Source of the DNA: Candidatus Latescibacterota bacterium
Lineage (GTDB): Bacteria > Latescibacterota > UBA2968 > UBA8231
Length of the DNA: 64,000 bases
Assembly (NCBI GenBank): GCA_021295675.1
Contig: JAGWBY010000013.1
Span: 16,663 to 80,662 of the forward strand
Reading direction: 5' to 3'
Shown here: positions 1 through 64,000 of the stretch, in pieces
How positions within the stretch are numbered: the stretch's first letter is position 1
How the letters are laid out: each line of letters begins with the position of its first letter
Notes under the pieces: model-generated
Databases searched by the model: none
What the model saw: the letters and a program-made list of their open reading frames with translations, nothing else
Told to the model about the DNA's origin: nothing
Program-made: the position numbers and the translations under genes

Positions 1-781
1 TGTCCAGCGGCTTGTTCTGGCCGGTGGTCAGCGTCCCGGACAGAGGGTTGCCGTACGCAATCTGCACTTGGCTTTGCGCGTTGTGGGCGTTGATATACGT
101 AACGCCGAGGAGCGCCGCATCGCTGGCTTTAAACTGGGCGTGGCCCCCCAACAGGTGCGTGGTATTGGTGCGGTAGGCGTTGTCCGGCTGGCTCGGCCGC
201 GACAGCAGCAGGCTCCCCACGAGGTGCTCGTTGGCCCAGTCGAGGCGCAGCCCGTTGAACTCGGTCTTGTTGAAGGTCAAGGGCGTGAAAGTGGTGAAGA
301 TCTCGTTGCCGATCATCAACCGCGCGCTGGTTGCCCTGCTCTCGTCTGAGGCGATCACCAGATTCTGGAAGAATCCCGAGTAAGGAAGTCCTTGGCGGAT
401 CAGGCTACCCTCGCGTTTGGTTTGCTCCTGTTCCCAAGTATAGACCAGCCAGCCGCGTCCCAAGCGGTGGCCGAAGGTGTCGTACCATGGCTCGCCCTCT
501 AGGCTGGCGTTTAGGAGAGTCCGATAGCGTTCTCGCGAGTAGGAGGTCCCGTAATCGTACCAAGGCTGCATATAACTTTCGGCCAGATGCCGGGGTGCGT
601 ACCAGCGGTGCATTCGCGGCATGATGTATTCTAGCTCAAAGTGCGGCACTTCCCACGCGGCCGACGGTAGGCCCTGCAACCCCCACCGGCTCGCGTCCGC
701 ACGTTGCGCCTCAACCGCTAGCGGGCGCAGCGCACAGCAGGCCAAGACGCCCGCCAGCCAAGCTGTTTTTCGCCTCGTCAA
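1..781 (-). CDS. Secreted or outer-membrane protein of unknown function, 3' end beyond window
   Basis: An open frame reads leftward from a TTG codon at 781 to the window edge (about 260 codons seen). The TTG overlaps the TGA stop of the upstream gene (TTGA), the usual sign of translational coupling, which is why I chose this start; there is no upstream ATG. The first ~25 residues are a signal peptide (basic MTRRK, then a hydrophobic stretch, then an AVEA cleavage-like site). The mature part is rich in Tyr, Trp and Arg (for example MHRWYAPRHLAESYMQPWY) and has alternating polar/aromatic stretches that would suit a beta-rich outer-membrane or surface protein. I do not recognise the family. It is the next gene of the surface-protein operon, so a role in the same surface system is inferred. 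Confidence 0.7.
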   Translation of the reverse strand, partial: MTRRKTAWLAGVLACCALRPLAVEAQRADASRWGLQGLPSAAWEVPHFELEYIMPRMHRWYAPRHLAESYMQPWYDYGTSYSRERYRTLLNASLEGEPWYDTFGHRLGRGWLVYTWEQEQTKREGSLIRQGLPYSGFFQNLVIASDESRATSARLMIGNEIFTTFTPLTFNKTEFNGLRLDWANEHLVGSLLLSRPSQPDNAYRTNTTHLLGGHAQFKASDAALLGVTYINAHNAQSQVQIAYGNPLSGTLTTGQNKPLD

Positions 782-3333
782 TAGACCACCCCCACCAAGC
801 TCGCGGCTTGAGTTTTGCCCGCACCCACATCCGCGGCGAAAGCGACGCGCACCAGATAAGTTCCCGGCCGCACCAGTGCTCCTGTGTCGTCGCGACCATC
901 CCAAACCACAGCGTGGTCGCCGCTGGGATTTTCCCGGCGCAGCGAAAGCTCGCGCACCTTGCGGCCGGACAGGTCGTAGATGCCGACGTCAATCCGCCGT
1001 TCCCGGATGAGGCGGTAGATGGTAAAGCGGATCTCGGCTTGGTCGTTTAGGCCGTCGCCGTTGGGGGTAAAGACCTCGGGTTGCAAACGCACGCGGTCCA
1101 ACAGCGGGAAGTTTTCCACATCGGCCACCACCACTAGCGACTGACTGGCAGCCAACGACCCAGCGTCGCCCTCGCTCACCGCCTGAACGATCCCGGGTCG
1201 GGTCGCGCGTTTCAGTTCGGCACCAAAGGTGGTGCCGCTCAAAAACACCCGCGTGCGGAAGCGCGCCTCGTACAGCGACCGCCCACCGGTGACCGGCGCG
1301 GGAAAAGCCAATTCCACGGACCCGTCCTCTAACCGCGCTAGCTCCAGCGGCCCTGGCCATAGCTCTCGCCCGGTGCCGACGCGCAACTGCGTCTCGCTGC
1401 CTTGCCGGAACGAGACAAGCTCAATCGGGACCGAGGATGACGAGTGCAGCCGAATCCGGTCAAAGCCGGAATTGCCGGGGCCAAAAACCGGGCGGATGTA
1501 CATGGAGAAGCGCTGTTCTGCCCCTGGCTCCACCCCATCGATAGGCCACACTTCGGCAAAGGTCTGGTCCACCAATGGCGGCGCTAACTTGAGCCGCAAG
1601 CTCCTCATCTGCGCCGTCCGCAGCGGTTCCTGGGTCAAAAGCCGTATCTGCGCTTGGGCGAAGCGCCGGGGGCTAGGTGACTTGAAAGGCTCTCCCGACG
1701 TTAGGTAAACCCCACTCCAATTGCTCCATCCCGGTCCCGGTATTTCCCGGACTATCACCTCGCCGCGATTTTTCTCGTAGCGAATAGACTCCCACTCCTC
1801 TTGGCTGATTTCCTGCCCCACTACGTCGAAGTAGCGCCGCTCCTCAATCACTTCGTCGCCGCTGCGAGTGCGGATTTCTAGCTGGGTGCCCGGGGGCTGG
1901 TCTCCGTCCCATTCCACGGCGGAGAAAATTCGCGGGCGGCCTAGGCGGATAACGGGCGATTCGAACGCGACTTCGGACACGTAGCCTTCGCCATAGGCTT
2001 GGATCTCGCTCAAGTTGCCCGTCTCGCTTAGCTCTCCCACCAATTCCAGACGCCTCAGTTCCAAATAGCGCACCTCGCGCAAGGGGAACTGCTCCTCTAG
2101 CTGGAGAAAGGACTCCCGATTCTGCCGCTCCTCCAAAGCCTCCCACAACAGCGAGCCATCGGGGTCGAGACGGCCGTCCGAGATTCGGAGTTGATAGGCG
2201 TTTAAAGGCCCCTCGGCGCTTATTAGGCGCACCCGGTCCAGCCAGAACCGGGCTCCTAGGTCCACTAGGAGCTGATTGCGGTCGCGCACCGAATCGTAAG
2301 TCCGCAGCGGGTAGAAGGAGCGGAAGAGGCCATCGGTCGCCAGCGCGAGCAGGATATTGTCGAAGATGCTCACGTCGCGATTGCGGAGCCGCTGGGTCAG
2401 ATTGACGACATTGTCCCCTATGGTATAGACCTCAAGCTCGGCCAAACGCGGCCGCTCGCGGCGAAAATAGCGCACTTGACCCTGTTCCTCTGCGGGCAAA
2501 TCTCGATGCGTCTGCTCGTCGATTAGGATTTGGCGGCCAATGACTGTCTGGCGGAAGTACTCGACCGTCCCTTGGTCTGCGGGCGACAGCGCCTCGTAGG
2601 TAGCTCGATCTACTTCCGCGCCCCGCGTACTGTCCGAAGCCAACGCCTGAAAGCGCACGATCTGCGCCACTTCGCCCTCGACTCCGGCGGGCAAGGGGCG
2701 CTGGGGCCGGACCTCAAAGCTGAACTCCCGCTCCGTCTTGTTGGGGTACGTCACCTGCCCGACGCGGAAAAACTTCAGCGGTCGCTCTGGATGTCCCCGC
2801 CCGTCCGAGAGCAGCACCCTGAACTTGAGGAAGGGATCGCCCGCTTGAGCGAAGCGCACGACCACCCTTTTGGCGATTACTGATCGCCCTAGTTCTACAT
2901 CGACAAACCAGTCTTTCAGTGGGTCGGTCGGGTCGGGCTCCCAATAGGTGGCTTGGTCCCCGTCCATTGTGAACGGTGCCTGCGCGGCGCTGCTGCCCGC
3001 CCGGCGGATTCCCCCCACCAAGGTGTCTCCGCCGGCCTCCGGGGTCTCGAACTCCATTGCGTTGAGTGCGGCGTTGATGTCGCGGCGCAGGAAGCGGGGC
3101 AATACTGCACCTTCGGCCGCAACTACGTGTGCCCCTACAGGTGCCTCCCATTCGGCCCAGTGCGCTGCTTGGTCGATGACGACCTCGTCCCGCGTCAGCC
3201 GGTAGCCGGTCTGGGCGTTGAGGGTGGGTGGATGCGTCAACAATAGACAGAGTACCGCCGACCAAGATCGCCGAATAGATGTTCTTAGGTTCATGCCGTC
3301 AGGCCAGCTAGAAAGCGATCTGGTCTTATTCAT
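778..3333 (-). CDS. Secreted discoidin-like protein with TPNGDG/FlgD-type C-terminal tail (likely T9SS cargo)
   Basis: About 850 residues. I take the ATG at 3333, directly after the stop of the upstream gene; an ATG at 3294 is an alternative that puts the signal peptide (LRTSIRRSWSAVLCLLL...NAQ) right at the N-terminus. Longer upstream frames run through the neighbouring gene and are not credible. The middle contains two or more beta-sandwich regions resembling discoidin/galactose-binding folds (patterns such as VDVELGRSVIAKRVVVRF and LLVDLGARFWLDRVRLI). The C-terminus has FTPNGDGLNDQ followed by IYDLSGRKVREL and WDGRDDTGALVRPGTYLVRV, the FlgD-Ig-like/gliding-motility C-terminal tail used for T9SS sorting in Bacteroidota. 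It is a diverged paralog of the next gene upstream (3335-5137). Function beyond surface binding is unknown. Confidence 0.75.
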   Translation of the reverse strand: MNKTRSLSSWPDGMNLRTSIRRSWSAVLCLLLTHPPTLNAQTGYRLTRDEVVIDQAAHWAEWEAPVGAHVVAAEGAVLPRFLRRDINAALNAMEFETPEAGGDTLVGGIRRAGSSAAQAPFTMDGDQATYWEPDPTDPLKDWFVDVELGRSVIAKRVVVRFAQAGDPFLKFRVLLSDGRGHPERPLKFFRVGQVTYPNKTEREFSFEVRPQRPLPAGVEGEVAQIVRFQALASDSTRGAEVDRATYEALSPADQGTVEYFRQTVIGRQILIDEQTHRDLPAEEQGQVRYFRRERPRLAELEVYTIGDNVVNLTQRLRNRDVSIFDNILLALATDGLFRSFYPLRTYDSVRDRNQLLVDLGARFWLDRVRLISAEGPLNAYQLRISDGRLDPDGSLLWEALEERQNRESFLQLEEQFPLREVRYLELRRLELVGELSETGNLSEIQAYGEGYVSEVAFESPVIRLGRPRIFSAVEWDGDQPPGTQLEIRTRSGDEVIEERRYFDVVGQEISQEEWESIRYEKNRGEVIVREIPGPGWSNWSGVYLTSGEPFKSPSPRRFAQAQIRLLTQEPLRTAQMRSLRLKLAPPLVDQTFAEVWPIDGVEPGAEQRFSMYIRPVFGPGNSGFDRIRLHSSSSVPIELVSFRQGSETQLRVGTGRELWPGPLELARLEDGSVELAFPAPVTGGRSLYEARFRTRVFLSGTTFGAELKRATRPGIVQAVSEGDAGSLAASQSLVVVADVENFPLLDRVRLQPEVFTPNGDGLNDQAEIRFTIYRLIRERRIDVGIYDLSGRKVRELSLRRENPSGDHAVVWDGRDDTGALVRPGTYLVRVAFAADVGAGKTQAASLVGVVY

Positions 3334-3334
3334 A

Positions 3335-5137
3335 TCAGTACGCCACTCCCACCGAGCCCCAGCGGCGCTCTGAGTCCTCGTCGGCTTGTACGCGCAACTC
3401 GTACAGATACAGCCCCGGCGGCACCAGTAAACCCTGGTCGTCCGTTCCGTCCCACTCCACTGCATAGGACCCGTTGCTGCCCATCCCCTCATAGGCCCGC
3501 CGCACCCGGCGACCAGCCAAGTCGTACATTTCCAGCGTCACCGCAGCCTCCGCAACGAGCTTCAACAGCGCGTAACTCAGTGCGAAGGCGTCGTTGATCC
3601 TATCGCCGTTGGGCGTGAACAACCGGGTCCCCTGCAACTGCGCCACCAGCGGCACGTTGCCGTCCGCGAAGCGCACGACCAGATTGGTCCCTTCCAGCGA
3701 GGGATCCACATCGCGCTCGTCGGCCACTTGGTATGCTTCTTCAAGTTGGCCGTCCGCATCTCTGCGGTCGAGTGCCCGCACTTCAAAGCGGGTGTAGTCG
3801 CGGAACACAGTGCCGCGAAAGACGATCTGCACGAAGGTTCCCGTTTGCTCGATGTGCCGCCACAAGTCGATGTCGAAGCCTGCGCTGGGCTCGTAGGTGG
3901 CGGAAAAGGAAATCTCCTCGTCATCGACGAGTATCCGCTCGATTTCCGTTACCTGCGCGTCCGTGCGCACCTGCAGGAAGCGGAAGCCCGTGGCTTGCGG
4001 GTCTCGGCCTCTGTCGGGGCGCAGGCGCACTTCCATGGACAGGGTAAAGCGCGTTTCGACGCCCGGCTGCACGACGCCGGGGCTAATCTCGGCCAGCAGG
4101 CTGCTGACCACCGGCGGTCGCGCAAATTCGAAGACCAGCCGCCTGAGCACGGCCCCCGGTGAGGCCATGCGCACCCTGAACTGCAAAAAGCGGCGCAGCC
4201 CTGGCGAGCGCATCAGGCCGCCGCTGACCGTCTGCCAGCTACTCCACAGTGGATTGGGTTTGATCGGCCCCTTTTCCTCATCGGGCAATGCTTGGTAATC
4301 CTCTCTGCTCACCCGCAGCAACCCGTCCTCTGCTTGGAGGTCTAGGCGGAAGTAGTGCTCGGGGTCGCGGTCGGAGCCGGTGCGCGTCTGCACGGTGGCG
4401 GGGGCGTTTTCTATGGAGCCGCCCTCGTAGCGCACTTTGCCCCAGACGATATTGGGATAGCGCGCCCTGACCGGCCTGGAGACATAAGTGCCCACGGGCG
4501 CGTCGCCAGCGCCGTAGATTTCCACTTCCGCCAGTTCCCACTCGCGCTCAGTGCTAGGCTCTATGAGCACGTAGCGCACGTCGCGGCTATCAATGCGCTT
4601 TTCCACCACAGGCTCGACATTGGGTGTGGAGGCGAAAAAGCTGAAGGCTCGGTCGTACTCTGCTTGGCTTTCGGCTTTGGTGAGAAGGCGAAAAACTTGG
4701 AGGAAGCGGCGTCTGTTCTGGCGGTCAAGGCGCGGGAAGAGGCGGACGCGATCGATGCGGAAGACGGCACCGAGGTCGATCTCTACGGGCGTACTGCGGT
4801 TGATAGCGTCAAACTGATCTGGATCGAAGGCCGTGGAGGTATCACCGTCGTATAGCAGAGTGCCTAGGGGCACGCGAAAGGTGCCATCGAGATTTGCCAC
4901 CAGCCCCACCGCCATGCCTCCGCGCTCGGCCAAGCGCAGCGACAGGTTTTCGCCGGCTTCTGCCGGCCACGTCCAGATGGAATCGCGCGCTACGCCTAGG
5001 AACTGAGCCTCTTCGACAATGCTGTCCCAGCGGCCTAGGCGGCCGTCTTGGCCCACGTCGAGGGTATCGACGGCCAGCACGGAAGTGGCGCTGGAGAGGA
5101 GGCCGATTAGCAGGGCATAGTGTGTGGCTTTATTCAA
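3335..5137 (-). CDS. Secreted discoidin-like protein with FlgD-type C-terminal tail (likely T9SS cargo)
   Basis: About 600 residues. The open frame extends upstream into the FG-GAP gene, but the signal peptide (NKATHYALLIGLLSSATSVLAV) begins at a TTG at 5137, 15 nt past the upstream stop, so I start there. The body has a galactose-binding-like module (VEIDLGAVFRIDRVRLFPR), a WSSWQTVSGG segment and a long beta-rich middle. The C-terminus reads LFTPNGDRINDAF, MYDLAGRRVRRAY, WDGTDDQGLLVPPGLYLYEL, a FlgD-Ig-like T9SS-type sorting tail. The arrangement matches the neighbour at 778-3333, so the two are paralogs. The tight spacing to both neighbours suggests one transcript with the FG-GAP genes. Exact ligand or partner is unknown. 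Confidence 0.75.
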   Translation of the reverse strand: MNKATHYALLIGLLSSATSVLAVDTLDVGQDGRLGRWDSIVEEAQFLGVARDSIWTWPAEAGENLSLRLAERGGMAVGLVANLDGTFRVPLGTLLYDGDTSTAFDPDQFDAINRSTPVEIDLGAVFRIDRVRLFPRLDRQNRRRFLQVFRLLTKAESQAEYDRAFSFFASTPNVEPVVEKRIDSRDVRYVLIEPSTEREWELAEVEIYGAGDAPVGTYVSRPVRARYPNIVWGKVRYEGGSIENAPATVQTRTGSDRDPEHYFRLDLQAEDGLLRVSREDYQALPDEEKGPIKPNPLWSSWQTVSGGLMRSPGLRRFLQFRVRMASPGAVLRRLVFEFARPPVVSSLLAEISPGVVQPGVETRFTLSMEVRLRPDRGRDPQATGFRFLQVRTDAQVTEIERILVDDEEISFSATYEPSAGFDIDLWRHIEQTGTFVQIVFRGTVFRDYTRFEVRALDRRDADGQLEEAYQVADERDVDPSLEGTNLVVRFADGNVPLVAQLQGTRLFTPNGDRINDAFALSYALLKLVAEAAVTLEMYDLAGRRVRRAYEGMGSNGSYAVEWDGTDDQGLLVPPGLYLYELRVQADEDSERRWGSVGVAY

Positions 5138-5151
5138 TTGGGTCGGCTCGC

Positions 5152-7260
5152 CTATTCGAGTTTGACCATTTTGCGGGTGCGCGTCTGCTCGTCCACCTGC
5201 ACCCGATATACATAGACCCCAGTGGCGACGGGTTGCCCCTGCGCGTCGCGGCCATCCCAAGTCAGCTCGTGCTCGCCAGCCGGCAGCGGACCATTCCACA
5301 CTTGGCGTAGCGGCTGCCCTAGGATGTTGTAGATGGTTAAGGTCACATTCTTGGCTCCAACGGGAACGGCCAAGGGGATGGTCGTGGCGGGGTTGAACGG
5401 GTTGGGATAGTTGGCCCCGAGGGCAAAGATCGTTGGTGTGGCCGCCGTCTCGTTGGCTACGGCGGTGGCCGGGGGGCCTTGGTTTTTAAAGACGAAGACG
5501 CCGCCGGGATTGCTTGCCGGACTCGTTCCCAGCACGACTATATCGGTGTCGCCATCGCCGTTGACATCGCTGGCGAGGACCTGGTTGCCCTCGCTTGGCA
5601 GGGGGTAGTAGCCTTCGAGGACGGGTGCGCCGTTGCGTTGGCCGAGCAGCACCACCAGCGCCGGACCGATGGGCGAGTTGCCAGCGATCATGGCCACATC
5701 CAGTACGCCATCGCCGTTGAGGTCGCTGGCGGTCGCCTCTGACGGGAGCACCTTCCAGTCAAGCAAGGAATGGCGTACCAATCCGCCGGAGGCATCCAGA
5801 CGCCACAGGACCAAGCCGTAGTAATCGAATTCGCGGAACGGATCTATGCTCTCGGAGGAGCCGAGTAGATCCACCATCCCATCGCCATCGAAGTCGGCCA
5901 GGAGGTGCAGGTCGCAGGGATTGATCGGGGCCGCAAAAGAGAGCGGCGGTTCCTCGATGGCGGCCCACGGCTGGGTCAGTTGCCAAAAGTCTTGCGGCTC
6001 AAAGCAACTCCCACTCCACAACAGGCTCGCAGCTTCGCCGAGGGGTTGTCCGGCGGGCAGCCAGGGCCAGCGCCACTCCTCGCTGTGGAGGACGAAGGTA
6101 TCGCTATCGACAAAGTCGTAGCCGTCGTTGATCCACATAATCACTATTTGGAAAAGAATATCGCCGACCAACAAGTCCGTATCGCCGTCGCCGTCGCCAT
6201 CGGCCAAGCCAACGAGCCCGCCGTCGAACAGTTGCAGGGTGGGTTCAAAGCCGCCGCCCCAGTTGTACCACACTTCGACGTTCCTCCCCGATTGGTAGTC
6301 AACGACCAAATCGAGGAGTCCATCGCCGTCGAAGTCGCTTCCCCGCAGGTCCATACGTGGAGGGCCGTCAGCGGGTTCGGTTGCGAGGAGGAACTCTTGG
6401 GTGGGTTCAAAGCCGCCTAGCCCGTCGTTGGACGCCACAATCCAGCCCAGTTGTCTTTCGCCGTCCACAAGGCGGTGCCAAGCCGCCACGAGGTCCGCAT
6501 CGCCATCGCCATCTACATCGCCCATCGCGCCGTGCGATTGGTCTTCCCAGTAGCCTCGCCCGAAGGTTGGGATGCCGATGCCCTCGCCGAGCGGGAAAAA
6601 GTCGGGTTCGGCGAACAAGGTGCCGGACGGCCCCAACCCCACACCGAGATCTCTAGGCGACAATTCTCCCTGCGTCACCTCTTCGGCTCCCGTGAGTTGG
6701 ATCCAGTCTATTTCTAAAAACTTGGGATGGTTGTCTATATCCTGCGAGTCTCGGTATAACATCATGTCTATGCGAATAATATAGAGGGTATCCTGCCAGA
6801 TGATCTCCAACTCTGGGTCTGCTGCCAAGGCGCGTAGATCTAGGGTGATTTCTTCCCATTCGATGGGATAGGGTTGACGATCTATCCCCGCGGCACTAAG
6901 CCCCGCTTTAGGGTGGCGTCTTTTCTCGGCGTTGGACCAGAACATCGAGAATGGCCCCTCAGTGGGGCTATGATGGATGAGGCGCAGCCGTAGGGTAATG
7001 CGGTCGAACAGGGCCGAGTCTTGCCCAATCAGCGGCGCGCGCAATTGAACGGTGGGGGTGCGACCCGGCACGGGCGCAATGCGCCAGACGCCATTGACGA
7101 TTTCGGTCTGTAGTGGGTCGTTACTGCCTAGTTCGTTGCTATAAATAGTACTTTCCCGGGCGCTCCAGCCATAGGTGGAGCCGTCGTCGAAATCCCACGT
7201 TAGAGCAAAGGCTCCGCATGGAGCGGCCACCAATAAAATTGCTAAGAGAACGCGGCGCAT
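5152..7260 (-). CDS. FG-GAP/VCBS repeat surface protein with T9SS-type tail, paralog 1
   Basis: 702 residues with a clear signal peptide (MRRVLLAILLVAAPCGAFA). The N-terminal ~180 residues form a beta-sandwich-like domain starting LTWDFDDGSTYGW. The centre carries about six calcium-binding FG-GAP/VCBS-like motifs of the type DxDGDGxxDLV (DVDGDGDADLV, DFDGDGLLDLV, DGDGDGDTDLL, DFDGDGMVDLL, DLNGDGVLDVA, DVNGDGDTDIV), which usually fold as an integrin-like beta-propeller. The tail has NYPNPFNPATTIPLAVP, YNILGQPLRQVW, WDGRDAQGQPVATGVYVYR and KMVKLE, a typical T9SS type A/FlgD-like sorting domain. It is the most downstream of four close paralogs in the array and is preceded by TTACCTCC (GGAGGTAA on the coding strand). 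Likely exported and cell-surface bound; ligand unknown. Confidence 0.85.
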   Translation of the reverse strand: MRRVLLAILLVAAPCGAFALTWDFDDGSTYGWSARESTIYSNELGSNDPLQTEIVNGVWRIAPVPGRTPTVQLRAPLIGQDSALFDRITLRLRLIHHSPTEGPFSMFWSNAEKRRHPKAGLSAAGIDRQPYPIEWEEITLDLRALAADPELEIIWQDTLYIIRIDMMLYRDSQDIDNHPKFLEIDWIQLTGAEEVTQGELSPRDLGVGLGPSGTLFAEPDFFPLGEGIGIPTFGRGYWEDQSHGAMGDVDGDGDADLVAAWHRLVDGERQLGWIVASNDGLGGFEPTQEFLLATEPADGPPRMDLRGSDFDGDGLLDLVVDYQSGRNVEVWYNWGGGFEPTLQLFDGGLVGLADGDGDGDTDLLVGDILFQIVIMWINDGYDFVDSDTFVLHSEEWRWPWLPAGQPLGEAASLLWSGSCFEPQDFWQLTQPWAAIEEPPLSFAAPINPCDLHLLADFDGDGMVDLLGSSESIDPFREFDYYGLVLWRLDASGGLVRHSLLDWKVLPSEATASDLNGDGVLDVAMIAGNSPIGPALVVLLGQRNGAPVLEGYYPLPSEGNQVLASDVNGDGDTDIVVLGTSPASNPGGVFVFKNQGPPATAVANETAATPTIFALGANYPNPFNPATTIPLAVPVGAKNVTLTIYNILGQPLRQVWNGPLPAGEHELTWDGRDAQGQPVATGVYVYRVQVDEQTRTRKMVKLE

Positions 7261-7304
7261 TGTTTACCTCCAGAGTTTGCGGTCGTATGGTTTAGATTTC
7301 TCAG

Positions 7305-7350
7305 CTTCAAGCCCTATCGCCTATTCGAGTTTGACCATTTTGCGGGCGTG
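7305..7350 (-). pseudogene. Fossil 3' end of a deleted FG-GAP paralog
   Basis: Between the FG-GAP gene and the thioredoxin-like gene lies a ~45-nt stretch that matches the array's standard junction (copy around 11706-11750). On the minus strand it still encodes the tail residues RKMVKLE plus stop of an FG-GAP protein, followed by the usual spacer. The coding sequence upstream of it is gone and is replaced by the 3' end of the thioredoxin-like gene. This indicates that the thioredoxin-like gene took the place of an FG-GAP copy. Confidence 0.7.
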
Positions 7351-7391
7351 CGTTGTGCTTAATTAAACCGTATCGATCTTAAAACGGCTTC

Positions 7392-9434
7392 TCACAAGCT
7401 CTTCTCGATCGCCGCTACAGTCGCGTCTGTATTTCCTCTTAAGCCATGATCCTCCACGATCAGTCCTTGGGAGTCCACCAAGTAATACGAAGGGATGCCG
7501 CTTACTTGGTAGGTTTTGGCTACCTCCGCATTCCAGCCATCCGCCCGCACGTGGACGCCTTTGATTTCGTGTTTGTCAATCGCCTCTCGCCAATCAGCCT
7601 CATCCGCGTCCAGCGATATGTTGAGGAAGACGACCGACCAGTCGGCCGTTTTTTCTTTGACTTGGCGGAGATAGGGTAGGTCGTCGATACACGGGACGCA
7701 CCAACTTGCCCAGAAATCGAGCAGAATCACTTGCCCTTTGAACTGGCTCAGTGATACGGGTTGGCCGTCGAGATTGGGGAGGGTGAATTCGGGTGCGGGT
7801 TGCCCGGGTTGCAGCTTTAGGGCTATATCCAGAACCGCTTGGACGGCCTCATTGTACTCTGGGTGCGGGTTGATCTGTTGGAACTCTTCCCACTCGCGCT
7901 GGGCCGCGGCAAAGCCTTCACTGCTACTGCGCTTGAACCTATTGATCAGCTCTCCGGCTAAAAACCAGTAGAGCACTCTCCCTTCGAGTTTTTCGTTAGC
8001 CAGATCGTATCTAGTAGGCCCAAACCACTGTCCTTTTCCGGCATAGATCGAGTCGAGTTGCGCTTGAGCGGCTTCCGATAGTCCCAAGCCCGCTAGATCG
8101 ATCTTCGCCGACAGCTTGAGCGGTTGACGATGTTCGTACAGGGAGTCGAGTTGCGCCTGGGCGGCTTCTGACAGCCCCAAGCCCGCTAGATCGATCTTCG
8201 CCGATAGCTTGGGTGGCTCCTTGGCTAGGGAATCCAACCGTACTCCACGCGGTATGTAGAACACCACCTCTCCGTCCGTCGTATCCGCCCTAGGCGACTT
8301 CTCTTCCTCACTTAACAACGGGTAGATGTTGAGGGCCCTAGCGGACTTTTCGTATAGGGAGTCGAGTTGCGCTTGGGCACTTGCCGCAACACCAAACGCC
8401 GATAAATCGTACTGATCGGACAGCTTGAGCCAGCGGCCATCCTTTTCGTACAGGGAATCGACCTCGGCTTGGGCACTCGCCGCAACACCAAACGCCGACA
8501 AATTGACCATTTTCGACAGCACGGGCTGGCGGCCGTCCCTTTCGTACAGGGAGTCGAGTTGCGCTTGGGTTTCCTCCGCCAACTCCAAACCCGATAGATC
8601 GTACATCTTGGACAGCTTGGGGTTATCGTCACGCTCATGGTCTTCCCCCCAGCTTAGGGTGCGCTCCAGAAACCAGCGATAATTGGCTACGCCGATGGCC
8701 TTTTCGTCCACTAGGGGAAATTCTTGCAGGAAGTCGTGGTACTCTGGGGTGATGTCTCTGTTCTCGCGTCCGTTGGCAAACCGGTAATTCATTGGGTAAG
8801 ACATCATCCTATTAGCCCATTCGTAGTTGACGTAGGCCGTCACATAGTCGATGCACTCTGAAGACAGCGCGTATTGCTCGCGCCCTGAGGCCAAGAACTC
8901 GAACTGATCCTGCCGCCACTGTTCCATTTGGTGCTTGAAATCCTCGACCTCCAGCCCCTTGTATTCGAGGCGTAGGGGGTAAGATTGCGGGATCCACTTG
9001 GAAGTGAAGCGGCTGTTGTCCGCGTTGGAGCCGCTGAACGAGTAAGAAGGACCAAAAAAGCCCTCCTCCACGGTCACGTGCAGACTGTCGCCGGGTTCGA
9101 CAAAGAGGGATAGGGATCTCCGATCGAAAAGGAACGATCCTAACCACTGCACCCATTCCCATCTCGTGACGGAGGTCCCTCGGACGACGGGCAACTCGAA
9201 GGCGAAGCAATCCAAGCTGTCGAGCGCGACGCGCTGCTCGGAGTTTTCCAACGCCGACGGCGATTCGTAGTGAAATGTGATTTCCCGCGAGCGAGGGTCC
9301 CGGACTTCGCCGGTGATAGTCGCAACCGATGGCTGGCTGGGAGTGCTTTCGGCGGCCTCGGCGAAATCTCGCGTTAAGTCAAAGACTCCACATGGAGCGA
9401 CCACCGGCAAAATTGCAAAGAGAATGCGGCGCAT
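7392..9434 (-). CDS. Secreted TlpA/thioredoxin-like protein with internal repeats and an FG-GAP-type leader
   Basis: 680 residues. The C-terminal ~140 residues are an AhpC/TSA-TlpA thioredoxin fold: QPAPEFTLPNLDGQPVSLSQ, then FWASWCVPC (CxxC near residue 575) and the cis-Pro region VSGIPSYYLVD. Such proteins act as extracytoplasmic thiol-disulfide oxidoreductases. The N-terminal part has an IT-x-EVRDP beta domain like those fused to Bacteroidota TlpA proteins. Between them are five imperfect ~25-35-residue units (LSKMYDLSGL...AQLDSLYE, LSAKIDLAGLGLSEAAQ...). The leader (MRRILFAILPVVAPCGVF, then DLTRDF) is a near copy of the FG-GAP protein leader (MRRVLFAMLLVAAPHGAF, LTWDF), though the mature protein is unrelated. 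It lies inside the FG-GAP array. Confidence 0.85.
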   Translation of the reverse strand: MRRILFAILPVVAPCGVFDLTRDFAEAAESTPSQPSVATITGEVRDPRSREITFHYESPSALENSEQRVALDSLDCFAFELPVVRGTSVTRWEWVQWLGSFLFDRRSLSLFVEPGDSLHVTVEEGFFGPSYSFSGSNADNSRFTSKWIPQSYPLRLEYKGLEVEDFKHQMEQWRQDQFEFLASGREQYALSSECIDYVTAYVNYEWANRMMSYPMNYRFANGRENRDITPEYHDFLQEFPLVDEKAIGVANYRWFLERTLSWGEDHERDDNPKLSKMYDLSGLELAEETQAQLDSLYERDGRQPVLSKMVNLSAFGVAASAQAEVDSLYEKDGRWLKLSDQYDLSAFGVAASAQAQLDSLYEKSARALNIYPLLSEEEKSPRADTTDGEVVFYIPRGVRLDSLAKEPPKLSAKIDLAGLGLSEAAQAQLDSLYEHRQPLKLSAKIDLAGLGLSEAAQAQLDSIYAGKGQWFGPTRYDLANEKLEGRVLYWFLAGELINRFKRSSSEGFAAAQREWEEFQQINPHPEYNEAVQAVLDIALKLQPGQPAPEFTLPNLDGQPVSLSQFKGQVILLDFWASWCVPCIDDLPYLRQVKEKTADWSVVFLNISLDADEADWREAIDKHEIKGVHVRADGWNAEVAKTYQVSGIPSYYLVDSQGLIVEDHGLRGNTDATVAAIEKSL

Positions 9435-9494
9435 AATGTACCTCCAAAGTTTGTGGTCGTGCGGTTTAACTTCACCATCTCCAAGCCCTATCGT
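9435..9494 (-). repeat. Conserved ~60-bp intergenic spacer of the FG-GAP array (other copies at 7261-7320 and 11661-11720)
   Basis: Three spacers between array genes are near-identical in length and sequence: an SD-bearing segment (CTCCAGAGTTT or CTCCAAAGTTT on the plus strand), a GTCGTGCGGTTTA-like core and CCAAGCCCTATCG before the upstream stop codon. The fourth (13851-13875) is shorter. This conservation shows the array grew by tandem duplication of gene plus spacer. No promoter or terminator is evident inside, so the genes are probably co-transcribed. Confidence 0.75.
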
Positions 9495-11660
9495 CTATTC
9501 GAGTTTAACCATTTTGCGGGTGTCCGTCTGCTCGTCCACCTGCACCCGATACATATAGACTCCGGTGGCGACGGGTTGGCCTTGGGTGTCGCGGCCATCC
9601 CAAGTTAGCTGGTGCTCTCCGGCGGGCAGCGGCCCCGTCCACACTTGGCGTAGCGGCTGTCCTAGGACATTGTAGATGATTAAGTCCACGTTCTTGACTC
9701 CGGCGGGTACGGCTAAGGGGATGGTTGTGGCGGGATTGAACGGGTTGGGGTAGTTGGCTCCCAATGAAAAGGCCGTTGGCGTGGCCGCCGTCTCGCTGGC
9801 TATGGCGGTGGCCGGGGTGCCTTGGTTGATAAAGACGGAGACGCCGCCGTTGTCGCTTGCAACGCTCGTTCCTAGCGCGACTATATCAGTGTCGCCATCG
9901 CCGTTGACGTCGCTGGTGAGCACTTGATTGCTCTCGCCGGGTAGGGGATAGTAGCCTTCGAGGACGGGTACTCCGTTGTGCTGGCCGAGCAACACCACGA
10001 GGGCCGGACCGACGGTCGAATTGGCAGCGACGATAGCCACGTCCAACACGCCATCGCCGTTGAGGTCGCTGGCGGTGGCCTGTGACGGGAGCACCTTCCA
10101 ATCGAGCAAGGAGTCGCGCGTCCACCCGCCGGAGACGTCCAGACGCCACAGAGCCAAGCCGTAGTAGTAATTTTCAAAGAATATATCTATGCTCTCGGGG
10201 GAGCCGAGTAGATCCACTGCCCCATCGCCATCGAAGTCGGCCAGTAGGTGTAGGGCGCAGGGATTGATCGGGGCTTCAAAAGAGAGCGGTGGTTCTTGGA
10301 CGGCGGCCCACGGCCGGGTCAGTTGCCAAGAGCCTTGGGACTCAAAGCAGGATCCGTTCCACAACAGGCTTGCAGCTTCACCCAAGGGTTGCCCGGTGGA
10401 TAGGGAGGCCCAGCGCGCCTCCTCCCAAGGCGTCTCCTCGCTGGCGAGTCCATGCTCATCCGTCTCTTCGCTGTGTACCTCATTGCTGTCGAGAGCGAAT
10501 CTATCGTCGAGGACGAATCTATCACTGTTGACAAAGTCGTAGCCGTCGTTGATCCACATAATCACTTGGGACGGAGCATCGCGGACTAACAAATCTATAT
10601 CGCCGTCGCCGTCGCCATCGGCCAAGCCAACGAGCACGACGCCGGACAGTTCGAGGAAGGGATCAAAGCCGCCGCCCCAGTTATACCAGACTTCGACGAT
10701 CCCACTTTCGGCAGTGACTAAATCGAGGAGTCCATCGCCGTCGAAGTCGCTTCCCCAGAGATCCAGTGGAGGGTGATCAGAGGATACGGTTGCGAAGGAG
10801 ACCTCTTGGGTAGGTTCAAATCGGCCTAGCCCGTCGTTAGACGCCACAGTCCAGCCTAGTTGTCTTTCTCCGTCCACGAGGCGGTTATAGGCCACCACGA
10901 GATCCGCATCGCCATCGCCATCTACATCGCCCACTGCGCCGTGCGATTCTTGCGAACTGCTTTGCCAACGGCTTGGGATGCCGATGCCTGCGCCGAGCGG
11001 AAAAAAGTCGGGTTCGGCAAACAAGGTGCCGGGCGGTCCCAACTCCACACCGAGATCCCGAGGCGACAATTCTCCTTGCGCCAACTCTTCGGCCCCTGTG
11101 AGTTGGATCCAGTCTATTTCTAAAAACTTGGGATGGTTGTCCACGTCCTGCGAGTCTCGGTATAACATCATGTCTATGTGAATATTATAGAGGGTATCCT
11201 GCCAGATGATCTCCTGCTCTGGATATGCTTCTACCAAGGCGCGTAGATCTACGGTGAGGTCTTCCCATTCGAGGGGATAGGGTTGAAGATCTCTCCTCGT
11301 GCTAACCCTCCCTTTAAGGAGGCGTCTTCTCTCGGCATTGGACCAGTACATCGAGAATGGTCCCTCGGTGGGGCTGTGGTGTATGAGGCGTAGCCGTAGG
11401 GTGAGGCGGTCGAACAGGGCCGAGTCTTTGCCGATCAATGGCGAGCGCAATTGAACGGTGGGTCTGCGACCCGGCACGGGCGCAATGCGCCAGACGCCAT
11501 CGACGATTTCGCTGTGTAACGGGTCGTTACCGCCATTGCTATGAGTAGCACTTTCCCGGGCGGTCCAGCCCCAAGTGGAGCCGTCGTCGAAATCCCACGT
11601 TAGAGCAAAAGCCCCGTGTGGAGCGGCCACCAACAACATTGCAAAGAGAACGCGGCGCAT
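9495..11660 (-). CDS. FG-GAP/VCBS repeat surface protein with T9SS-type tail, paralog 2
   Basis: 721 residues, with signal peptide MRRVLFAMLLVAAPHGAFA and the same order as paralog 1: LTWDFDDGSTWGW beta-sandwich, about six DxDGDG motifs (DVDGDGDADLV, DFDGDGLLDLV, DGDGDGDIDLL, DFDGDGAVDLL, DLNGDGVLDVA, DVNGDGDTDIV), and a tail with YPNPFNPATTIPLAVP and KMVKLE. It differs mainly by a longer insert around 10400-10530 rich in acidic residues (SNEVHSEETDEHGLASEE), i.e. the copies vary in a loop between propeller motifs while the leader and tail stay nearly constant. Likely T9SS-exported surface protein. Confidence 0.85.
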   Translation of the reverse strand: MRRVLFAMLLVAAPHGAFALTWDFDDGSTWGWTARESATHSNGGNDPLHSEIVDGVWRIAPVPGRRPTVQLRSPLIGKDSALFDRLTLRLRLIHHSPTEGPFSMYWSNAERRRLLKGRVSTRRDLQPYPLEWEDLTVDLRALVEAYPEQEIIWQDTLYNIHIDMMLYRDSQDVDNHPKFLEIDWIQLTGAEELAQGELSPRDLGVELGPPGTLFAEPDFFPLGAGIGIPSRWQSSSQESHGAVGDVDGDGDADLVVAYNRLVDGERQLGWTVASNDGLGRFEPTQEVSFATVSSDHPPLDLWGSDFDGDGLLDLVTAESGIVEVWYNWGGGFDPFLELSGVVLVGLADGDGDGDIDLLVRDAPSQVIMWINDGYDFVNSDRFVLDDRFALDSNEVHSEETDEHGLASEETPWEEARWASLSTGQPLGEAASLLWNGSCFESQGSWQLTRPWAAVQEPPLSFEAPINPCALHLLADFDGDGAVDLLGSPESIDIFFENYYYGLALWRLDVSGGWTRDSLLDWKVLPSQATASDLNGDGVLDVAIVAANSTVGPALVVLLGQHNGVPVLEGYYPLPGESNQVLTSDVNGDGDTDIVALGTSVASDNGGVSVFINQGTPATAIASETAATPTAFSLGANYPNPFNPATTIPLAVPAGVKNVDLIIYNVLGQPLRQVWTGPLPAGEHQLTWDGRDTQGQPVATGVYMYRVQVDEQTDTRKMVKLE

Positions 11661-11720
11661 TGTCTGCCTCCAGAGTTTGTAGTCATGCGGTTTAGCTCCC
11701 CCATCTCCAAGCCCTATCGC

Positions 11721-13850
11721 CTATTCGAGTTTGACCATTTTGCGGGTGCGGGTCTGCTCGTCCACCTGCAAGCGGTAAACATAGACCCCAGTGGCAACGG
11801 GTCGGCCTTGCGCACCTCGGCCATCCCAAGTCAGCCGATGCTCGCCAGCCGGTAGCGGACCCGTCCACACTCGGCGCAGCGGCTGCCCCAAGACATTGTA
11901 GATAGTTAAGTCCACGTTTTTAGCTCCGTCGGGCACGGCCAAAGGGATGGTTGTGGCGGGGTTGAATGGGTTGGGATAGTTGGCTCCGAGGGTAAAGGCT
12001 GTTGGCGTGGCCGTCTCGACTGCTACGGTGGTGGCCGGAGTGCCTTGGTTGATCAAGACGAAGACGCCGCCGTGGTCGCTTGCGGGACTGGTTCCCAGCA
12101 CGACCAGATCGGTGTCGCCATCGCCGTTGACATCGCCGGTGAGCGCTTGACTGCCCTCGCCGGGCAGGGGGTAGTAGCCTTCGAAAGCGGGTACTCCATT
12201 GCGCTGGCCGAGCCACACCACCAGTGCTGGACCGACGGGCAAGTTGCCAGCGACCATAGCCACATCCAAGAGTCCATCGCCATTGAGGTCGCTAGCGATG
12301 GCGTCGTGCGACGAGAGCGCCTTCCAGTCGAGCAAGGAATCGTGCGCCCATCCGCCCGAGGCGTCCATGCGCCACAGAGCCAAGCCGTAGTAGTCGCTGC
12401 CGAAGTTCGTCTCTATGCGCTCGGGGGAGCCGAGTAGGTCCACCGCTCCATCGCCATCGAAGTCGGCGATCAGGTGCAGGGCACCGGGATTGATCGGAGC
12501 CTCGACAGCGTGCGGCGGTTCTTGGATGGCGGCCCACGGTCGGGTCAATTGCCAGGATCGGGACTTGCAGAAGCGCTGCCTGCAGGGTCGGAACCACAAC
12601 AGGCTGGCGGCTTCGCCGAGGGGTTGCCCGGCGGGTAGGAAGGGATAGAATCCCTCCTCCTCGCTGTCGAGGGCGAAGGGATCGCTGCTGACAAAGCCGT
12701 AGCCGTCGTTGATCCACAAGGTCACGTAATACGATACGCCGTCGTACTCCATGACTACGAGATCCGCATCGCCGTCGCCGTCGCCATCGGCCAAGCCAAG
12801 GAGCCAGACTTCGGACAGTTGCAGGATCGGATCAAATTCGTCGCCCCAGTTGTACCATAGTTCGACAGTCCGGCCTTCATTAATGACCAAGTCCAGGAGT
12901 CCATCGCCGTCGAAGTCGCTTCCCAGCAGGTCAATGAGTGGAATGGAGTGACCAGAGAATGTGGATATAGTTGAGAGGGCGATCTCTTGAGTAGGTTCAA
13001 AGCGGCCTAGCCCGTCGTTGGACGCCACGGTCCAGCCCACTTGTTCTATTTGTTTTTTGCGGTCTATGTTGCGGTCCCAAGCCACCACGAGATCTGCATC
13101 GCCATCGCCGTCCACGTCGCCCACCACGCCGCGCGATACATCCGAGTCTGGGGTGCCGATAGGCCCTCCGAGGGAGAAAAAGTCGGGCGCGGCGAACAAC
13201 GTGCCGGGTGGCCCCACTTCCACCGCGATATCCCTAGGCGATAATTCCCCCTGCACCAATTCTTCGGCCCCGGTCAGCTCGATACTGTCTATTTCTAAAA
13301 ACGTCGGAGGGTTGTCCCAGTCCTGAGAGACCGTATATAAGAAAATGGTTATATGAAAATTAAAGAGGGTATCCTGCCAGGTAACCGCCTGCTCTGGGGC
13401 TGCTTCTGCCAAGGCGCGTAGATCTACGGTGATGTCTTCCCATTCGATGGGATAGGATTGACGACGTTCCACACGAAACCTCGCTCTATTTACGCTATAG
13501 TCAGTGCGGCGGTTGTACTTGACATTGGACCAGTTCATCCAGAGGAACCCCTCGATGGGGCTGTGGTGTATGAGGCGCAGTCGCAGGGTGAGGCGATCGA
13601 ATAGGGCCGAGTCTTCGCCAATCACCGGCGAGATCAATTGAACTTTGCTTTGATCAGGCACTAGCGCAATGCGCCAGACCCCATCGGCGACTTCGCTGTG
13701 TAGTGGGGCATTAGTGCCTTCTACATTGGCATAAATAGTAGTTGCCCGAGCGGTCCAGCCATAGGTGGAGCCGTCGGCAAAATCCCACGTTAGGGCAAAG
13801 GCTCCACATGGAGCAACCAACAAGAGAATTACAAAGAGCATGTAGCGCAT
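11721..13850 (-). CDS. FG-GAP/VCBS repeat surface protein with T9SS-type tail, paralog 3
   Basis: 709 residues from the ATG at 13850, where GGAGGAAAACG provides the ribosome-binding site and the signal peptide MRYMLFVILLLVAPCGAFA begins; the frame is open further upstream but only as read-through of the next gene's 3' end. The arrangement is the same as the other paralogs: LTWDFADGSTYGW domain, DxDGDG motifs (DVDGDGDADLV, DFDGDGLLDLV, DGDGDGDADLV, DFDGDGAVDLL, DLNGDGLLDVA, DVNGDGDTDLV), tail NYPNPFNPATTIPLAVP to KMVKLE. It has additional cysteines (FRPCRQRFCKSR) in the variable loop region. Confidence 0.85.
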   Translation of the reverse strand: MRYMLFVILLLVAPCGAFALTWDFADGSTYGWTARATTIYANVEGTNAPLHSEVADGVWRIALVPDQSKVQLISPVIGEDSALFDRLTLRLRLIHHSPIEGFLWMNWSNVKYNRRTDYSVNRARFRVERRQSYPIEWEDITVDLRALAEAAPEQAVTWQDTLFNFHITIFLYTVSQDWDNPPTFLEIDSIELTGAEELVQGELSPRDIAVEVGPPGTLFAAPDFFSLGGPIGTPDSDVSRGVVGDVDGDGDADLVVAWDRNIDRKKQIEQVGWTVASNDGLGRFEPTQEIALSTISTFSGHSIPLIDLLGSDFDGDGLLDLVINEGRTVELWYNWGDEFDPILQLSEVWLLGLADGDGDGDADLVVMEYDGVSYYVTLWINDGYGFVSSDPFALDSEEEGFYPFLPAGQPLGEAASLLWFRPCRQRFCKSRSWQLTRPWAAIQEPPHAVEAPINPGALHLIADFDGDGAVDLLGSPERIETNFGSDYYGLALWRMDASGGWAHDSLLDWKALSSHDAIASDLNGDGLLDVAMVAGNLPVGPALVVWLGQRNGVPAFEGYYPLPGEGSQALTGDVNGDGDTDLVVLGTSPASDHGGVFVLINQGTPATTVAVETATPTAFTLGANYPNPFNPATTIPLAVPDGAKNVDLTIYNVLGQPLRRVWTGPLPAGEHRLTWDGRGAQGRPVATGVYVYRLQVDEQTRTRKMVKLE

Positions 13851-13875
13851 CGTTTTCCTCCAGAGATCGGCTCGT

Positions 13876-15981
13876 CTATTCGATTTTGACCATTTTACGA
13901 GTGCGCGTCTGCTCGTCCACCTGCAACCGATACATATAGACTCCAGCGGCGACGGGTTGGCCTTGGGCGTCGCCGCCATCCCAAGTTAGCTGGTGCTCGC
14001 CAGCGGGCAGCGGACCATTCCACACGTGACGGATCGGCTGCCCTAGGACATTGTAGATGGTTAAGTCCACGTTCTTGGCTCCGGCGGGCACGGCCAAGGG
14101 GATGGTGGTAGCGGGATTGAATGGGTTGGGATAGTTGGCCCCCAGGGTAAAAGCCGGCGGCGTGGCCTCCGCCTCGCTGGCTACGGCAGTGGCCGGAATG
14201 CCTTGATTGATAAAGACTAAGACGCCGCCATTGCCGCTTTCGGGACTCGTTCCCAGCACGACTAGATCGGTGTCGCCATCGCCGTTGACATCGCTGGTGA
14301 GCGCTTGACTGCCCTCGCCGGGCAGGGGGTAGTAGCCTTCGAGGACGGGTGCGCCATTGCGCTGGCCGAGCCATACCATCAGTGCCGGACCGACGGTCGA
14401 GTTACTCGCGACCACGACCACATCGAGGACGCCATCGCCGTTGAGGTCGCTGGCGGTGGCCGCGGACGGGCGCACCTTCCAGTCGAGCAAGGAATCGCGT
14501 GTCCACTCGCCGGAAGCGTCCAGACGCCACAGGGCCAAGCCGTGATAGAACCAATCTATGCGCTCGAGGGAGCCGAGTAGGTCCATCGTCCCATCGCCAT
14601 CGAGGTCGGCGATCAGGTGCTCGTGCAGGTTGCATAAATTGACTGGGGCCTCGACAACGAGCGGCGGTTCCTCAATGGCAGCCCACGGCCGAGTCAGTTG
14701 CCAAGAGTCCGATGCTGAGGGCTGATGGCAAGATGGAATCCACAACAGACTCGCGGCTTGGCCGAGGGGTTGCGCGGCGGGCAGGTAGGCAAAGCGCTCC
14801 TCCTCGCTGTCGAGGGCGAAGGTATCGCTATCGACAAAGTCGTAGCCGTCGTTGATCCACAAAGTCACTTGGGACGGGACCAAATGATCGGAGTCGTCGA
14901 ACTCGATTAACAGGTCCACGTCGCCGTCGCCGTCGCCATCGGCCAAGCCAAGGAGCCAGACGTCGAACAGTTGCAGGGCGGGATCAAAGCCGCCACCCCA
15001 GTTGTACCACACTTCGACGATCCCGTCTTCGGCAACGACCAAATCCAAGAGTCCATCGCCGTCGAAGTCGCTTCCCCGGAGATCAATGTGTGGAATAGAG
15101 TCAGAAGAGGGTGTGGTTGAGAGGGCGACCTCTTGAGTGGGTTCAAAGCGGCCTAGGCCGTCGTTAGACGCCACGGTCCAGCCGCGTTGTCTTTCGCGGT
15201 CCACGAAGCGGTCCCAGAGCACCACGAGATCCGCATCGCCATCGCCGTCCACATCGCCCACTGCGCCTTGCGATCCATGTAGAGAACTTGAGCCGATGCC
15301 CTCGCTGAGCGGGAAAAAGTCGGGTTCGGCGAACAACCTGCCGGGCGGTCCCAACTCCACACCGATATCCCTAGGCGACAATTCCCCCTGCGCCAACTCT
15401 TCGGCCCCGGTGAGCTGGATCCAGTCTATCTCTAAAAACTTGGGATGATTGTCCACATCCTGCGAGTCCCGATACAACATCATATCTATCTGAAAATTGA
15501 AGAGGGTATCCTGCCAAGTGATCGCCCTGTCTGGGTCTGTTGCCAAGGCGCGTAGATCGATGGTGATTTCTTCCCATTCGATGGGATAGGATTGAGTACG
15601 TCCTGTCCAAAACACCCCGTTTGTGCCAGAATCAGGGCGGCGGCTCACGGCATTGACCCAGCGCATCGAGAGGGTTTGTCCCTCGGTGGGGCTATGGTGG
15701 ATGATACGCAGCCGGAGGGTGAGGCGGTCGAACAGGGCCGAGTCTTGGCCGATCAATGGCGAGCGCAACTGAACGACGGGTCTGCGATTAGGCACGGGCG
15801 CGATGCGCCAGACGCCATCGACGATTTCGCTCTTCAATGGTTCTCTATCACCTCTTATACTGCTAAAATCACCTTCCCAAGCGGCCCAGCCCCAAGTGGT
15901 GCCATCGGCGAAATCCCACGTTAGAGCAACTGCGCCGCGTGGGGCGACCAGCAATAGAATTGCCAAGAGCATGTAGCGCAT
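13876..15981 (-). CDS. FG-GAP/VCBS repeat surface protein with T9SS-type tail, paralog 4 (first gene of the array)
   Basis: 701 residues from the ATG at 15981, preceded by GGAGATAGCCTT; the signal peptide is MRYMLLAILLLVAPRGAVA. It has the LTWDFADGTTWGW N-domain, FG-GAP motifs (DVDGDGDADLV, DFDGDGLLDLV, DGDGDGDVDLL, DLDGDGTMDLL, DLNGDGVLDVV, DVNGDGDTDLV) and the T9SS-type tail ending KMVKIE. As the most upstream copy it follows the intergenic region that holds the candidate promoter, so it is probably the first gene of the transcript. Calcium-stabilised beta-propeller architecture is inferred from the motifs; binding partner unknown. Confidence 0.85.
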   Translation of the reverse strand: MRYMLLAILLLVAPRGAVALTWDFADGTTWGWAAWEGDFSSIRGDREPLKSEIVDGVWRIAPVPNRRPVVQLRSPLIGQDSALFDRLTLRLRIIHHSPTEGQTLSMRWVNAVSRRPDSGTNGVFWTGRTQSYPIEWEEITIDLRALATDPDRAITWQDTLFNFQIDMMLYRDSQDVDNHPKFLEIDWIQLTGAEELAQGELSPRDIGVELGPPGRLFAEPDFFPLSEGIGSSSLHGSQGAVGDVDGDGDADLVVLWDRFVDRERQRGWTVASNDGLGRFEPTQEVALSTTPSSDSIPHIDLRGSDFDGDGLLDLVVAEDGIVEVWYNWGGGFDPALQLFDVWLLGLADGDGDGDVDLLIEFDDSDHLVPSQVTLWINDGYDFVDSDTFALDSEEERFAYLPAAQPLGQAASLLWIPSCHQPSASDSWQLTRPWAAIEEPPLVVEAPVNLCNLHEHLIADLDGDGTMDLLGSLERIDWFYHGLALWRLDASGEWTRDSLLDWKVRPSAATASDLNGDGVLDVVVVASNSTVGPALMVWLGQRNGAPVLEGYYPLPGEGSQALTSDVNGDGDTDLVVLGTSPESGNGGVLVFINQGIPATAVASEAEATPPAFTLGANYPNPFNPATTIPLAVPAGAKNVDLTIYNVLGQPIRHVWNGPLPAGEHQLTWDGGDAQGQPVAAGVYMYRLQVDEQTRTRKMVKIE

Positions 15982-16037
15982 AAGGCTATCTCCAGAGTTT
16001 TTGGTCGTTTTGACGCTCGGTCCGTCAACAAGATACT

Positions 16038-16053
16038 TGCACATTTTGTGCCA
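16038..16053 (-). promoter_or_regulatory. Candidate sigma-54-type promoter or palindromic operator upstream of the surface array
   Basis: On the minus strand the sequence TGGCACAAAATGTGCA has the GG-N10-GC spacing of sigma-54 promoters (-24 TGGCAC, -12 GTGCA against consensus TTGCA). It lies about 57 nt upstream of the first array gene. The same bases form an imperfect palindrome (TTGGCAC/GTGCAA), so an operator is an equal alternative. Confidence 0.3.
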
Positions 16054-16070
16054 AGTACCATGAATTAAAC

Positions 16071-16101
16071 AAAAAATCCTTTAGAATTAACCTAAAGGAT
16101 T
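16071..16101 (-). terminator. Rho-independent terminator for the anmK/M16 protease transcript
   Basis: Read on the minus strand: perfect 10-bp stem AATCCTTTAG / CTAAAGGATT with a 7-nt loop, followed by TTTTTTGTTT. It sits after the protease gene (ends 16338) and before the surface array, so it would separate the two transcripts. Confidence 0.65.
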
Positions 16102-16130
16102 GAAAATAAGACACTTAAAAATATGGAGAG

Positions 16131-16146
16131 GCTTCCTCAAGGAAGC
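16131..16146. repeat. Small hairpin GCTTCC-TCAA-GGAAGC
   Basis: A perfect 6-bp stem with a TCAA tetraloop, weakly extended by GAG/CTC outside. No T-tract follows, so a terminator role is uncertain. Confidence 0.4.
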
Positions 16147-16167
16147 ACCTCAGTCGGTTGGCGCAAG

Positions 16168-16228
16168 ATTTTCCACGTTTTTTCGTGTATTTTCCACGTT
16201 TTTTCGTGGGCTTCCACGACTTTCCGTG
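16168..16228. repeat. Three-unit ~21-bp tandem repeat with CCACG/CGTGG mini-palindromes
   Basis: ATTTTCCACGTTTTTTCGTG occurs at 16168-16187 and again at 16189-16208; a degenerate third unit (GCTTCCACGACTTTCCGTG) follows at 16210-16228. Each unit holds CACG and CGTG arms around a T-rich centre. The rest of the 16045-16337 interval has no gene; 16278-16293 repeats 16 nt of FG-GAP coding sequence. Confidence 0.7.
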
Positions 16229-16337
16229 TTGGCCACGCAGCCGAAAGGTCTGCAAACGCAAGGTGCCCTTCGGACGTGAAGAGGGTATCCTGCTAGGTGT
16301 AAGAATCGGCCGCCGAGCGCATCGTCCCCCTACATCC

Positions 16338-17711
16338 TCACAGCACTTTGACCGGCGTCAGCCAATTGCCAGCCGCGGCAATCGCGTCTGCCGACCCCAA
16401 CACCGCGACCCGGCCCGCTGCGCCGACTTGGTCCAGCACCGCGGCAAAATCGGCAAAGTGCTCGGCCTTGGTGCCCAAGACTTGGTCGCGCATTTGCTGG
16501 CGATAGGCGTCGTCGATGCCAGTCAGGTAGCGCGTTAGCGAGGCGTAGCCCTTGGCGTCGGGGAGCTGATAGGCGTCGATGTCGCCGATGGTGCCGATGA
16601 TGGCCTTGGTCAGCTCGTCGTGGCTGATTGGATAGTCGCGCAAGAAGGCCCCGCTCTGGTCGTACACTTGTAGCGTCTCCAGCAGGTTGGGGTCTCGGTA
16701 CGACCCGTAAGCAAACACGCCGGTAAACGGGTCGAGGGAGCAAAAGGCCCCGTAGGCCCCGCCTTGCACCCGCACCCGATCCCACAGCCAAGTGGTGGCC
16801 AAGTAGCGCGTGATGACGGCCGACGATCCGTCCAATTCGTAGCCGAGCGCGAAGAGGTTGGCCGCCTTGCCCACGTAATTGACTTGGGCGGGGACGGTCA
16901 GGCCCTCGTCGGCCGCGGTCAGGTGCGGCGTCCAAGTCGCGGGCGGGTGCGCCTCTTGCGGCAACTCGCGCAACAGCGCCGCTAAGCTCTGGTCGCAGGC
17001 AGCGCGGTCGCCGCCGGCCACGGTTGCGTTGCACAGCATACCCGGCCGGTTGACCAGCAGGGCGCGGATCTGCTCCAGCCGCGCCTGCACGGCTGGCCAG
17101 TCGCCGCGGATGTCTTCGATGAGCTGCCGCAGGAAGAACAGATAGCTCAAGCCGCGCATCTGCTCTGCGAGCCAGCCAATCTCGTCAAATTGCGCGCGCA
17201 GCCGCGTTAATACCACCCGATGCCCGCCCGGCACTAGCCCGGCCTCCGCGCTGGCCCGCTCTTCTAAGGCCATCTGCAAGAAGCGCTCCTGATCGTCGAG
17301 GCGGCCCTCTAGCAGCACGTCGCGCACAATCGCCGTCAAGTCGGCGACCCGTTCGGTCATGGCCTTGCCGCGCAAAAAGAGGTACGCCGCGGCCGGCCCG
17401 CCGTCGGGGCGTGAGCCCACCAGCGAGTGGGCGCTTAGTCCACCAGTCTGGCTGCCGATCCGCTGTTGCAGTTCGACGAAGCTCATGCGCTTGGTGCCCA
17501 TCTCCAACAGGGCGCGGCCAAAGAGCGGGATATAGGGCACAAGCTCTTGGGGCAACACTCGCAGATCGCAGCCCACGTCGAGATAGGCGATGCCATTGGT
17601 GAAGAGGTCGTGGTGGAGCACCGGCACCTCAGCGATTTGGTCCTCTTGCCGAGGCACGGTCTTGATCGCTTTGTCGAGGTCGCTCAATTGCAGGCGGGGC
17701 AGCTTGGCCAT
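16338..17711 (-). CDS. M16C presequence-type protease, C-terminal part (separated by frameshift)
   Basis: This frame encodes the C-terminal ~450 residues of the PreP/Cym1-type peptidase whose N-terminal half lies at 17629-19215. It begins near MAKLPRLQLSDLDKAI, the segment that in the family follows the linker between the two halves, and includes GKAANLFALGYELDGSS, VRVQGGAYGAFC and FTGVFAYGSYRDPN, typical of the non-catalytic M16 domains that close the proteolytic chamber. It stays open to the expected end, so the gene is intact apart from the junction near 17705-17715. Confidence 0.85.
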   Translation of the reverse strand: MAKLPRLQLSDLDKAIKTVPRQEDQIAEVPVLHHDLFTNGIAYLDVGCDLRVLPQELVPYIPLFGRALLEMGTKRMSFVELQQRIGSQTGGLSAHSLVGSRPDGGPAAAYLFLRGKAMTERVADLTAIVRDVLLEGRLDDQERFLQMALEERASAEAGLVPGGHRVVLTRLRAQFDEIGWLAEQMRGLSYLFFLRQLIEDIRGDWPAVQARLEQIRALLVNRPGMLCNATVAGGDRAACDQSLAALLRELPQEAHPPATWTPHLTAADEGLTVPAQVNYVGKAANLFALGYELDGSSAVITRYLATTWLWDRVRVQGGAYGAFCSLDPFTGVFAYGSYRDPNLLETLQVYDQSGAFLRDYPISHDELTKAIIGTIGDIDAYQLPDAKGYASLTRYLTGIDDAYRQQMRDQVLGTKAEHFADFAAVLDQVGAAGRVAVLGSADAIAAAGNWLTPVKVL

Positions 17712-19215
17712 CTTGCAGGTGCCTGAGCTTTGCGGTGGACGCGACCAGTTCCTCTAAATCCGCTTGGCTCAGATGTGCTCGGGCTTCTGCTAGGCGCGTG
17801 GTCTCTTCTTCCTCCTGTCGCGTCCCTAGTTCGGCGTCGGGCTGCAGGACCACGGTCGTGCGGTGTGCGTTGTCTAAGAGGTGGCGTTGGATCAGGCCCT
17901 CTAGATAGCGGTCGTCCGCTGCCAGCTTGTCCTTGAGCGCGGCAAAGGAGTCGGCAAAGCGCAAAGGCGTGAAGGGATCGCGGTCGTAGAGCCAGTCGGT
18001 CAACAGCCGCAGCATCAGCCCCAAGCCGCGCGGAAAAGACCCGGTGTTGTTTTCGCGGAACCGGAACTCCGCAGTGTGCAACGCGGCCGCGACCATCCCT
18101 TGGTCGATCCCGCCGTCCGCCAAGTCGCTGAGGAGTTGCAAGATCAGGGCTTCGACCGCATCCGCCTCGCCCTGTTGCACGCCCTTGAGGCCCACGCTGA
18201 AGAACATCTGCGCCAACTCGACCTCTAGCCCGCTGCCGGTCAAATCCTCGCCCAACCCGGAGTCGATCAGGGCCTTGCGCAGCGGAGACCCCGGAGTGCC
18301 GAGCAGCGCGTGTTCGAGCACTTGGAGGGCGCGGCGCTCGTCGGCGTCAATCGCATCTTGCAACAGCCAAGAGAGCACGACAAAGCACTTTGGCTCTTCG
18401 ACCGCGTCTGGATCGACTGCATAGGGAAATTGCTGCCGCTTGGGCGCGGCAAAGCGCGGCTGGGTGCCGATGGTCGAGTCAACGGAATGCGCCTCGTAGG
18501 AGCTTAGATAGTCGTGCAACAGCGCGAGGCGCTGCTGGGGATCGTCGTCGCCGTAGAAGTAGATGCGGGCATTAGATGGGTGGTAAAAGTCGTCGTGGAA
18601 GCGCTTGAACTGGTCGAAGGTGAGGGCCGGGATGTGGCGCGGGTCGCCGCCGGAATCCACGCCGTAGGTGGTGTCGGGGAAGATGGATTGCTGGATGCGC
18701 TCGCCTAGGATGCTCTCGGGATCGGAATACGCGCCCTTCATTTCGTTAAATACCACGCCTTTGTAGCGCAGCGGGTCGCCGGGGTCTTCTAGCTCATAGT
18801 GCCAGCCTTCCTGTTGCAGAACTTCTGGCGTCAGCCGCGGATAGAAGACGGCGTCGAGGTACACGTCGATCAGGTTGTAGAAATCCTGCAAGTTGGTGCT
18901 GGCGACCGGATAGCAGGTTTTGTCTGGATAGGTGAAGGCGTTGAGAAAGGTGTTGAGCGAGCCTTTGATTAGTTCGACAAATGGCTCCTTGACCGGGTAT
19001 TTGCGCGAGCCGCACAGCACGGAGTGTTCGAGGATGTGGGCAATGCCGGTTGAGTCGGCCGGCGGGGTGCGGAAGTTGATGCCAAAGACCTTGTTTTCGT
19101 CGTCGTTGATCAGCGAGACGATCTCGCAGCCGGTGCGGTGCCGGTAGAGCAAGGCGCGGGTATTGAGTTCGGGAATTTCTTCGTCGCGCAGCAGTTCAAA
19201 ATCGCGGCGATCCAT
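17629..19215 (-). CDS. M16C presequence-type protease (PreP/Cym1 family), catalytic N-terminal part
   Basis: Zinc metallopeptidase of the M16C family, which degrades peptides inside a closed two-halved chamber. The inverted zinc motif HILEH is at residues 60-64, with ELIKGSLNTFLNAFTYPDKTCYPVAS downstream, as in PreP. I start at the ATG at 19215, which has GGAGACCC before it, rather than the upstream frame-extension. The frame runs through LRHLQD near 17711 and then into a wrong-frame tail ending at 17629, where the family would continue with a short linker and ALAKLPRLQLSDLD. The two halves together would make about 960 residues, the normal size. A loss of about 20 nt would explain the shift. 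No other damage is seen. Confidence 0.85.
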   Translation of the reverse strand: MDRRDFELLRDEEIPELNTRALLYRHRTGCEIVSLINDDENKVFGINFRTPPADSTGIAHILEHSVLCGSRKYPVKEPFVELIKGSLNTFLNAFTYPDKTCYPVASTNLQDFYNLIDVYLDAVFYPRLTPEVLQQEGWHYELEDPGDPLRYKGVVFNEMKGAYSDPESILGERIQQSIFPDTTYGVDSGGDPRHIPALTFDQFKRFHDDFYHPSNARIYFYGDDDPQQRLALLHDYLSSYEAHSVDSTIGTQPRFAAPKRQQFPYAVDPDAVEEPKCFVVLSWLLQDAIDADERRALQVLEHALLGTPGSPLRKALIDSGLGEDLTGSGLEVELAQMFFSVGLKGVQQGEADAVEALILQLLSDLADGGIDQGMVAAALHTAEFRFRENNTGSFPRGLGLMLRLLTDWLYDRDPFTPLRFADSFAALKDKLAADDRYLEGLIQRHLLDNAHRTTVVLQPDAELGTRQEEEETTRLAEARAHLSQADLEELVASTAKLRHLQDGQAAPPAIERPRQSDQDRASARGPNR

Positions 19216-19287
19216 TGGGTCTCCTTTGTGGTATATAGCGAAAAAGCTAGCGGGCAAACATATTGGCGGCACGGATTTTTATCAAAT

Positions 19288-19315
19288 GTAGGGACGACCG
19301 CCCAGTCGCCCCTAC
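19288..19315. repeat. REP-like inverted repeat between protease and anmK
   Basis: GTAGGGACGAC and GTCGCCCCTAC form an 11-bp stem with one mismatch around a 6-nt loop, in the gap between the anmK stop and the protease start. It resembles short extragenic palindromes found in many copies in environmental genomes. There is no T-tract. Confidence 0.5.
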
Positions 19316-19320
19316 GCGGT

Positions 19321-20457
19321 TCACGGCAGGGCGATTTTGCCGAGGACGACCGGGCGCTGTGCGCGGGTGACGGCTGGGATATTGCCGGTGCGGCCCATGA
19401 AAGAGAGCGCTTCGCGCGCGTCTGGATCGACGCCCAGTTCGGCCAGCGACTGCACCGCTATATCTGGCAGCGCGTGTTGCAATCCGGCCATAATGCGCGG
19501 GTTGTGGACGCCGCCGCCGCCGACCCAGAGCTTGGCGAACTCGCCGGGGCAGAAGCGACGAATGCCCTCGGCAATGGACTGCACGGTGAAGGCGGTCAGC
19601 GTGGCGATCAGGTCGGAGTCGCTCCACGTGTCGCGCCGGAGAATTTCCGCGAGGAACGGCTCGCCAAATTCCTCGCGGCCCGTGGATTTGGGTGGCTCGC
19701 GCTGCAAGAAGCTGTGGCGCATCAGCTCCGCTAACAGGGTCTCATCGACGTGCCCCTGCGCCGCTCGCTCACCTCCTCGGTCAAATTCCTCGCACCCCTC
19801 GGTGCAGTGCGCCACCGCCGCGTCAATGAGCATGTTGCCCGGTCCTAGGTCAAAGGCTCGCACTGCGCTGGTATCGGCGTTGGCCGGCAGGGCCGTGATG
19901 TTGGCGATCCCACCGATATTGAGCAGCAGACGCCCCTCGTGACGATGGGCAAAGAGCAGGTGATCTACTAGGGGCACCAGCGGTGCGCCTTCGCCGCCGA
20001 CGGCCATGTCGGCCGTGCGAAAGTCGGCAATGGTCACTGCGCCCGTGCGCGCGGCAATGACGGCTGGCTCGCCAATCTGCAAGGTGGCCCCGCTAGCTGG
20101 CAGATGGCGCACGGTTTGCCCGTGCGAGCCGATTAGGTCGATGGATTCGGGGCCGAGCTTGGCCTGCTCGACTGTGGCTAGGGCCGCTGTTGCAAACGCC
20201 TCGCCGAGGGCAAAGTTGACCCGGCACAGCGCGCCGAGCGACGCATCCTCGGCGAAGAGGGCGAACACCTCGCGCCGCAGGTCGCTAGGCAGCGGCGTGG
20301 TATTAAAGGACAAAACTTCGTAGCGCGTGGATTCGCCACAGCCCCACAGATCAACTAGCACGGCGTCAATCCCGTCGGCTGAGGTGCCGGACATTAGCCC
20401 CACGACCCGCCGCCGCTTTTTGGCGGCCAATTCCGCCAGCCTCGACTGCGCAGGCAT
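19321..20457 (-). CDS. anmK: Anhydro-N-acetylmuramic acid kinase
   Basis: Phosphorylates and hydrolyses 1,6-anhydro-MurNAc to MurNAc-6-phosphate in cell-wall recycling (cytoplasm). Family signatures: GLMSGTSADGIDAVLVD (residues ~20-36), IGSHGQTVRH, QIGEPAVIAARTG, VADFR-like TIADFRTADMAVGGEGAPLVP, LNIGGIANIT, FDLGPGNMLID and the C-terminal RPVVLGKI. 378 residues. Near the C-terminus the family pattern F-A-x-L-A-x-x-T-L-x-G before GNxPSVTGA is shortened to SFM-GRTGNIPAV, i.e. about eight residues are missing in frame (around 19391-19400). That helix lies near the active site in the family fold, so activity is uncertain. Genes on both sides read in the same direction. Confidence 0.9.
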   Translation of the reverse strand: MPAQSRLAELAAKKRRRVVGLMSGTSADGIDAVLVDLWGCGESTRYEVLSFNTTPLPSDLRREVFALFAEDASLGALCRVNFALGEAFATAALATVEQAKLGPESIDLIGSHGQTVRHLPASGATLQIGEPAVIAARTGAVTIADFRTADMAVGGEGAPLVPLVDHLLFAHRHEGRLLLNIGGIANITALPANADTSAVRAFDLGPGNMLIDAAVAHCTEGCEEFDRGGERAAQGHVDETLLAELMRHSFLQREPPKSTGREEFGEPFLAEILRRDTWSDSDLIATLTAFTVQSIAEGIRRFCPGEFAKLWVGGGGVHNPRIMAGLQHALPDIAVQSLAELGVDPDAREALSFMGRTGNIPAVTRAQRPVVLGKIALP

Positions 20458-20463
20458 TGCTAA

Positions 20464-21567
20464 TTAGGCGCGGTCGCGGGCCGAGTGCAGGTAATAGTCG
20501 GCGACCTGTCCGTGGCCGTCGATGACGTGTGCGCCTGGGTAGCGAATCGTCGTCGGACACACGTGCCAAGGCACGGCGAGGAGGTAGTCGCCGACTTCGG
20601 GCTGAGGACCGGACCAGGAGAAGACGCCGTGTTCCTCGTTCTGCCTAGTCAACTCGGCCTGTGGGTTCTGCAAGAGCTTGGCCCTGGTCGCCAGAGGGCC
20701 ATCGTCGCTGATGGCCTTGGTGCCCAAGTCCGTGGTGAGCGTCTGGTGCCCGGGATAGCGATCGACCACTTGCGTCAGGACGAGGGCCGCCCATTTGAAG
20801 GGCAACTCGGCCATTTTGCTGCCGTACCCAGCATCCCAGTACACGCAGGTGCCTGGAGAGCCGTGCATCCCCTCAGTGCGGGCGTAGTACAAAGAAGAAA
20901 AGGAGCCACCGCCGACGACTCGGGGCACGGCCAAGCCCTCGCCTTCGAGGGCCGCTTTTAGGCGTTGGACATCGCAGATGTGCTGCTCGGCCGCTGCTTG
21001 GCGCGCCTTAGGCTCGGAGATGGTCTCGTGCCCGTCGTACAAGTGCAGCCCACCCGGCGACAGGTGGGGATGTTGCGCGACTTGGCGGTAGAGGTCGGTG
21101 GCCGCGTCCAAAGGGGCACCGGTGCGGAACATGCCTACGTTGAGGTCGATCATCGCCCGCAGCGTTTGCTGCCGCTCTTGCGCCACGTCGCCCAAGACCT
21201 CTACGTGTGCGGGGGCGCTGGCAATCGCGCTGATGGTCGCCTCTCTTTGCGTCAACGCAGCGAAGCGCAGGACCTTGCTTTTTTGCACCAGCGGATAGGA
21301 CAGAATGGCTTCCTGCGCGCCGGCGTCGAGGGCCATTTCCAGCTCCTTGAGCGTGGCGCATTTGAACCCGGCGACGCCGGACGCGAGCTGTTTGCGCGTT
21401 ACGTCGATGGACTTGTGGGTCTTGACGTGGACGAACAGATGCTCGCTGCCACCGGCTAGTTCGCCGACTACTTTTATGTTGTGGTCGAGTTGGTCGGCAA
21501 AGACCAGCATGGCTGGCGTCTCAATGCCGTCCGGCTCGGCGACTTTGTATTCTCCTACTTCGATCAC
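20464..21567 (-). CDS. D-threonine aldolase / D-serine dehydratase-like PLP enzyme (fold type III)
   Basis: About 367 residues if started at the GTG at 21567, which has GGGAAG upstream; a TTG at 21627 in the same frame is the alternative. The N-terminal alanine-racemase-like barrel has the PLP lysine in FVHVKTHKS, then GFKCATLKELEMAL and the phosphate-binding GGGSFSSLY. The C-terminal domain has YWDAGYGSKM, LTTDLGTKAISDDGP, NEEHGVF and the metal-binding PWHVCPT motif (His and Cys ligands) typical of D-threonine aldolase/DSD1-like proteins. The substrate cannot be fixed from sequence. It ends just before anmK, so the two may be co-transcribed. Confidence 0.85.
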   Translation of the reverse strand: MIEVGEYKVAEPDGIETPAMLVFADQLDHNIKVVGELAGGSEHLFVHVKTHKSIDVTRKQLASGVAGFKCATLKELEMALDAGAQEAILSYPLVQKSKVLRFAALTQREATISAIASAPAHVEVLGDVAQERQQTLRAMIDLNVGMFRTGAPLDAATDLYRQVAQHPHLSPGGLHLYDGHETISEPKARQAAAEQHICDVQRLKAALEGEGLAVPRVVGGGSFSSLYYARTEGMHGSPGTCVYWDAGYGSKMAELPFKWAALVLTQVVDRYPGHQTLTTDLGTKAISDDGPLATRAKLLQNPQAELTRQNEEHGVFSWSGPQPEVGDYLLAVPWHVCPTTIRYPGAHVIDGHGQVADYYLHSARDRA

Positions 21568-21717
21568 AGCTTTGCTTCCCGTTTGAGGTGAAGCGCGGAA
21601 AATAGCACAAGCCTTGGCGGTGGACAAATTGGCCGCCGTTCCGTAGTTCGTTATTTTTTCGGCGCAATACGTGCGAAGTGCAGATTGCGCCCCATTCCAC
21701 TCTAAAGGAGACCTCTA

Positions 21718-22305
21718 ATGCTCAAACTTGGCTGCATGTCCCTCAGCTACAAAGACGAATTCGCCGCGAACAAGCTCGACTTGGAGCAGTTTATTGAACG
21801 CGCCTACCAGCTCGGCCTCGACGGCATCGACATTCACACGCGCGCCTTTGCCTCGCTCGACCCGGCCTATCTGCGCAGCATTCGCATGCAGGCCTTCCGA
21901 CGCGGGCTCGCGCTTTCCTATATCGGCGTCAGTTCCAATTTCGGCAAGCCACAAGACGAGCTCGGCGCGGAAGTGGCCACCGCCAAGGAGTGGATCGACG
22001 TGGCCGCGTTCATGGGCATTCCGCTGGTGCGGGTTTTTGCCGCGTGGATTCCCGAAGGCGACCGCGAAGAGGACGTGTGGGCGCGGATGATGCCTTGCCT
22101 GGAGGAAGTGGCAGCACACGGCGAGGAAAAGGGCGTGGTGGTCGGCTTGCACAACCACAACCACGGCTGCGTCACGCGCACGGGCAAAGATGTGCGCCGC
22201 ATTATCGAGGGCGTCAATAATCCCTATTTCTCGCACATCCTCGACACGGGTCAATACGTCGGCTCGCCTGGGGCCTCGGGCCAGCAACTTTTACGGCAGC
22301 ATTGA
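21718..22305 (+). CDS. Sugar phosphate isomerase/epimerase-like TIM-barrel protein, N-terminal part
   Basis: Begins at the ATG at 21718 after a clear AAAGGAGACCTCTA ribosome-binding site. The sequence is a xylose-isomerase-like TIM barrel: LGLDGIDIHTRAFA, VRVFAAWIPEGDREEDVW, VVGLHNHNHGCV and HILDTGQYVGSPGASG, with His/Asp/Glu metal-ligand type motifs. After GASG (near 22276-22284) the frame is wrong and stops at 22305, while the correct continuation is in another frame at 22283-22534. Substrate unknown; such genes usually serve sugar or inositol catabolism. The upstream spacer (21568-21717) contains the divergent start of the D-threonine-aldolase-like gene. Confidence 0.8.
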   Translation: MLKLGCMSLSYKDEFAANKLDLEQFIERAYQLGLDGIDIHTRAFASLDPAYLRSIRMQAFRRGLALSYIGVSSNFGKPQDELGAEVATAKEWIDVAAFMGIPLVRVFAAWIPEGDREEDVWARMMPCLEEVAAHGEEKGVVVGLHNHNHGCVTRTGKDVRRIIEGVNNPYFSHILDTGQYVGSPGASGQQLLRQH

Positions 22306-22534
22306 GGAAACCGCGCCGTTGGCCGTCCACGTCCGCTGCAAGATCTATCGCATTCAAAGCGGCGTTGAGGAATGGCTCAACTATCCGCGCATCTTCGAGA
22401 TTTTGAAGGGGGTCAACTACAATGGCTGGCTGTCGGTGGTGTACGAAGGGCAGGATGCGGAAGCCGAGGCGACGGCTATACCCAAGGCCGTGCGCTACTT
22501 GCGCGGCTTGATGGCCGAATACGACGCAGCGTAA
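22283..22534 (+). CDS. Sugar phosphate isomerase/epimerase-like protein, C-terminal part (frameshifted)
   Basis: In this frame SNFYGSIEETAPLAVHVRCKIYRI and NYPRIFEILKGVNYNGWLSVVYEGQ complete the barrel, including the Glu of VYEGQ expected near the end of this family. It has no start codon or ribosome-binding site of its own. It is the continuation of 21718-22305 after loss of a segment whose length is 2 modulo 3 (about 20 nt fits the family). Confidence 0.75.
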   Translation, partial: SNFYGSIEETAPLAVHVRCKIYRIQSGVEEWLNYPRIFEILKGVNYNGWLSVVYEGQDAEAEATAIPKAVRYLRGLMAEYDAA

Positions 22535-22553
22535 ACAGCGAGGTCCGCGCAAA

Positions 22554-22961
22554 ATGATCGCTGCGTTTGGCACACCCCGCACCTTTGTAAAATTCTGCCT
22601 GACTGGCCTCAGCGGGGTGGTGGTCAACTTAGGTTCGTTCCATCTCCTGCTCGAACTCGGCGTCCACAAGTATCTGGCCTCGCCCATTGCGATTGAGATT
22701 TCGGTTTTTTCGAACTTTTTCATCAACAACTATTGGACCTTTGCCGACCGCGATCTGAGCAGCCGCAAGCGGATCCGGGGTTTGCGGTTTCACATTGTGT
22801 CGCTGCTGGCCCTTGGGGTGAGTTATTCGACGTTTGTCGTGTTGTCGGAACTGTTGCCGCAAGTTAATCCGGTGTGGCTGCAAGGATGCGCGATCGCGCC
22901 GGGGACGTTGTTTAACTACTTCCTCAATTCCTATTGGACGTTTCGGGAGGAAGAGCGTTGA
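22554..22961 (+). CDS. GtrA-like four-helix membrane protein
   Basis: 135 residues with four predicted transmembrane segments. GtrA family features: KFCLTGLSGVVVNLGSFHLLLE at the start, FSNFFINNYWTF in the second helix pair and a matching FNYFLNSYWTFREEER at the end. GtrA proteins are implicated in flipping or passing polyprenyl-linked sugars across the inner membrane. It lies just upstream of the glycosyltransferase cluster in the same direction, with a MITE-like element between, so it may supply lipid-linked sugar to those enzymes (inference). Confidence 0.8.
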   Translation: MIAAFGTPRTFVKFCLTGLSGVVVNLGSFHLLLELGVHKYLASPIAIEISVFSNFFINNYWTFADRDLSSRKRIRGLRFHIVSLLALGVSYSTFVVLSELLPQVNPVWLQGCAIAPGTLFNYFLNSYWTFREEER

Positions 22962-22978
22962 TCGGCCTTAATATCTAA

Positions 22979-23126
22979 CTGACGTTACGCACAGACCCGT
23001 AGGGATGAGATGCTTCGACTCCGCTCCGCTCCGCTCAGCATGACAAGAAGGAAAGCACCAGCCTACTGTCATGCTGAGCGTAGCGAAGCATCTCCTACCC
23101 AAGAAGCCTCCTATGTGTAACATCAG
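22979..23126. mobile_element. 148-bp MITE-like element with terminal inverted repeats and 7-bp target duplication
   Basis: Ends are CTGACGTTACGCACAG (22979-22994) and, inverted, CTATGTGTAACATCAG (23111-23126), 12 of 16 matching. Inside is a second inverted pair: GTAGGGAT-GAGATGCTTCG... to CTCAGCATGAC on the left and GTCATGCTGAG...GAAGCATCTC-CTACCC on the right. The direct repeat TATCTAA flanks it at 22972-22978 and 23127-23133. There is no ORF, so it would need a transposase in trans. It sits between gtrA and the glycosyltransferase genes. Confidence 0.7.
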
Positions 23127-23162
23127 TATCTAAAATGAATAAGCACATATAGGAGATAGTTT

Positions 23163-24875
23163 TTGTCCAAGCGCAATCGATCTCAAGCACATGGTCGCGG
23201 CGCCGCCGCACGCCAAGAGAAGCGCCAGCAGGCGCTGCCTTGGTCAGTGCGCCTGCGCTCGATGCTGGATCTTCTGCTACATTCGTCCCCGCCTGATGAG
23301 CGGCCGTGGAAATTTTTGCTGCCGGTGCTCGCGCTGTCCTTTGTCGCACGGGCGGCCATTGCCCTGTCCGGCGACTTCGTCTTGCACCCCGACGAAATCA
23401 TGCAGTACCTCGAGCCGGCTCATCGTCTAGTCTTCGGCAACGGCGTAACCTATTGGGAGTACTTTTACGGTGCCCGTTCGTGGCTGGTGCCTGGGTTAGT
23501 CGCTGGCGTCTTGAAGTTGTTCGACATCGTCGGCCTCGGTCAGCCTTTCTGGTACGTCGGCGGCGTCAAGCTCGTGTTTTGCGCGATTTCTCTGCTCATC
23601 CCGGCGAGCATGTACTTTTTTGCTCGGTGGCACTTTGGCGAAACTGCGGCGCGGGTCGCGTTGCTGATGGGTGCTTTCTGGTACGAGCTGGTCGGTTTTG
23701 CCCACAAGCCGATGACCGAGTTTGTCGCCACGGCCCTGCTGGTGTCCTTGCTCGCGCTCTGTGTGCGGCCTGCGCCGGACAAACTGCGGGTCGTCTTGAC
23801 GGTGGCAGTGCTAGCGGTGCTGGCGGCGGCGATCCGGGTGCAGTATGCCCCGTTGGCCCTGCTGATTTTCGGCCTGCTCTTTTTGCGCACGGGGAAGAAG
23901 ATGCAGCTTGCGCTGGCCGCGGCCACGGTTTTCGTGGCCGTAGGCGTATTTGACGCGATTACGTGGGACGGTGGTTTGTTTCACTCTTACATCGTCAACA
24001 TCCGCGTCAATCTCGCCCTTGGCGACTTGCGCGCCGGTGAGAGCCCGGCATGGCAATTCCTCTATTGGCTCCTGATAGCCAATATGGGGCTGGTGGCCCT
24101 GTGCGTCTTGGCTTTGCCCGACCTCCGACGCTACGGATTCCTGCTGACGCTCATAGCGCTGACGCTCCTGATTCACTCGACACAGTCGCACAAGGAGTAT
24201 CGCTTCATCTTCGTCGTCATTCCGCTCTGGCTGCTGATTGGTGCAGACTTTGTGGTGTGGTTTGCGTCCCGCGCTAGCGAGGGCAGGTCGCGCCCATCGT
24301 TGGGGCCGACTTCCCTCGCGCTGGCGGCATCCTTTGCAGCGATTTCCCTCGCCGGCATCCTGAACGCGCTGCCGTACCAAGACAGAGTATATCGGGCTTA
24401 TTCAAGGGAGACCGGTATCGTTGGCTTCCTGCGCAATCAGGACCCGATTTTCGCCGCCTACCGCTATCTTGCCAGTGCGCCCGGGGTCTCTGCCGTGTGG
24501 CAGGTGGACCGTCCCTATTTCAACCTCCCCGGTTATTACTATTTACACCGCGCGATACCGTTCTACGACGCCAATACGGGGAGCCTCATATTCGCGGGCC
24601 AAGAGAAGACAGAGGTGGAAGCGATTGCAGTCTCGATCAGCCACATCGCGTCGGCGGACCCGGCCACTTCCGTTCCCGGCTACTCGGTGGAAAAAACATT
24701 CGGCCCCATCCGAATTCTGCGCCGAGATGCGGACGAGCCGACTGTCCGCCCATGGCAGGAGTACGCCCCGACGATCACTGGCGGTACCTTCACGAAGGTA
24801 ATGCGCAAACTCTACCCCGACGCGCCCACTCCGCCGCCCGATGCGGGCATCCGCTTTGCCGAAGGGGAACATTGA
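23163..24875 (+). CDS. GT22-like (ALG9/PIG-B type) polytopic mannosyltransferase
   Basis: 570 residues. The start is a TTG at 23163, supported by AGGAGATAG just upstream. After a basic N-terminus there are about ten transmembrane segments. The first luminal/periplasmic loop has HPDEIMQYLEPAHRLVFG followed by TWEYFYGARSWLVP-like YWEYFYGARSWLVPG, and a later loop has SHKEYRFIF; both are hallmarks of the GT-C family GT22 (dolichol- or polyprenyl-phosphate mannosyltransferases). The extended C-terminal region after the last helix is periplasmic-like. Acceptor unknown. First gene of a five-gene glycosyltransferase run. Confidence 0.8.
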   Translation: MSKRNRSQAHGRGAAARQEKRQQALPWSVRLRSMLDLLLHSSPPDERPWKFLLPVLALSFVARAAIALSGDFVLHPDEIMQYLEPAHRLVFGNGVTYWEYFYGARSWLVPGLVAGVLKLFDIVGLGQPFWYVGGVKLVFCAISLLIPASMYFFARWHFGETAARVALLMGAFWYELVGFAHKPMTEFVATALLVSLLALCVRPAPDKLRVVLTVAVLAVLAAAIRVQYAPLALLIFGLLFLRTGKKMQLALAAATVFVAVGVFDAITWDGGLFHSYIVNIRVNLALGDLRAGESPAWQFLYWLLIANMGLVALCVLALPDLRRYGFLLTLIALTLLIHSTQSHKEYRFIFVVIPLWLLIGADFVVWFASRASEGRSRPSLGPTSLALAASFAAISLAGILNALPYQDRVYRAYSRETGIVGFLRNQDPIFAAYRYLASAPGVSAVWQVDRPYFNLPGYYYLHRAIPFYDANTGSLIFAGQEKTEVEAIAVSISHIASADPATSVPGYSVEKTFGPIRILRRDADEPTVRPWQEYAPTITGGTFTKVMRKLYPDAPTPPPDAGIRFAEGEH

Positions 24876-24899
24876 ATAACTGCACATTGGAGGTGGTTC

Positions 24900-26810
24900 T
24901 TGGCTAATCGTAGGCAATCTCGACGGCAGACCGGCCGCTCGCTCGTCCGGGAACAAAATTCGCGCAGCGAGAGCAAGCATCTGGTTGTTCAATCCCCCTC
25001 CGGCACCCGCGACCGATGGGCTGTGGCAGCAGCGGGGTGTGCTGGGGTACTGTTTGCCTTTGTGTTTTTCAAAAACGCTTGGCTGTGCGACGATTTCTGG
25101 ATCATCGCACGGCAGGTTGAGCAACTGTTCTCCGGCAACGGTTTGCGCTGGAATCCGCATGAACGGATTCAACTTTTCACCAGCGTGATGGGCTTCTTTT
25201 TAACCGCGTTCGGGCGGTTGTTTGCGACGGACTACTTTGTCAATTTCGCTGTGCAGGCGGTTATTTTGAATGGCATCGTACTTGCATTGTTGGCGTTGCT
25301 ACTCAAAACTCCGGCAAAATGGACCACCGCGATGCTGGTTTTGACCGCGTCCAACTCGTATATGGATTTTACTTGGTCAGGGCTTCACAATCCCTTTGGT
25401 TACGCGACGCTGGTCGGGTTTTTGATTTTTTGGCAACAACTCAGGCACGGGCAAGAAGCCCCTGCCACGGGCAAGGCGTTGCTTGCGCTGGCCGCTTTGG
25501 CCGGTCTCGCACCGCTGTTCCGCTACGACTTCGCCCTGATTGTCTGGCCGCCGCTGTTTTACGCGCTTTGGGAGATGCGGCGGGCGTGTCCCCGGCGAGT
25601 TCTGGTCAGCGCAGTGGTTTTACTACTGCTACCGCTGGCTGCGTGGACAGCGTTTTCGCTGCTGTATTTTGGATTTCCGCTACCGATGACCGCTTACAAC
25701 AAACTTGGCAGCGGACTTTCGCGTGTGGTGTCGATACAAAACGGCCTTCACTATTATCTCTTTACCCTGAGAAACGACCCGCCGGTGCTGCCGATTATTT
25801 TCGCGGCACTGGTCTGGCTGGTCTCGCGCAACGGTGCTTCCCGCGCCCTCGCCTTGGGTGCCACCCTGCACCTGCTCTACACGCTGTACACGGGTGCCGA
25901 CTATATGGGTGGCCGGTTCTTCACTTATCCGTACCTGCTGGCGGTTATCGTCCTCGTTGACCACTGGGAGGAAATCACGACAACAATCCGGTCGGGGTTC
26001 GCCGGGCGCAAAAGCGCGCAGCCGCGACGGAGAAACCGAAAGCGGCAGAGCCGGGCGTCTCTTCCCGCGCCACCGGTCGCTTGGTGGCAGAGTGCGCCAG
26101 TGCCCGCCGCTTTTGCCGTGCTATGGATGGTCGCGCTGCCACATACGCCGCTAATGTCGCCCCTTTCGTATCACAAAGTGGACCCGACCGAGGCTGGTGG
26201 TATTTCCGACGAAAGAGCGGCGTATCATCGTGGGACGAGCATAATGGATTACATTGCTTTCCGGCGCGGCGATGCCGAAATATACCCCGACCACCCCAGT
26301 GCGCGGCTGGGCAAAATCATCGCTCGTTCCCAAGTGCCGGTCATTCACCTGTGCGATATGGGAATGGCACCCTTTTTTGCCCGCACGGACCAGAAGTTGA
26401 TTGATGTTTACGGATATAGCGACGTGCTGCAGGCACGCCTACCGGGATTGAATTCGCGCCCCAGCCACATCATGCGCCGCCTGCCAGACGGCTACCTAGA
26501 GAGCATCGCCGCCAATGAAGCGCGCATTACCGACGGGCAACTCAACCGCTACTACGAACAACTGCGCCTTGTTACTCAAAGCGAAAACCTGTTCGCCGAC
26601 GGGCGGCTCAAGGCGATTTTGACAGTCAATTTGCAAAAGCCGCCCACCGCGCATATCAACTGGCCGCCGATCTCCGGCGGACTGCGATTACCCATGCTGT
26701 GTTACGCAAAACACCGACCCAACGTCCTCGCTTATCTTCGCGAAAACATAGAAAAATTGACGGCCACTGAGCTCAACCATTCCTCTCTGTCGCCGTCCAC
26801 CGGCCAGTAG
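24900..26810 (+). CDS. Polytopic GT-C-type glycosyltransferase
   Basis: 636 residues, start TTG at 24900 with a strong GGAGG 8 nt upstream. Basic N-terminal tail, then roughly ten hydrophobic segments. LCDDFWIIARQVEQLFSGNGLRW in the first external loop resembles the catalytic acidic motif of GT-C enzymes, and YNKLGSGLSRVVSIQNGLHYYL and YTGADYMGGRFFTYPYLL are like bacterial arabino-/mannosyltransferase-type proteins. The C-terminal third is a soluble, likely periplasmic domain. Substrate not predictable. Directly follows the GT22-like gene. Confidence 0.75.
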   Translation: MANRRQSRRQTGRSLVREQNSRSESKHLVVQSPSGTRDRWAVAAAGCAGVLFAFVFFKNAWLCDDFWIIARQVEQLFSGNGLRWNPHERIQLFTSVMGFFLTAFGRLFATDYFVNFAVQAVILNGIVLALLALLLKTPAKWTTAMLVLTASNSYMDFTWSGLHNPFGYATLVGFLIFWQQLRHGQEAPATGKALLALAALAGLAPLFRYDFALIVWPPLFYALWEMRRACPRRVLVSAVVLLLLPLAAWTAFSLLYFGFPLPMTAYNKLGSGLSRVVSIQNGLHYYLFTLRNDPPVLPIIFAALVWLVSRNGASRALALGATLHLLYTLYTGADYMGGRFFTYPYLLAVIVLVDHWEEITTTIRSGFAGRKSAQPRRRNRKRQSRASLPAPPVAWWQSAPVPAAFAVLWMVALPHTPLMSPLSYHKVDPTEAGGISDERAAYHRGTSIMDYIAFRRGDAEIYPDHPSARLGKIIARSQVPVIHLCDMGMAPFFARTDQKLIDVYGYSDVLQARLPGLNSRPSHIMRRLPDGYLESIAANEARITDGQLNRYYEQLRLVTQSENLFADGRLKAILTVNLQKPPTAHINWPPISGGLRLPMLCYAKHRPNVLAYLRENIEKLTATELNHSSLSPSTGQ

Positions 26811-26882
26811 AAATGTCCGAGCCGATTCAACCCCGACTTTGCCATAATAGGGGAACGTTTCTGATGTACATGAGGAGGTATC

Positions 26883-28667
26883 ATGCCTAGCTTTTCCGCC
26901 CTGTGCTCATCACTGTCGGTCCGTTTGCAGGCCGCGCCATATACTGCGGCGTCCATGGGCGTGCTGTTGGTCGCCGCCTATCTGTGCTTGGTGAACTTAG
27001 ACTACGCTGCGCTGTGGCACGACGAGGCCCCCGCCGCCTTTTTCGGCAAGACCTTACTGCAACAAGGCAGCATCACCGGCTGGGACGGGCGCAACCTAGT
27101 AGGCGGCACGAACGGGCGTACACTCAACGAAGAGCTACGCGGCGTGCTGCCGCCGCTGATGTACGCGCTGAATGCGGTGGGGCTCGCCATATTCGGCGTC
27201 AACGAGACGGGCGCGCGCATCGTCCACGCCATCATCGGCATCGCCGCGCTCGGCGTCTTCTACCTGCTGCTGGGCCAGCACCTGTCGAAGCACTCAAGGC
27301 TGATGTTCTTCATCTTCGCGTTCACCGCTGGGTCGGCGCAACTACTGCTGTATTTCCGCCAGAGTCGGTATTTCTCGGTCATGGTTCTCGCGCTGATACT
27401 CCTCTTCTATCTATACGAACGCTACTGGCGGAGCAAGCATTTGGCATACCTGCCGGCTCTCTCGCTGGTGGCTGCGCTATCGTTTTTCAACCACTACGCC
27501 AGCGGCGCGGCAACAATGCTCTCGCTGGCGGCGTATCACCTGCTCTTTCGCGCTCGCGCGACCACGCGGCGAGAGTGGGTGTTGTTCGCTATCTGCGGCG
27601 CGGCTGTCGTGGCGGTGGGTACCAGCTACCTCTACTGGCTGGGTGTCATCGGCGGCGAGCGCAGCGGCTTCATGGGATTTGCCGGGCAAGCGCCCACTCC
27701 GTATCAAGGCGACAAGTCGGAGCTAGTCATATTCATAGAAAGAATCTGGATATACACCCGGGAGCTATTCACCGCCGACTGGATTTCATGGCCGGTATTC
27801 TCGTGGTTCGCGGGCATGGCACTAATCGCTTGGCAGACCCGCCGGAAGCAGGCGGTCGGAGCGTCGCGACAGGTGCGGCGACGGGCTCAGCGGGCCAACG
27901 CCGGCACATCCATTGCCCAAAAGATACTCGGCGACGACTTCCCACTGGCAGCGGCAGGAAAAATCATCCTAATGGGCGCGCTGTTTGCGCTGTTTTCGGC
28001 GATGCTGTCGGTGCAGCCTATATGGCTGAACCCGGTTGCCGATCTGCGCTATTACGTGGGAGCGTTGCCGTTGCTGTTGGCGATGAAGGGGCTATTCGTG
28101 GAATGGGCGTGGCGTCGGCACATCATGGCCGGTACGGTTGCACTCGTCGTGTTATTGTTCTCCAGCGTGGGCGCGGCCCCCTTCAACATTGCGATGCACT
28201 TTAGCGGCCAAAAAACGCTCGGGCTGCACCTGTTCGAGTTCATCCGCGAAGTGCACCGCCCGTACCGCGACTCGATCTCGGTAGTCTCTAGCTACTTGTT
28301 GCAAAACGCCGACAGGGATGACCTCGTGTACGTGCCGGGCTTTGCCAACCGCGAGGTGCTGATTTTCTACGCTGGCGACCATGTGCGGTTTTGCTGCGTC
28401 TTGGACGAAACTACGCCACTGCCTAAAGACAAGATCGCCGCGCTAGATGCACCGCTCTACATTGAGCAGAATACGCCCGACTGGATCGTCGGCTTCGGGG
28501 GGTTGCGCCGAGGGAGGGTGGAACAATTCGCGGCAAGCTACGAGGTCATCGCCAAGCTCAAAGTCCACCCTTATCCGACTCAGCGACCAGAACTAAACTT
28601 TCACGCCTTTTCTCCGCTGGATCCTGGCGACCGCGGCGTGTTCATCCTCCGGCGCCAAGAGGAGTAG
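26883..28667 (+). CDS. GT39/PMT_2-like polytopic glycosyltransferase
   Basis: 594 residues; ATG at 26883 preceded by GAGGAGGTATC. The first external loop has LWHDEAPAAFFGKTLLQQG, the D-E motif used by ArnT/PMT-type lipid-linked-sugar transferases, followed by PPLMYALNAVGLAIFGVNETGARI, also typical of this family. About ten transmembrane helices and a C-terminal soluble domain (~120 residues). Likely transfers a sugar from a polyprenyl-phosphate donor on the periplasmic side. A fragment of a second copy of this gene survives at 30673-30728. Confidence 0.8.
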   Translation: MPSFSALCSSLSVRLQAAPYTAASMGVLLVAAYLCLVNLDYAALWHDEAPAAFFGKTLLQQGSITGWDGRNLVGGTNGRTLNEELRGVLPPLMYALNAVGLAIFGVNETGARIVHAIIGIAALGVFYLLLGQHLSKHSRLMFFIFAFTAGSAQLLLYFRQSRYFSVMVLALILLFYLYERYWRSKHLAYLPALSLVAALSFFNHYASGAATMLSLAAYHLLFRARATTRREWVLFAICGAAVVAVGTSYLYWLGVIGGERSGFMGFAGQAPTPYQGDKSELVIFIERIWIYTRELFTADWISWPVFSWFAGMALIAWQTRRKQAVGASRQVRRRAQRANAGTSIAQKILGDDFPLAAAGKIILMGALFALFSAMLSVQPIWLNPVADLRYYVGALPLLLAMKGLFVEWAWRRHIMAGTVALVVLLFSSVGAAPFNIAMHFSGQKTLGLHLFEFIREVHRPYRDSISVVSSYLLQNADRDDLVYVPGFANREVLIFYAGDHVRFCCVLDETTPLPKDKIAALDAPLYIEQNTPDWIVGFGGLRRGRVEQFAASYEVIAKLKVHPYPTQRPELNFHAFSPLDPGDRGVFILRRQEE

Positions 28668-28671
28668 ATAC

Positions 28672-29316
28672 ATGGCCAAAAGAAGAGCGACGGAAAAGAC
28701 TCAGCACCAACCAAGGCCTTCGCGGCAGGAGCGCAGGCAGGCGGCCCGCAGCGATGCAAAAGCTCGACAGACGGTTGCAACCGCATCGCCCCTAACAGCG
28801 GTGATCTCCTATTCGCGGCAAGACATGCTAGCCTTTCTCGCGCTCGGCTTGCTGGTGGTCGTCAGCTACCTACCGGCGATGCTGTGGGGTGGCTTTATCT
28901 GGGACGATAATTTGTGTATCAAGGTCGATCCGGTGCGGGACGTATCGGGTTTGTGGCAAATCTGGTTCTCTCCGAGTGCTATTGAAGAAGAGCATCACTA
29001 CTGGCCGCTGGTTTATACAACCTTCTGGCTGGAGCACAAGTTGTGGGGATTTGCCCCAGCGGGCTATCACATCGTCAACGTGCTGCTGCATCTAGCGAAT
29101 ACACTGCTTTTGTGGCATCTTTTGCGGCGGCTGGCCGTGCCCGGCGCGTGGGTGGTAGCCGCGGTGTTTGCCGTGCATCCGCTGCACGTGGAGTCGGTGG
29201 CTTGGATCATTGAGCGCAAGGATGTGCTTTCAGGTCGACGTGGATGCGCTTTGTGGAAAAGCCGAGTTCGCGCTGGTATGCGTGTTCGCTGGTGTTGTAT
29301 GCGGCGGGTCTTTTGA
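28672..29316 (+). CDS. TMTC-like TPR glycosyltransferase 1, N-terminal membrane part
   Basis: Begins at ATG 28672 with GAGGAG upstream, 2 nt after the preceding stop. The N-terminus is basic; the membrane domain then shows FIWDDNLCIKVDPVRDVSGLWQIW, HYWPLVYTTFWLEHKLWG and AGYHIVNVLLHLANTLLLW, then HPLHVESVAWIIERKDVLS, the signature of the TMTC/DUF1736 group (GT105-like O-mannosyltransferases in animals). Right after DVLSG (about 29231-29240) the frame is lost. The neighbouring paralog shows where the protein should continue, and the correct frame resumes at 29244. Confidence 0.8.
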   Translation: MAKRRATEKTQHQPRPSRQERRQAARSDAKARQTVATASPLTAVISYSRQDMLAFLALGLLVVVSYLPAMLWGGFIWDDNLCIKVDPVRDVSGLWQIWFSPSAIEEEHHYWPLVYTTFWLEHKLWGFAPAGYHIVNVLLHLANTLLLWHLLRRLAVPGAWVVAAVFAVHPLHVESVAWIIERKDVLSGRRGCALWKSRVRAGMRVRWCCMRRVF

Positions 29317-30671
29317 GCAAGTCCATCGTGGTTACGCTGCCAGCGGCTCTTTTGATCTGGCATTGGTGGAAACAGGGCCGGTTGACCTCGACTGATCTGT
29401 GGCGGTTGGTGCCGTTTTTCGCAGTAGGGTTGGTCATCACCGTCGGCGATTTGTCGTTTTACTGGTCTGAGACAACTGCGTCTCTTGACTACTCATTAGT
29501 GGAACGGATGCTCATTGCCTCCCACGCTCTGTGGTTTTATGCCGGCAAGCTGCTGTGGCCGTCGGAGTTGGCCGTCATCTACCCGAGTTGGGATATCCAT
29601 GTCGCCGACCCACTGGCTTGGGGGTATCTCGTTGCTGCTATCGCGTTGGTGGTAGCCCTCTGGCACTTCCGGCGGCAGCTTGGGCGCGGACCGCTGGCCG
29701 GGGCGTTGTTTTTTGCGGTCACGATATCGCCGGTTTTGGGCTTTGTCGATTACACCTATATGAAGTATGCTTTTGTCGCCGATCGCCATCAGTATCTTGC
29801 TGGTATTGGGGTTATGGCCGTCGTCATCAGCTCGGCTGCTTATGGCGTGCGTCGTCTGTCAAGTATGTGGCAAAAGGGCGCATTGGGCATTGCGGCGGTT
29901 GTGCTGGTTGTGCTGGGGACGCTGACTTGGCGTCAGGCAAGCATTTATCGGGACGACGAAACGTTCAATCGCCACATCATCGCGCTCAATCCGCAGGCAC
30001 GGAATGTCCACCGCCATTTGGGCATTGCCCTTTATGAGCAGGGACGATATGAGGAAGCCCTCGACTCGTACCGCGTCGCCGTTGCCCACCGCCCAAACTA
30101 CGCTAAGGTACATTCCAACCTCGGCATGGTGCTCAACAAGCTGGAACGCTTCGAGGAAGCGGAGACACATGTACGTCGTGCAATCGCACTCGACCCAAAG
30201 ACAAAGATCCGCTACCAACGTTTAGGCAATGCACTGTATGGGCAGGACCGGTATGCGGAAGCGGCTGACGCATACCGCGTCTCTGCCGAACACCACCCAG
30301 ACTACGCACAGGCACATTCCGGCCTTGGTGCGGCCCTCAATGAGTTGGGCCGCTTCGAAGAAGCGGAAACCCATCTGCGCCGCGCTATCGCGCTCAACCC
30401 GAACCATACGGAGGCCCTCTATCATCTGGCCACGCTACGGTTCAAGCAGCAGCGCTTAGATGAGGCGATAGAATTCTTGCAACACCTCATCGGCATTGAG
30501 CCCGGCCACGCAAGGGCCTTAGGAGACATAGGCGTCGCCCTCTTCTACTTGGGCAGAAGCGACGAGGCGCTACAACACTTCGACCGAGCACTTTCCCTCG
30601 ACCCAACCTTGGAAGACGTGCGTGCCAACCGCGAGGCCGTGCTGGAGGCGATGAAAGGAAATGTCGAGTGA
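29244..30671 (+). CDS. TMTC-like TPR glycosyltransferase 1, C-terminal membrane and TPR part (frameshifted)
   Basis: 475 residues starting at RFVEKPSSRWYACSLVLY. It has the remaining transmembrane helices (LLSKSIVVTLPAALLIWHWW, ALWFYAGKLLWP, GFVDYTYMKYAFVADRHQYLAGIG) and five to six 34-residue TPR units (for example YEQGRYEEALDSYRVAV, NELGRFEEAETHLRRAI, YLGRSDEALQHFDRAL). No credible ribosome-binding site precedes 29244, so it is the continuation of 28672-29316 rather than a separate gene. Close paralog of 30731-32956. Confidence 0.8.
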   Translation: MRFVEKPSSRWYACSLVLYAAGLLSKSIVVTLPAALLIWHWWKQGRLTSTDLWRLVPFFAVGLVITVGDLSFYWSETTASLDYSLVERMLIASHALWFYAGKLLWPSELAVIYPSWDIHVADPLAWGYLVAAIALVVALWHFRRQLGRGPLAGALFFAVTISPVLGFVDYTYMKYAFVADRHQYLAGIGVMAVVISSAAYGVRRLSSMWQKGALGIAAVVLVVLGTLTWRQASIYRDDETFNRHIIALNPQARNVHRHLGIALYEQGRYEEALDSYRVAVAHRPNYAKVHSNLGMVLNKLERFEEAETHVRRAIALDPKTKIRYQRLGNALYGQDRYAEAADAYRVSAEHHPDYAQAHSGLGAALNELGRFEEAETHLRRAIALNPNHTEALYHLATLRFKQQRLDEAIEFLQHLIGIEPGHARALGDIGVALFYLGRSDEALQHFDRALSLDPTLEDVRANREAVLEAMKGNVE

Positions 30672-30672
30672 C

Positions 30673-30728
30673 TTCGACATTGCGATGTACGTTAGCGGCC
30701 CCAAAATCCTCGGGTGGTACCGGTAGAT
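30673..30728 (+). pseudogene. Remnant of a second GT39-like gene in the spacer between the two TPR genes
   Basis: In one frame this spacer reads FDIAMYVSGPKILGW, matching FNIAMHFSGQKTLGL of the GT39-like protein (DNA around 28190-28235). It suggests that a GT39-TPR pair was duplicated and the GT39 part then almost entirely deleted. Confidence 0.6.
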
Positions 30729-30730
30729 AA

Positions 30731-32956
30731 ATGGCCAAGAGAAGACCGACAGACAAGACGCAGCGCCAACCATCGGCCCCGTCTAAACCTACTCGGCAGG
30801 AGCGTCGGCAGGCGGCCCGTGACGACGCAAAACCCCAGCGGTCAGTTGCAACCACATCCCCCCTAATAACAGCGACATCCTATTCGCGGCAGAATGTGCT
30901 AGCCCTTCTCGCGCTTGGCTTGCTGGTGGCCGTCCCCTACCTGCCGGCAATGCTGTGGGGTGGCTTCGTCTGGGACGACAACACATACGTCAAGGTCGAT
31001 CCGGTGCGGGACGTATCGGGTCTGTGGCAAATCTGGTTTTCTCCCAGTGCGCTTGAAGAAGAAGGTCACTATTGGCCGATAACCTATACGACCTTCTGGG
31101 TGGAGCACAAACTATGGGGGTTTGCCCCGGCGGGCTATCACATCGTCAATGTGTTGCTGCACTTGGCGAATACGCTGCTGCTGTGGCATCTGATGCGGCG
31201 GTTGACGGTGCCCGGCGCGTGGATGGTGGCCGCGGTGTTTGCCGTGCATCCGCTGCACGTGGAGTCGGTGGCTTGGATCATTGAGCGCAAGGATGTGCTT
31301 TCAGGTCCGTGGATGCGCTTTGTGGAAAAGCCGAATCCGCGCTGGTATGCGTGTTCGCTGGTGTTGTATGCAACGGGTCTTTTGAGCAAGTCCATCGTGG
31401 TTACGCTGCCGGTGGCGCTTTTGATTTGGCACTGGTGGAAACAAGGCCGTGTGACCTCGACGGATCTGTGGCGGTTGGTGCCGTTTTTTGTAGTAGGGTT
31501 GGTCGTCACCGTCGGCGACTTGTCGTTTTACCGGTCTGAGACAACTACATCTTTTGACTACTCATTAGCGGAACGTGCGCTCATCGCCGCTCGCGCTTTG
31601 TGGTTTTACGCTGGTAAACTACTGTGGCCGACGAACCTGGCCGTCATCTATCCGCGTTGGGACATTCGCGTCGCCGAACCGCTAGCTTGGGGGTATTTGG
31701 TAGGTGCCGTTGCCCTAGCAGTGGCCCTCTGGCGCTTTGAGCCGCAGCTTGGGCGCGGACCGCTGGCCGGGACGTTGTTTTTTGTGATCACACTGTCGCC
31801 GACGCTCGGCTTCGTTGACTACAACTATATGTCATATGCTTTCGTCGCCGACCGCTATCAGTACCTCGCTGGTATCGGGGTCATAGCCATCATCATCGGT
31901 GCGTCAGCTTATGGTATTGGCCGCCTGTCAGGCTTGTGGCAAAAAGGCGCGCTGGGTGGTGCGGTGGTGGTGCTGATTTTGTTAGGGCTGCTGACGTGGT
32001 GGCAGGCAAGCATTTATCGGGACGACGAAACGTTCAATCGCCACATCATCGCGCTCAATCCGCAGGCGCGGAATGCCCACTACAATTTGGGCAAAGCACT
32101 GTATGAGCAGGGTCGATATGAGGAAGCGGCTGACGCATACCGCGTCGCCGCCAAACAACGCCCAAACTACGCTAAGGTACATGCCAACCTCGGCATAGTG
32201 CTCAATGAGTTGGGACGCTTCGAGGAAGCGGCGACCCACCTGCGCCGCGCCATCGCGCTCGCTCCAAAGACAAAGCACCGATACTACCATTTAGGCAACG
32301 CACTGTATGGGCAGGGTCGATATGCGGAAGCGGTCGACGCGTATCGCGTCGCCGTGGAGCAAATCCCAGATTCCTTTGAGGTACATTCCAACCTAGGTAT
32401 GGCGCTCAATAAGCTAGGGCGCTTCGAGGAGGCCGAGACCCACCTGCGCCGCGCCATCGCGCTCGACCCGCAAGACGTTGACCTTTCCCAGAAGTTGGCC
32501 GCGAAGTTGGCCGAGGTACTCACGCCACAGGGACGCTACGCAGAAGCGATTGACGTCCTAGCGCAGGCGGTGGCGTTGAACCCTGCCTCATCGCAGACAG
32601 GGGAGTTGCATTTTCTCATGGGGATGGCAGCCGAGGAGAACGGACAACCCGAGACGGCGGGATACTACATGCGCGCCTTTGAACTAGATCCCCATCATAC
32701 GAAGGCTATCCGTAGGCTAGCCCATCTGCGGTTAGAGCAGCAGCACTACGACGAGGCACTGGAACTTTTTCAGCGGCTCATCGACATCAATCCGAGCGAC
32801 GCAATAGCTCGTGGCAACATGGGTATCGTCCTCTTCTATTTGGGCAGAAGCGACGAAGCACTTCAAAGCTTCGACCAAGCGCTCTCCCTCGATCCGACCT
32901 TGGAAAGCGTGCGTGCCAACCGCGAGGCTGTGCTGGAGATTATGGAAGGAAATTAG
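30731..32956 (+). CDS. TMTC-like TPR glycosyltransferase 2
   Basis: 741 residues with the same architecture as paralog 1: basic start, membrane domain with FVWDDNTYVKVDPVRDVSG, HPLHVESVAWIIERKDVLS, ALWFYAGKLLWPTNLAVIYP and YQYLAGIGVIAI, then seven to eight TPR units. It is one continuous frame, but at the site where paralog 1 is frameshifted (31305-31309) it reads DVLSGPWMRFVEKP, whereas the family has about eight more residues (a helix of type FFWLLTLWAY) between the two halves. So this copy carries an in-frame loss at the same place. The last helix-loop may therefore be short; function is uncertain. Confidence 0.85.
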   Translation: MAKRRPTDKTQRQPSAPSKPTRQERRQAARDDAKPQRSVATTSPLITATSYSRQNVLALLALGLLVAVPYLPAMLWGGFVWDDNTYVKVDPVRDVSGLWQIWFSPSALEEEGHYWPITYTTFWVEHKLWGFAPAGYHIVNVLLHLANTLLLWHLMRRLTVPGAWMVAAVFAVHPLHVESVAWIIERKDVLSGPWMRFVEKPNPRWYACSLVLYATGLLSKSIVVTLPVALLIWHWWKQGRVTSTDLWRLVPFFVVGLVVTVGDLSFYRSETTTSFDYSLAERALIAARALWFYAGKLLWPTNLAVIYPRWDIRVAEPLAWGYLVGAVALAVALWRFEPQLGRGPLAGTLFFVITLSPTLGFVDYNYMSYAFVADRYQYLAGIGVIAIIIGASAYGIGRLSGLWQKGALGGAVVVLILLGLLTWWQASIYRDDETFNRHIIALNPQARNAHYNLGKALYEQGRYEEAADAYRVAAKQRPNYAKVHANLGIVLNELGRFEEAATHLRRAIALAPKTKHRYYHLGNALYGQGRYAEAVDAYRVAVEQIPDSFEVHSNLGMALNKLGRFEEAETHLRRAIALDPQDVDLSQKLAAKLAEVLTPQGRYAEAIDVLAQAVALNPASSQTGELHFLMGMAAEENGQPETAGYYMRAFELDPHHTKAIRRLAHLRLEQQHYDEALELFQRLIDINPSDAIARGNMGIVLFYLGRSDEALQSFDQALSLDPTLESVRANREAVLEIMEGN

Positions 32957-33078
32957 GGAATGCCCAGCTCCCGCCGGTACACCTCATCTGCGTGGGATTG
33001 CAACTGCCAGTAGGGCACCCGGATCGTCTGCATCAATTCGCCGCGCCCGCCATCGCCGTCCTCCCAGCGCACAATCCA
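32888..33078 (+). repeat. Left ~190-bp direct repeat flanking the higBA module
   Basis: Consists of the last ~65 nt of TPR glycosyltransferase 2 plus ~120 nt that copy the 3' end of the secreted-protein gene at 33780-34640 (for example CGGATCGTCTGCATCAATTC). The equivalent right copy is at 33714-33903. The part beyond 32956 has no function of its own and is an orphan gene end. Confidence 0.8.
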
Positions 33079-33079
33079 T

Positions 33080-33098
33080 TAACGAAAGCCGTTATATT
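33080..33098 (+). promoter_or_regulatory. Candidate higBA operator/promoter
   Basis: TAACG-AAAGC-CGTTA (33080-33094) is a 5-bp inverted repeat immediately before the toxin gene, overlapping a -10-like TATATT (33093-33098). HigA-type antitoxins bind such palindromes to repress their own operon. The -10 is so close to the ATG (33104) that the transcript would be nearly leaderless. Confidence 0.35.
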
Positions 33099-33103
33099 GA
33101 TTT

Positions 33104-33385
33104 ATGATCAAATCCTTTAAGGACAAGGAAACCGAGAAAATTTTTCACGGCCAATTTTCCCGCAAATTGCCACAGAATATTCAACGAGTAGCTGCACGCA
33201 AGCTTGAGCAACTTAACGCTGCCACGGTTTTTGAAACCCTACGCATACCGCCTGGCAACCGACTTGAAACGTTGACCGGTAATCGACAAGGGCAGCATAG
33301 CATTCGCGTAAACGATCAGTGGCGTGTGTGCTTTGTGTGGCGCGATAATAATGTTTTTGACGTCGAAATCGTTGATTATCACTGA
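33104..33385 (+). CDS. higB: HigB/RelE-type toxin (type II toxin-antitoxin)
   Basis: 93 residues, the usual size. HigB-family mRNA interferase features: IKSFKDKETEKIFHGQ at the start, RKLEQLNAATVFETLRIPPGNRLETL in the centre and GQHSIRVNDQWRVCFVW plus VEIVDYH at the end (basic and aromatic residues of the ribosome-dependent RNase fold). Toxin-before-antitoxin order with 9 nt between genes is characteristic of higBA. Base composition is visibly lower in GC than that of the neighbours, and the module is bracketed by direct repeats, both consistent with insertion. Confidence 0.9.
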   Translation: MIKSFKDKETEKIFHGQFSRKLPQNIQRVAARKLEQLNAATVFETLRIPPGNRLETLTGNRQGQHSIRVNDQWRVCFVWRDNNVFDVEIVDYH

Positions 33386-33394
33386 GGAGATACA

Positions 33395-33694
33395 ATGACT
33401 AAGCGAGACTTTCCGCCAATCCATCCGGGTGAGGTTCTGTTAGAGGATTTTCTTAAGCCTATGCAGATGAGTCAACATCATTTGGCTCAGGCAATCGGCG
33501 TGTCGCCACGTCGCATTAGTGAAATTGTACACGGGAAGCGAGGCATCACGGCAGATACAGCCTTACGGCTGGGACATTTTTTTAGCATGGAAGCGCAATT
33601 CTGGATGAATCTCCAAGCCCGTTATGATCTTGAAACGACCCGGGAAAATTTAGCCGACAGACTAGACCAAGAAGTTCGGATACATACGGTCTAA
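33395..33694 (+). CDS. higA: HigA-type antitoxin with XRE helix-turn-helix
   Basis: 99 residues. Typical N-terminus PPIHPGEVLLEDFLKP, then the HTH (SQHHLAQAIGVSPRRISEIVHGKRGITADTALRLGHFF) and the C-terminal FWMNLQARYDLE. It neutralises HigB and represses the operon. A GAGGAGATACA ribosome-binding site precedes the ATG, stronger than that of the toxin, as expected for an antitoxin made in excess. Confidence 0.9.
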   Translation: MTKRDFPPIHPGEVLLEDFLKPMQMSQHHLAQAIGVSPRRISEIVHGKRGITADTALRLGHFFSMEAQFWMNLQARYDLETTRENLADRLDQEVRIHTV

Positions 33695-33713
33695 CGCAAG
33701 GCATAGTGCCCTT

Positions 33714-33903
33714 GCTCGACCCAACCTTGGAAGACGTGCGTGCCAACCGCGAGGCTGTGCTGAAGGCGATAGAAGGGAATTAAGGAATGCCCAGCTTCCG
33801 CCGGTACACCTCATCGGCGTTAGCCTGCAACTGCCAGTAGGGCACCCGGATCGTCTGCATCAATTCGCCGCGCCCGCCATCGCCGTCCTCCCAGCGCACA
33901 ATC
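33714..33903 (+). repeat. Right ~190-bp direct repeat flanking the higBA module
   Basis: Starts with an orphan TPR-glycosyltransferase 3' end (CTCGACCCAACCTTGGAAGA, closest to paralog 1 at about 30600) that stops at TAA 33780-33782, then runs into the genuine 3' end of the secreted-protein gene. Compared with 32888-33078 it differs at scattered positions, so the duplication is not recent. It looks like the end of a third TPR gene copy. Confidence 0.8.
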
Positions 33904-34640
33904 CCCGTCCACAACGTTCGCTGCCGCTGGCCGATGTGCAACTCCCACCGCACGCTGGCTAGCGGACCAGTTGTCGTTTCGATCTGCTCCTCGGCGACCT
34001 TGTGGATCCGCCCGGCCACGGTCGCATGGGGCTGATGCGCCTGACGAAGCTGCCAAAAGCTCGGCAGCACTTCTACCTCCAGCACCTCACCTATATCCAT
34101 AAACGGCCCTTGCAGCTCTCGGATGCGGATCAGCAGATTATCTTCGCTGACGAAGCGCGCTGGCTGCTTTAGCTGATAGGCCCCTCGGCCCTCGCTGGCA
34201 AAATAGCTGCTGATGTGTCCGTCGATCTGCCCGTTGCGAAACAGGGCCTCGTCAAAAACCTGCCCGCACCACTCTTGCGCGCTGAACGAAATGCGCCGCA
34301 GTTCAAAGGGATGCCGCTCGCCCGCCACTTGGCTGAACACCGAGGTCATTACCGAATAGTCGTAGATCCCGGTCGTAAAGTTGAGGATGTGGTTGAGCTT
34401 GAGCGCGTAGAATTGGTCGGCCTCCGGCGTCGGCGGATCGGCTTTGATAAAGGTCTGCCGATGCAGGCTCTCGGTCACGAAAATCATCACCCCGTACCCC
34501 TGCCGCAGCGCGCCGTAGCGCGGCTGAACCACCTCGTAGCTAGAGAGCTCGGCCTTCCCGTCGGCCCAATGCGCGTAAAAATCCACTGCGCCCACGTGCG
34601 CCGCGCCGAGCAATAGCACCCCTAGAATCCACTTTGTCAT
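33780..34640 (-). CDS. Secreted protein of unknown function
   Basis: 286 residues from the ATG at 34640, where the signal peptide TKWILGVLLLGAAHVGAV begins and AGGG lies upstream; the longer frame to 34868 would cross the feoA promoter region. The mature protein has HWADGKAELSSYEVVQPRYG, FVTESLHRQTFIKADPP, LNHILNFTTGIYDYSVMTSVF and SAQEWCGQVFDEA. I recall similar exported proteins in Bacteroidota-like genomes, but no function is established. It is convergent with the higBA module and its 3' end is duplicated at 32957-33078. Confidence 0.75.
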   Translation of the reverse strand: MTKWILGVLLLGAAHVGAVDFYAHWADGKAELSSYEVVQPRYGALRQGYGVMIFVTESLHRQTFIKADPPTPEADQFYALKLNHILNFTTGIYDYSVMTSVFSQVAGERHPFELRRISFSAQEWCGQVFDEALFRNGQIDGHISSYFASEGRGAYQLKQPARFVSEDNLLIRIRELQGPFMDIGEVLEVEVLPSFWQLRQAHQPHATVAGRIHKVAEEQIETTTGPLASVRWELHIGQRQRTLWTGIVRWEDGDGGRGELMQTIRVPYWQLQANADEVYRRKLGIP

Positions 34641-34763
34641 AGCTGCCCTGCTTTCTTTTGGCAAAATCGCGTTTTGTCGATCGGAACTTAAAGATGGATA
34701 AGGTCTCATCGCTTGTCGAATTTTAATCGGTTGATATTTTTTTAAAAATTGCATAAAAACGCA

Positions 34764-34793
34764 TTGACGTATTGCTCCTTGGTTGACTATATT
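34764..34793 (+). promoter_or_regulatory. Candidate sigma-70 promoter for feoAB
   Basis: TTGACG (34764-34769), 18-nt spacer, TATATT (34788-34793), in the AT-rich gap (34641-34890) between the divergent secreted-protein gene and feoA. I could not recognise a convincing Fur box. Confidence 0.5.
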
Positions 34794-34890
34794 TACAGAA
34801 GTTTGGCATACAGAACAGCTTATTGGCAGCCTAAACACTTGCTTTTTCGCAACCAATCTGATTGCCACCTTATCTGGCCGGAGCTATCGC

Positions 34891-35148
34891 GTGGAACTTA
34901 GCGAAACCCCCTGCACCTCAGACACCCCCGCCCCACTCGACTTATCGCAACTGCCTCGGCACGCCGAAGCCGTCGTCGCCGAAATTTTGGCTCCGGCGCG
35001 CTTGGCTGCCCGCCTGCGCGAATTGGGCTTTTTGCCCGGTGAGCACTTGCGCGTTTTGCGCTCCGGGACCGCGATCATCGTCCAAATAGGACAGACCCGC
35101 CTTGCGCTGCGGCGCAGGGATGCTGCCGCCATCCGCCTCGTCCCCTAG
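34891..35148 (+). CDS. feoA: Ferrous iron transport protein A
   Basis: 85 residues from a GTG at 34891 with CCGGAG upstream; a longer ATG frame from 34783 would begin inside the promoter. The SH3-like FeoA fold is seen in RLRELGFLPGEHLRVLRSG and IVQIGQTRLALRRRDAAAIRL. FeoA is a small cytoplasmic partner of FeoB. Its end overlaps or closely precedes the start of feoB, so the two are coupled. Confidence 0.85.
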   Translation: MELSETPCTSDTPAPLDLSQLPRHAEAVVAEILAPARLAARLRELGFLPGEHLRVLRSGTAIIVQIGQTRLALRRRDAAAIRLVP

Positions 35149-36832
35149 CTTTTCTCTGTTCAGCAGACGCTCTGTGCGGACCCTCGCACTTATTGGCAAT
35201 CCCAACACGGGCAAAACCACGCTTTTTAACGCGCTGACCGGCCTTGCGCAGCACTCCGGCAACTACCCAGGCGTCACGGTGGAATACAAAGTGGGAACCC
35301 TGACGCTGGATGGCGAAGACGCGCTCGAGCTGATCGATCTGCCCGGTGCCTATAGCCTCGCTGCGCACTCTCCCGACGAGATGCTGGCCATTGACGTGCT
35401 CTTGGGCCAACAGCAAGACGCGCCATCTATAGATGGCATCTTGGCGGTCGTCGATGCCAGCAACCTGCGGCGCAATTTTTACTTGGTTTCTCAACTTGCG
35501 GAAATAGGGTTGCCCTTGGTCGTGGCCCTCAACATGGGGGACATAGCCACCCGGCGGGGCATTCGCATCGACGCCCGTGCTTTGTCTGAGGCGCTTGGTG
35601 TGCCAGTGGTACCCATCTGTGCCCACCGGCGGCAGGGATTGGACGAGTTGCGACGCACGTTGGCGACTTTGAGTGCAGATCCCGCGCCCGCGCAGCCGCA
35701 GCAGGTGGCCTTGCCCGACCAACTCCAGCGCGCCACTGCCAAGTTGCAAGCCGCAGTCCCCGGGCCGCTCTCTTCGGTAGAGGCCCTGCGCGCGCTAGTT
35801 GATGAAGACGGCTATGCCGAGCGCCGCTTGTTGGCGTCCGCTGGTGATGGAGCCGCGGACCGCTTGCACGACCTACGCACGGCCGGTGTGGGTGCTCTGT
35901 CCGAGCTAGAAAGCAACGCCCGCTATGCCTGGATCGACGGCCTGCTCGCGCAAGCGATTGACCAGCCCAGCCGCCTAGAGGGCCGACGCTCGGATCGGGC
36001 CGACCGAGTTCTTGCGCACCGCCTCTTCGGCGTGGCGATTTTTGTGCTAGTCAACGTCTTGGTGTTTGAAGCCATTTACACGTGGTCGGGGCCGCTGATG
36101 GATGGCATTGACGCGCTCTTTGCTGCCTGCGGCGACCGCGCCGCTGCGCTCATCCCCGCTGGCCCCCTGCAAAGCCTCATCGTCGATGGCCTCATTGCCG
36201 GCGTCGGTGGCGTGCTCATCTTCCTGCCGCAGATCGCCATCTTGTTCTTTTTTATCGCCCTGCTCGAAGACAGCGGCTACATGGCCCGCGCTGCGCTGTT
36301 GATGGATCGGCTGCTTACCCGCGTGGGGCTGTCTGGCACGGCCTTCATGCCCCTGCTGTCCAGCTTTGCCTGCGCCGTCCCGGGCATTATGGCCGCTCGC
36401 ACCATTGAAGACCGGCGCGACCGCTTTGCCACCATCTTGGTTGCGCCGCTGATGAGTTGTTCGGCGCGTCTGCCAGTGTACGTACTCTTTATCGGGGCCT
36501 TTGTCCCGGACCGCTCGCTGTTGGGTGGAGTCATCGGCTTGCAGGCGCTGACCCTGCTGGCCTTCTATTGCCTCGGCGCGCTCGTCGCCATCCCAGTGGC
36601 TTGGTTGCTCAAGCGGACCTTGCTCAAGGGCGATCCTCCGCCCTTTCTGCTGGAGCTACCTTCGTACAAGACGCCCGACCTGCGCACGGTGCTGCTGCGC
36701 GTGTACCACAGCAGCCGGGCCTTTGTCGTCCGCGCTGGCAGCCTCATCTTGGCTGGCGTACTTCCCGCGCTCGGAAGCCGTAGTCGAGCGCCACCAAATC
36801 GAGCGCCAAGCGGTTGCGCCCGCAGCCTTTGA
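35120..36832 (+). CDS. feoB: Ferrous iron transporter FeoB, N-terminal GTPase and main membrane part
   Basis: Imports Fe(II) across the inner membrane. The G domain has GNPNTGKTTLFNALTG (G1), DLPGAYSL (G3) and NMGD (G4, usually NMxD). The Gate and core motifs follow: GGVLIFLPQIAILFFFIALLEDSGYMARAA, SGTAFMPLLSSFACAVPGIMAAR, LVAPLMSCSARLPVYVLFI. Start uncertain (ATG 35120, or GTG 35174; the TTG 35102 is further in feoA). At RAGSLILA (about 36748-36758) the frame is lost; family proteins continue with about five residues and W-x-x-YFPR. The wrong-frame tail ends at 36832. A 20-nt loss with TGGC at the junction would fit exactly. Confidence 0.9.
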   Translation: MLPPSASSPSFSLFSRRSVRTLALIGNPNTGKTTLFNALTGLAQHSGNYPGVTVEYKVGTLTLDGEDALELIDLPGAYSLAAHSPDEMLAIDVLLGQQQDAPSIDGILAVVDASNLRRNFYLVSQLAEIGLPLVVALNMGDIATRRGIRIDARALSEALGVPVVPICAHRRQGLDELRRTLATLSADPAPAQPQQVALPDQLQRATAKLQAAVPGPLSSVEALRALVDEDGYAERRLLASAGDGAADRLHDLRTAGVGALSELESNARYAWIDGLLAQAIDQPSRLEGRRSDRADRVLAHRLFGVAIFVLVNVLVFEAIYTWSGPLMDGIDALFAACGDRAAALIPAGPLQSLIVDGLIAGVGGVLIFLPQIAILFFFIALLEDSGYMARAALLMDRLLTRVGLSGTAFMPLLSSFACAVPGIMAARTIEDRRDRFATILVAPLMSCSARLPVYVLFIGAFVPDRSLLGGVIGLQALTLLAFYCLGALVAIPVAWLLKRTLLKGDPPPFLLELPSYKTPDLRTVLLRVYHSSRAFVVRAGSLILAGVLPALGSRSRAPPNRAPSGCARSL

Positions 36833-37283
36833 CGCCTTGGAAAAGCGCCAGGCGGCTGAGTTGGTAGAAAACAGCTATCTGGGCCAAGCCGGGCACTGGG
36901 TCGCGCCGGCTGTGCGTCCCTTGGGATGGGATTGGCGCATTGGCATGGCGGTCATCGCCTCTTTCCCGGCTCGCGAAGTCATCATCTCGGCCTTGGGCAC
37001 CATCTACAGCCTCGGCGCGGGCGAAGACGAAGGCTCCGAAACGCTGCGCACGACCTTGGCCGCTGCTACATGGCCGGATGGCCGCCCGATTTACACGCTG
37101 CCGGTGGCGCTGTCGATCATGGTTTTCTTCGCCCTCTGCGCCCAGTGCCTCTCGACCCTAGTCGTCATAAAAAAAGAAACCGGCTCCTATCGCTGGTCCC
37201 TGTTCAGCTTTGGCTATATGACGACCCTCGCATATCTCGGGGCCTTGGCGACCTATCAGGTCGGCACGGCCTTGGGCTTGTGA
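36723..37283 (+). CDS. feoB: FeoB, C-terminal membrane part (frameshifted)
   Basis: Real FeoB sequence in this frame begins about 36755 with WLAYFPRSEAVVERHQIERQ and continues through NSYLGQAGHWVAPAVRPLGWDWRIGMAVIASFPAREVIISALGTIY, ALSIMVFFALCAQCLSTLVVIKKETGS and the last helix, ending normally at 37283. The upstream part of the frame (36723 to ~36755) is out-of-frame coding sequence of the N-terminal half. Confidence 0.88.
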   Translation: MSSALAASSWLAYFPRSEAVVERHQIERQAVAPAAFDALEKRQAAELVENSYLGQAGHWVAPAVRPLGWDWRIGMAVIASFPAREVIISALGTIYSLGAGEDEGSETLRTTLAAATWPDGRPIYTLPVALSIMVFFALCAQCLSTLVVIKKETGSYRWSLFSFGYMTTLAYLGALATYQVGTALGL

Positions 37284-37284
37284 A

Positions 37285-37422
37285 ATGGACTGGCAAACGC
37301 CGGTGGCCGTCGCCGTTGCCGCGCTCGCCGCAGCGTACGTGCTATGGCGTTTGGCGCGGCCTTTTTTTCAAGATAAATCCCGCCGCGACGAACCTTTGCA
37401 GATCGGGGACTCGGATGAATAG
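37285..37422 (+). CDS. Small single-pass membrane protein following feoB
   Basis: 45 residues, starting at an ATG 2 nt after the feoB stop. One transmembrane helix (WQTPVAVAVAALAAAYVLWRL) is followed by a charged tail (QDKSRRDEPLQIGDSDE). Its size and position match the short FeoB-associated (FeoC-like or Cys-rich) membrane proteins found after feoB, but it has no cysteines. Function inferred only from context. Confidence 0.55.
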   Translation: MDWQTPVAVAVAALAAAYVLWRLARPFFQDKSRRDEPLQIGDSDE

Positions 37423-37456
37423 CCGCGGTGATCTGTGTGTTGGCGACTGGGTGGGA

Positions 37457-38533
37457 TTACCCCGCGCGCCGCAAAAATCGCTTGCCCGCGAGCTGATCTA
37501 CTAGGCCGTCGAGTTCCAACCTCAGCAGTACGTCGAGCAGGGTCGCGGGGGGCAGGGTGCTGTGTTGGGCGAGTTCGTCGATGTGCCGGGGTTGGCGCGA
37601 CAGCAGAGCATAGACGCTCTCGTCCTCTGGGGGCAAAGCGGGCGCGGGGGCACTTTGCAGGCGCGGTACCGCCCACATGGTCAATTCCTCTAGCACGTCG
37701 TCCACATTCTCCACCAACTTCGCTCCGTCTTTGATGAGTTGATGGCAGCCCGCGTTGCGGCCCGAGCGCACATCTCCGGGCACGGCAAATACCTCGCGGT
37801 TTTGCTCTAGGGCGTGTTGGACCGTAATCAGTGCGCCGCTCTTTTGCGGGGCCTCGACGATGACCGCCCCCAAGCTTAGGCCACTGATAATGCGGTTGCG
37901 GCGCGGGAAGGCCCCCCGCTCCGGCTGTGCCCCCCAAGCAAACTCGGAGACGATGGCTCCGCGCTCGCGGATTTGGCGGTAGAGTTGGGTGTGGGCGCGG
38001 GGATAGGGCACGTCGGCTCCGCAGCCCAATACGGCGATGGTGCGCCCACCGGCTGCGAGCGCGGCTTGGTGGGCAGCCGCGTCAATGCCGAAAGCCATGC
38101 CGCTGACGATGCAGATGCCTTGGGTCACTAGCCCGCGGGCCAGCTCGGCGGCGAACAGCTTGCCACTGTCGGATGCCTTGCGCGAGCCGACGATAGCTAC
38201 GGTGGGAGGAGCCAAGTCGTCCGCCCCCAACGCAAACAGCACGGGGGGCGGCGCGGCGATTTGACCCAGCAGTTGGGGATAATCCGCGTCTGCTGGGGCT
38301 AGACAGCGTCCACCGGCCGCGCAGAGCCGTTGCCACTGCTCGCCGGCCCAAGCGAAATCGGCCTGCGTCGGACGCTGCTCGGGCGCGTTGGTGCCCAAGG
38401 CCGCAGTCCAACTCGCGGCGGCAAGGGCTTCTTGCGCCGAGCCAAAGTGGGCGAGCAAGCGCCGCACGCGCCTAGGCGGCTCGGCTTGGCTCAGCGCGAG
38501 GAGTGCCTGCACTTCGCGTTGAGACTCAGGCAT
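37457..38533 (-). CDS. dprA: DNA processing protein DprA
   Basis: 358 residues. Loads RecA on incoming single-stranded DNA during natural transformation. The Rossmann-like core shows VAIVGSRKASDSGK, SGMAFGIDAAAHQAALAAGGRTIAVLGCGADVPYP, EFAWG...FPRRNRIISGLSLGAVIVEA, SGALITVQHALEQNREVFAVPGD and LIKDGAKLV. An N-terminal helical (SAM-like) region and a C-terminal winged-helix-like DprA_WH region (ESVYALLSRQPRHIDELAQHS) flank it. It overlaps the end of coaD by 8 nt and belongs with the comEA/pil genes upstream, supporting natural competence. Confidence 0.95.
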   Translation of the reverse strand: MPESQREVQALLALSQAEPPRRVRRLLAHFGSAQEALAAASWTAALGTNAPEQRPTQADFAWAGEQWQRLCAAGGRCLAPADADYPQLLGQIAAPPPVLFALGADDLAPPTVAIVGSRKASDSGKLFAAELARGLVTQGICIVSGMAFGIDAAAHQAALAAGGRTIAVLGCGADVPYPRAHTQLYRQIRERGAIVSEFAWGAQPERGAFPRRNRIISGLSLGAVIVEAPQKSGALITVQHALEQNREVFAVPGDVRSGRNAGCHQLIKDGAKLVENVDDVLEELTMWAVPRLQSAPAPALPPEDESVYALLSRQPRHIDELAQHSTLPPATLLDVLLRLELDGLVDQLAGKRFLRRAG

Positions 38534-39020
38534 TGTGGAATTTCTCCCGCAGGCGGCTTTCGATACAAGGCGGCACGAACTGGTTCAACTGCCCGCCCAT
38601 TTGCGCCACTTGGCGCACGACCGACGAACTGAGATACATGTACTCGGCCTTAGTCATTAAAAATACTGTGTCGAACTCTGGCCATAGCGAGCGGTTGGTC
38701 AAGGCCATGGCAAACTCGTTCTCGAAGTCGGTCACCGCCCGCAGGCCCCGCACGGCCGTGCGGATGTTGTGCTGCCGCGCATAGTCAACGGTCAGGCCGT
38801 CGTGGAAATCGACCTTGGCTTGCGGCCACTCGCTAATGGCCTCGGAGATCATCGCCCGGCTCTCCGCCAGCGAAAAAAGCGGCTTTTTGTTGGGATTGAT
38901 CGCCACCAGCAGGGTGACTTGGGAGAAAATGCCCAAGGCCCGCTCTAGGATATTTAGGTGGCCAAAGGTGATGGGGTCGAAGCTACCAGGATAGATGGCT
39001 GCGTCTGCAAAGCGGTTCAT
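38526..39020 (-). CDS. coaD: Phosphopantetheine adenylyltransferase
   Basis: 164 residues, full length. Catalyses the penultimate step of coenzyme A synthesis. Motifs: YPGSFDPITFGHLNILERA (T/HxGH nucleotidyltransferase), KKPLFSLAESRAMI, VRGLRAVTDFENEFAMALTNRSL and FLMTKAEYMYLSSSVVRQVAQMGG. It shares its start with the stop of the pilN/O-like gene, so it sits inside the same transcript as the competence genes. Confidence 0.95.
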   Translation of the reverse strand: MNRFADAAIYPGSFDPITFGHLNILERALGIFSQVTLLVAINPNKKPLFSLAESRAMISEAISEWPQAKVDFHDGLTVDYARQHNIRTAVRGLRAVTDFENEFAMALTNRSLWPEFDTVFLMTKAEYMYLSSSVVRQVAQMGGQLNQFVPPCIESRLREKFHNA

Positions 39021-40033
39021 TAGGGTGCGTCCACAATGATGTCCACGGCCGCGTAGAGCCGCGCTTGAACCCAGCCGCGTTCGTCGCTTGTGACGGGCAT
39101 GAGCAAGACCTCGCCGAGGGTTGCGACTTCTTCGGCCTGTTGCAATTGCTGCAAGAAGGCGTTGATCTGCTGAGAGGAGCCAATGCCCCGCAATTTTTGC
39201 CGCTGGTGCGTGCGCGCCGCCGACAAGACCCTATGAGTAGGCTCTTCGATCGAGAGGCTGTCTAGACCACTCGCGTCGGCCCAGCGCGCCACCTTGCCGA
39301 AGAATTGCTCCGCTTGGTCGGACGAGAGGACAGCCGGTGGGGGGGTATCCTGCTCAGCAAAACGGCCTTGGAATGCAAAGCGCAACGTGCGCTCCTCCTG
39401 CCAAGCCGAAAACGAAACCCGCGATGGCAACGTTTGTAGGCGAAGCCTGAACATGCGCAATACTTTGTACGAGGGGCTGGTTCCCTCCAGCCAGTACTCC
39501 CCGCTCGAATTGCAGTTCAGCGAAGCCACGCGAATCCCGGTGGGAACCTGTTCGTCAATCCGCATGACTTGGTGGCAGACTGTGCTGCGCTGGGGCGAAG
39601 AGGCTTGGGACGGCGTTGAGTCGGGACGGGATGTTGCTTCTCGCTGGTCTCTCTGGACTATGGGGCTTGATGCGGTCTCTTGCTCAGGACTTGGAGTCTC
39701 CTCTTGTTGCACCGTAGAGCTGCGGGCGATCTCTTGCTGCGCCGCAGGCTTGGGAGCGGTTTTTTCCACGGGTCTAGAGATAGCCTCTTCGGAGCTTGGA
39801 AGGGTCTCTCGCTGTACCTCTTCGGGGCTTGGAAGGGTCTCTCGCTGTGGTGCGGTCTCTTGCTCCGCTGCGGCAATAAGGGAGGAACTCGCGCTAAAAA
39901 TCGGCCCCGTCAGCACGGGGAAGAAGTGGTGGATGCCGTATAGTCCGCCACAGACGAGTAGGACTAGGACCGAAAGCAAGGCTTTGGGCCAAGGCGACCG
40001 CTCTTGGCGACCGAGAAGCTCGACGCGGATCAT
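39020..40033 (-). CDS. PilN/PilO-like inner-membrane pilus assembly protein
   Basis: 337 residues: a short cytoplasmic N-terminus (IRVELLGRQERSPW), one transmembrane helix (ALLSVLVLLVCGGLYGIHHFF), a long low-complexity region rich in Glu, Gln, Ser, Thr and Pro (residues ~55-150, with repeats of the form QRETLPSPEE), and a C-terminal folded domain ending AEEVATLGEVLLMPVTSDERG. The layout and the position directly after a PilM-like gene suggest a merged PilN/PilO function. Family assignment rests on context and topology, not on a clear motif. Confidence 0.6.
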   Translation of the reverse strand: MIRVELLGRQERSPWPKALLSVLVLLVCGGLYGIHHFFPVLTGPIFSASSSLIAAAEQETAPQRETLPSPEEVQRETLPSSEEAISRPVEKTAPKPAAQQEIARSSTVQQEETPSPEQETASSPIVQRDQREATSRPDSTPSQASSPQRSTVCHQVMRIDEQVPTGIRVASLNCNSSGEYWLEGTSPSYKVLRMFRLRLQTLPSRVSFSAWQEERTLRFAFQGRFAEQDTPPPAVLSSDQAEQFFGKVARWADASGLDSLSIEEPTHRVLSAARTHQRQKLRGIGSSQQINAFLQQLQQAEEVATLGEVLLMPVTSDERGWVQARLYAAVDIIVDAP

Positions 40034-40923
40034 CGCACCAATCCCCGCTGAGCTAGCCCGACGGCAATGGCATACTCGGATCGCTGCGCGGGCGGGGTGC
40101 TATCGAGCAGCTTGGGTTTGACTGCGGCGAGTGGGTCGAGAATTGAGTGCGGCACCCCCAAATGCGCGGCCAAGTCCTCGCTCCAATACACGAAGCCGGC
40201 CCCCCACAGGCGTTGGAGGTCGTTGCCGCCTGCGCTTAGCAACTTGCGCGCTGCGCCTTCTAAAGCTGCGGGCGCGTCATCCTCTTGCTCCCAGCAGCAA
40301 CTGGTCACTGCGCACAGTTCGCCTTCCTCTATTAGCAGGAGCCAAGCCTCGCTCGCATCCGCGTAGAGCAGCAGCGAGAATGTATCTTTGGCGAGCAGAT
40401 TGGCGCATTCGCTGGCGTTGTACAGGGCGAAAGGCACTAGATCCACGTCGAGCCGACCGACCGCCGCGGCCTTGCCTAGGGTGCGATAGCCATCGAGCGC
40501 GCGGTGGCGCGCCGCCACCATAAAGCCCCACTGCGAGGTCAGCACAAAATCGCAGCTAAACGCCTTCGCGTCTCCGGCCAAAATTTGCTCGGCTTCCCAC
40601 AGGAGTTGTTTGAGGTTTTCGCGCTCAGTCCTCGCTACGAGGGGCCGACGCTGAATGAGACCCAAGCGCCGGTCTAGCGAGAAACAAGCAGTGCTATAGT
40701 CAAAGTCATAAGTCGCCGCGAGCGCGGCTAATTTGGTGGCTAGCTCTTGTCGCTGCTGCTCGTCGCCTAGGGACACCGGGTCGAAGGGGCGCTCCAACTC
40801 TTCGGCTGTCAAGACTAGCGGCCGGATGCCAGCGCGGTCAGCGTCTAGAGCAGCGACGCGCATAGTCTGGCCGCTGATGTGAATCCCGGTGGCCTTTGTC
40901 CTGCCAAATCCAAACAATCCCAA
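40030..40923 (-). CDS. pilM: PilM-like actin-fold protein
   Basis: 297 residues. Starts GLFGFGRTKATGIHISGQTMRVAAL, the PilM/FtsA-type opening in which a cytoplasmic actin-like protein begins with a short PilN-binding or self segment. A repeated ATPase-like layout (FDYSTACFSLDRR, GRLDVDLVPFALYNASE, TFSLLLYADASEAWLLL, EYAIAVGLAQRGL) supports the SHS2/actin fold. It overlaps the next gene by 4 nt. PilM anchors the inner-membrane type IV pilus or DNA-uptake machinery. Confidence 0.7.
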   Translation of the reverse strand: MGLFGFGRTKATGIHISGQTMRVAALDADRAGIRPLVLTAEELERPFDPVSLGDEQQRQELATKLAALAATYDFDYSTACFSLDRRLGLIQRRPLVARTERENLKQLLWEAEQILAGDAKAFSCDFVLTSQWGFMVAARHRALDGYRTLGKAAAVGRLDVDLVPFALYNASECANLLAKDTFSLLLYADASEAWLLLIEEGELCAVTSCCWEQEDDAPAALEGAARKLLSAGGNDLQRLWGAGFVYWSEDLAAHLGVPHSILDPLAAVKPKLLDSTPPAQRSEYAIAVGLAQRGLVR

Positions 40924-40946
40924 CCCCTTCTTCTACAAAGTGACCT

Positions 40947-41312
40947 CTACTCCACTGTGAGTAAAGGACGGAGCTTTGCTAGCGTCTTCGCACCGATGCC
41001 ATTGACTTCGGTTAGTTGCTCCAGCCGTGCAAAAGGACCGCGCTCGCGGCGGAAGGCGACGATCCGCGCGGCGATCTTGGGGCCGATGGCCGGCAGTGCG
41101 ACTAACTCTGCTACCGTAGCCGAATTGAGCGACAGCGGCCCCTGCTCGGCTACTACCACTTGGCGCGGTGGCGGCGGAGCGACTGCGCGCGGCACGACGC
41201 TAAATTCCTCTGACTGAGAGGGGCGATACCAATCGCCGATGGCGACGAGCATCCCGATGAGCAAAGCCGCTGTCAGGCCGATGAGCGCGCGTTGCTCGCG
41301 TTGATTGAACAA
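40947..41312 (-). CDS. comEA: ComEA-like helix-hairpin-helix protein
   Basis: 121 residues: one N-terminal transmembrane helix (ALIGLTAALLIGMLVAIGDW), a proline-rich linker, then two HhH motifs (LNSATVAELVALPAIGPKIAARIVAFR and LTEVNGIGAKTLAKLRPLL). ComEA binds incoming double-stranded DNA in the periplasm. It precedes the pilM-like gene, which completes a DNA-uptake set with dprA. Confidence 0.9.
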   Translation of the reverse strand: MFNQREQRALIGLTAALLIGMLVAIGDWYRPSQSEEFSVVPRAVAPPPPRQVVVAEQGPLSLNSATVAELVALPAIGPKIAARIVAFRRERGPFARLEQLTEVNGIGAKTLAKLRPLLTVE

Positions 41313-41347
41313 ATAATACCTCCCACAGCCGCGTCGGGCAATATGCT

Positions 41348-44300
41348 TTAGCGGAGGAAGAACGTGCCCGAAAGCCGCACTTCACGGATTTTTCGCGTCT
41401 TGTCTCTGAGGTGGTCTTTGTTGTTTTCGATGCGAATCCGCCCCTCGCCGCGGAAATTCGTGCTGAAGTTGTAGGTCATAGATAACTGAGTGCGCCAGCG
41501 GTTCTCTTTGCCATTGGGAACGCGCTCTTCGTCGCCGGTGGCGATAGAGCGCGTTTCTCCTTCAAACTTCTGTTCTAAGTTGAGGGTGACGTCGCTTTTG
41601 AGCCGGCCTATTAGGGGCAGTCGCCGCGGCTTGAGGTTATGGGTGATCTTGAAGGTGGTGATCACCTGCTCTCTGTCGCGGGTGCCGCGCAGGGGCTGCT
41701 CGCCGCCGTCTCCCCCGGCAGTTGGTTCAAAATCGCGGCTCTCCGAGGTGGAGAGCACGCGTTCGATGGTCGTGGTCGGTCCCCAGCGCCAACGGCCATT
41801 CCACGACGCCCTAAACTCGGTCTTGGTCTCCTCAGAGAGCAGGTGGCCGGGCGCGAGGCTGCCTTCGCCCTCGCTGGCCTCCGAGGTCTCGAAACTCGCG
41901 TTTACCTGCGCGCTGTTGATCACTCGCTTTATCAGCGGAATCCGGTCGGCTCGTCCCCAGCTAAGACTCACGCGCGGGTAGGTCCGCTCGTTGCGCAAAC
42001 GCAGCCGTTGCTGCGAAGCGCCGCTGCGCTCTGTGGTCTGCTCCTTGGAGTTGACTTTGACGCTAACGCCAAAGGGCAACCGCATCCCTGAACCAGCCTC
42101 AAACGAGGACGTGTGCGACCAATTGTCTTGGTGGGTCAGCCCTTGGGTCACTTGCCGCACTTGCAGTGTGTCTTCAAGGCCGAGCTGGTAGGAAAGCGAG
42201 GGCCGATGCAGCAAATTGAAGTGGCGCGAGTTGGTGTTGCGCCGCCAACTGGCGTTGACCGGCTCGACGAGGCGGCCAGTCCATCCGGCGAGGCGACGGA
42301 GGATATTGGGCCCTTGCGGCGGCTCGGCTTTGCTTTGTTCCTCTTCGGCTTGGTTTTTCTTCTGTTCGGCTTTGCTTTGCTCTTCCTCGGCTTGGTTTTT
42401 CTTTTGCTCGGCTTGGCCTTCCTTCGAGGTTGGCGCGTCCTCGTCTATGTTTCGATTGCGACTGCGGTTTCGATTGCGATCTCGGTCGTCGCGCTGTTGT
42501 GCCTTGCGGCTTTGTCCCGGGGGCTGGCCTAAGTTCTTGAGCAGGGTTGGAATTTTGAAATTGAGGCGAGCGGAGAGGTCGTTTTGGTTGCGGATTTCAA
42601 GGGTATTGAACGGCAGGCCGCTGATTGAATCGATCGGGGCCGCTCCGCGCCGTTGCGCTGGGTCATTTTGCTCTTCGTAATTGGCCTTGAAGGTGTAGTT
42701 TTGGTCCAGCCACGAGACCAAGCGCAGCGAAAAGCCCAAGTCGGCTGTCTGTCTGCGCCCGACCTCGCGCCCAAAGCTGCGCTTGTCCGGGACGAATTTT
42801 TTGCGCAAGTCTCGGTCGATTTTGAGGTTGTAGTTGGCCGATAGACCTGAGAGCGGATTGAGCTTAGAGGCATAGGTTTCGACGAGCGTAAAGTCCTCCT
42901 GTGCGGTCGGCTCGTCGTCGCCACGGCGCAAAAGTCGTGAGGTTCGCCGGCTGCCGTTGACCGCGTAGGTCAGGCTCGTCGGCAGCGGGCGAAACTCCAT
43001 CCGCGTCCAGCCCGTGGGCATGAACTCCGGCAGCCAGCGCATGATCCGCAGTTCTGGTTTGGGCAGGGGCATGCTGTAGTTGAAGTTCATCGTCTGGGCT
43101 TCGCGCTCGTTGATCGGGCGCACCGGATCCGAGCTGTGTTCGCGCGAATGCGACAGCCGCAGATTCATCTGGTCGAGCGTCCAGCGCAAGAAGAAGTTTT
43201 TGCCCTGCCGCCGGCTGATGGACACGTCGTAGAATTCTTTGGAGCGAACGGCTTGTTGCTCTAGCTTCTCTTCGGCGGTCAGTTCCACGTCCGAGCCGGG
43301 GCCGAAGCGCGGCAAGCTGGTCGAACGGCTGAGATTTACCTTGAGCGGGATCAAAAATCCCCAACTACTCGGCAGGAGCTTTTGCGCGTTGGTGGAGACC
43401 GACAGCGCGGCTTCGCGGTCGGTGCTGTTGCCGCCTTGGCCGGTAAAGCTGCGGAAGTTTTCCTGCCGCCAGAGCACGTTGCCGCCGAGGTTGGCAAAGT
43501 CGGCTAGCTTGGTGTTGAGCTGGGCGTACGCGGCCAGCCCGGGATCGTTGCGCGCCTCGTCGAGGCGCAGCTCGTCGAGGAAGATGCGGCCGCTGTACGC
43601 GCGGTTTGCAGCGCGATTGCGCAGGCCAATGCTCAGTTGTTTGATCGACTGCATTGACGGGTTGCCGCGCACCCGGTAAATGGCTTGCTCGCCGCTGCGC
43701 AGGCCCGCCCGCGCAAAGACATGGTCTAGGGAAAAGCGCTCGACTTGGGGATCGTAGCCAGCCGCGTGCAGCGCCTCCAACTCGCGTTGAGCGATCAAGC
43801 TCTTGCCGTCTAGCGGTGCCCCGCGCGAGTCAATTACCCGATAGGTGTAATAGAACTCGCCTGTGGTGGTATCGGCCAGCCCGGATTGCAGCAGGGCCTT
43901 GAGTTGGGAGATGACCGGCAGGTCCACATCTACTTGATTGCCCTTCCAGCCCTTGCGCGCCCCGGTCCAACCTGGGAAAATGGGGCTGATGGTCTCGTAG
44001 TAGTTGGTCGAATCCACGCCAAAGCGCACGAAGAGCACCAAGTCGCTCGAATCGCCGTGGGCGTATTCAATGGTTCCGCTCGAATCGCCGTACACGTACA
44101 TGCGCAGCCGCTCGTAGCTGGTGTAATTGGCAGAGCGGGTCAGGATGCGAGTCGCCGACATCTGGTGCCCAGGCTCTAGATTTTCGTAGGCCAGCACGAG
44201 GGACTGCTCGCGTTCGCGGGTGCGCGATTGCACGTTGCGGCGGATCTTCACGCCGGGTGGCGGTCGGTAGCTCTGGCTTTTGTCGGTGCCAATGACCGTG

Positions 44301-45175
44301 ACGTCGAGGGCCTCGCGGTCGCCGAGCGGGAAGCGCTCGTCGAGCCGCACTACTTCGTCTTCCTGCCACTTGTTGCCCACGATTTCCACCAGCGCGATCT
44401 CGGCTCGCACGGTGTCTGCTACGTCCGACCGCGGCCCGCTTGAAAGCATCAGGCGCGCGTATTCGATGCGGGTGGAGTCGGGCAAGCCCACGCGCTCGAC
44501 GTGGGGGCCGAACAGGGGCACGCGGAGCTGACGCCAGCCCTCGTTTTGGGTCCCGGCGACCTCGTAATGGCTCGATGCTAGGTCGATTTCGTAGTGGTAG
44601 TAGTTGTTGCGTCGGTCGAGTACGCCGTTGTTGTTGAGGTCTTCGGTGTCTGGGCGGTCGCCGCTTTCGACATCTTTTTTGTTGTTCTCGGTGCCGTTGA
44701 TGTGGCTGTAATCGTTCTTGTTGCGCTGGGAGTCGTATTTCCAGTTGTCGCCCTCGGGGTCGTCGGGCGAGCGGTTGGGGCGCAGGGGATCGGGGTCTGG
44801 GTAGAGCGCGGCAAAGGCCTGCTGCCGCTCGGCTAGGGAGCGGGTGGTGTCGAATGCAGCGTCTTGCAGCCGCAAGTAGAAATTCAATTCGGCTTCGTCG
44901 TTGCGGCCATCGATGCCCACGTCTTCCTCCCGCGACACCAACCCGTCTCCTGCGGCTTGCCCGGGGAAAGGCTCGTCTTCGGTGTCGAGGCGGCCATTGG
45001 CGATGTAGTCCTCATTGATTTGGTCGCCTAAGTTCAGATGCAAGGTGCCCTCTTGGCCCCGGACCCAGATCTCTAGGAACTTGGACTCGGACAAGTCGTT
45101 GACAGTCGAAAAGGCGAGGGAGACTCCTCCCCAAGACTCGGCGGCTTCGAGGCGCGGCAGCAGCTCTAGCGCCAA
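41348..45175 (-). CDS. sprA: SprA-type T9SS outer-membrane translocon, C-terminal part
   Basis: 1275 residues. SprA forms the very large outer-membrane barrel of the type IX secretion system. This part contains LSESKFLEIWVRGQEGTLHLNLGDQINEDYIANG and DEDVGIDG-like EEDVGIDGRND, then many Trp/Arg/Tyr-rich beta strands, an insert of three charged repeats QAEQKKNQAEEEQSKAE (about 42340-42420), and a final strand VRLSGTFFLR at the C-terminus. The frame begins at TTG 45175 without a ribosome-binding site and joins the upstream half, from which it is separated by a frameshift. Confidence 0.85.
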   Translation of the reverse strand: MALELLPRLEAAESWGGVSLAFSTVNDLSESKFLEIWVRGQEGTLHLNLGDQINEDYIANGRLDTEDEPFPGQAAGDGLVSREEDVGIDGRNDEAELNFYLRLQDAAFDTTRSLAERQQAFAALYPDPDPLRPNRSPDDPEGDNWKYDSQRNKNDYSHINGTENNKKDVESGDRPDTEDLNNNGVLDRRNNYYHYEIDLASSHYEVAGTQNEGWRQLRVPLFGPHVERVGLPDSTRIEYARLMLSSGPRSDVADTVRAEIALVEIVGNKWQEDEVVRLDERFPLGDREALDVTVIGTDKSQSYRPPPGVKIRRNVQSRTREREQSLVLAYENLEPGHQMSATRILTRSANYTSYERLRMYVYGDSSGTIEYAHGDSSDLVLFVRFGVDSTNYYETISPIFPGWTGARKGWKGNQVDVDLPVISQLKALLQSGLADTTTGEFYYTYRVIDSRGAPLDGKSLIAQRELEALHAAGYDPQVERFSLDHVFARAGLRSGEQAIYRVRGNPSMQSIKQLSIGLRNRAANRAYSGRIFLDELRLDEARNDPGLAAYAQLNTKLADFANLGGNVLWRQENFRSFTGQGGNSTDREAALSVSTNAQKLLPSSWGFLIPLKVNLSRSTSLPRFGPGSDVELTAEEKLEQQAVRSKEFYDVSISRRQGKNFFLRWTLDQMNLRLSHSREHSSDPVRPINEREAQTMNFNYSMPLPKPELRIMRWLPEFMPTGWTRMEFRPLPTSLTYAVNGSRRTSRLLRRGDDEPTAQEDFTLVETYASKLNPLSGLSANYNLKIDRDLRKKFVPDKRSFGREVGRRQTADLGFSLRLVSWLDQNYTFKANYEEQNDPAQRRGAAPIDSISGLPFNTLEIRNQNDLSARLNFKIPTLLKNLGQPPGQSRKAQQRDDRDRNRNRSRNRNIDEDAPTSKEGQAEQKKNQAEEEQSKAEQKKNQAEEEQSKAEPPQGPNILRRLAGWTGRLVEPVNASWRRNTNSRHFNLLHRPSLSYQLGLEDTLQVRQVTQGLTHQDNWSHTSSFEAGSGMRLPFGVSVKVNSKEQTTERSGASQQRLRLRNERTYPRVSLSWGRADRIPLIKRVINSAQVNASFETSEASEGEGSLAPGHLLSEETKTEFRASWNGRWRWGPTTTIERVLSTSESRDFEPTAGGDGGEQPLRGTRDREQVITTFKITHNLKPRRLPLIGRLKSDVTLNLEQKFEGETRSIATGDEERVPNGKENRWRTQLSMTYNFSTNFRGEGRIRIENNKDHLRDKTRKIREVRLSGTFFLR

Positions 45176-47766
45176 GATGTCGGTGCGCCTTCTTGGTTGG
45201 GCCAGATGTCGGTGCGCAGCACTCCGTTATAGGGATTGTACCAGATGAAATGTGCGCGATTTTCCGCGCCGAAGCGCGCGCCAACCGGTGCGCTGGCCAG
45301 TGCCCAGCGCGTGCGGTTGACGACTAGGGAAATGGGCCGCTCGCTGTCTTCAAAATCGTCGATATAGCCGCGCCCCTTGGTGTTGAGATTGGGGCGGCTT
45401 TGGGCGATTTCGGCGTCAAGGGTCACTTCCGAGGGAACGGCCGTCTTGACCAGCGGCAACATATCGACGACGCGGGTGAGGATTGGCACTTCGCGCCGGG
45501 CGCGCAGGTCGAGGTTCCAGATCACCGTGCGCGTCGGCTCATTGCCCACCCGCACCCGCCGGTCGCTCGAACGCTCGTTGTTGTAGATCATGGTGCTGCC
45601 CACGCGCCCATCGCCCCCCCAGAACTCGTACTCGGTGCGCAAGCCCAACAAGGTCTTCTGCTGGCTGCCGATGTTGAAGACATCCTCGGATTCAAAGGAG
45701 ATTTCCAAGTCCGCACCGGGGTCGGCCACTTCCTGAGCGACCGAGCCGACAAACGTCACGCTGCCCGTGTAATCGACTCGGTAGTCGGTGTCTCGCGCCA
45801 GAGGGCGGCCGTTTAGCTGGACCTCCACGGTCTCGGGCCGGACGCCGCCGAAGATGCCGCCCAGCCGGATGCGCTGCTCCGAGGAGGCAGCGCGGACGAG
45901 GATTTTGTAGCGGCTGGCCTCGATCTGGGCGCGCTGTTGCTGCTCGTCGTAGATGGCGGGGACGGGTTCGTCGAGTAGGCCGCGATATTTGTCGGAGCGC
46001 GGATCAAAGGGGCGCTGATCGGGGAAAATCAAGTGCCCGCGGATGTCGTCTAGCCCTATGTAGTCGGCGTCGATGACGCGGTCGGGCGCGCTGCCGGGGT
46101 CTTTGCCGCGCTCGTCCAAACCCAAAATCTGCAAATAGGAGCGACCCTGTTGCGACAGTTGGTCCTCTTGGCCGGGCACTTCCTTGGCGATATCGACCTG
46201 CAAAGTCTTGGGATCGAAGCGGCGACCAGTGGAAAACCCAGAGGCAATGCGGTACACGTTTTTCCACTCTAGATTCCAAGTGGGAAAACCCGGGCGGGGA
46301 TTGCGGGCTTTGATCAGCTTCAGGTACAAGGAGTCGGATTCTGCGCCAGCTTTGAGCCGCGCCGTCTCCTGTTGGAGCGTGCCGTCGAAGTCCGGCGCGT
46401 TGGTTTTGAAATGCACGGCCATGGCATAGGGGCCGGATACGGGCCTGTTGAGGATGATATAACCCGCCTCGGCCACGACCGAGTAGTCGTCGTCCGGGTC
46501 GAGCCGATGCCAGGTCCCCTCCTCAAAGCAGCCGCTGTTGCTCAGGCGATTGCCCGCCGCATCAAAGCACTCGATGGTAGAGAGGGAGTCGGACGGATCG
46601 ACCCAAGCAACGCCGGGCTTGGCGAACAGTTCGGCGTCGTTCCGCGTATTGAAGTCGTTGATATAGACTTCGAGGCGGCTGATATCGACGAAGTTTTCCG
46701 GGCCAAACTGCACTCCTTCCAGCAGACTGCGGAAGTCGGCAAGGTGGGCGCGGTAGAACTCGTGCAAGAAGAAATACGTGTTGCGGATGTATTGGTAGTC
46801 TTTGAGCTGAAGCGTGTCGATGGCCGCTCCGCCCTTGAAGGTCTGGCGGTTGGACTTGCTCTTTTCGTGGCTGGCTACGGTCGTAAAGGTCAACGGCCCG
46901 ACGTGCCCTTTAGCGCGGATGCCAAAGAGGCCCTTGTTCTTCTGCCGGAAGCCGACGAAGCGCGTGTTGGGCAGCTCTAGGGTGGTATTGCCGGCCTGCA
47001 CCTCTTGGAATATGGAGTCTTCCTCGCCTTCGTAGTCGAGCTTGATCTGGTTGGATAGCTGATCGCCCAAACCGGAGCCAAAGGCCGAGCCTAAATTTTG
47101 GGTGTCTTGGTCGATGCGGATGTTGATCAGATCGCCGACTTTGCCTTCCACCGTGAAATCGGATTCCTGTTCGATGCCCAGCGAGGGGAACTTGGAACTG
47201 CGGCCAAACGAGGTCTGCACCTCGCCGTCGGTCCACTCGCTCTTGCCAGAAATGATAATGGTGCGCGAACCATTGAGCGCGAGGCTGGGGCCTTCGTCGC
47301 CGATAAAGCGCCGCAGGGGCTTGGGCGCGGAAAAGGGCACCGTCCACTCAAAGCGGCTGCCCCGGCGCTGGCGCTGCTCGGAAGCTGTGCTGCGAAAGTC
47401 GCGGCGGATTTGCTGGTGCCAAAGTTGTCGGTGCCTAGCTTGGTATTCCATGCGGAGATAGTCGTCTATATTCACGGCGACCTTTGGTCCCTCGGCGAAT
47501 CCACTGACGCGGCGGCCGTAGTGGGCCATTCCCAAGGAGTCCACTGCGGCTTGGTACGAGATCGGCGCGCGGTCGGGGACGGGCAAGAGCGGCTGGCCAG
47601 CCCCAAAGGCAGTTTGGCTAGGGACGACAAAGCGCTGGGAAAGCGGGCCGTATAGCGGCTCGAAGTGCAGCTTAGGCTCGGCGCGTACCACTACCGCGAG
47701 CAAGCAAACACACAGCCACGAGGAAAACGCTTGGCGGGAAAAGCGGAGAAACACCTCTAAATTCAC
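45166..47766 (-). CDS. sprA: SprA-type T9SS outer-membrane translocon, N-terminal part
   Basis: 866 residues from a GTG at 47766; signal-like hydrophobic segment (SWLCVCLLAVVVRAEP) near residue 20. SprA features: EQESDFTVEGKVGDLINIRIDQDTQ, LSNQIKLDYEGEEDSIFQEVQAGNTTLELPNT, FGIRAKGHVGPLTFTTVASHEKSKSNRQTFKGG, LYLKLIKARN and IWYNPYNGVLRTDIWPNQE. The last ten codons are out of frame, because the 14-nt sequence AGATGTCGGTGCGC (plus strand) occurs at 45175-45188 and again at 45204-45217; a duplication or deletion here causes the shift. Joined length ~2140 residues, near that of known SprA proteins. Confidence 0.88.
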   Translation of the reverse strand: MNLEVFLRFSRQAFSSWLCVCLLAVVVRAEPKLHFEPLYGPLSQRFVVPSQTAFGAGQPLLPVPDRAPISYQAAVDSLGMAHYGRRVSGFAEGPKVAVNIDDYLRMEYQARHRQLWHQQIRRDFRSTASEQRQRRGSRFEWTVPFSAPKPLRRFIGDEGPSLALNGSRTIIISGKSEWTDGEVQTSFGRSSKFPSLGIEQESDFTVEGKVGDLINIRIDQDTQNLGSAFGSGLGDQLSNQIKLDYEGEEDSIFQEVQAGNTTLELPNTRFVGFRQKNKGLFGIRAKGHVGPLTFTTVASHEKSKSNRQTFKGGAAIDTLQLKDYQYIRNTYFFLHEFYRAHLADFRSLLEGVQFGPENFVDISRLEVYINDFNTRNDAELFAKPGVAWVDPSDSLSTIECFDAAGNRLSNSGCFEEGTWHRLDPDDDYSVVAEAGYIILNRPVSGPYAMAVHFKTNAPDFDGTLQQETARLKAGAESDSLYLKLIKARNPRPGFPTWNLEWKNVYRIASGFSTGRRFDPKTLQVDIAKEVPGQEDQLSQQGRSYLQILGLDERGKDPGSAPDRVIDADYIGLDDIRGHLIFPDQRPFDPRSDKYRGLLDEPVPAIYDEQQQRAQIEASRYKILVRAASSEQRIRLGGIFGGVRPETVEVQLNGRPLARDTDYRVDYTGSVTFVGSVAQEVADPGADLEISFESEDVFNIGSQQKTLLGLRTEYEFWGGDGRVGSTMIYNNERSSDRRVRVGNEPTRTVIWNLDLRARREVPILTRVVDMLPLVKTAVPSEVTLDAEIAQSRPNLNTKGRGYIDDFEDSERPISLVVNRTRWALASAPVGARFGAENRAHFIWYNPYNGVLRTDIWPNQEGAPTSWR

Positions 47767-47799
47767 ACCTATCGACGTCTATTTATTTGACGTGTTCGC

Positions 47800-48060
47800 A
47801 AGCCCCTAAATGGTGGGAACTGGCGGCGTCAAGCCGAATGCGCTCAGCGTACTGCTCGGCAGTCTCAATTAAAGAGCAGTCTTTCAATGGAGGTTTAGCG
47901 GAAACGACTCAGAAGCCTTCACTGGCGATCCGGCCACGGCCAAAGCAATTCGCCGAGCGGCTTCTGTATTAACCAAACGCGATAGGCGGTCTCCAGACCC
48001 AAAAACAGGAGGATGCTGCCCAGACGAAGCGGGCAACTACCTGAAAACATAGCACGCGGC
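47800..48060 (+). ncRNA. Structured intergenic region, possible non-coding RNA
   Basis: The 478-nt gap between sprA and lptF (divergent) has no ORF of note but several strong helices: ACTGCTC/GAGCAGT (47851-47880), AGAAGCC/GGCTTCT (47911-47965) enclosing GGCGA/TCGCC, GGTC-TCCA-GACC (47988-47999) and TGCCC/GGGCA (48017-48035). I could not match it to 6S, SRP, tmRNA or RNase P RNA. Strand is uncertain. It may instead be leader and promoter sequence of the two flanking genes. Confidence 0.3.
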
Positions 48061-48244
48061 TGCAATTATTTCAAGGAAACCCTTGCAAAAACCATTCCTA
48101 TTGCACAGCGCGGGGGGGCTTTTTTGACCGGCAGCCTAAGTCCTTATATTTGAGGGAACTAGGCCCGTGGCCGTCCGAACGTGCGCCGCTTGCAACGAGG
48201 GGCCATGAGTGCTACGCGCCACAGCCCCGTAACCCTTTCGACCC

Positions 48245-49528
48245 ATGACGACCCTATCCCGCTATGTGCTCAAAGAGCACGGTTGGCCCTTTGCGCTCGG
48301 CTTTGCGCTGATCCTCTTCATCCTGCTGATCGACGTCGTATTGCAGACGATGGACCAAGTGTTGAGCAAGGGGCTAACCCTGCTGGCGGCACTCCAACTT
48401 TTGCTCTTTAACTTGGCTTGGATCGTGGCGCTGGCCGTGCCTATGGCCGTGCTCATCGCCGTGCTCATGGCCTTTGCTCGCCTCGCCGCCGACGGGGAAA
48501 TCATTGCGGCCAAAGCCTGCGGGGTGAGCTTTTGGCTGCTCCTACGGCCGGTGCTGATAGCCGCTTTTCTGCTCACCCTGCTGATGGTCCTTTTTAACGA
48601 CCAGATCCTCCCGGACTGGAACCACCAAGCCCGCGTCCTGTCGTCGAGCTTGCAACGGACGAAAGCGGCTTTGGTGCTGCGGGAAAAGGAAGGGGTCTTC
48701 ATACCCGACTTGGGCGATTATCACTTACTGATCCGCCAGATTGACCCGGAGACTAACGAACTGGCTGGCATCGCACTCTACGACGCCTCGCGCCCCGGGC
48801 CGCCGGTGATTGTCCACGCCCCTAGGGGACGCCTCGCGCTGTTAGGCGATGGGGCTTACATCCGCTTGGAGTTGGAGGAAGGCCATGTCCAGCGCGTCGA
48901 AGCCGGCCAAGAGGAGCGCTTTTTCTACGGCATTTTCGCCCGCCAAGTGCTGCACATCAAGGACGAGCGCCGCCGCTACGAGCACCGCCCTTCGTCCTAC
49001 CGCAGCGACCGCGAGCTAGACATCGCGGCTATGCACCGCTTGGTGCTAGAGCGCCGCCGCGAGCAGGAGCGCGCCTACGGACGCCTCGATTCGATTGCCG
49101 CGCGCTACCTCGAACTGCACCAAAGCCAGCTTGCCGACTCCACGGCCAGTGAGCTAGAGCGAGAAAGGGAACAGGCGGCCGAGGCCCTGCGCCGACAGTG
49201 GCGGCACATAGACCGCCGCGCGGGGCGGGTCGAGATTCACAAGAAGCTATCCATCCCGGCCGCTTGCTTGGTCTTCGCGCTGGTCGGTGCCCCATTGGGT
49301 GCGCTGATTCGCCGGCGCGGTGCCGCCGTCTCCGTCGGCATCAGCCTGTTCTTTTTTTGGATCTACTGGATGTTCCTCATCGGCGGCGAGGAGCTGGCCG
49401 ACCGAGGCTATATCCCGCCGCCTCTGGCGATGTGGGCACCCAATGGGGTTTTCGCCCTCGTCGGATGGGGGCTGTTGCGGGTGGTCGCGTACGACCGCGC
49501 TGGACGCCGAGGGACGAAAGAGACCTGA
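48245..49528 (+). CDS. lptF: LPS export permease LptF
   Basis: 427 residues, YjgP/YjgQ family: part of the LptBFG ABC transporter that extracts LPS from the inner membrane and drives it to the outer membrane. Three N-terminal helices (LGFALILFILLIDVVLQT..., AWIVALAVPMAVLIAVLMAFARLAADGEIIAAKACGVSF), a periplasmic beta-jellyroll domain (~130-250), a long charged helical insertion (ERRREQERAYGRL...), then RVEIHKKLSIPAACLVFALVGAPLGALIRRRG and further helices. No clear ribosome-binding site precedes the ATG. Directly followed by lptG with 1 nt spacing. Shows the cell has an LPS outer membrane. Confidence 0.92.
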   Translation: MTTLSRYVLKEHGWPFALGFALILFILLIDVVLQTMDQVLSKGLTLLAALQLLLFNLAWIVALAVPMAVLIAVLMAFARLAADGEIIAAKACGVSFWLLLRPVLIAAFLLTLLMVLFNDQILPDWNHQARVLSSSLQRTKAALVLREKEGVFIPDLGDYHLLIRQIDPETNELAGIALYDASRPGPPVIVHAPRGRLALLGDGAYIRLELEEGHVQRVEAGQEERFFYGIFARQVLHIKDERRRYEHRPSSYRSDRELDIAAMHRLVLERRREQERAYGRLDSIAARYLELHQSQLADSTASELEREREQAAEALRRQWRHIDRRAGRVEIHKKLSIPAACLVFALVGAPLGALIRRRGAAVSVGISLFFFWIYWMFLIGGEELADRGYIPPPLAMWAPNGVFALVGWGLLRVVAYDRAGRRGTKET

Positions 49529-49529
49529 G

Positions 49530-50603
49530 ATGCGCACCCTCGACCTCTATCTGACGCGCCGCTTTCTGTTGTGTCTGGGGATCGCCGTGGTCAGCCTGCT
49601 GCTCATTGCGGTGATTATTGACCTCACCGAAAACATCGACACGTTTATCGACTTTGAAGCTCGGCCCGAGCAGATCTTGCTCTACTACTTCTATCGGCTC
49701 CCGTACTGGTTCATCTTGACCCTGCCCATCGCCGCGCTGCTTGGCGCACTCTTTGCCCTGACCAGCTTGGCGCGCCAGAACGAAATCACCGCCATGAAGG
49801 CCACTGGCATTAGCCTGTATCGCCTGCTGGCCCCGGTCTTGGCGTGTGCCCTCGCCGTTGCGGTAGCAGCCTTTTTCTTTACCGATTGGGTGGTGCCGTC
49901 TGCCACCTATCGGTACAACCAAATCAGCGACGAGATTAAGTCCTATCACCGCAGTGATGGGTCGCGCCGCCAAGTCCTGCTCCAAGATGTGGGCAACCAG
50001 TTCGTGTACGCCCGTAGCTACGATGCAGGGCGGCAACGCGCCAGCGAAGTGTCTTGGGAGCGGCTGCACGGCTACGCGCCGCTGGAGCGCGCGGTGGCCC
50101 GGCGCATGGAGTGGCGGGAGGGCACTTGGGTGCTTTTCGAAGGCCGCCGCTTTCACTTTGCCGCGGACGAGGCTGTGGCGACTGCCTCCTTCGACACTCT
50201 ATCCCTACCGAGCTTGTCGTTGCTCCCCAGCGACTTTGCCCGACAGCAGAAGGACCCCGAGGAAATGAACTATGCCGAGCTGGCCGACTACATCTCCCGT
50301 GCCACGCTCAACGGGGAGGACGCCACGCGCCAGCGCGTCGATTTGCACCTAAAAATATCCTTTCCCCTAACCAGCTTCATCATCATCGCCCTCGGCGCAA
50401 TCCTCGGTGCCAATGCCCGCCGCGCCGGTTTGGCCAACAGCTTCGGCTTGGGGGTCCTGATCTGCTTTGTTTACTACAGTTGCGTCAAGGCTGGCCAAGC
50501 CCTCGGTTGGAATCAAATCCTCTCACCTTGGCTAGGCGCGTGGATAGCCAACCTGTTGTTTGCCGTCTTGGCCTTGGTGCTGCTGTGGCGCGTGCACAAA
50601 TAA
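49530..50603 (+). CDS. lptG: LPS export permease LptG
   Basis: 357 residues from the ATG at 49530, one base after the lptF stop; the longer frame runs through lptF and is not used. Typical start RTLDLYLTRRFLLCLG, then FTSLARQNEITAMKATGISLYRLL-like LTSLARQNEITAMKATGISLYRLLAPV, a periplasmic jellyroll (VLLQDVGNQFVYARSY, MEWREGTWVLFEGRRF), and RVDLHLKISFPLTSFIIIALGAILGANARR, and it ends LVLLWRVHK. Pairs with LptF as the transmembrane dimer. Confidence 0.92.
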   Translation: MRTLDLYLTRRFLLCLGIAVVSLLLIAVIIDLTENIDTFIDFEARPEQILLYYFYRLPYWFILTLPIAALLGALFALTSLARQNEITAMKATGISLYRLLAPVLACALAVAVAAFFFTDWVVPSATYRYNQISDEIKSYHRSDGSRRQVLLQDVGNQFVYARSYDAGRQRASEVSWERLHGYAPLERAVARRMEWREGTWVLFEGRRFHFAADEAVATASFDTLSLPSLSLLPSDFARQQKDPEEMNYAELADYISRATLNGEDATRQRVDLHLKISFPLTSFIIIALGAILGANARRAGLANSFGLGVLICFVYYSCVKAGQALGWNQILSPWLGAWIANLLFAVLALVLLWRVHK

Positions 50604-50606
50604 AAA

Positions 50607-50632
50607 GGCCGTTCGCCCGTCGACGAACGGCC
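50607..50632 (-). terminator. Rho-independent terminator of the helical-repeat gene
   Basis: Perfect 9-bp stem GGCCGTTCG / CGAACGGCC around an 8-nt loop. On the minus strand it is followed by TTTTTATTT, so it ends the gene at 50662-51654; on the plus strand it lies right behind lptG but lacks a T-run. Confidence 0.75.
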
Positions 50633-50661
50633 CTTGGGGAGACTCGTATTGGAACAAATGC

Positions 50662-51654
50662 TCAGCGGATGCCTTGCTCTAGGTGATATATCTTGAGTTT
50701 GAGCGAAGCCGAGCGAGATTTCCAATTTTCTAGCAAGGCGGCCGCTTGCTGCCCTGCTTGGCCATCGAGTCTCCCACTTAACCCGACTAATAGTTGTGCT
50801 AGGCGAGCGATCTTGTCTTCGGAGGCACCGGAAGTGAGCCGCTCAAAGTGGCCGATTAAATCGTCGTCTGACGATGTGTCGGCGCGTTGGGTGATTCGGT
50901 GCAGGAAGCGGGCGTGGTTGCGGGCGAAAGCCGCGTCCTCGCCGCACTTGCTGAGCAGGTGGCGCAGCAACTTGGCCGATGGAGCTTCTTGGAGGATTTC
51001 AGCGGCTATCCGCGCTGCCCGTTGCCAGACGCGGGTGGTCGAAGTCGTAGTTTGCGGCAGCCCGGCCTCAACTAAGAGCGCGAAGAGCGGTATCTGCGGC
51101 AAGTGCGCCAAGAACGCGCGCAAGAGGCTCTCATTGGGGTCGCACTTGAGGAGACAATCGACGGCATAGGGCACCATAGATGGATGCGTGCGGCGAATTT
51201 TGTCGAGCAATACGGTCGCGATGTCGGCTGGGAGGCCCGCTAGTGCCTCAGTGATCGGCGCGAGGGTCTGGCGGCTGATCGGCACGCCTCGCGCTGCTTC
51301 GCGGGCGACCGCGCGCTCTTTGCTGGTTAGAAATTGGGCGACTTCGTCGCATTGGCGCAGTGCTTGCACCAAGGCCGCGGCTGGCCGAGAATCGAGTTCC
51401 TTGTGCGCCAACCGCACGATCCGGCGCAACAGACGTAGCGAAGACAGCCAAGAGCGGTGCTGACTCAAGATATCGATGGCCGCTAGCCGTCGGTTGTCGC
51501 CCGAGTCCTCGGCGATGGTCAAGAGCTGCTCCAAATCGTCCGCGCTAAGCACTAGCCCATGTAGTTGGGCCTGTTCTCCGTGGAGTAATTGGTCTAGCGA
51601 TGTTTCGGCGACTGGCGCAACCTGTTGGCGCAAGTCGCGGATGTCCAACACCAT
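50662..51654 (-). CDS. Helical-repeat (HEAT-like) protein of unknown function
   Basis: 330 residues from the ATG at 51654 (an upstream ATG at 51696 adds 14 residues). Almost entirely helical: repeated ~35-residue pairs such as LLTIAEDSGDNRRLAAIDILSQHRSWLSSLRLLRRIVR and RVWQRAARIAAEILQEAPSAKLLRHLL. No signal peptide or membrane segment. Probably a cytoplasmic scaffold. Followed by a strong terminator. Family not recognised. Confidence 0.6.
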   Translation of the reverse strand: MVLDIRDLRQQVAPVAETSLDQLLHGEQAQLHGLVLSADDLEQLLTIAEDSGDNRRLAAIDILSQHRSWLSSLRLLRRIVRLAHKELDSRPAAALVQALRQCDEVAQFLTSKERAVAREAARGVPISRQTLAPITEALAGLPADIATVLLDKIRRTHPSMVPYAVDCLLKCDPNESLLRAFLAHLPQIPLFALLVEAGLPQTTTSTTRVWQRAARIAAEILQEAPSAKLLRHLLSKCGEDAAFARNHARFLHRITQRADTSSDDDLIGHFERLTSGASEDKIARLAQLLVGLSGRLDGQAGQQAAALLENWKSRSASLKLKIYHLEQGIR

Positions 51655-51825
51655 AGGTTTTTGATCCTCATAGCTATGCCAAAACGAGCGGCACAACTAC
51701 TAGACTATCAGGAAATGCTCTATGAAATTATGTAAGGGGAAAGTGCTGAAATTCATCGTGGGGATAACAAACGTAAAACCCACCCCGCGATAAAGCAAGC
51801 GAAAATATTGCGCTCTCTTTGCAGC

Positions 51826-52281
51826 CTATGAAGACGCGCTGGCTACCTCTAGGCTGAAGGGGTCGGATTCATCCGCCAAGCGCACATTTAAGACCCAATC
51901 GCCGTCAATCGAGACCCGGATCTTGCGCCGCACCCGAATCCCGTCTTCCGTGCGCGGCACGAGTACCAAGTCGAATTCCACTTCTAGACCGGCTGGCAGC
52001 ACTCCGCCCGAAACCTCCGCGCGCTGGCCGGCCGGCACGAGGGTGCGCACAATCTGCGGCGCATCCGCATCGGTCTCGTTGAGATACGCCACTTCGAGAT
52101 CGTAGGCGGTGTGGTTGGCGACCGAAACGGTACCGGCTCGGCCAGTGGGTTCGGGGGTCACAGGCCCAAGCTCAGGTGGTGCGGTGGGTGCTTCACCCCC
52201 GCAGCCGCTGAGCAGCCAAGCGGCTAGCAACAGCGCAGTTCTTACTGCGCGGTAACGTGCAACAATGCTTGGGCGATCCAT
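51826..52281 (-). CDS. Small lipoprotein of unknown function
   Basis: 151 residues. A hydrophobic segment ends in the lipobox LLSGC, giving a lipidated Cys at about residue 27, followed by a Pro/Thr-rich linker and a beta-rich domain (VSVANHTAYDLEVAYLNETD...VRRKIRVSIDGDWVLNVRL). The start overlaps the end of selA by 40 nt, suggesting coupling. The region 51697-51825 upstream of the helical-repeat gene holds no gene. Confidence 0.65.
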   Translation of the reverse strand: MDRPSIVARYRAVRTALLLAAWLLSGCGGEAPTAPPELGPVTPEPTGRAGTVSVANHTAYDLEVAYLNETDADAPQIVRTLVPAGQRAEVSGGVLPAGLEVEFDLVLVPRTEDGIRVRRKIRVSIDGDWVLNVRLADESDPFSLEVASASS

Positions 52282-53624
52282 TCCACCTCGTCGTCGCGCA
52301 CGGTGCGCATGTCGAGCAGGAGCCGCTCGCGGGTGATGCGACCGACTACGCCCTGCCGCCTGAGCTGGCGACCTAGCTGCTCGACCTGGACCGCGCTTGG
52401 CTGGAGGACCACGGCCCGACTGGGGATCTCGGCTAGGGGCAGGGACCCGCTGCCGGCTTGCGCTAGCGATTCGACCACTTCGAGTCGCAAGGCGCGGCAG
52501 ACTTCCTCGGGTAAAAGAGACAACAGCCTCTGGGCACGCTCCTCTAACGTCTCGACCGTCGCCCGCAGCATGGCCAGCGCTGGCAGGGTCTGCGCTAGCT
52601 TGTCCGGCGGCAGGCGATAGAGCGACAATACTGCTTCGAGCGCGGCGTAGATCAGCTTGTCGCAGCGCAGGGCGCGCATCAGCGGATTTTGGCGCACCTG
52701 CTCTACGTACAGGCGCTGGCCGGCGATGATACCGGCTTGCGGCCCGCCCAGCACTTTGTCGCCGCTAAAGCTGACCACAGCCGCTCCGGCCTTGAGACTG
52801 GCGGAGACCACCGGCTCGGGCGGCAGCCCCCACTGTTCCAGATCGACCAAGGCACCGCTCCCTAAGTCGTGGACCAGCGGCACTTCCGCGCACTGACTCA
52901 GAGCGGCCAAGCCTTTTAGGTCCACCTCGGAGGTAAAGCCCTGCACCCTGTAATTGCTCGGATGCACCACTAGAATAGCGCCGGTTTCCGGGCCGACGGC
53001 GCGCTCGTAGTCGCGCAAGTGCGTGCGGTTTGTCGTGCCGACCTCGCGCAGTTTGGCCCCGCTGGCCGCGATGATTTCGGGCAGGCGGAATGAGCCGCCG
53101 ATCTCGACTTGTTGCCCCCGCGAGACCACCACTTCTCGGCCCCGCGCCAAGGTATCGAGCAACAAGAGCACGGCGGCGGCATTGTTGTTGACCACGGTGG
53201 CAGCTTCCGCAGCGGTCGCCGAGCATATAAGGGCCTCAGCGTGCGCGACGCGCTCGCCGCGTTTGCCCGACTCCAGTTCAAATTCGAGGTTGCAATAGCC
53301 GGTGGCCACCCGCGCGACGGCCGCTTGGGCCGCTTGGGGCAGCGGTGCCCGGCCCAATCCGGTGTGCAGCACCACGCCGGTGGCGTTGACGACGCGGTGC
53401 AGCCGAGGTTTAGCCTCTTGTTCGATACAGTGGCGTACGGCCCGCTCGATCCGCATATATAGGGGTGCCCGCTCCTCATCTACAGTGCCTGCCCGCACTT
53501 GGCGACGCACATCCGCAATACAGCGGCGCACCTGCTCGACGACATAGGCGCGGTCGTACTCTTGCAAGAGGTCGGCGACCTGCTTGAGCATCTGATCAAC
53601 CGAAGGCAGCTTAGCTTCATTCAT
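52242..53624 (-). CDS. selA: L-seryl-tRNA(Sec) selenium transferase
   Basis: 460 residues, normal length. Converts Ser-tRNA(Sec) to selenocysteyl-tRNA with selenophosphate. Signatures: NATGVVLHTGLGRAPL, SGKRGERVAHAEALIC, VVNNNAAAVLL, SRGQQVEIGGSFRLPEI, EVGTTNRTHLRDYE, VHDLGSGAL and the PLP lysine in FSGDKVLGGPQAG (K290). No selB, selC or selD is in the window, so it is uncertain whether the system is complete. The gene is intact. Confidence 0.93.
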   Translation of the reverse strand: MNEAKLPSVDQMLKQVADLLQEYDRAYVVEQVRRCIADVRRQVRAGTVDEERAPLYMRIERAVRHCIEQEAKPRLHRVVNATGVVLHTGLGRAPLPQAAQAAVARVATGYCNLEFELESGKRGERVAHAEALICSATAAEAATVVNNNAAAVLLLLDTLARGREVVVSRGQQVEIGGSFRLPEIIAASGAKLREVGTTNRTHLRDYERAVGPETGAILVVHPSNYRVQGFTSEVDLKGLAALSQCAEVPLVHDLGSGALVDLEQWGLPPEPVVSASLKAGAAVVSFSGDKVLGGPQAGIIAGQRLYVEQVRQNPLMRALRCDKLIYAALEAVLSLYRLPPDKLAQTLPALAMLRATVETLEERAQRLLSLLPEEVCRALRLEVVESLAQAGSGSLPLAEIPSRAVVLQPSAVQVEQLGRQLRRQGVVGRITRERLLLDMRTVRDDEVEWIAQALLHVTAQ

Positions 53625-53740
53625 GGAGGCGAAGTATAGGTTGACCCTCTGTGACCAGCAAGTAGTCTTTGCGCAATAGCCTTAATAACCTTATACTTGC
53701 AAGACCCCTTCCCCTGTTGTCCAATTCCAACTATTAGTCT

Positions 53741-55699
53741 ATGTCGCGCCCGGTTTACATCCTGGTGGCGCTGCTCCTGTGTTCTTTTGCACTGGACGCC
53801 GCCGAGCGCAGGAGTCCTATCGTCCACGTGGTCAAACGAGGGGATACTCTGTCTGAGATTGCTGCGCGCTACCGAGTTTCACAGAAGCAAATCCAGCGCT
53901 GGAACAAGCTCCGCAGCAATAGGATATATGCTGGCCAGAGTCTCAAAGTTAGTCCGCCAGTGCGAAGTGGCGATTGGTATCGCGTCCGGCGCGGCGACAC
54001 GCTGTCGAAAATAGCTCGGCAGTTCGCTGTCCCGGTCTATAAGCTCAAGGCGCTCAACCGCCTCGATGGAAATGTCATCCACGTCGGGCAGAAGCTCTAC
54101 TTGCAAACGGCCGTCCCCACTCGGAGTGCCTCAGCCGACGACAACGACGAAGAGCCGAGCGAGTACACGGTTCGCCGGGGCGACACCCTGTCGAAAATCG
54201 CCCTGCGATTTGACGTGGGCTTGGGTTTTTTGCGCCAACTCAACAAGCTCAAAAGCGACCTCATTCGGCCCGGGCAAAAGCTCCGCCTGCGCGCTTCGCG
54301 GTTAGAGGAAGCCGTCCACGTGGTGAAAGAGGGCGAAACCCTGACTGAGACGGTCAGCCAGTTGCAGCGCCTCAATGCCCTCGTCGGAGATCGGATTCTC
54401 ATCGGCCAGAAGCTCCGCCTCAAAGATGCGGCGAGCACGGTACACATCGTGGAGCGCGGGGACGCGCTGTGGGAAATCGCCCGCGCGTACGGAGTCAGCG
54501 TCTATCGCCTCAAGATGCTCAACGGCCTCCGGTCAAACCGCATCTACCCCGGCCAGGAACTCAAGCTCTACTCCGACCGGAAGCTCGAACCGAGTGCTGC
54601 GCCCGCGAGCGGTCCGCGGCTGGCCACATACGTGGTGAAGCGGGGCGATTACCTCGCGCAGATCGCCCGCCTGCACCAGATGAGCGTGGCTGAAATCACC
54701 CGCCTCAACAACCTAAAGAAAAACGCCGTCATCCACCCAGGCGACCGGCTCAAGGTGCGGCCAATGCGCTGGGTAGAACTGTCTGAGATCAATTGGGACG
54801 ACCTGCAGATCCGCCGCGCTGACACGCCGAAAATTGCATCCGACAATGGCCCGTACTACTTCTCTCGGCCCCGCAATAAGCGCCAGCCGAGCAAGAAATA
54901 TTACGAAGGCCATCCAAGCTCGCCGCGTCAGACGTATCGCCAAGCAGGCAAGGTCGGGAGCATGGGGCGCTTGAGTTCTCAGTTGGAAGGCTGGCACATC
55001 GTCCTCGACCCGGGCCACGGCGGGCTGGACCCGGGCGCATTAGTTTCTGCTCGCGACGGCAAAGGCAATAGACTCTATGTAGTAGAGGACGAGTACGTCT
55101 TCGATATCGCGCTGCGGGTCTATGTCTTGGCGCGCTTGCACGGGGCCCAAGTCACCATGACCTTACTCAGCCCCAACCACCTAATCCGCCAAAGCGAGCC
55201 GCCGACCCAGACCTTTGTCCATGAAAAAAACGAAGTGTACAACTGGGCCGCTTACAACCAGACCAACAAGCTCAGCGCTTGGCCGCACGGTGGCAATCTT
55301 TCGACTCGCGTGCGCATTGCCCGCCAGGCCTTTGCCAAAGCTCCAAGGGGACGGCGCATCTTTCTCTCCCTTCACGCCGATAGCGCCCCCAAGGCCCCAG
55401 AAGCACCGCTGGTTCTATACTACAAAAGCAAGAGTGGGCGCGTCGATCGCGTCTCGCGCCAATTTGCTCGCTCCCTGCTCCCGGCATTGGGGGCTGGTGC
55501 CCACGTCCGAGGGCAGGGGCTAGGGGTTTTGCGCAACAACCCGGCTGACGTCAAGGTCCTCATCGAAGTGCGCAACATGGCGTACCGGGATCACGTTTGG
55601 GCCTTGCGCTTTGAGGATCTACGCCACCGCGATGCCGAAAAAGTGGTGCGCGGCCTCCTCGACCACGCCGCAAGTTCCACGCTCCGCGCTGGCTACTAA
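53741..55699 (+). CDS. LysM-repeat N-acetylmuramoyl-L-alanine amidase
   Basis: 652 residues with a signal peptide (SRPVYILVALLLCSFALDA). Six LysM peptidoglycan-binding modules (VKRGDTLSEIAARYRVS, VRRGDTLSKIARQFAVP, ... ) occupy residues ~25-345. The Amidase_3 catalytic domain follows: VLDPGHGGLDPGA (~423, first Zn His), VEDEYVFDIALRVYVLARLHG (Glu), SLHADSAPK (His) and LIEVRNM (catalytic Glu). It cleaves peptide side chains from glycan, probably for cell separation. LysM 4 is shortened: VKEGETLTE runs directly into TVSQLQRLN, whereas its sisters have seven more residues (IARQFAV type), so about 21 nt are missing in frame near 54349. Confidence 0.92.
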   Translation: MSRPVYILVALLLCSFALDAAERRSPIVHVVKRGDTLSEIAARYRVSQKQIQRWNKLRSNRIYAGQSLKVSPPVRSGDWYRVRRGDTLSKIARQFAVPVYKLKALNRLDGNVIHVGQKLYLQTAVPTRSASADDNDEEPSEYTVRRGDTLSKIALRFDVGLGFLRQLNKLKSDLIRPGQKLRLRASRLEEAVHVVKEGETLTETVSQLQRLNALVGDRILIGQKLRLKDAASTVHIVERGDALWEIARAYGVSVYRLKMLNGLRSNRIYPGQELKLYSDRKLEPSAAPASGPRLATYVVKRGDYLAQIARLHQMSVAEITRLNNLKKNAVIHPGDRLKVRPMRWVELSEINWDDLQIRRADTPKIASDNGPYYFSRPRNKRQPSKKYYEGHPSSPRQTYRQAGKVGSMGRLSSQLEGWHIVLDPGHGGLDPGALVSARDGKGNRLYVVEDEYVFDIALRVYVLARLHGAQVTMTLLSPNHLIRQSEPPTQTFVHEKNEVYNWAAYNQTNKLSAWPHGGNLSTRVRIARQAFAKAPRGRRIFLSLHADSAPKAPEAPLVLYYKSKSGRVDRVSRQFARSLLPALGAGAHVRGQGLGVLRNNPADVKVLIEVRNMAYRDHVWALRFEDLRHRDAEKVVRGLLDHAASSTLRAGY

Positions 55700-55710
55700 A
55701 AACAAAAAAA

Positions 55711-55735
55711 GCTCCGGGAGTGTTCGTCCCGGAGC
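55711..55735. terminator. Bidirectional rho-independent terminator
   Basis: Perfect 9-bp stem GCTCCGGGA / TCCCGGAGC with a 7-nt loop, flanked by AAAAAAA on the left and TTCTTTATT on the right. It serves the amidase gene on the plus strand and the small ORF at 55763-55972 on the minus strand. Confidence 0.8.
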
Positions 55736-55762
55736 TTCTTTATTGGTTTGTGCGGTGCGGTG

Positions 55763-55972
55763 CTAAAAAGGTCGTTCCTCTATCAGCCGTTTAGCGGCCT
55801 TGCGCACGACTTCAGGTTCGAGGCCAGCCAGCTCGCACCAAGGATCAATCCTAGAGCTTTCGACAAAGGCCATCTCCGGGGTGCCATCTGGGGTTACCAC
55901 GACCTCATCCATCTTGGATATTTCGCGTAAAGTACTGAGAATCATAGCGTTAGCAAGGCGTCGATAAGCCAT
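55763..55972 (-). CDS. Small protein of unknown function
   Basis: 69 residues, charged and helical (MAYRRLANAMILSTLREISKM...LEPEVVRKAAKRLIEERPF). No motif recognised. It ends just before the bidirectional terminator, which supports it being transcribed, but the ribosome-binding site is weak. Confidence 0.45.
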   Translation of the reverse strand: MAYRRLANAMILSTLREISKMDEVVVTPDGTPEMAFVESSRIDPWCELAGLEPEVVRKAAKRLIEERPF

Positions 55973-56223
55973 CGCTCTGTTCTCATAGCACTTCCTGCGG
56001 GGTTAAGAGTATCTGAGATGCGACAAATAAAGAATTGAGGTGCTTAACTTCGTCTAAAGGCGTTCCTTCCTTTCTATGAACAAAAGGGTAGTGTTTACCG
56101 TCTAGCTATCTATAATGGTAAGAAATTTTCGCACAAAATTTTCAAAAAAATAACGCGCGCGACAAAAAAATAACCGCGACACCTAATGGCGCGGCGGCTA
56201 TACTATCCGTAACTCGTTTTTTT
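55973..56223. other. AT-rich gene-free interval
   Basis: About 250 nt of AT-rich sequence with no ORF; it contains runs such as AAATTTTCAAAAAAATAA and a GCGCGCG block, but no convincing promoter or hairpin. It separates the small minus-strand ORF from the Gfo/Idh/MocA gene end. Confidence 0.5.
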
Positions 56224-57243
56224 CTACATATTTAGAGGTTCCTCCCGCCGCACAAAGCGCCTTTCGGCAGCAGCCCGGTAGAGGCGGTAAATCCACTCGA
56301 TAGTCTCCAAAGCCTCCTGTCCAAGCGAATAAGGAGTGCCTGCGCTGGCTAGGCCGCGCAAAAAATCGGCCCACTCCAGCTCCCACGAGCGATCCTCGTC
56401 CGGGTAGTCGAATCGCTCGCTGTCGGGTGCACCGCCTTGGGGATTCCGCCGCCCTACTACGGCGCGCTCCGGCCCATAAGCTCCCCCCAAGCCCTCGACG
56501 CAGACGTAGCCGTCGCGCCCGAAAACCTCAAAGCTGAAGAGGTTTTTCCACTGCGTCCAACTCGCGTGCAGGGAGGCGATCTGCCCGGTGGCCGTGCGAA
56601 AGAGTCCGTAGGCGTTGTCCTCCACGGGCGCGTCCCAGAAGTGGGTCTCGACATAGCCTGTGACTTCGGCAAAGTCCCCCAAGAGCCATTTGGACAAGTC
56701 GATTAGATGCGCTCCTTGGTCCAAAAGCTCGCCGCCGCCCGCCTTCTCGGGATTTGTTCGCCACTCGCGCTCGTAGCCGGGCCGCCCGCCGTGGCCGTAG
56801 CGCGCCCGGATGCTCAGCAGCGGGCCGATCTCGCCCGCCGTGCAGACCTCGTGTAGCTTTTGGATGGCGGGGTGATAGCGGTGGTTGTAGCCGACCTTGA
56901 GCACGCGCCCGCTCTGCTCGGCCGCGGCGACGGCCTGCCGGGCTTCCCGAGGGTTGCGCCCCAGCGGTTTTTCGCACAAGACGTGTTTGCCGGCCAAGAG
57001 GGCGGCGGCGCTGATGGGGGCCAATGCGTCGTGCGTCGTCGCGACGACTGCGATGTCGAGATCGGCCGCGATTAGCTCCTCCCACGAAGCGGCGACTGCG
57101 GCCCCGCATTCGGCGGCTAGTTCGGCCGCGTCGGGCGCGTGTTCGTCGTAGATCAGGGTTACTGCAGACGCGGGATGGGCTTGGGCCGTGGCTGCCCGTC
57201 GCCGCCCCATGCGCCCCGCTCCGATGATTCCCACCTTGTACAC
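56224..57243 (-). CDS. Gfo/Idh/MocA family NAD(P)-dependent oxidoreductase
   Basis: 339 residues, full length. N-terminal Rossmann fold with VGIIGAGRMGRRRA, then DIAVVATTHDALAPISAAALLAGKHVLCEKPLGRNPREA (the EKP motif with the catalytic-site Lys) and VGYNHRYHPAIQKLHE. The C-terminal domain has GGGELLDQGAHLIDLSKWLLGDF and the catalytic His. Likely oxidises a sugar, inositol or related polyol. Adjacent to the SDR gene with touching ends, so they probably act together. Confidence 0.9.
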   Translation of the reverse strand: MYKVGIIGAGRMGRRRAATAQAHPASAVTLIYDEHAPDAAELAAECGAAVAASWEELIAADLDIAVVATTHDALAPISAAALLAGKHVLCEKPLGRNPREARQAVAAAEQSGRVLKVGYNHRYHPAIQKLHEVCTAGEIGPLLSIRARYGHGGRPGYEREWRTNPEKAGGGELLDQGAHLIDLSKWLLGDFAEVTGYVETHFWDAPVEDNAYGLFRTATGQIASLHASWTQWKNLFSFEVFGRDGYVCVEGLGGAYGPERAVVGRRNPQGGAPDSERFDYPDEDRSWELEWADFLRGLASAGTPYSLGQEALETIEWIYRLYRAAAERRFVRREEPLNM

Positions 57244-57822
57244 TCAGCCCTCCTGCTGTTGGACGCGTCGCACTGTAAAGTCCTCCGTGGCCATGACCGC
57301 CTCGACATCGAAGGTTTCCCACGGATCCCAAACTGCGGACAGCAGACGCCCCGTCAGCCCGTCTGAGCGCGCCGAGGCCAGATAGACTGCCAGCGCGGCC
57401 GCTCGCTCGCCCGTAGCGTCGCCCTCGCGCAGCAGGCGCTGGTCCTGCTCCCGTTCCTCAGCGCTTACGGCCGCGCCGGCTGCTAGCCGCTGGTCGAGCA
57501 TCCGCGTGTTGACTGCTCCGGGGGCAATAGCGTTGACGTCAATGCCGTGCTCAGCCACTTCTCCAGCCAAGTTCTCGCTAAAGCGCACGACCCCGGCCTT
57601 GGAGGCGCTATACGCGCTAAAGAAGGGCCGCGGCCCCACTGCGCCGCCGCCCGAGAGGTTGATGATTTTGCCGTAACGCTGGGCGATCATGGCCGGCAAG
57701 ACCTTGCGAGTGCAGTAGAAACAGCCGCCGAGGTTGACCTGCACCACCTGCATCCAAGCGTCTGGATCGACCTCTTCCACCCGCCCTATAGGCCCCTGAA
57801 TTCCCGCGTTGTTGACCAGCAC
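57244..57822 (-). CDS. Short-chain dehydrogenase/reductase, C-terminal part (frameshifted)
   Basis: 192 residues beginning LVNNAGIQGPIGRVEEV (the NNAG motif), then KIINLSGGGAVGPRPFFSAYSASKAGV with the catalytic Ser/Tyr/Lys (YSASK) and VNAIAPGAVNTRM. It lacks a start codon of its own with a ribosome-binding site; it continues the 57786-58055 half. Confidence 0.85.
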   Translation of the reverse strand: MLVNNAGIQGPIGRVEEVDPDAWMQVVQVNLGGCFYCTRKVLPAMIAQRYGKIINLSGGGAVGPRPFFSAYSASKAGVVRFSENLAGEVAEHGIDVNAIAPGAVNTRMLDQRLAAGAAVSAEEREQDQRLLREGDATGERAAALAVYLASARSDGLTGRLLSAVWDPWETFDVEAVMATEDFTVRRVQQQEG

Positions 57823-58055
57823 ACGAGCACGCGCTCAATGGCCGCATCTACTTCCTCGCGCCGCCCCACATCCGCCTGTAGTTTCAACACCGCTTGGCCG
57901 TGGTCTGCCAAAAGTGTGGCTGTCTCGTCTATCTCTGATCCAGTGCGGGCCAAAATCGCCACGTGCGCCCCTTCTCGCGCCAAGGCCAAGGCAATGGCCC
58001 GGCCAATGCCGCGCCCGCCGCCGGTCACTAGGCAAAGCCTGCCTATCAGCTCCAT
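57786..58055 (-). CDS. Short-chain dehydrogenase/reductase, N-terminal part
   Basis: Starts at the ATG at 58055 (GGAG 5 nt upstream). The NAD(P)-binding TGGGRGIGRAIALALAREGAHVAIL and DVGRREEVDAAIER are typical. After IERVL the frame is lost near 57822-57834; family members have about seven more residues (xxFGRxD) before VLVNNAG, so about 19 nt appear missing. Confidence 0.85.
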   Translation of the reverse strand: MELIGRLCLVTGGGRGIGRAIALALAREGAHVAILARTGSEIDETATLLADHGQAVLKLQADVGRREEVDAAIERVLVCWSTTREFRGL

Positions 58056-58186
58056 ATCGCGCTCCTTCATTGCTTGAGCAAATATGCGGTGTTGGCTTGT
58101 TCTTGCCAAAGGCCAACAGGCCCGTCGTTGACCTAGCGTACCATTCATCCTAAATTAGTGTGCATACATCTTAGAGAGCCTATTCG

Positions 58187-59635
58187 ATGTCCCTCCCGAG
58201 TACCGTATCCGATCTCAAAGCGCTCTGCCTCCACATCAACGCCCATTGTCCCGCCGGTGGCCTTTTTGAAGGCGACCGCACTCATTTACACCCGGACAGT
58301 AATCTGCCGTGGCGCATTGCCCCGGAGCCGTTCTGGCTTTCGCCGGCGCAACACCGCTACCTAGATCAACTCGGCGGCGTCCTACATCAGTTTTACAAGG
58401 CCTCCAACCAGCTCTACCACCAGAGCGTCAAAGGCGTTGAGCCGCCTTGGATTCACGAGTACTTGGACTTGGGCAAACCCAGTGCCGTGCGCGAAATGGG
58501 CCTGTGGAATCGCATCAAGTCTCAGTTGCCCTTGGTCATTCGCCCGGACCTGCTGCTCACTGAGGATGGCTTCAAGCTAGTCGAGCTAGACGCTATCCCC
58601 GGCGGCATGGGCTTCACGGCCCAAGTCTCGGAGGTCTATGCTGACCTCGGCTACGACATCATCGGCGGTGCCCGCGGCCTGATCGACCCATTCTACGAAG
58701 CCATTGCCGCTGCCGCCAAGGTGGATGAGCCGCATTTCGCCCTCTTCGTCTCAGACGAGTCCGAGGCCTATCGCCGAGAAATGGAATGGCTGGTCGAGTG
58801 CTTGCAGGCGGCTGGCAAGCCGGCCCGCAGTGCCCACCCGCGCGAGGCCCGCTTTGATGAAAATGGCCTCTTCCTCCAAAGCGCGGACGAGCCGGCACCT
58901 TGGCGCATTGACGCGGCCTATCGCTTCTTCGAGCTGTTCGACCTCAAAAACATCCCCAAGGCCGAGCTTTTTACCTATTTCACTAAGAAAAACGCCCTGC
59001 GCCTGACTCCGCCGCCAAAGGCCTATCTCGAAGAAAAGCTCTGGCTGGCGTTCTACCACCATCCCGCGCTCAAATCCTATTGGCGGCGCGCCTTGGGCAA
59101 GGAGCCTTTTGCCGCCTTGGACAGCTTGATCCCGCGCTCGTGGATTGTCGATGCGCGGCCGCTGCCGCCCCACGCCATCATTCCCGGCCTCGACATTGGC
59201 GGTCAGCCCGTCAGCGACTGGCAGCAGTTGAAGCATCTGACCAAAAAGCAGCGCGAGCTCGTGCTCAAGCCCTCGGGTTTTTCCAACATAGCGTATGAGA
59301 GCAAGGGCGTTTCCATCGGCCACGATTTGTCCGAAGCTGAGTGGGGCGAGCGCGTGCAAGAGGCCCTAGATAGCTTTGATCACCAGCCCTATATCTTGCA
59401 GGAGTTCCACAAGGCCGCCCGCCGCACCGTGCGCTACTACGACTTCCACCGCGACGAGGTCGTGCCCATGCGGGGCCGGGTAATGCTGCGTCCCTATTAC
59501 TACGTCATCGGCGATGTGCCGCGCCTGTGCGGCATCCAAGCCCTAGTGTTCCCGGCCGACAAGAAGATTCTGCACGGCATGGTTGACGCTGCGATCATGC
59601 CCTGTGCTGCGTCGGCGGAAAAATCCTCCTTCTAA
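58187..59635 (+). CDS. ATP-grasp-like protein of unknown specificity
   Basis: 482 residues, starting at ATG 58187. It has LVIRPDLLLTEDGFKLVELDAIPGGMGFTAQ, resembling the circularly permuted ATP-grasp group (E-D-x-x-PGG), and later VLKPSGFSNIAYESKGVSIGHD, YILQEFHKAARRTVRYYDF and MRGRVMLRPYYYVIGDVPRLCGIQALVF, which would provide nucleotide-binding Lys, Gln and Glu residues. No signal peptide. Possibly a peptide or amide ligase; substrate unknown. It directly precedes larE. Confidence 0.65.
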   Translation: MSLPSTVSDLKALCLHINAHCPAGGLFEGDRTHLHPDSNLPWRIAPEPFWLSPAQHRYLDQLGGVLHQFYKASNQLYHQSVKGVEPPWIHEYLDLGKPSAVREMGLWNRIKSQLPLVIRPDLLLTEDGFKLVELDAIPGGMGFTAQVSEVYADLGYDIIGGARGLIDPFYEAIAAAAKVDEPHFALFVSDESEAYRREMEWLVECLQAAGKPARSAHPREARFDENGLFLQSADEPAPWRIDAAYRFFELFDLKNIPKAELFTYFTKKNALRLTPPPKAYLEEKLWLAFYHHPALKSYWRRALGKEPFAALDSLIPRSWIVDARPLPPHAIIPGLDIGGQPVSDWQQLKHLTKKQRELVLKPSGFSNIAYESKGVSIGHDLSEAEWGERVQEALDSFDHQPYILQEFHKAARRTVRYYDFHRDEVVPMRGRVMLRPYYYVIGDVPRLCGIQALVFPADKKILHGMVDAAIMPCAASAEKSSF

Positions 59636-59640
59636 GTGCC

Positions 59641-60216
59641 ATGCTTTCTCTAGACGAAAAACTAATGCATCTCGAAGAAATTCTGCGTCCCATGAGGCAG
59701 GTGCTGGTCGGCTATTCAGGTGGAGTCGATAGTGCGACACTGGCGGTGGCGGCCCAGCGGGTCTTGGGCGAAGGAGCCATCTGCGTCACCGCGGACTCTG
59801 AGAGCTATGCCACCGGCGAGTTGGAGAAGGCTACCGAAATCACCCGGGAGTTCGGCATCCGCCACGAGGTAGTCAAGACTCGCGAGCTGGACAACCCCGA
59901 CTACGCCAAAAACGCGCCCAACCGCTGCTACTACTGCAAGCAAGAGCTTTTCGTCCACATGGAGCAGCTCGCGCGTACGCTCAACGTCCATTACATCCTC
60001 TATGGCCAAAACGCCGACGACATCGGCGATTTCCGCCCCGGGGCTGCGGCTGCTCGCGAGCGCGGCGTACACGCGCCCTTAGCCGAGGCGGGCCTGACCA
60101 AAGACGACGTGCGCGCCCTAGCCAAGCGCTGGGGGCTGACGGTATGGGACCGCCCGGCCATGGCCTTACGGCACGCCAGTTACGGCAGAGGGCCTGCGCC
60201 AAATCGACCGCGCTGA
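59641..60216 (+). CDS. larE: LarE-type sulfur transferase, N-terminal PP-loop part
   Basis: LarE sulfurises a pyridine cofactor precursor to make the nickel-pincer cofactor of lactate racemase-like enzymes. The PP-loop SGGVDSATLAVAA (residues ~24-36), TADSESYATGELEKATEI, NRCYYCKQELF and YGQNADDIGDFRPG are all present. After WDRPAMA (about 60164-60168) the conserved C-L-x-S-R-x-P segment is absent, and the frame shifts, ending at 60216. In LarE of lactobacilli the donor cysteine lies in this segment, so loss of ~20 nt would remove it. Confidence 0.85.
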   Translation: MLSLDEKLMHLEEILRPMRQVLVGYSGGVDSATLAVAAQRVLGEGAICVTADSESYATGELEKATEITREFGIRHEVVKTRELDNPDYAKNAPNRCYYCKQELFVHMEQLARTLNVHYILYGQNADDIGDFRPGAAAARERGVHAPLAEAGLTKDDVRALAKRWGLTVWDRPAMALRHASYGRGPAPNRPR

Positions 60217-60670
60217 ACACTATCTACACGAGGTTTGTGGCTTTGCTCAGGTTCGCGCCCGCCATCACGAGACACTGTCGCGCATTGAGTTGCCTGCTGA
60301 GGACTTGACGCGCCTGCTGGGCGACCCGGGTGCGCGTCGGTCTTTGATGGAATACTTGCGCGAAATTGGCTATCTGCAAGCCACCGTCGATTTGTGCGGC
60401 TTTCGCTCCGGCAGCATGAACGAGGCGCTGCTCTCCATTGCCGACTCCGGTGCCGACGAGCCGCTCTTTGCGCGGGTCAATCCGCTGCTCGCAGCCCATT
60501 CGCTGCTGCCAGCCGCGTACGAGCAGCGCGACCAGATGCTCATCCTGCGCTTGCCCGCAGCAGCCATCGCCCGCCTCGCTGAGGCCCGGCTGCGCTCGGC
60601 CCTAGTGGCTGCGCTCGCAGAATTGGGCCTGCGCTATATTGCCCTCGAATTAGATCCCTTGGACACATGA
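60167..60670 (+). CDS. larE: LarE-type protein, C-terminal part with duplicated tail (frameshifted)
   Basis: In this frame YGTPVTAEGLRQIDRAEHYL and the family end ARHHETLSRIELPAEDL...RRSLMEYLREIGYLQATVDLCGFRSGSMNEAL are found. Unusually, the protein goes on for ~75 residues, and these resemble the preceding segment (LILRLPAAAIARLAEARLRSALVAALAELGLRYIALEL), an apparent duplication of the C-terminal module. The stop overlaps the def start (ATGA). Confidence 0.8.
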   Translation, partial: YGTPVTAEGLRQIDRAEHYLHEVCGFAQVRARHHETLSRIELPAEDLTRLLGDPGARRSLMEYLREIGYLQATVDLCGFRSGSMNEALLSIADSGADEPLFARVNPLLAAHSLLPAAYEQRDQMLILRLPAAAIARLAEARLRSALVAALAELGLRYIALELDPLDT

Positions 60671-61200
60671 AACGCGAAATCGCGCTATTCGGGGCGCAGT
60701 GTCTCCGCCAGAAGTGTGCTCGGGTCGCAGAGGTGGACGACTCCATGCGCGCACTTGTCGTCGATCTCTTCGACTCCATGCGCGCCGCGGAGGGGGTCGG
60801 GCTTGCCGCTCCGCAGATTGGCGTCCTCAAGCGGGTCTGCGTCGTCGATGTGACCGTCCATCAGCCGGACTGCCAACCCGTGGCCTTGATCAACCCCAAG
60901 ATCACGGGCCACGAGGGCGAGCAAATTGGCGAGGAGGGTTGTCTGAGTTTTCCCGACCTGTACGGCGATGTCAAGCGCTACGCTTGGGTCGAAGTCGAGG
61001 CTATTGGCCTCGACGGTCAGCCTTTCAAAACCTCGGGCGAGGGCTTTTACGCCCGCGCCCTCCAACACGAAATCGACCACCTCGACGGCAAGCTCTTCAT
61101 CGACTACCTTAGCCCGCTCAAGCGCCAGCTCATGCGCGGCGCGCTCAAGCGGTTAAAAAAAGAGAGTCAGGCCAGAGCCTCGGTCATTGACATTACTTAG
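60667..61200 (+). CDS. def: Peptide deformylase
   Basis: 177 residues, complete. Removes the formyl group of nascent proteins. Three motifs: GVGLAAPQIG (residues ~46-55), EEGCLSFPD (Cys ligand) and QHEIDHLDG (His ligands and catalytic Glu, ~133-141). Coupled to larE by a 4-nt overlap. Confidence 0.96.
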   Translation: MKREIALFGAQCLRQKCARVAEVDDSMRALVVDLFDSMRAAEGVGLAAPQIGVLKRVCVVDVTVHQPDCQPVALINPKITGHEGEQIGEEGCLSFPDLYGDVKRYAWVEVEAIGLDGQPFKTSGEGFYARALQHEIDHLDGKLFIDYLSPLKRQLMRGALKRLKKESQARASVIDIT

Positions 61201-61227
61201 TCCGGCTCTTACCTTATCAAACGAAAC

Positions 61228-61301
61228 GGGGGCGTAGTTCAGTTGGTTAGAACGTCGGCCTGTCACGCCGAAGGTCGCGAGTTCGAGTCTCGTCGTCCCC
61301 G
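61228..61301 (+). tRNA. tRNA-Asp (anticodon GTC)
   Basis: Cloverleaf of 74 nt: acceptor stem GGGGGCG/CGTCCCC, D stem GTTC/GAAC, anticodon stem TCGGC/GCCGA with loop CTGTCAC (anticodon GTC at 61262-61264), T stem GCGAG/CTCGT with TTCGAGT loop, discriminator G. The CCA end is not encoded. Confidence 0.97.
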
Positions 61302-61367
61302 CCTTTGCGCGGTTGAGGAGCTTTTCTTTTGTCAATTTCTACTTCTCACATGCGAGAAAGGTAAAAA

Positions 61368-61943
61368 ATGCAAGATCGCATCCGCGAAATCCTAAGCTGG
61401 TATGGCAGCGACAACCCCGGCACCTTGACCAACTTGGCGCGTCTGCTCAACCACGGCGCGCTCGGCGGCACGGGCAAGCTAGTCATTCTACCCGTAGATC
61501 AGGGCGTCGAGCACGGCCCCGGACGCAGCTTCGCCCCCAACCCGCCCGCGTACGATCCGCGCTATCACTTTGAGCTGGCCATAGACGCTGGCCTCAGTGC
61601 ATACGCCGCCCCGCTCGGGTTCCTCGAAGCTGGCGCGCGCGACTACGCCGGCGATCTGCCGCTGATCCTCAAACTCAACAACCGCGAAAACCTCCACTCC
61701 GACGCAGACCCCACTCAGTCGCTCACCGGCTCCATCGCCGCTGCCCTGCGCTTGGGTTGCGTTGGCATCGGCTACACGGTCTATCCGGGTTCGGCCCTGC
61801 GGCAGGAGATGTACGAAAAGCTGCAAGCCTTGGCCGAAGAGGCCAAGCGGTACGGTTTGGTGGTGGTGGTCTGGTCTTATCCGCGCGGCACGGACTTGAG
61901 CAAGGACGGAGAAACCGCGCCGCTCAAATCGCCGCCCAGTTAG
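61368..61943 (+). CDS. Class I fructose-bisphosphate aldolase, N-terminal part
   Basis: Starts at ATG 61368 with GAAAGG upstream. A TIM-barrel aldolase of the archaeal/DhnA-like class I type: VILPVDQGVEHGPGRSFAPNP, DAGLSAYAAPLGFLEAGA, LILKLNNRENLHS, LGCVGIGYTVYPGS and VVVVWSYPRG. After GETA (about 61916-61922) the frame changes; the family continues LDVxAYAAQIAA. About 19 nt would be missing. Confidence 0.88.
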   Translation: MQDRIREILSWYGSDNPGTLTNLARLLNHGALGGTGKLVILPVDQGVEHGPGRSFAPNPPAYDPRYHFELAIDAGLSAYAAPLGFLEAGARDYAGDLPLILKLNNRENLHSDADPTQSLTGSIAAALRLGCVGIGYTVYPGSALRQEMYEKLQALAEEAKRYGLVVVVWSYPRGTDLSKDGETAPLKSPPS

Positions 61944-62263
61944 GGGCCCATGTCATCAAGGTCAAACCGCCGACGGCTCACATTGAGCAGGACGAGGCCC
62001 GCAAGGCGTATGCGGATGTGCCGGCTAGCACCTTGGCCGAGTGCGTGAGCCACGTGGTGCAATCGGCTTTTAACGGGCGGCGCGTGGTGATCTTTTCTGG
62101 CGGTGCAGCCAAGGGTGAAGAGGAAATTATCGAGGAGATCACCGGTATCCGCGATGGCGGCGGCTTTGGCTCCATCATCGGCCGCAACGCCTTCCAGCGC
62201 GAGCGCGAAGGAGCACTAGCCTTGCTCAAAAGCGTCATCGAGATTTACGCTGATAAGCAATAG
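61922..62263 (+). CDS. Class I fructose-bisphosphate aldolase, C-terminal part (frameshifted)
   Basis: Begins AQIAAQLGAHVIKVKPP, which includes the Schiff-base-type lysine region, then VIFSGGAAKGEEEIIEEITGIRDGGGFGSIIGRNAFQR, the phosphate-binding end of the barrel. No own start or ribosome-binding site; it completes 61368-61943. Confidence 0.85.
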   Translation, partial: AQIAAQLGAHVIKVKPPTAHIEQDEARKAYADVPASTLAECVSHVVQSAFNGRRVVIFSGGAAKGEEEIIEEITGIRDGGGFGSIIGRNAFQREREGALALLKSVIEIYADKQ

Positions 62264-62290
62264 CGCATCTCCAAATACGCAGAAATTCTC

Positions 62291-62890
62291 ATGTACATCA
62301 CCGTCGCTACGTACAAAGAACAGGGCTTCCTGATCGTCGAGAACTTCCTTACTAAAGACGAGCAGCAAGCCGCGCTCGATGGCTTCTTCACCCATTTCGC
62401 CCCGCCCTATGACCAGTATCTAGCCAACGACCGGCGCAACGACACCCCGCAGCAAATACTCTTCCCTTGGGATCACTCCGGCCTCAATCGCGTCACCGTC
62501 CATCCCGATCTGATCGACGCGGCCGAGCGCGTCTTAGGCACGCGCGAGATCCGCCTCTGCGAGGGGCACTTGGGAATGAAATACGCCGGCGAGGAATACG
62601 GAACCAATTTTCACATCGACTACGGCAACAACACACTGGGGCCGATCATCGAGCCAGACGATTTTATGAACTTGGTCTGTTTCTACTGCTTCGACGATGT
62701 GGAGGAAGGCATGGCCCCGATCCGCATGGTGCCCAATGGCTGCTCCGACGCGGAAGCCGTGCCGATGATCGTCCCCGGCGGCTCGGTGTGCCTCTACAGC
62801 GTCTTCACCCGCCACGCTGCGCCCGGTCATGTGGGTGGGCTTTACCCGCAAGGATCGCCCTTGGGACGGCGGTCGCACCTTCACGTATAA
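62291..62890 (+). CDS. Phytanoyl-CoA dioxygenase family protein, N-terminal part
   Basis: Fe(II)/2-oxoglutarate-dependent dioxygenase (PhyH-like). ATG 62291. Features: YKEQGFLIVENFLTKDEQQAAL, CEGHLGMKYAGEEYGTNFHIDYGNNTLG (iron-binding H-x-D at about residues 106-108), VPGGSVCLYSVFTRHAA (distal His). After HAA (62816-62823) the frame is lost, where relatives have a short segment before RPVMW. Substrate unknown. Confidence 0.85.
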   Translation: MYITVATYKEQGFLIVENFLTKDEQQAALDGFFTHFAPPYDQYLANDRRNDTPQQILFPWDHSGLNRVTVHPDLIDAAERVLGTREIRLCEGHLGMKYAGEEYGTNFHIDYGNNTLGPIIEPDDFMNLVCFYCFDDVEEGMAPIRMVPNGCSDAEAVPMIVPGGSVCLYSVFTRHAAPGHVGGLYPQGSPLGRRSHLHV

Positions 62891-63065
62891 AAGCGGTGCC
62901 CAAGGTGCCGCCATGAATCGCTTCATGGCCGAAGCCACCCCGCGCCAGCGCGAACTGCTGGGCTTCCCGCCGCCGGGCGACGCGCTGTGGACGGAAGAAT
63001 TTATCGCGGGGATGGCGACGCGGTATCCGGGATTCGACGCGGAACCGTATTACGCGGCTAAATAA
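62829..63065 (+). CDS. Phytanoyl-CoA dioxygenase family protein, C-terminal part (frameshifted)
   Basis: MWVGFTRKDRPWDGGRTFTYKSG, followed by ATPRQRELLGFPPPGDALWTEE and a normal end, completes the PhyH-like protein at 62291. RPVMW just upstream is in this frame, so the real junction lies before 62829. Confidence 0.82.
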   Translation: MWVGFTRKDRPWDGGRTFTYKSGAQGAAMNRFMAEATPRQRELLGFPPPGDALWTEEFIAGMATRYPGFDAEPYYAAK

Positions 63066-63071
63066 AGAATA

Positions 63072-64000
63072 CTACACGCCGTGCAGTTCCAGCTCGTCTT
63101 TGTGGTGGCAGGCGGCCAGATGCGACTCGCCTTTCAGCGCGGGCATCTGCTGACTGCACAGGTCGCTTTGGTAGCGGCAGCGCGGCGCGAACGCGCACCC
63201 TTGGTCGTCGGTCGGCGTTGGCTCGCCCGCCTCGCTGGCGTCTTCGTCTTCTTCCATCCACGAGGCGTGGGGGTCGGGCGCGGGTGCGGCCTCTAGCAAC
63301 ATGGCCGTATAGGGATGCTGCGGTTGGGTAAAGAGGGCTTCGGTTGCGGCCTGTTCGACGATCCGGCCTTGGTACATGACGGCCACTTCATCGCAGAGAT
63401 AGCGCACCACGCTCAGGTCGTGGGCGATAAAGAGCAAGGTGAGGTCGAGGTCGGTCTGCAATTGGCGGAGTAAGTTGAGAATTTGCGCTTGCACGCTGAC
63501 GTCTAGTGCGGAGACCGGCTCGTCGGCGACGATGAGCGATGGGCTCAAGGCCAAGGCGCGGGCAATGCCGATCCGCTGCCGCTGACCGCCGGAGAAGGCG
63601 TGCGGATAGCGGCGCGCGTATCTGGGGTCGAGTCCCACTCGCTCCATCAGTTCGCCCACGCGCGCGTGGCTGTCGCGCGCCGACCAGCCATAAGACCGGA
63701 GCGGCTCGGCGATTAGATCGCGCACGGGCATTCGCGGATTTAGGGACGAGTACGGGTCTTGGAAGATCATCTGCATCTGCCGACGCGCTTGGACGACTTG
63801 GCGGCGACCGAGCTGGGCCATATCGACGACCTGCCCGTCCTGTTGGCGAAAGAGGATCTCTCCCTCGGTTGGGTCTAGAGCGCGGAGAATCATCCGCCCG
63901 GTGGTGGTCTTGCCGCAGCCGCTCTCGCCGACCAGCCCCAAAATTTTGCCTTGAGCGAGCGCGAAGCTCACGCCATCTACGGCCTTTATCCAACCCGTCT
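63072..64000 (-). CDS. Oligopeptide/dipeptide ABC transporter ATP-binding protein (OppF/DppF type), N-terminus beyond window
   Basis: The frame is open to the right window edge ([11 protein letters not shown]...), so the start is missing. Walker [14 protein letters not shown]-loop [17 protein letters not shown], signature [15 protein letters not shown], Walker [13 protein letters not shown] and H-loop FIAHDLSVV are intact. The C-terminal oligopeptide domain has HPYT and a Cys-rich [17 protein letters not shown] typical of OppF/DppF. Powers peptide uptake. Confidence 0.93.

Follow-up and report, generated by a model that had tools for sequence, protein, structure and literature searches.

The question raised by this locus is whether the short deletions that recur in its genes belong to the organism or to the assembly. 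The whole 64-kb stretch of DNA analysed here (the window) belongs, judging from its relatives, to Candidatus Latescibacterota. Its alignment with up to eight syntenic relatives of ~85–95% identity revealed 15 blocks of 15–29 nt that are absent from the window and present in every relative covering the site (6/6 to 8/8), besides two further deletions of 22 and 24 nt in paralogous TPR genes (Table 1). Deletion size is 22.2 ± 3.5 nt (mean ± s.d.), and the length is the same across relatives except where an alignment gap was split (one relative each at 19399, 45185, 54351 and 62817). The original prediction, which had reported such deletions in at least a dozen genes, was thus confirmed for all 12 junctions that it listed and proved an undercount, having missed those at 33905, 49229, 54948, 55976 and 61304. 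Seven of its eight size estimates were exact, while FeoB, given as 20 nt, was measured at 23 nt, and the SprA deletion of 22 nt is real but lies at ~45189 rather than 45175. We conclude that the deletions are very probably an assembly artefact arising from scaffold joining over de Bruijn contig ends.

Table 1 Junctions with missing bases and exact 79-nt repeats in the window. Relatives, number carrying the missing segment among those covering the site unless stated otherwise.
Feature	Position	Missing (nt)	Strand	Gene or context	Relatives	Remarks
Join	17710..17711	23	minus (gene)	PreP-like M16 peptidase	8/8	M16 domains
Join	19398..19399	24		AnmK	7/7	Frame kept; 13 nt vs G002, gap split
Join	22285..22286	23		Xylose-isomerase-like TIM barrel protein	6/6	
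Join	29236..29237	22		TPR-GT1	Site visible in 5/10 alignment rows	At the end of an exact 79-nt repeat
Join	31307..31308	24		TPR-GT2	Site visible in 5/10 alignment rows	Position matches that in GT1; at the end of an exact 79-nt repeat
Join	33904..33905	18	minus (gene)	Gene 33780–34868	7/7	Frame kept; no match in family searches
Join	36753..36754	23		FeoB	8/8	feoB family match
Join	45189..45190	22		SprA/Sov, TIGR04189	7/7	Gap split in G003
Join	49228..49229	15		LptF/LptG-family gene	6/6	Frame kept
Join	54350..54351	21		LysM amidase	7/7	Frame kept
Join	54947..54948	24		LysM amidase	7/7	Second deletion in gene; frame kept
Join	55975..55976	28	minus (frame)	Short frame, 102–149 codons in relatives	7/7	
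Join	57823..57824	19		Short-chain dehydrogenase	8/8	
Join	60166..60167	20		LarE, TIGR00268	8/8	
Join	61303..61304	24–25, depending on the relative		Directly 3' of tRNA-Asp	8/8	
Join	61917..61918	19		Class I aldolase	8/8	
Join	62820..62821	29		PhyH-like protein	8/8	No NCBIfam match; name from the original prediction
79-nt repeat	29158..29236		+	GT1 copy		Ends at deletion edge
79-nt repeat	31229..31307		+	GT2 copy		Ends at deletion edge
79-nt repeat	32999..33077		+	First copy of duplication flanking HigA-type antitoxin gene		
79-nt repeat	33826..33904		+	Second copy of the same duplication		Ends at 33905 deletion edge

Among the genomes compared, the window alone carries these deletions. Across the 36,796 bases covered by at least four relatives, 17 private deletions were found (15 of 15–29 nt and two of 3 nt), together with five private insertions (1, 1, 2, 6 and 9 nt). 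Each relative has 0–4 losses in the 15–29 nt class versus 15 in the window; the relatives' losses number nine (four in G002, two each in G003 and G004, one in G001), with no others of this class in G005, G007, G009 and G010, and seven of the nine are multiples of three. The segments missing from the window occur in independent assemblies of the relatives (6/6 to 8/8 at 15 sites), so that no covering relative naturally lacks them. A search of 25 genomes of the family with one 3.4-kb query piece yielded no genome closer than these relatives, the eight best being the same eight. For FeoB, full-length relatives measure 710–724 aa; among the best 120 of 7865 protein matches the top one is 95% identical and 710 aa long, in a database clustered at 90%, which hides same-species copies. 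A candidate 24-nt deletion at position 9167, seen against one relative only with 83% local identity, was left out of all counts.

The positions of the junctions follow a fixed length. A comparison of both strands of the window for exact repeats above 65 nt gave just two, each exactly 79 nt long and ending at deletion edges. The TPR paralogs lost their bases inside a stretch common to both; at the second repeat pair, position 33077 may itself be a join. By comparison, the 60–80 kb stretches of five relatives contain repeats above 65 nt of 93 and 72 nt (G003) and 105 nt (G004), the other three having none over 63 nt. Exact runs to the left of two further junctions also measure 79 nt (54948 versus G003; 61304 versus G004).

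Strain variation among the relatives was assessed at 601 offsets around the 14 junctions other than those at repeat ends, with −80 predicted beforehand from the repeat pairs. Of all 601 offsets, −80 had the highest mean strain difference (0.32; background 0.083, p = 2.7e-4), and variation was depleted at −79 to −1 (0.047, a level as low as this arising in none of 3000 random site sets). The value at −80, with nine of the 14 junctions varying, uses a rule for ambiguous junctions that was set after the first −80 test, the junctions as first listed giving 0.27 with 8/14 varying; under leftmost placement of ambiguous junctions −80 ranks 2 of 601. Offset −82 is likewise high (0.25), and +79 gives 0.14. 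If no offset is specified in advance, the best of 100 offsets attains 0.321 in 3% of random site sets. To the left of the junctions the window matches relatives exactly over long runs (mean 60.6 vs 32.6, p = 0.00075), and to the right the run length is unremarkable (32.9 vs 33.4), left and right being those of the + strand irrespective of gene strand. The distance between the last differing base and the junction is therefore fixed and related to k, being 79 nt at both repeat pairs and appearing statistically elsewhere as the −80 peak. No compared relative varies at −80 at five of the 14 junctions (19399, 22286, 36754, 57824 and 61918), for which the artefact model must assume a further co-occurring strain.

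The −80 peak and the 79-nt repeats are the signature of a de Bruijn assembly whose contig ends overlap by 79 nt. The window would be a scaffold of short reads from a sample holding related strains, assembled on a de Bruijn graph with a 79-nt contig-end overlap that would break at stretches common to paralogs or strains; left contigs would therefore extend 79 nt beyond the final base that tells the copies or strains apart, as seen directly at the two repeat pairs and statistically elsewhere. The scaffolder may then have joined the next contig by an estimated negative distance that was too large, and unchecked trimming of that contig's start would have removed 15–29 real bases and left no N. A near-constant bias in the insert-size estimate could give the narrow size class. 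IDBA-UD scaffolding trims by negative distance. Judging from the overlap length, the software probably ran with k=80 in IDBA-UD, or with k=79 in MEGAHIT or SOAPdenovo, and IDBA-UD scaffolding with k=80 would fit best. Contig stitching that removes a k-mer-sized overlap had been among the explanations originally offered: its kind was right, the junctions lying one 79-nt de Bruijn overlap from a repeat or strain difference, but the loss is not k-mer-sized, since a variable 15–29 nt goes in addition to the 79-nt overlap.

It is very unlikely that a different assembly, merging or polishing error, likewise dependent on shared k-mers, was responsible. Any tool using a 79/80-mer graph with an unchecked join would yield the same edges, and k=79 belongs to MEGAHIT's default k list. 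MEGAHIT k lists in the consulted part of PMC10914622 also include k=79. Against such an origin, a junction k-mer absent from the reads cannot, we reason, be created by a pure de Bruijn walk, and a join step is therefore needed; long-read consensus error would be expected to give single-base indels, and the window's private indels include two of that length.

Less probable again is that the deletions are real, a lineage process having excised ~22 nt and inactivated many genes by pseudogenisation or a programmed system. The clean breakpoints, the narrow size class and the restriction to the window genome agree with it, but the 79-nt spacing to repeat ends and strain differences has no known biological reason, 15 deletions per 36.8 kb with no other decay imply that very many genes are affected genome-wide, and both TPR paralogs are affected at one place. 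Ordinary pseudogenisation, already doubted at the outset, would be expected to bring mixed indel sizes, stops and decay, and the private deletions comprise only the 15–29 nt class and the two of 3 nt. Nor was frame selection apparent, in line with its absence as first suggested, with six of 15 deletions in clear protein genes keeping the frame (chance level). Hairpin-driven loss was considered as single sites seemed palindromic, but no hairpin bias emerged, pooled folding energies of the 15 sites in the relatives' form being at background (mean z 0.03, range −1.69 to +1.70). Replication slippage between direct repeats was rejected because placement ambiguity is 0–3 bases per alignment at 14 sites and microhomology therefore does not exceed three bases. 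GC content by site (0.50–0.70 vs background 0.60–0.63) has no trend apparent by eye. The unknown deletion or recoding process once entertained is unsupported, the 79-nt spacing to repeats and strain differences pointing to contig stitching instead. In vivo removal of ~22 nt at sites 79 nt away from where a homologous copy last differs, for instance by interstrain recombination excising a block of near-fixed size, has a still smaller probability. Purposeful or random editing with deletions of 15–29 nt is the least credible option, for although the size range resembles a random draw and frame preference is absent, random placement would not yield two exact 79-nt repeat-end edges or the −80 peak.

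With over-trimmed scaffold joins as the preferred reading, the deletions have no biological meaning; their importance is practical, as an assembly error. The broken genes are almost certainly not biology, and ~22 bases appear to have been lost per apparent over-trimmed contig join; in the organism itself the affected genes are presumably whole. N-free joins of this kind break genes, so that gene callers report truncated FeoB, SprA, LarE and others. A peak of variation against relatives at −k from an indel edge permits read-free detection of such joins.

Within the parts of the assembly and scaffolding-error literature consulted, no N-free over-trim exactly like this one is described. The COBRA paper gives an end overlap of maxK-1 for IDBA_UD and of maxK for MEGAHIT and metaSPAdes, and recommends IDBA_UD contigs over scaffolds as a way of avoiding scaffolding errors (PMC10914622). 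The excerpts of PMC7111523 suspect local assembly errors to be prominent in IDBA-UD, and reverse COBRA's overlap lengths for IDBA-UD and metaSPAdes. Minor local scaffolding errors are mentioned for an IDBA-UD assembly in the portion seen of PMC5476646. In the corresponding portion of PMC5332604, error rates of SPAdes, metaSPAdes and IDBA-UD are similar and nearly all errors are short indels; IDBA-UD is not singled out there. The known IDBA-UD errors, as far as these passages go, resemble ours in their gene-corrupting scaffold joins and in an overlap of maxK-1, which is 79 at k=80, but differ in involving unsupported sequence and Ns despite overlap, the over-trimmed N-free join being undescribed in them (PMC7111523; PMC10914622). 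The closest precedent for the position of the signal is the published finding that variants occur at position k from the ends of contigs in de Bruijn assemblies (PMC5368935): in the part of that work consulted, the sites at which repeat copies differ are concentrated exactly k bases away from the ends of contigs and the bias survives scaffolding, as here, whereas the consequence there is false variant calls and here the loss of bases at joins.

Ten loci matched a piece of the SprA gene (top segment of 95% protein identity), every one titled as a metagenome bin of Latescibacterota/Latescibacteria or Gemmatimonadota/Gemmatimonadetes. Eight genomes (G001–G005, G007, G009 and G010) share synteny with parts of the window, with nucleotide identities of about 85–95%; their syntenic DNA was used as comparison material. 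Tabulating the gaps in alignments to these relatives (≥300 nt and ≥84% identity) gave 16 window-private deletions of ≥9 nt. Fifteen are covered by 6–8 relatives, all of which carry the segment; the other, at 9167, has a single covering relative and was left out of the count. With the deletions in the paralogous genes TPR-GT1 and TPR-GT2 (measured separately, with 5 of 10 alignment rows per gene showing the site), the total is 17 deletions of 15–29 nt (mean 22.2, s.d. 3.5). Across the 36,796 bases with at least four relatives, window-private deletions comprise 15 of 15–29 nt and two of 3 nt, and window-private insertions measure 1, 1, 2, 6 and 9 nt. Losses of 15–29 nt on the relatives' side number nine in total versus 15 in the window, with at most four per genome (G002) and seven of the nine being multiples of three.

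The original prediction is real and was well made: all 12 of its junctions were confirmed against relatives and five more were found, the narrow size class holds, and neither selection for frame nor other decay around the deletions was detected. Its size for FeoB (20 nt) is corrected to 23 nt, and its four unsized junctions measure 23 (PreP), 23 (isomerase), 22 (SprA) and 29 nt (PhyH). The longest stop-to-stop frame across each site (up to 3 kb either side) is shorter in the window than in relatives for PreP, FeoB, SprA, SDR, LarE, aldolase and PhyH; G010 frames at PreP and FeoB are shorter than those of other relatives, presumably because its pieces end there. The plus-strand isomerase frame is longer in four of six relatives than in the window, while the longest frame in G003 and G004 lies on the opposite strand.

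Coordinates of junctions and neighbouring features in the window
Feature	Position	Detail
TPR-GT1 deletion	29236/29237	22 nt
TPR-GT2 deletion	31307/31308	24 nt
Additional junctions	33905, 49229, 54948, 55976, 61304	33905: 18 nt
Junctions without variation at −80 among relatives compared	19399, 22286, 36754, 57824, 61918	
Region of greater junction density	54351–62821	8 of 17 within about 8.5 kb
200-nt direct repeat (90%) and intervening genes	32878–33904	repeat formed by ends of two adjacent genes
Small ORF preceding HigA gene	33104–33385	unmatched in NCBIfam; toxin-like from its position alone
HigA-family antitoxin gene	33395–33694	TIGR02607
End of first repeat copy	33077–33078	79 nt past same difference as second copy
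Five ORFs in a row	5152–16044	680–752 aa; cross-matching in relatives
ORF tested of these five	7392–9434	C-terminal redoxin/AhpC domain
Possible extra deletion in one of several tandem paralogues	9166–9167	24 nt; one relative only, 83% identical locally

Only two exact repeats >65 nt occur in the whole window, and each is exactly 79 nt. One is common to TPR-GT1 and TPR-GT2 and ends at both deletions; the other, common to both copies of a 200-nt duplication that flanks the HigA-type antitoxin gene, stops at 33077 in the first copy and at 33904 in the second, on the left edge of the 18-nt deletion. The part between the copies found no counterpart in the syntenic stretches of the relatives. Position 33077 may be another join; no relative stretch compared carries the insert. 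Each 79-nt run starts at a difference between its copies, predicting that elsewhere, too, the junction follows a difference to a co-occurring strain by 79 nt and hence that offset −80 varies among relatives, a prediction recorded before its test.

The test used 14 of the 15 non-paralogous junctions, excluding 33905, which had prompted the idea. Using the junction positions of the first list, −80 varied at 8 of 14 (mean 0.27). After this result, ambiguous junctions were moved to the placement most relatives allow (ties rightmost), giving variation at 9 of 14 versus 26% of background positions and a mean of 0.32 versus 0.083 (p = 2.7e-4), dropping to 0.047 over −79 to −1, a depletion that 3000 random site sets never matched. 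Among the 601 offsets from −300 to +300, −80 has the highest value, or the second highest with leftmost placement; when each random site set is scored by its best value over 100 offsets, 3% attain 0.321. The value at +80 is unremarkable (0.056), with 0.14 at +79 and 0.25 at −82. Exact left runs of precisely 79 nt occur in G003 (54948) and G004 (61304), and an earlier test, made without the −80 prediction, found that exact runs are long to the left of the junctions but not to the right.

There is no evident reason why a biological process should keep a distance of 79 nt from the nearest strain difference. Direct-repeat origin is contradicted by deletion edges without direct repeats >3 nt, and hairpin-driven loss by the lack of a hairpin signal. 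Scaffold joining is almost certainly the cause of the deletions; unless reads show otherwise, the affected genes are best regarded as intact in the organism. Contigs from a de Bruijn graph halt at a shared stretch, each carrying one overlap length of it, and IDBA-UD trims joins by estimated negative distance. Since the left contig is complete and the bases are missing on the right, the second contig was over-trimmed, as would happen if a scaffolder trusted an estimated negative distance; a steady bias of about −22 nt in the estimated insert size would account for the narrow size class. If both TPR genes miss identical bases, their shared stretch would be about 130 nt and the true overlap of flanking contigs ~28 nt, with ~50 and ~52 nt removed. 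The denser junctions towards the right of the window would fit more strain-shared stretches there.

The COBRA paper puts the contig-end overlap at maxK−1 in IDBA_UD but at maxK in MEGAHIT and metaSPAdes (PMC10914622), so that an overlap of 79 implies k = 80 if the assembler was IDBA-UD and k = 79 for other tools. Because scaffolding introduces errors, its authors recommend contigs rather than scaffolds when IDBA_UD is used. Chen et al. suspect IDBA-UD of frequent local errors, in a text that reverses these overlap lengths (PMC7111523). Error rates of IDBA-UD and SPAdes were similar in a comparison on viromes (PMC5332604), so IDBA-UD is only a candidate for the tool. A bias that places variants exactly at position k from the ends of contigs has been published, and the peak at 70 described in that account for SOAPdenovo2 at K = 69 (PMC5368935) is equivalent to one at 80 for K = 79.
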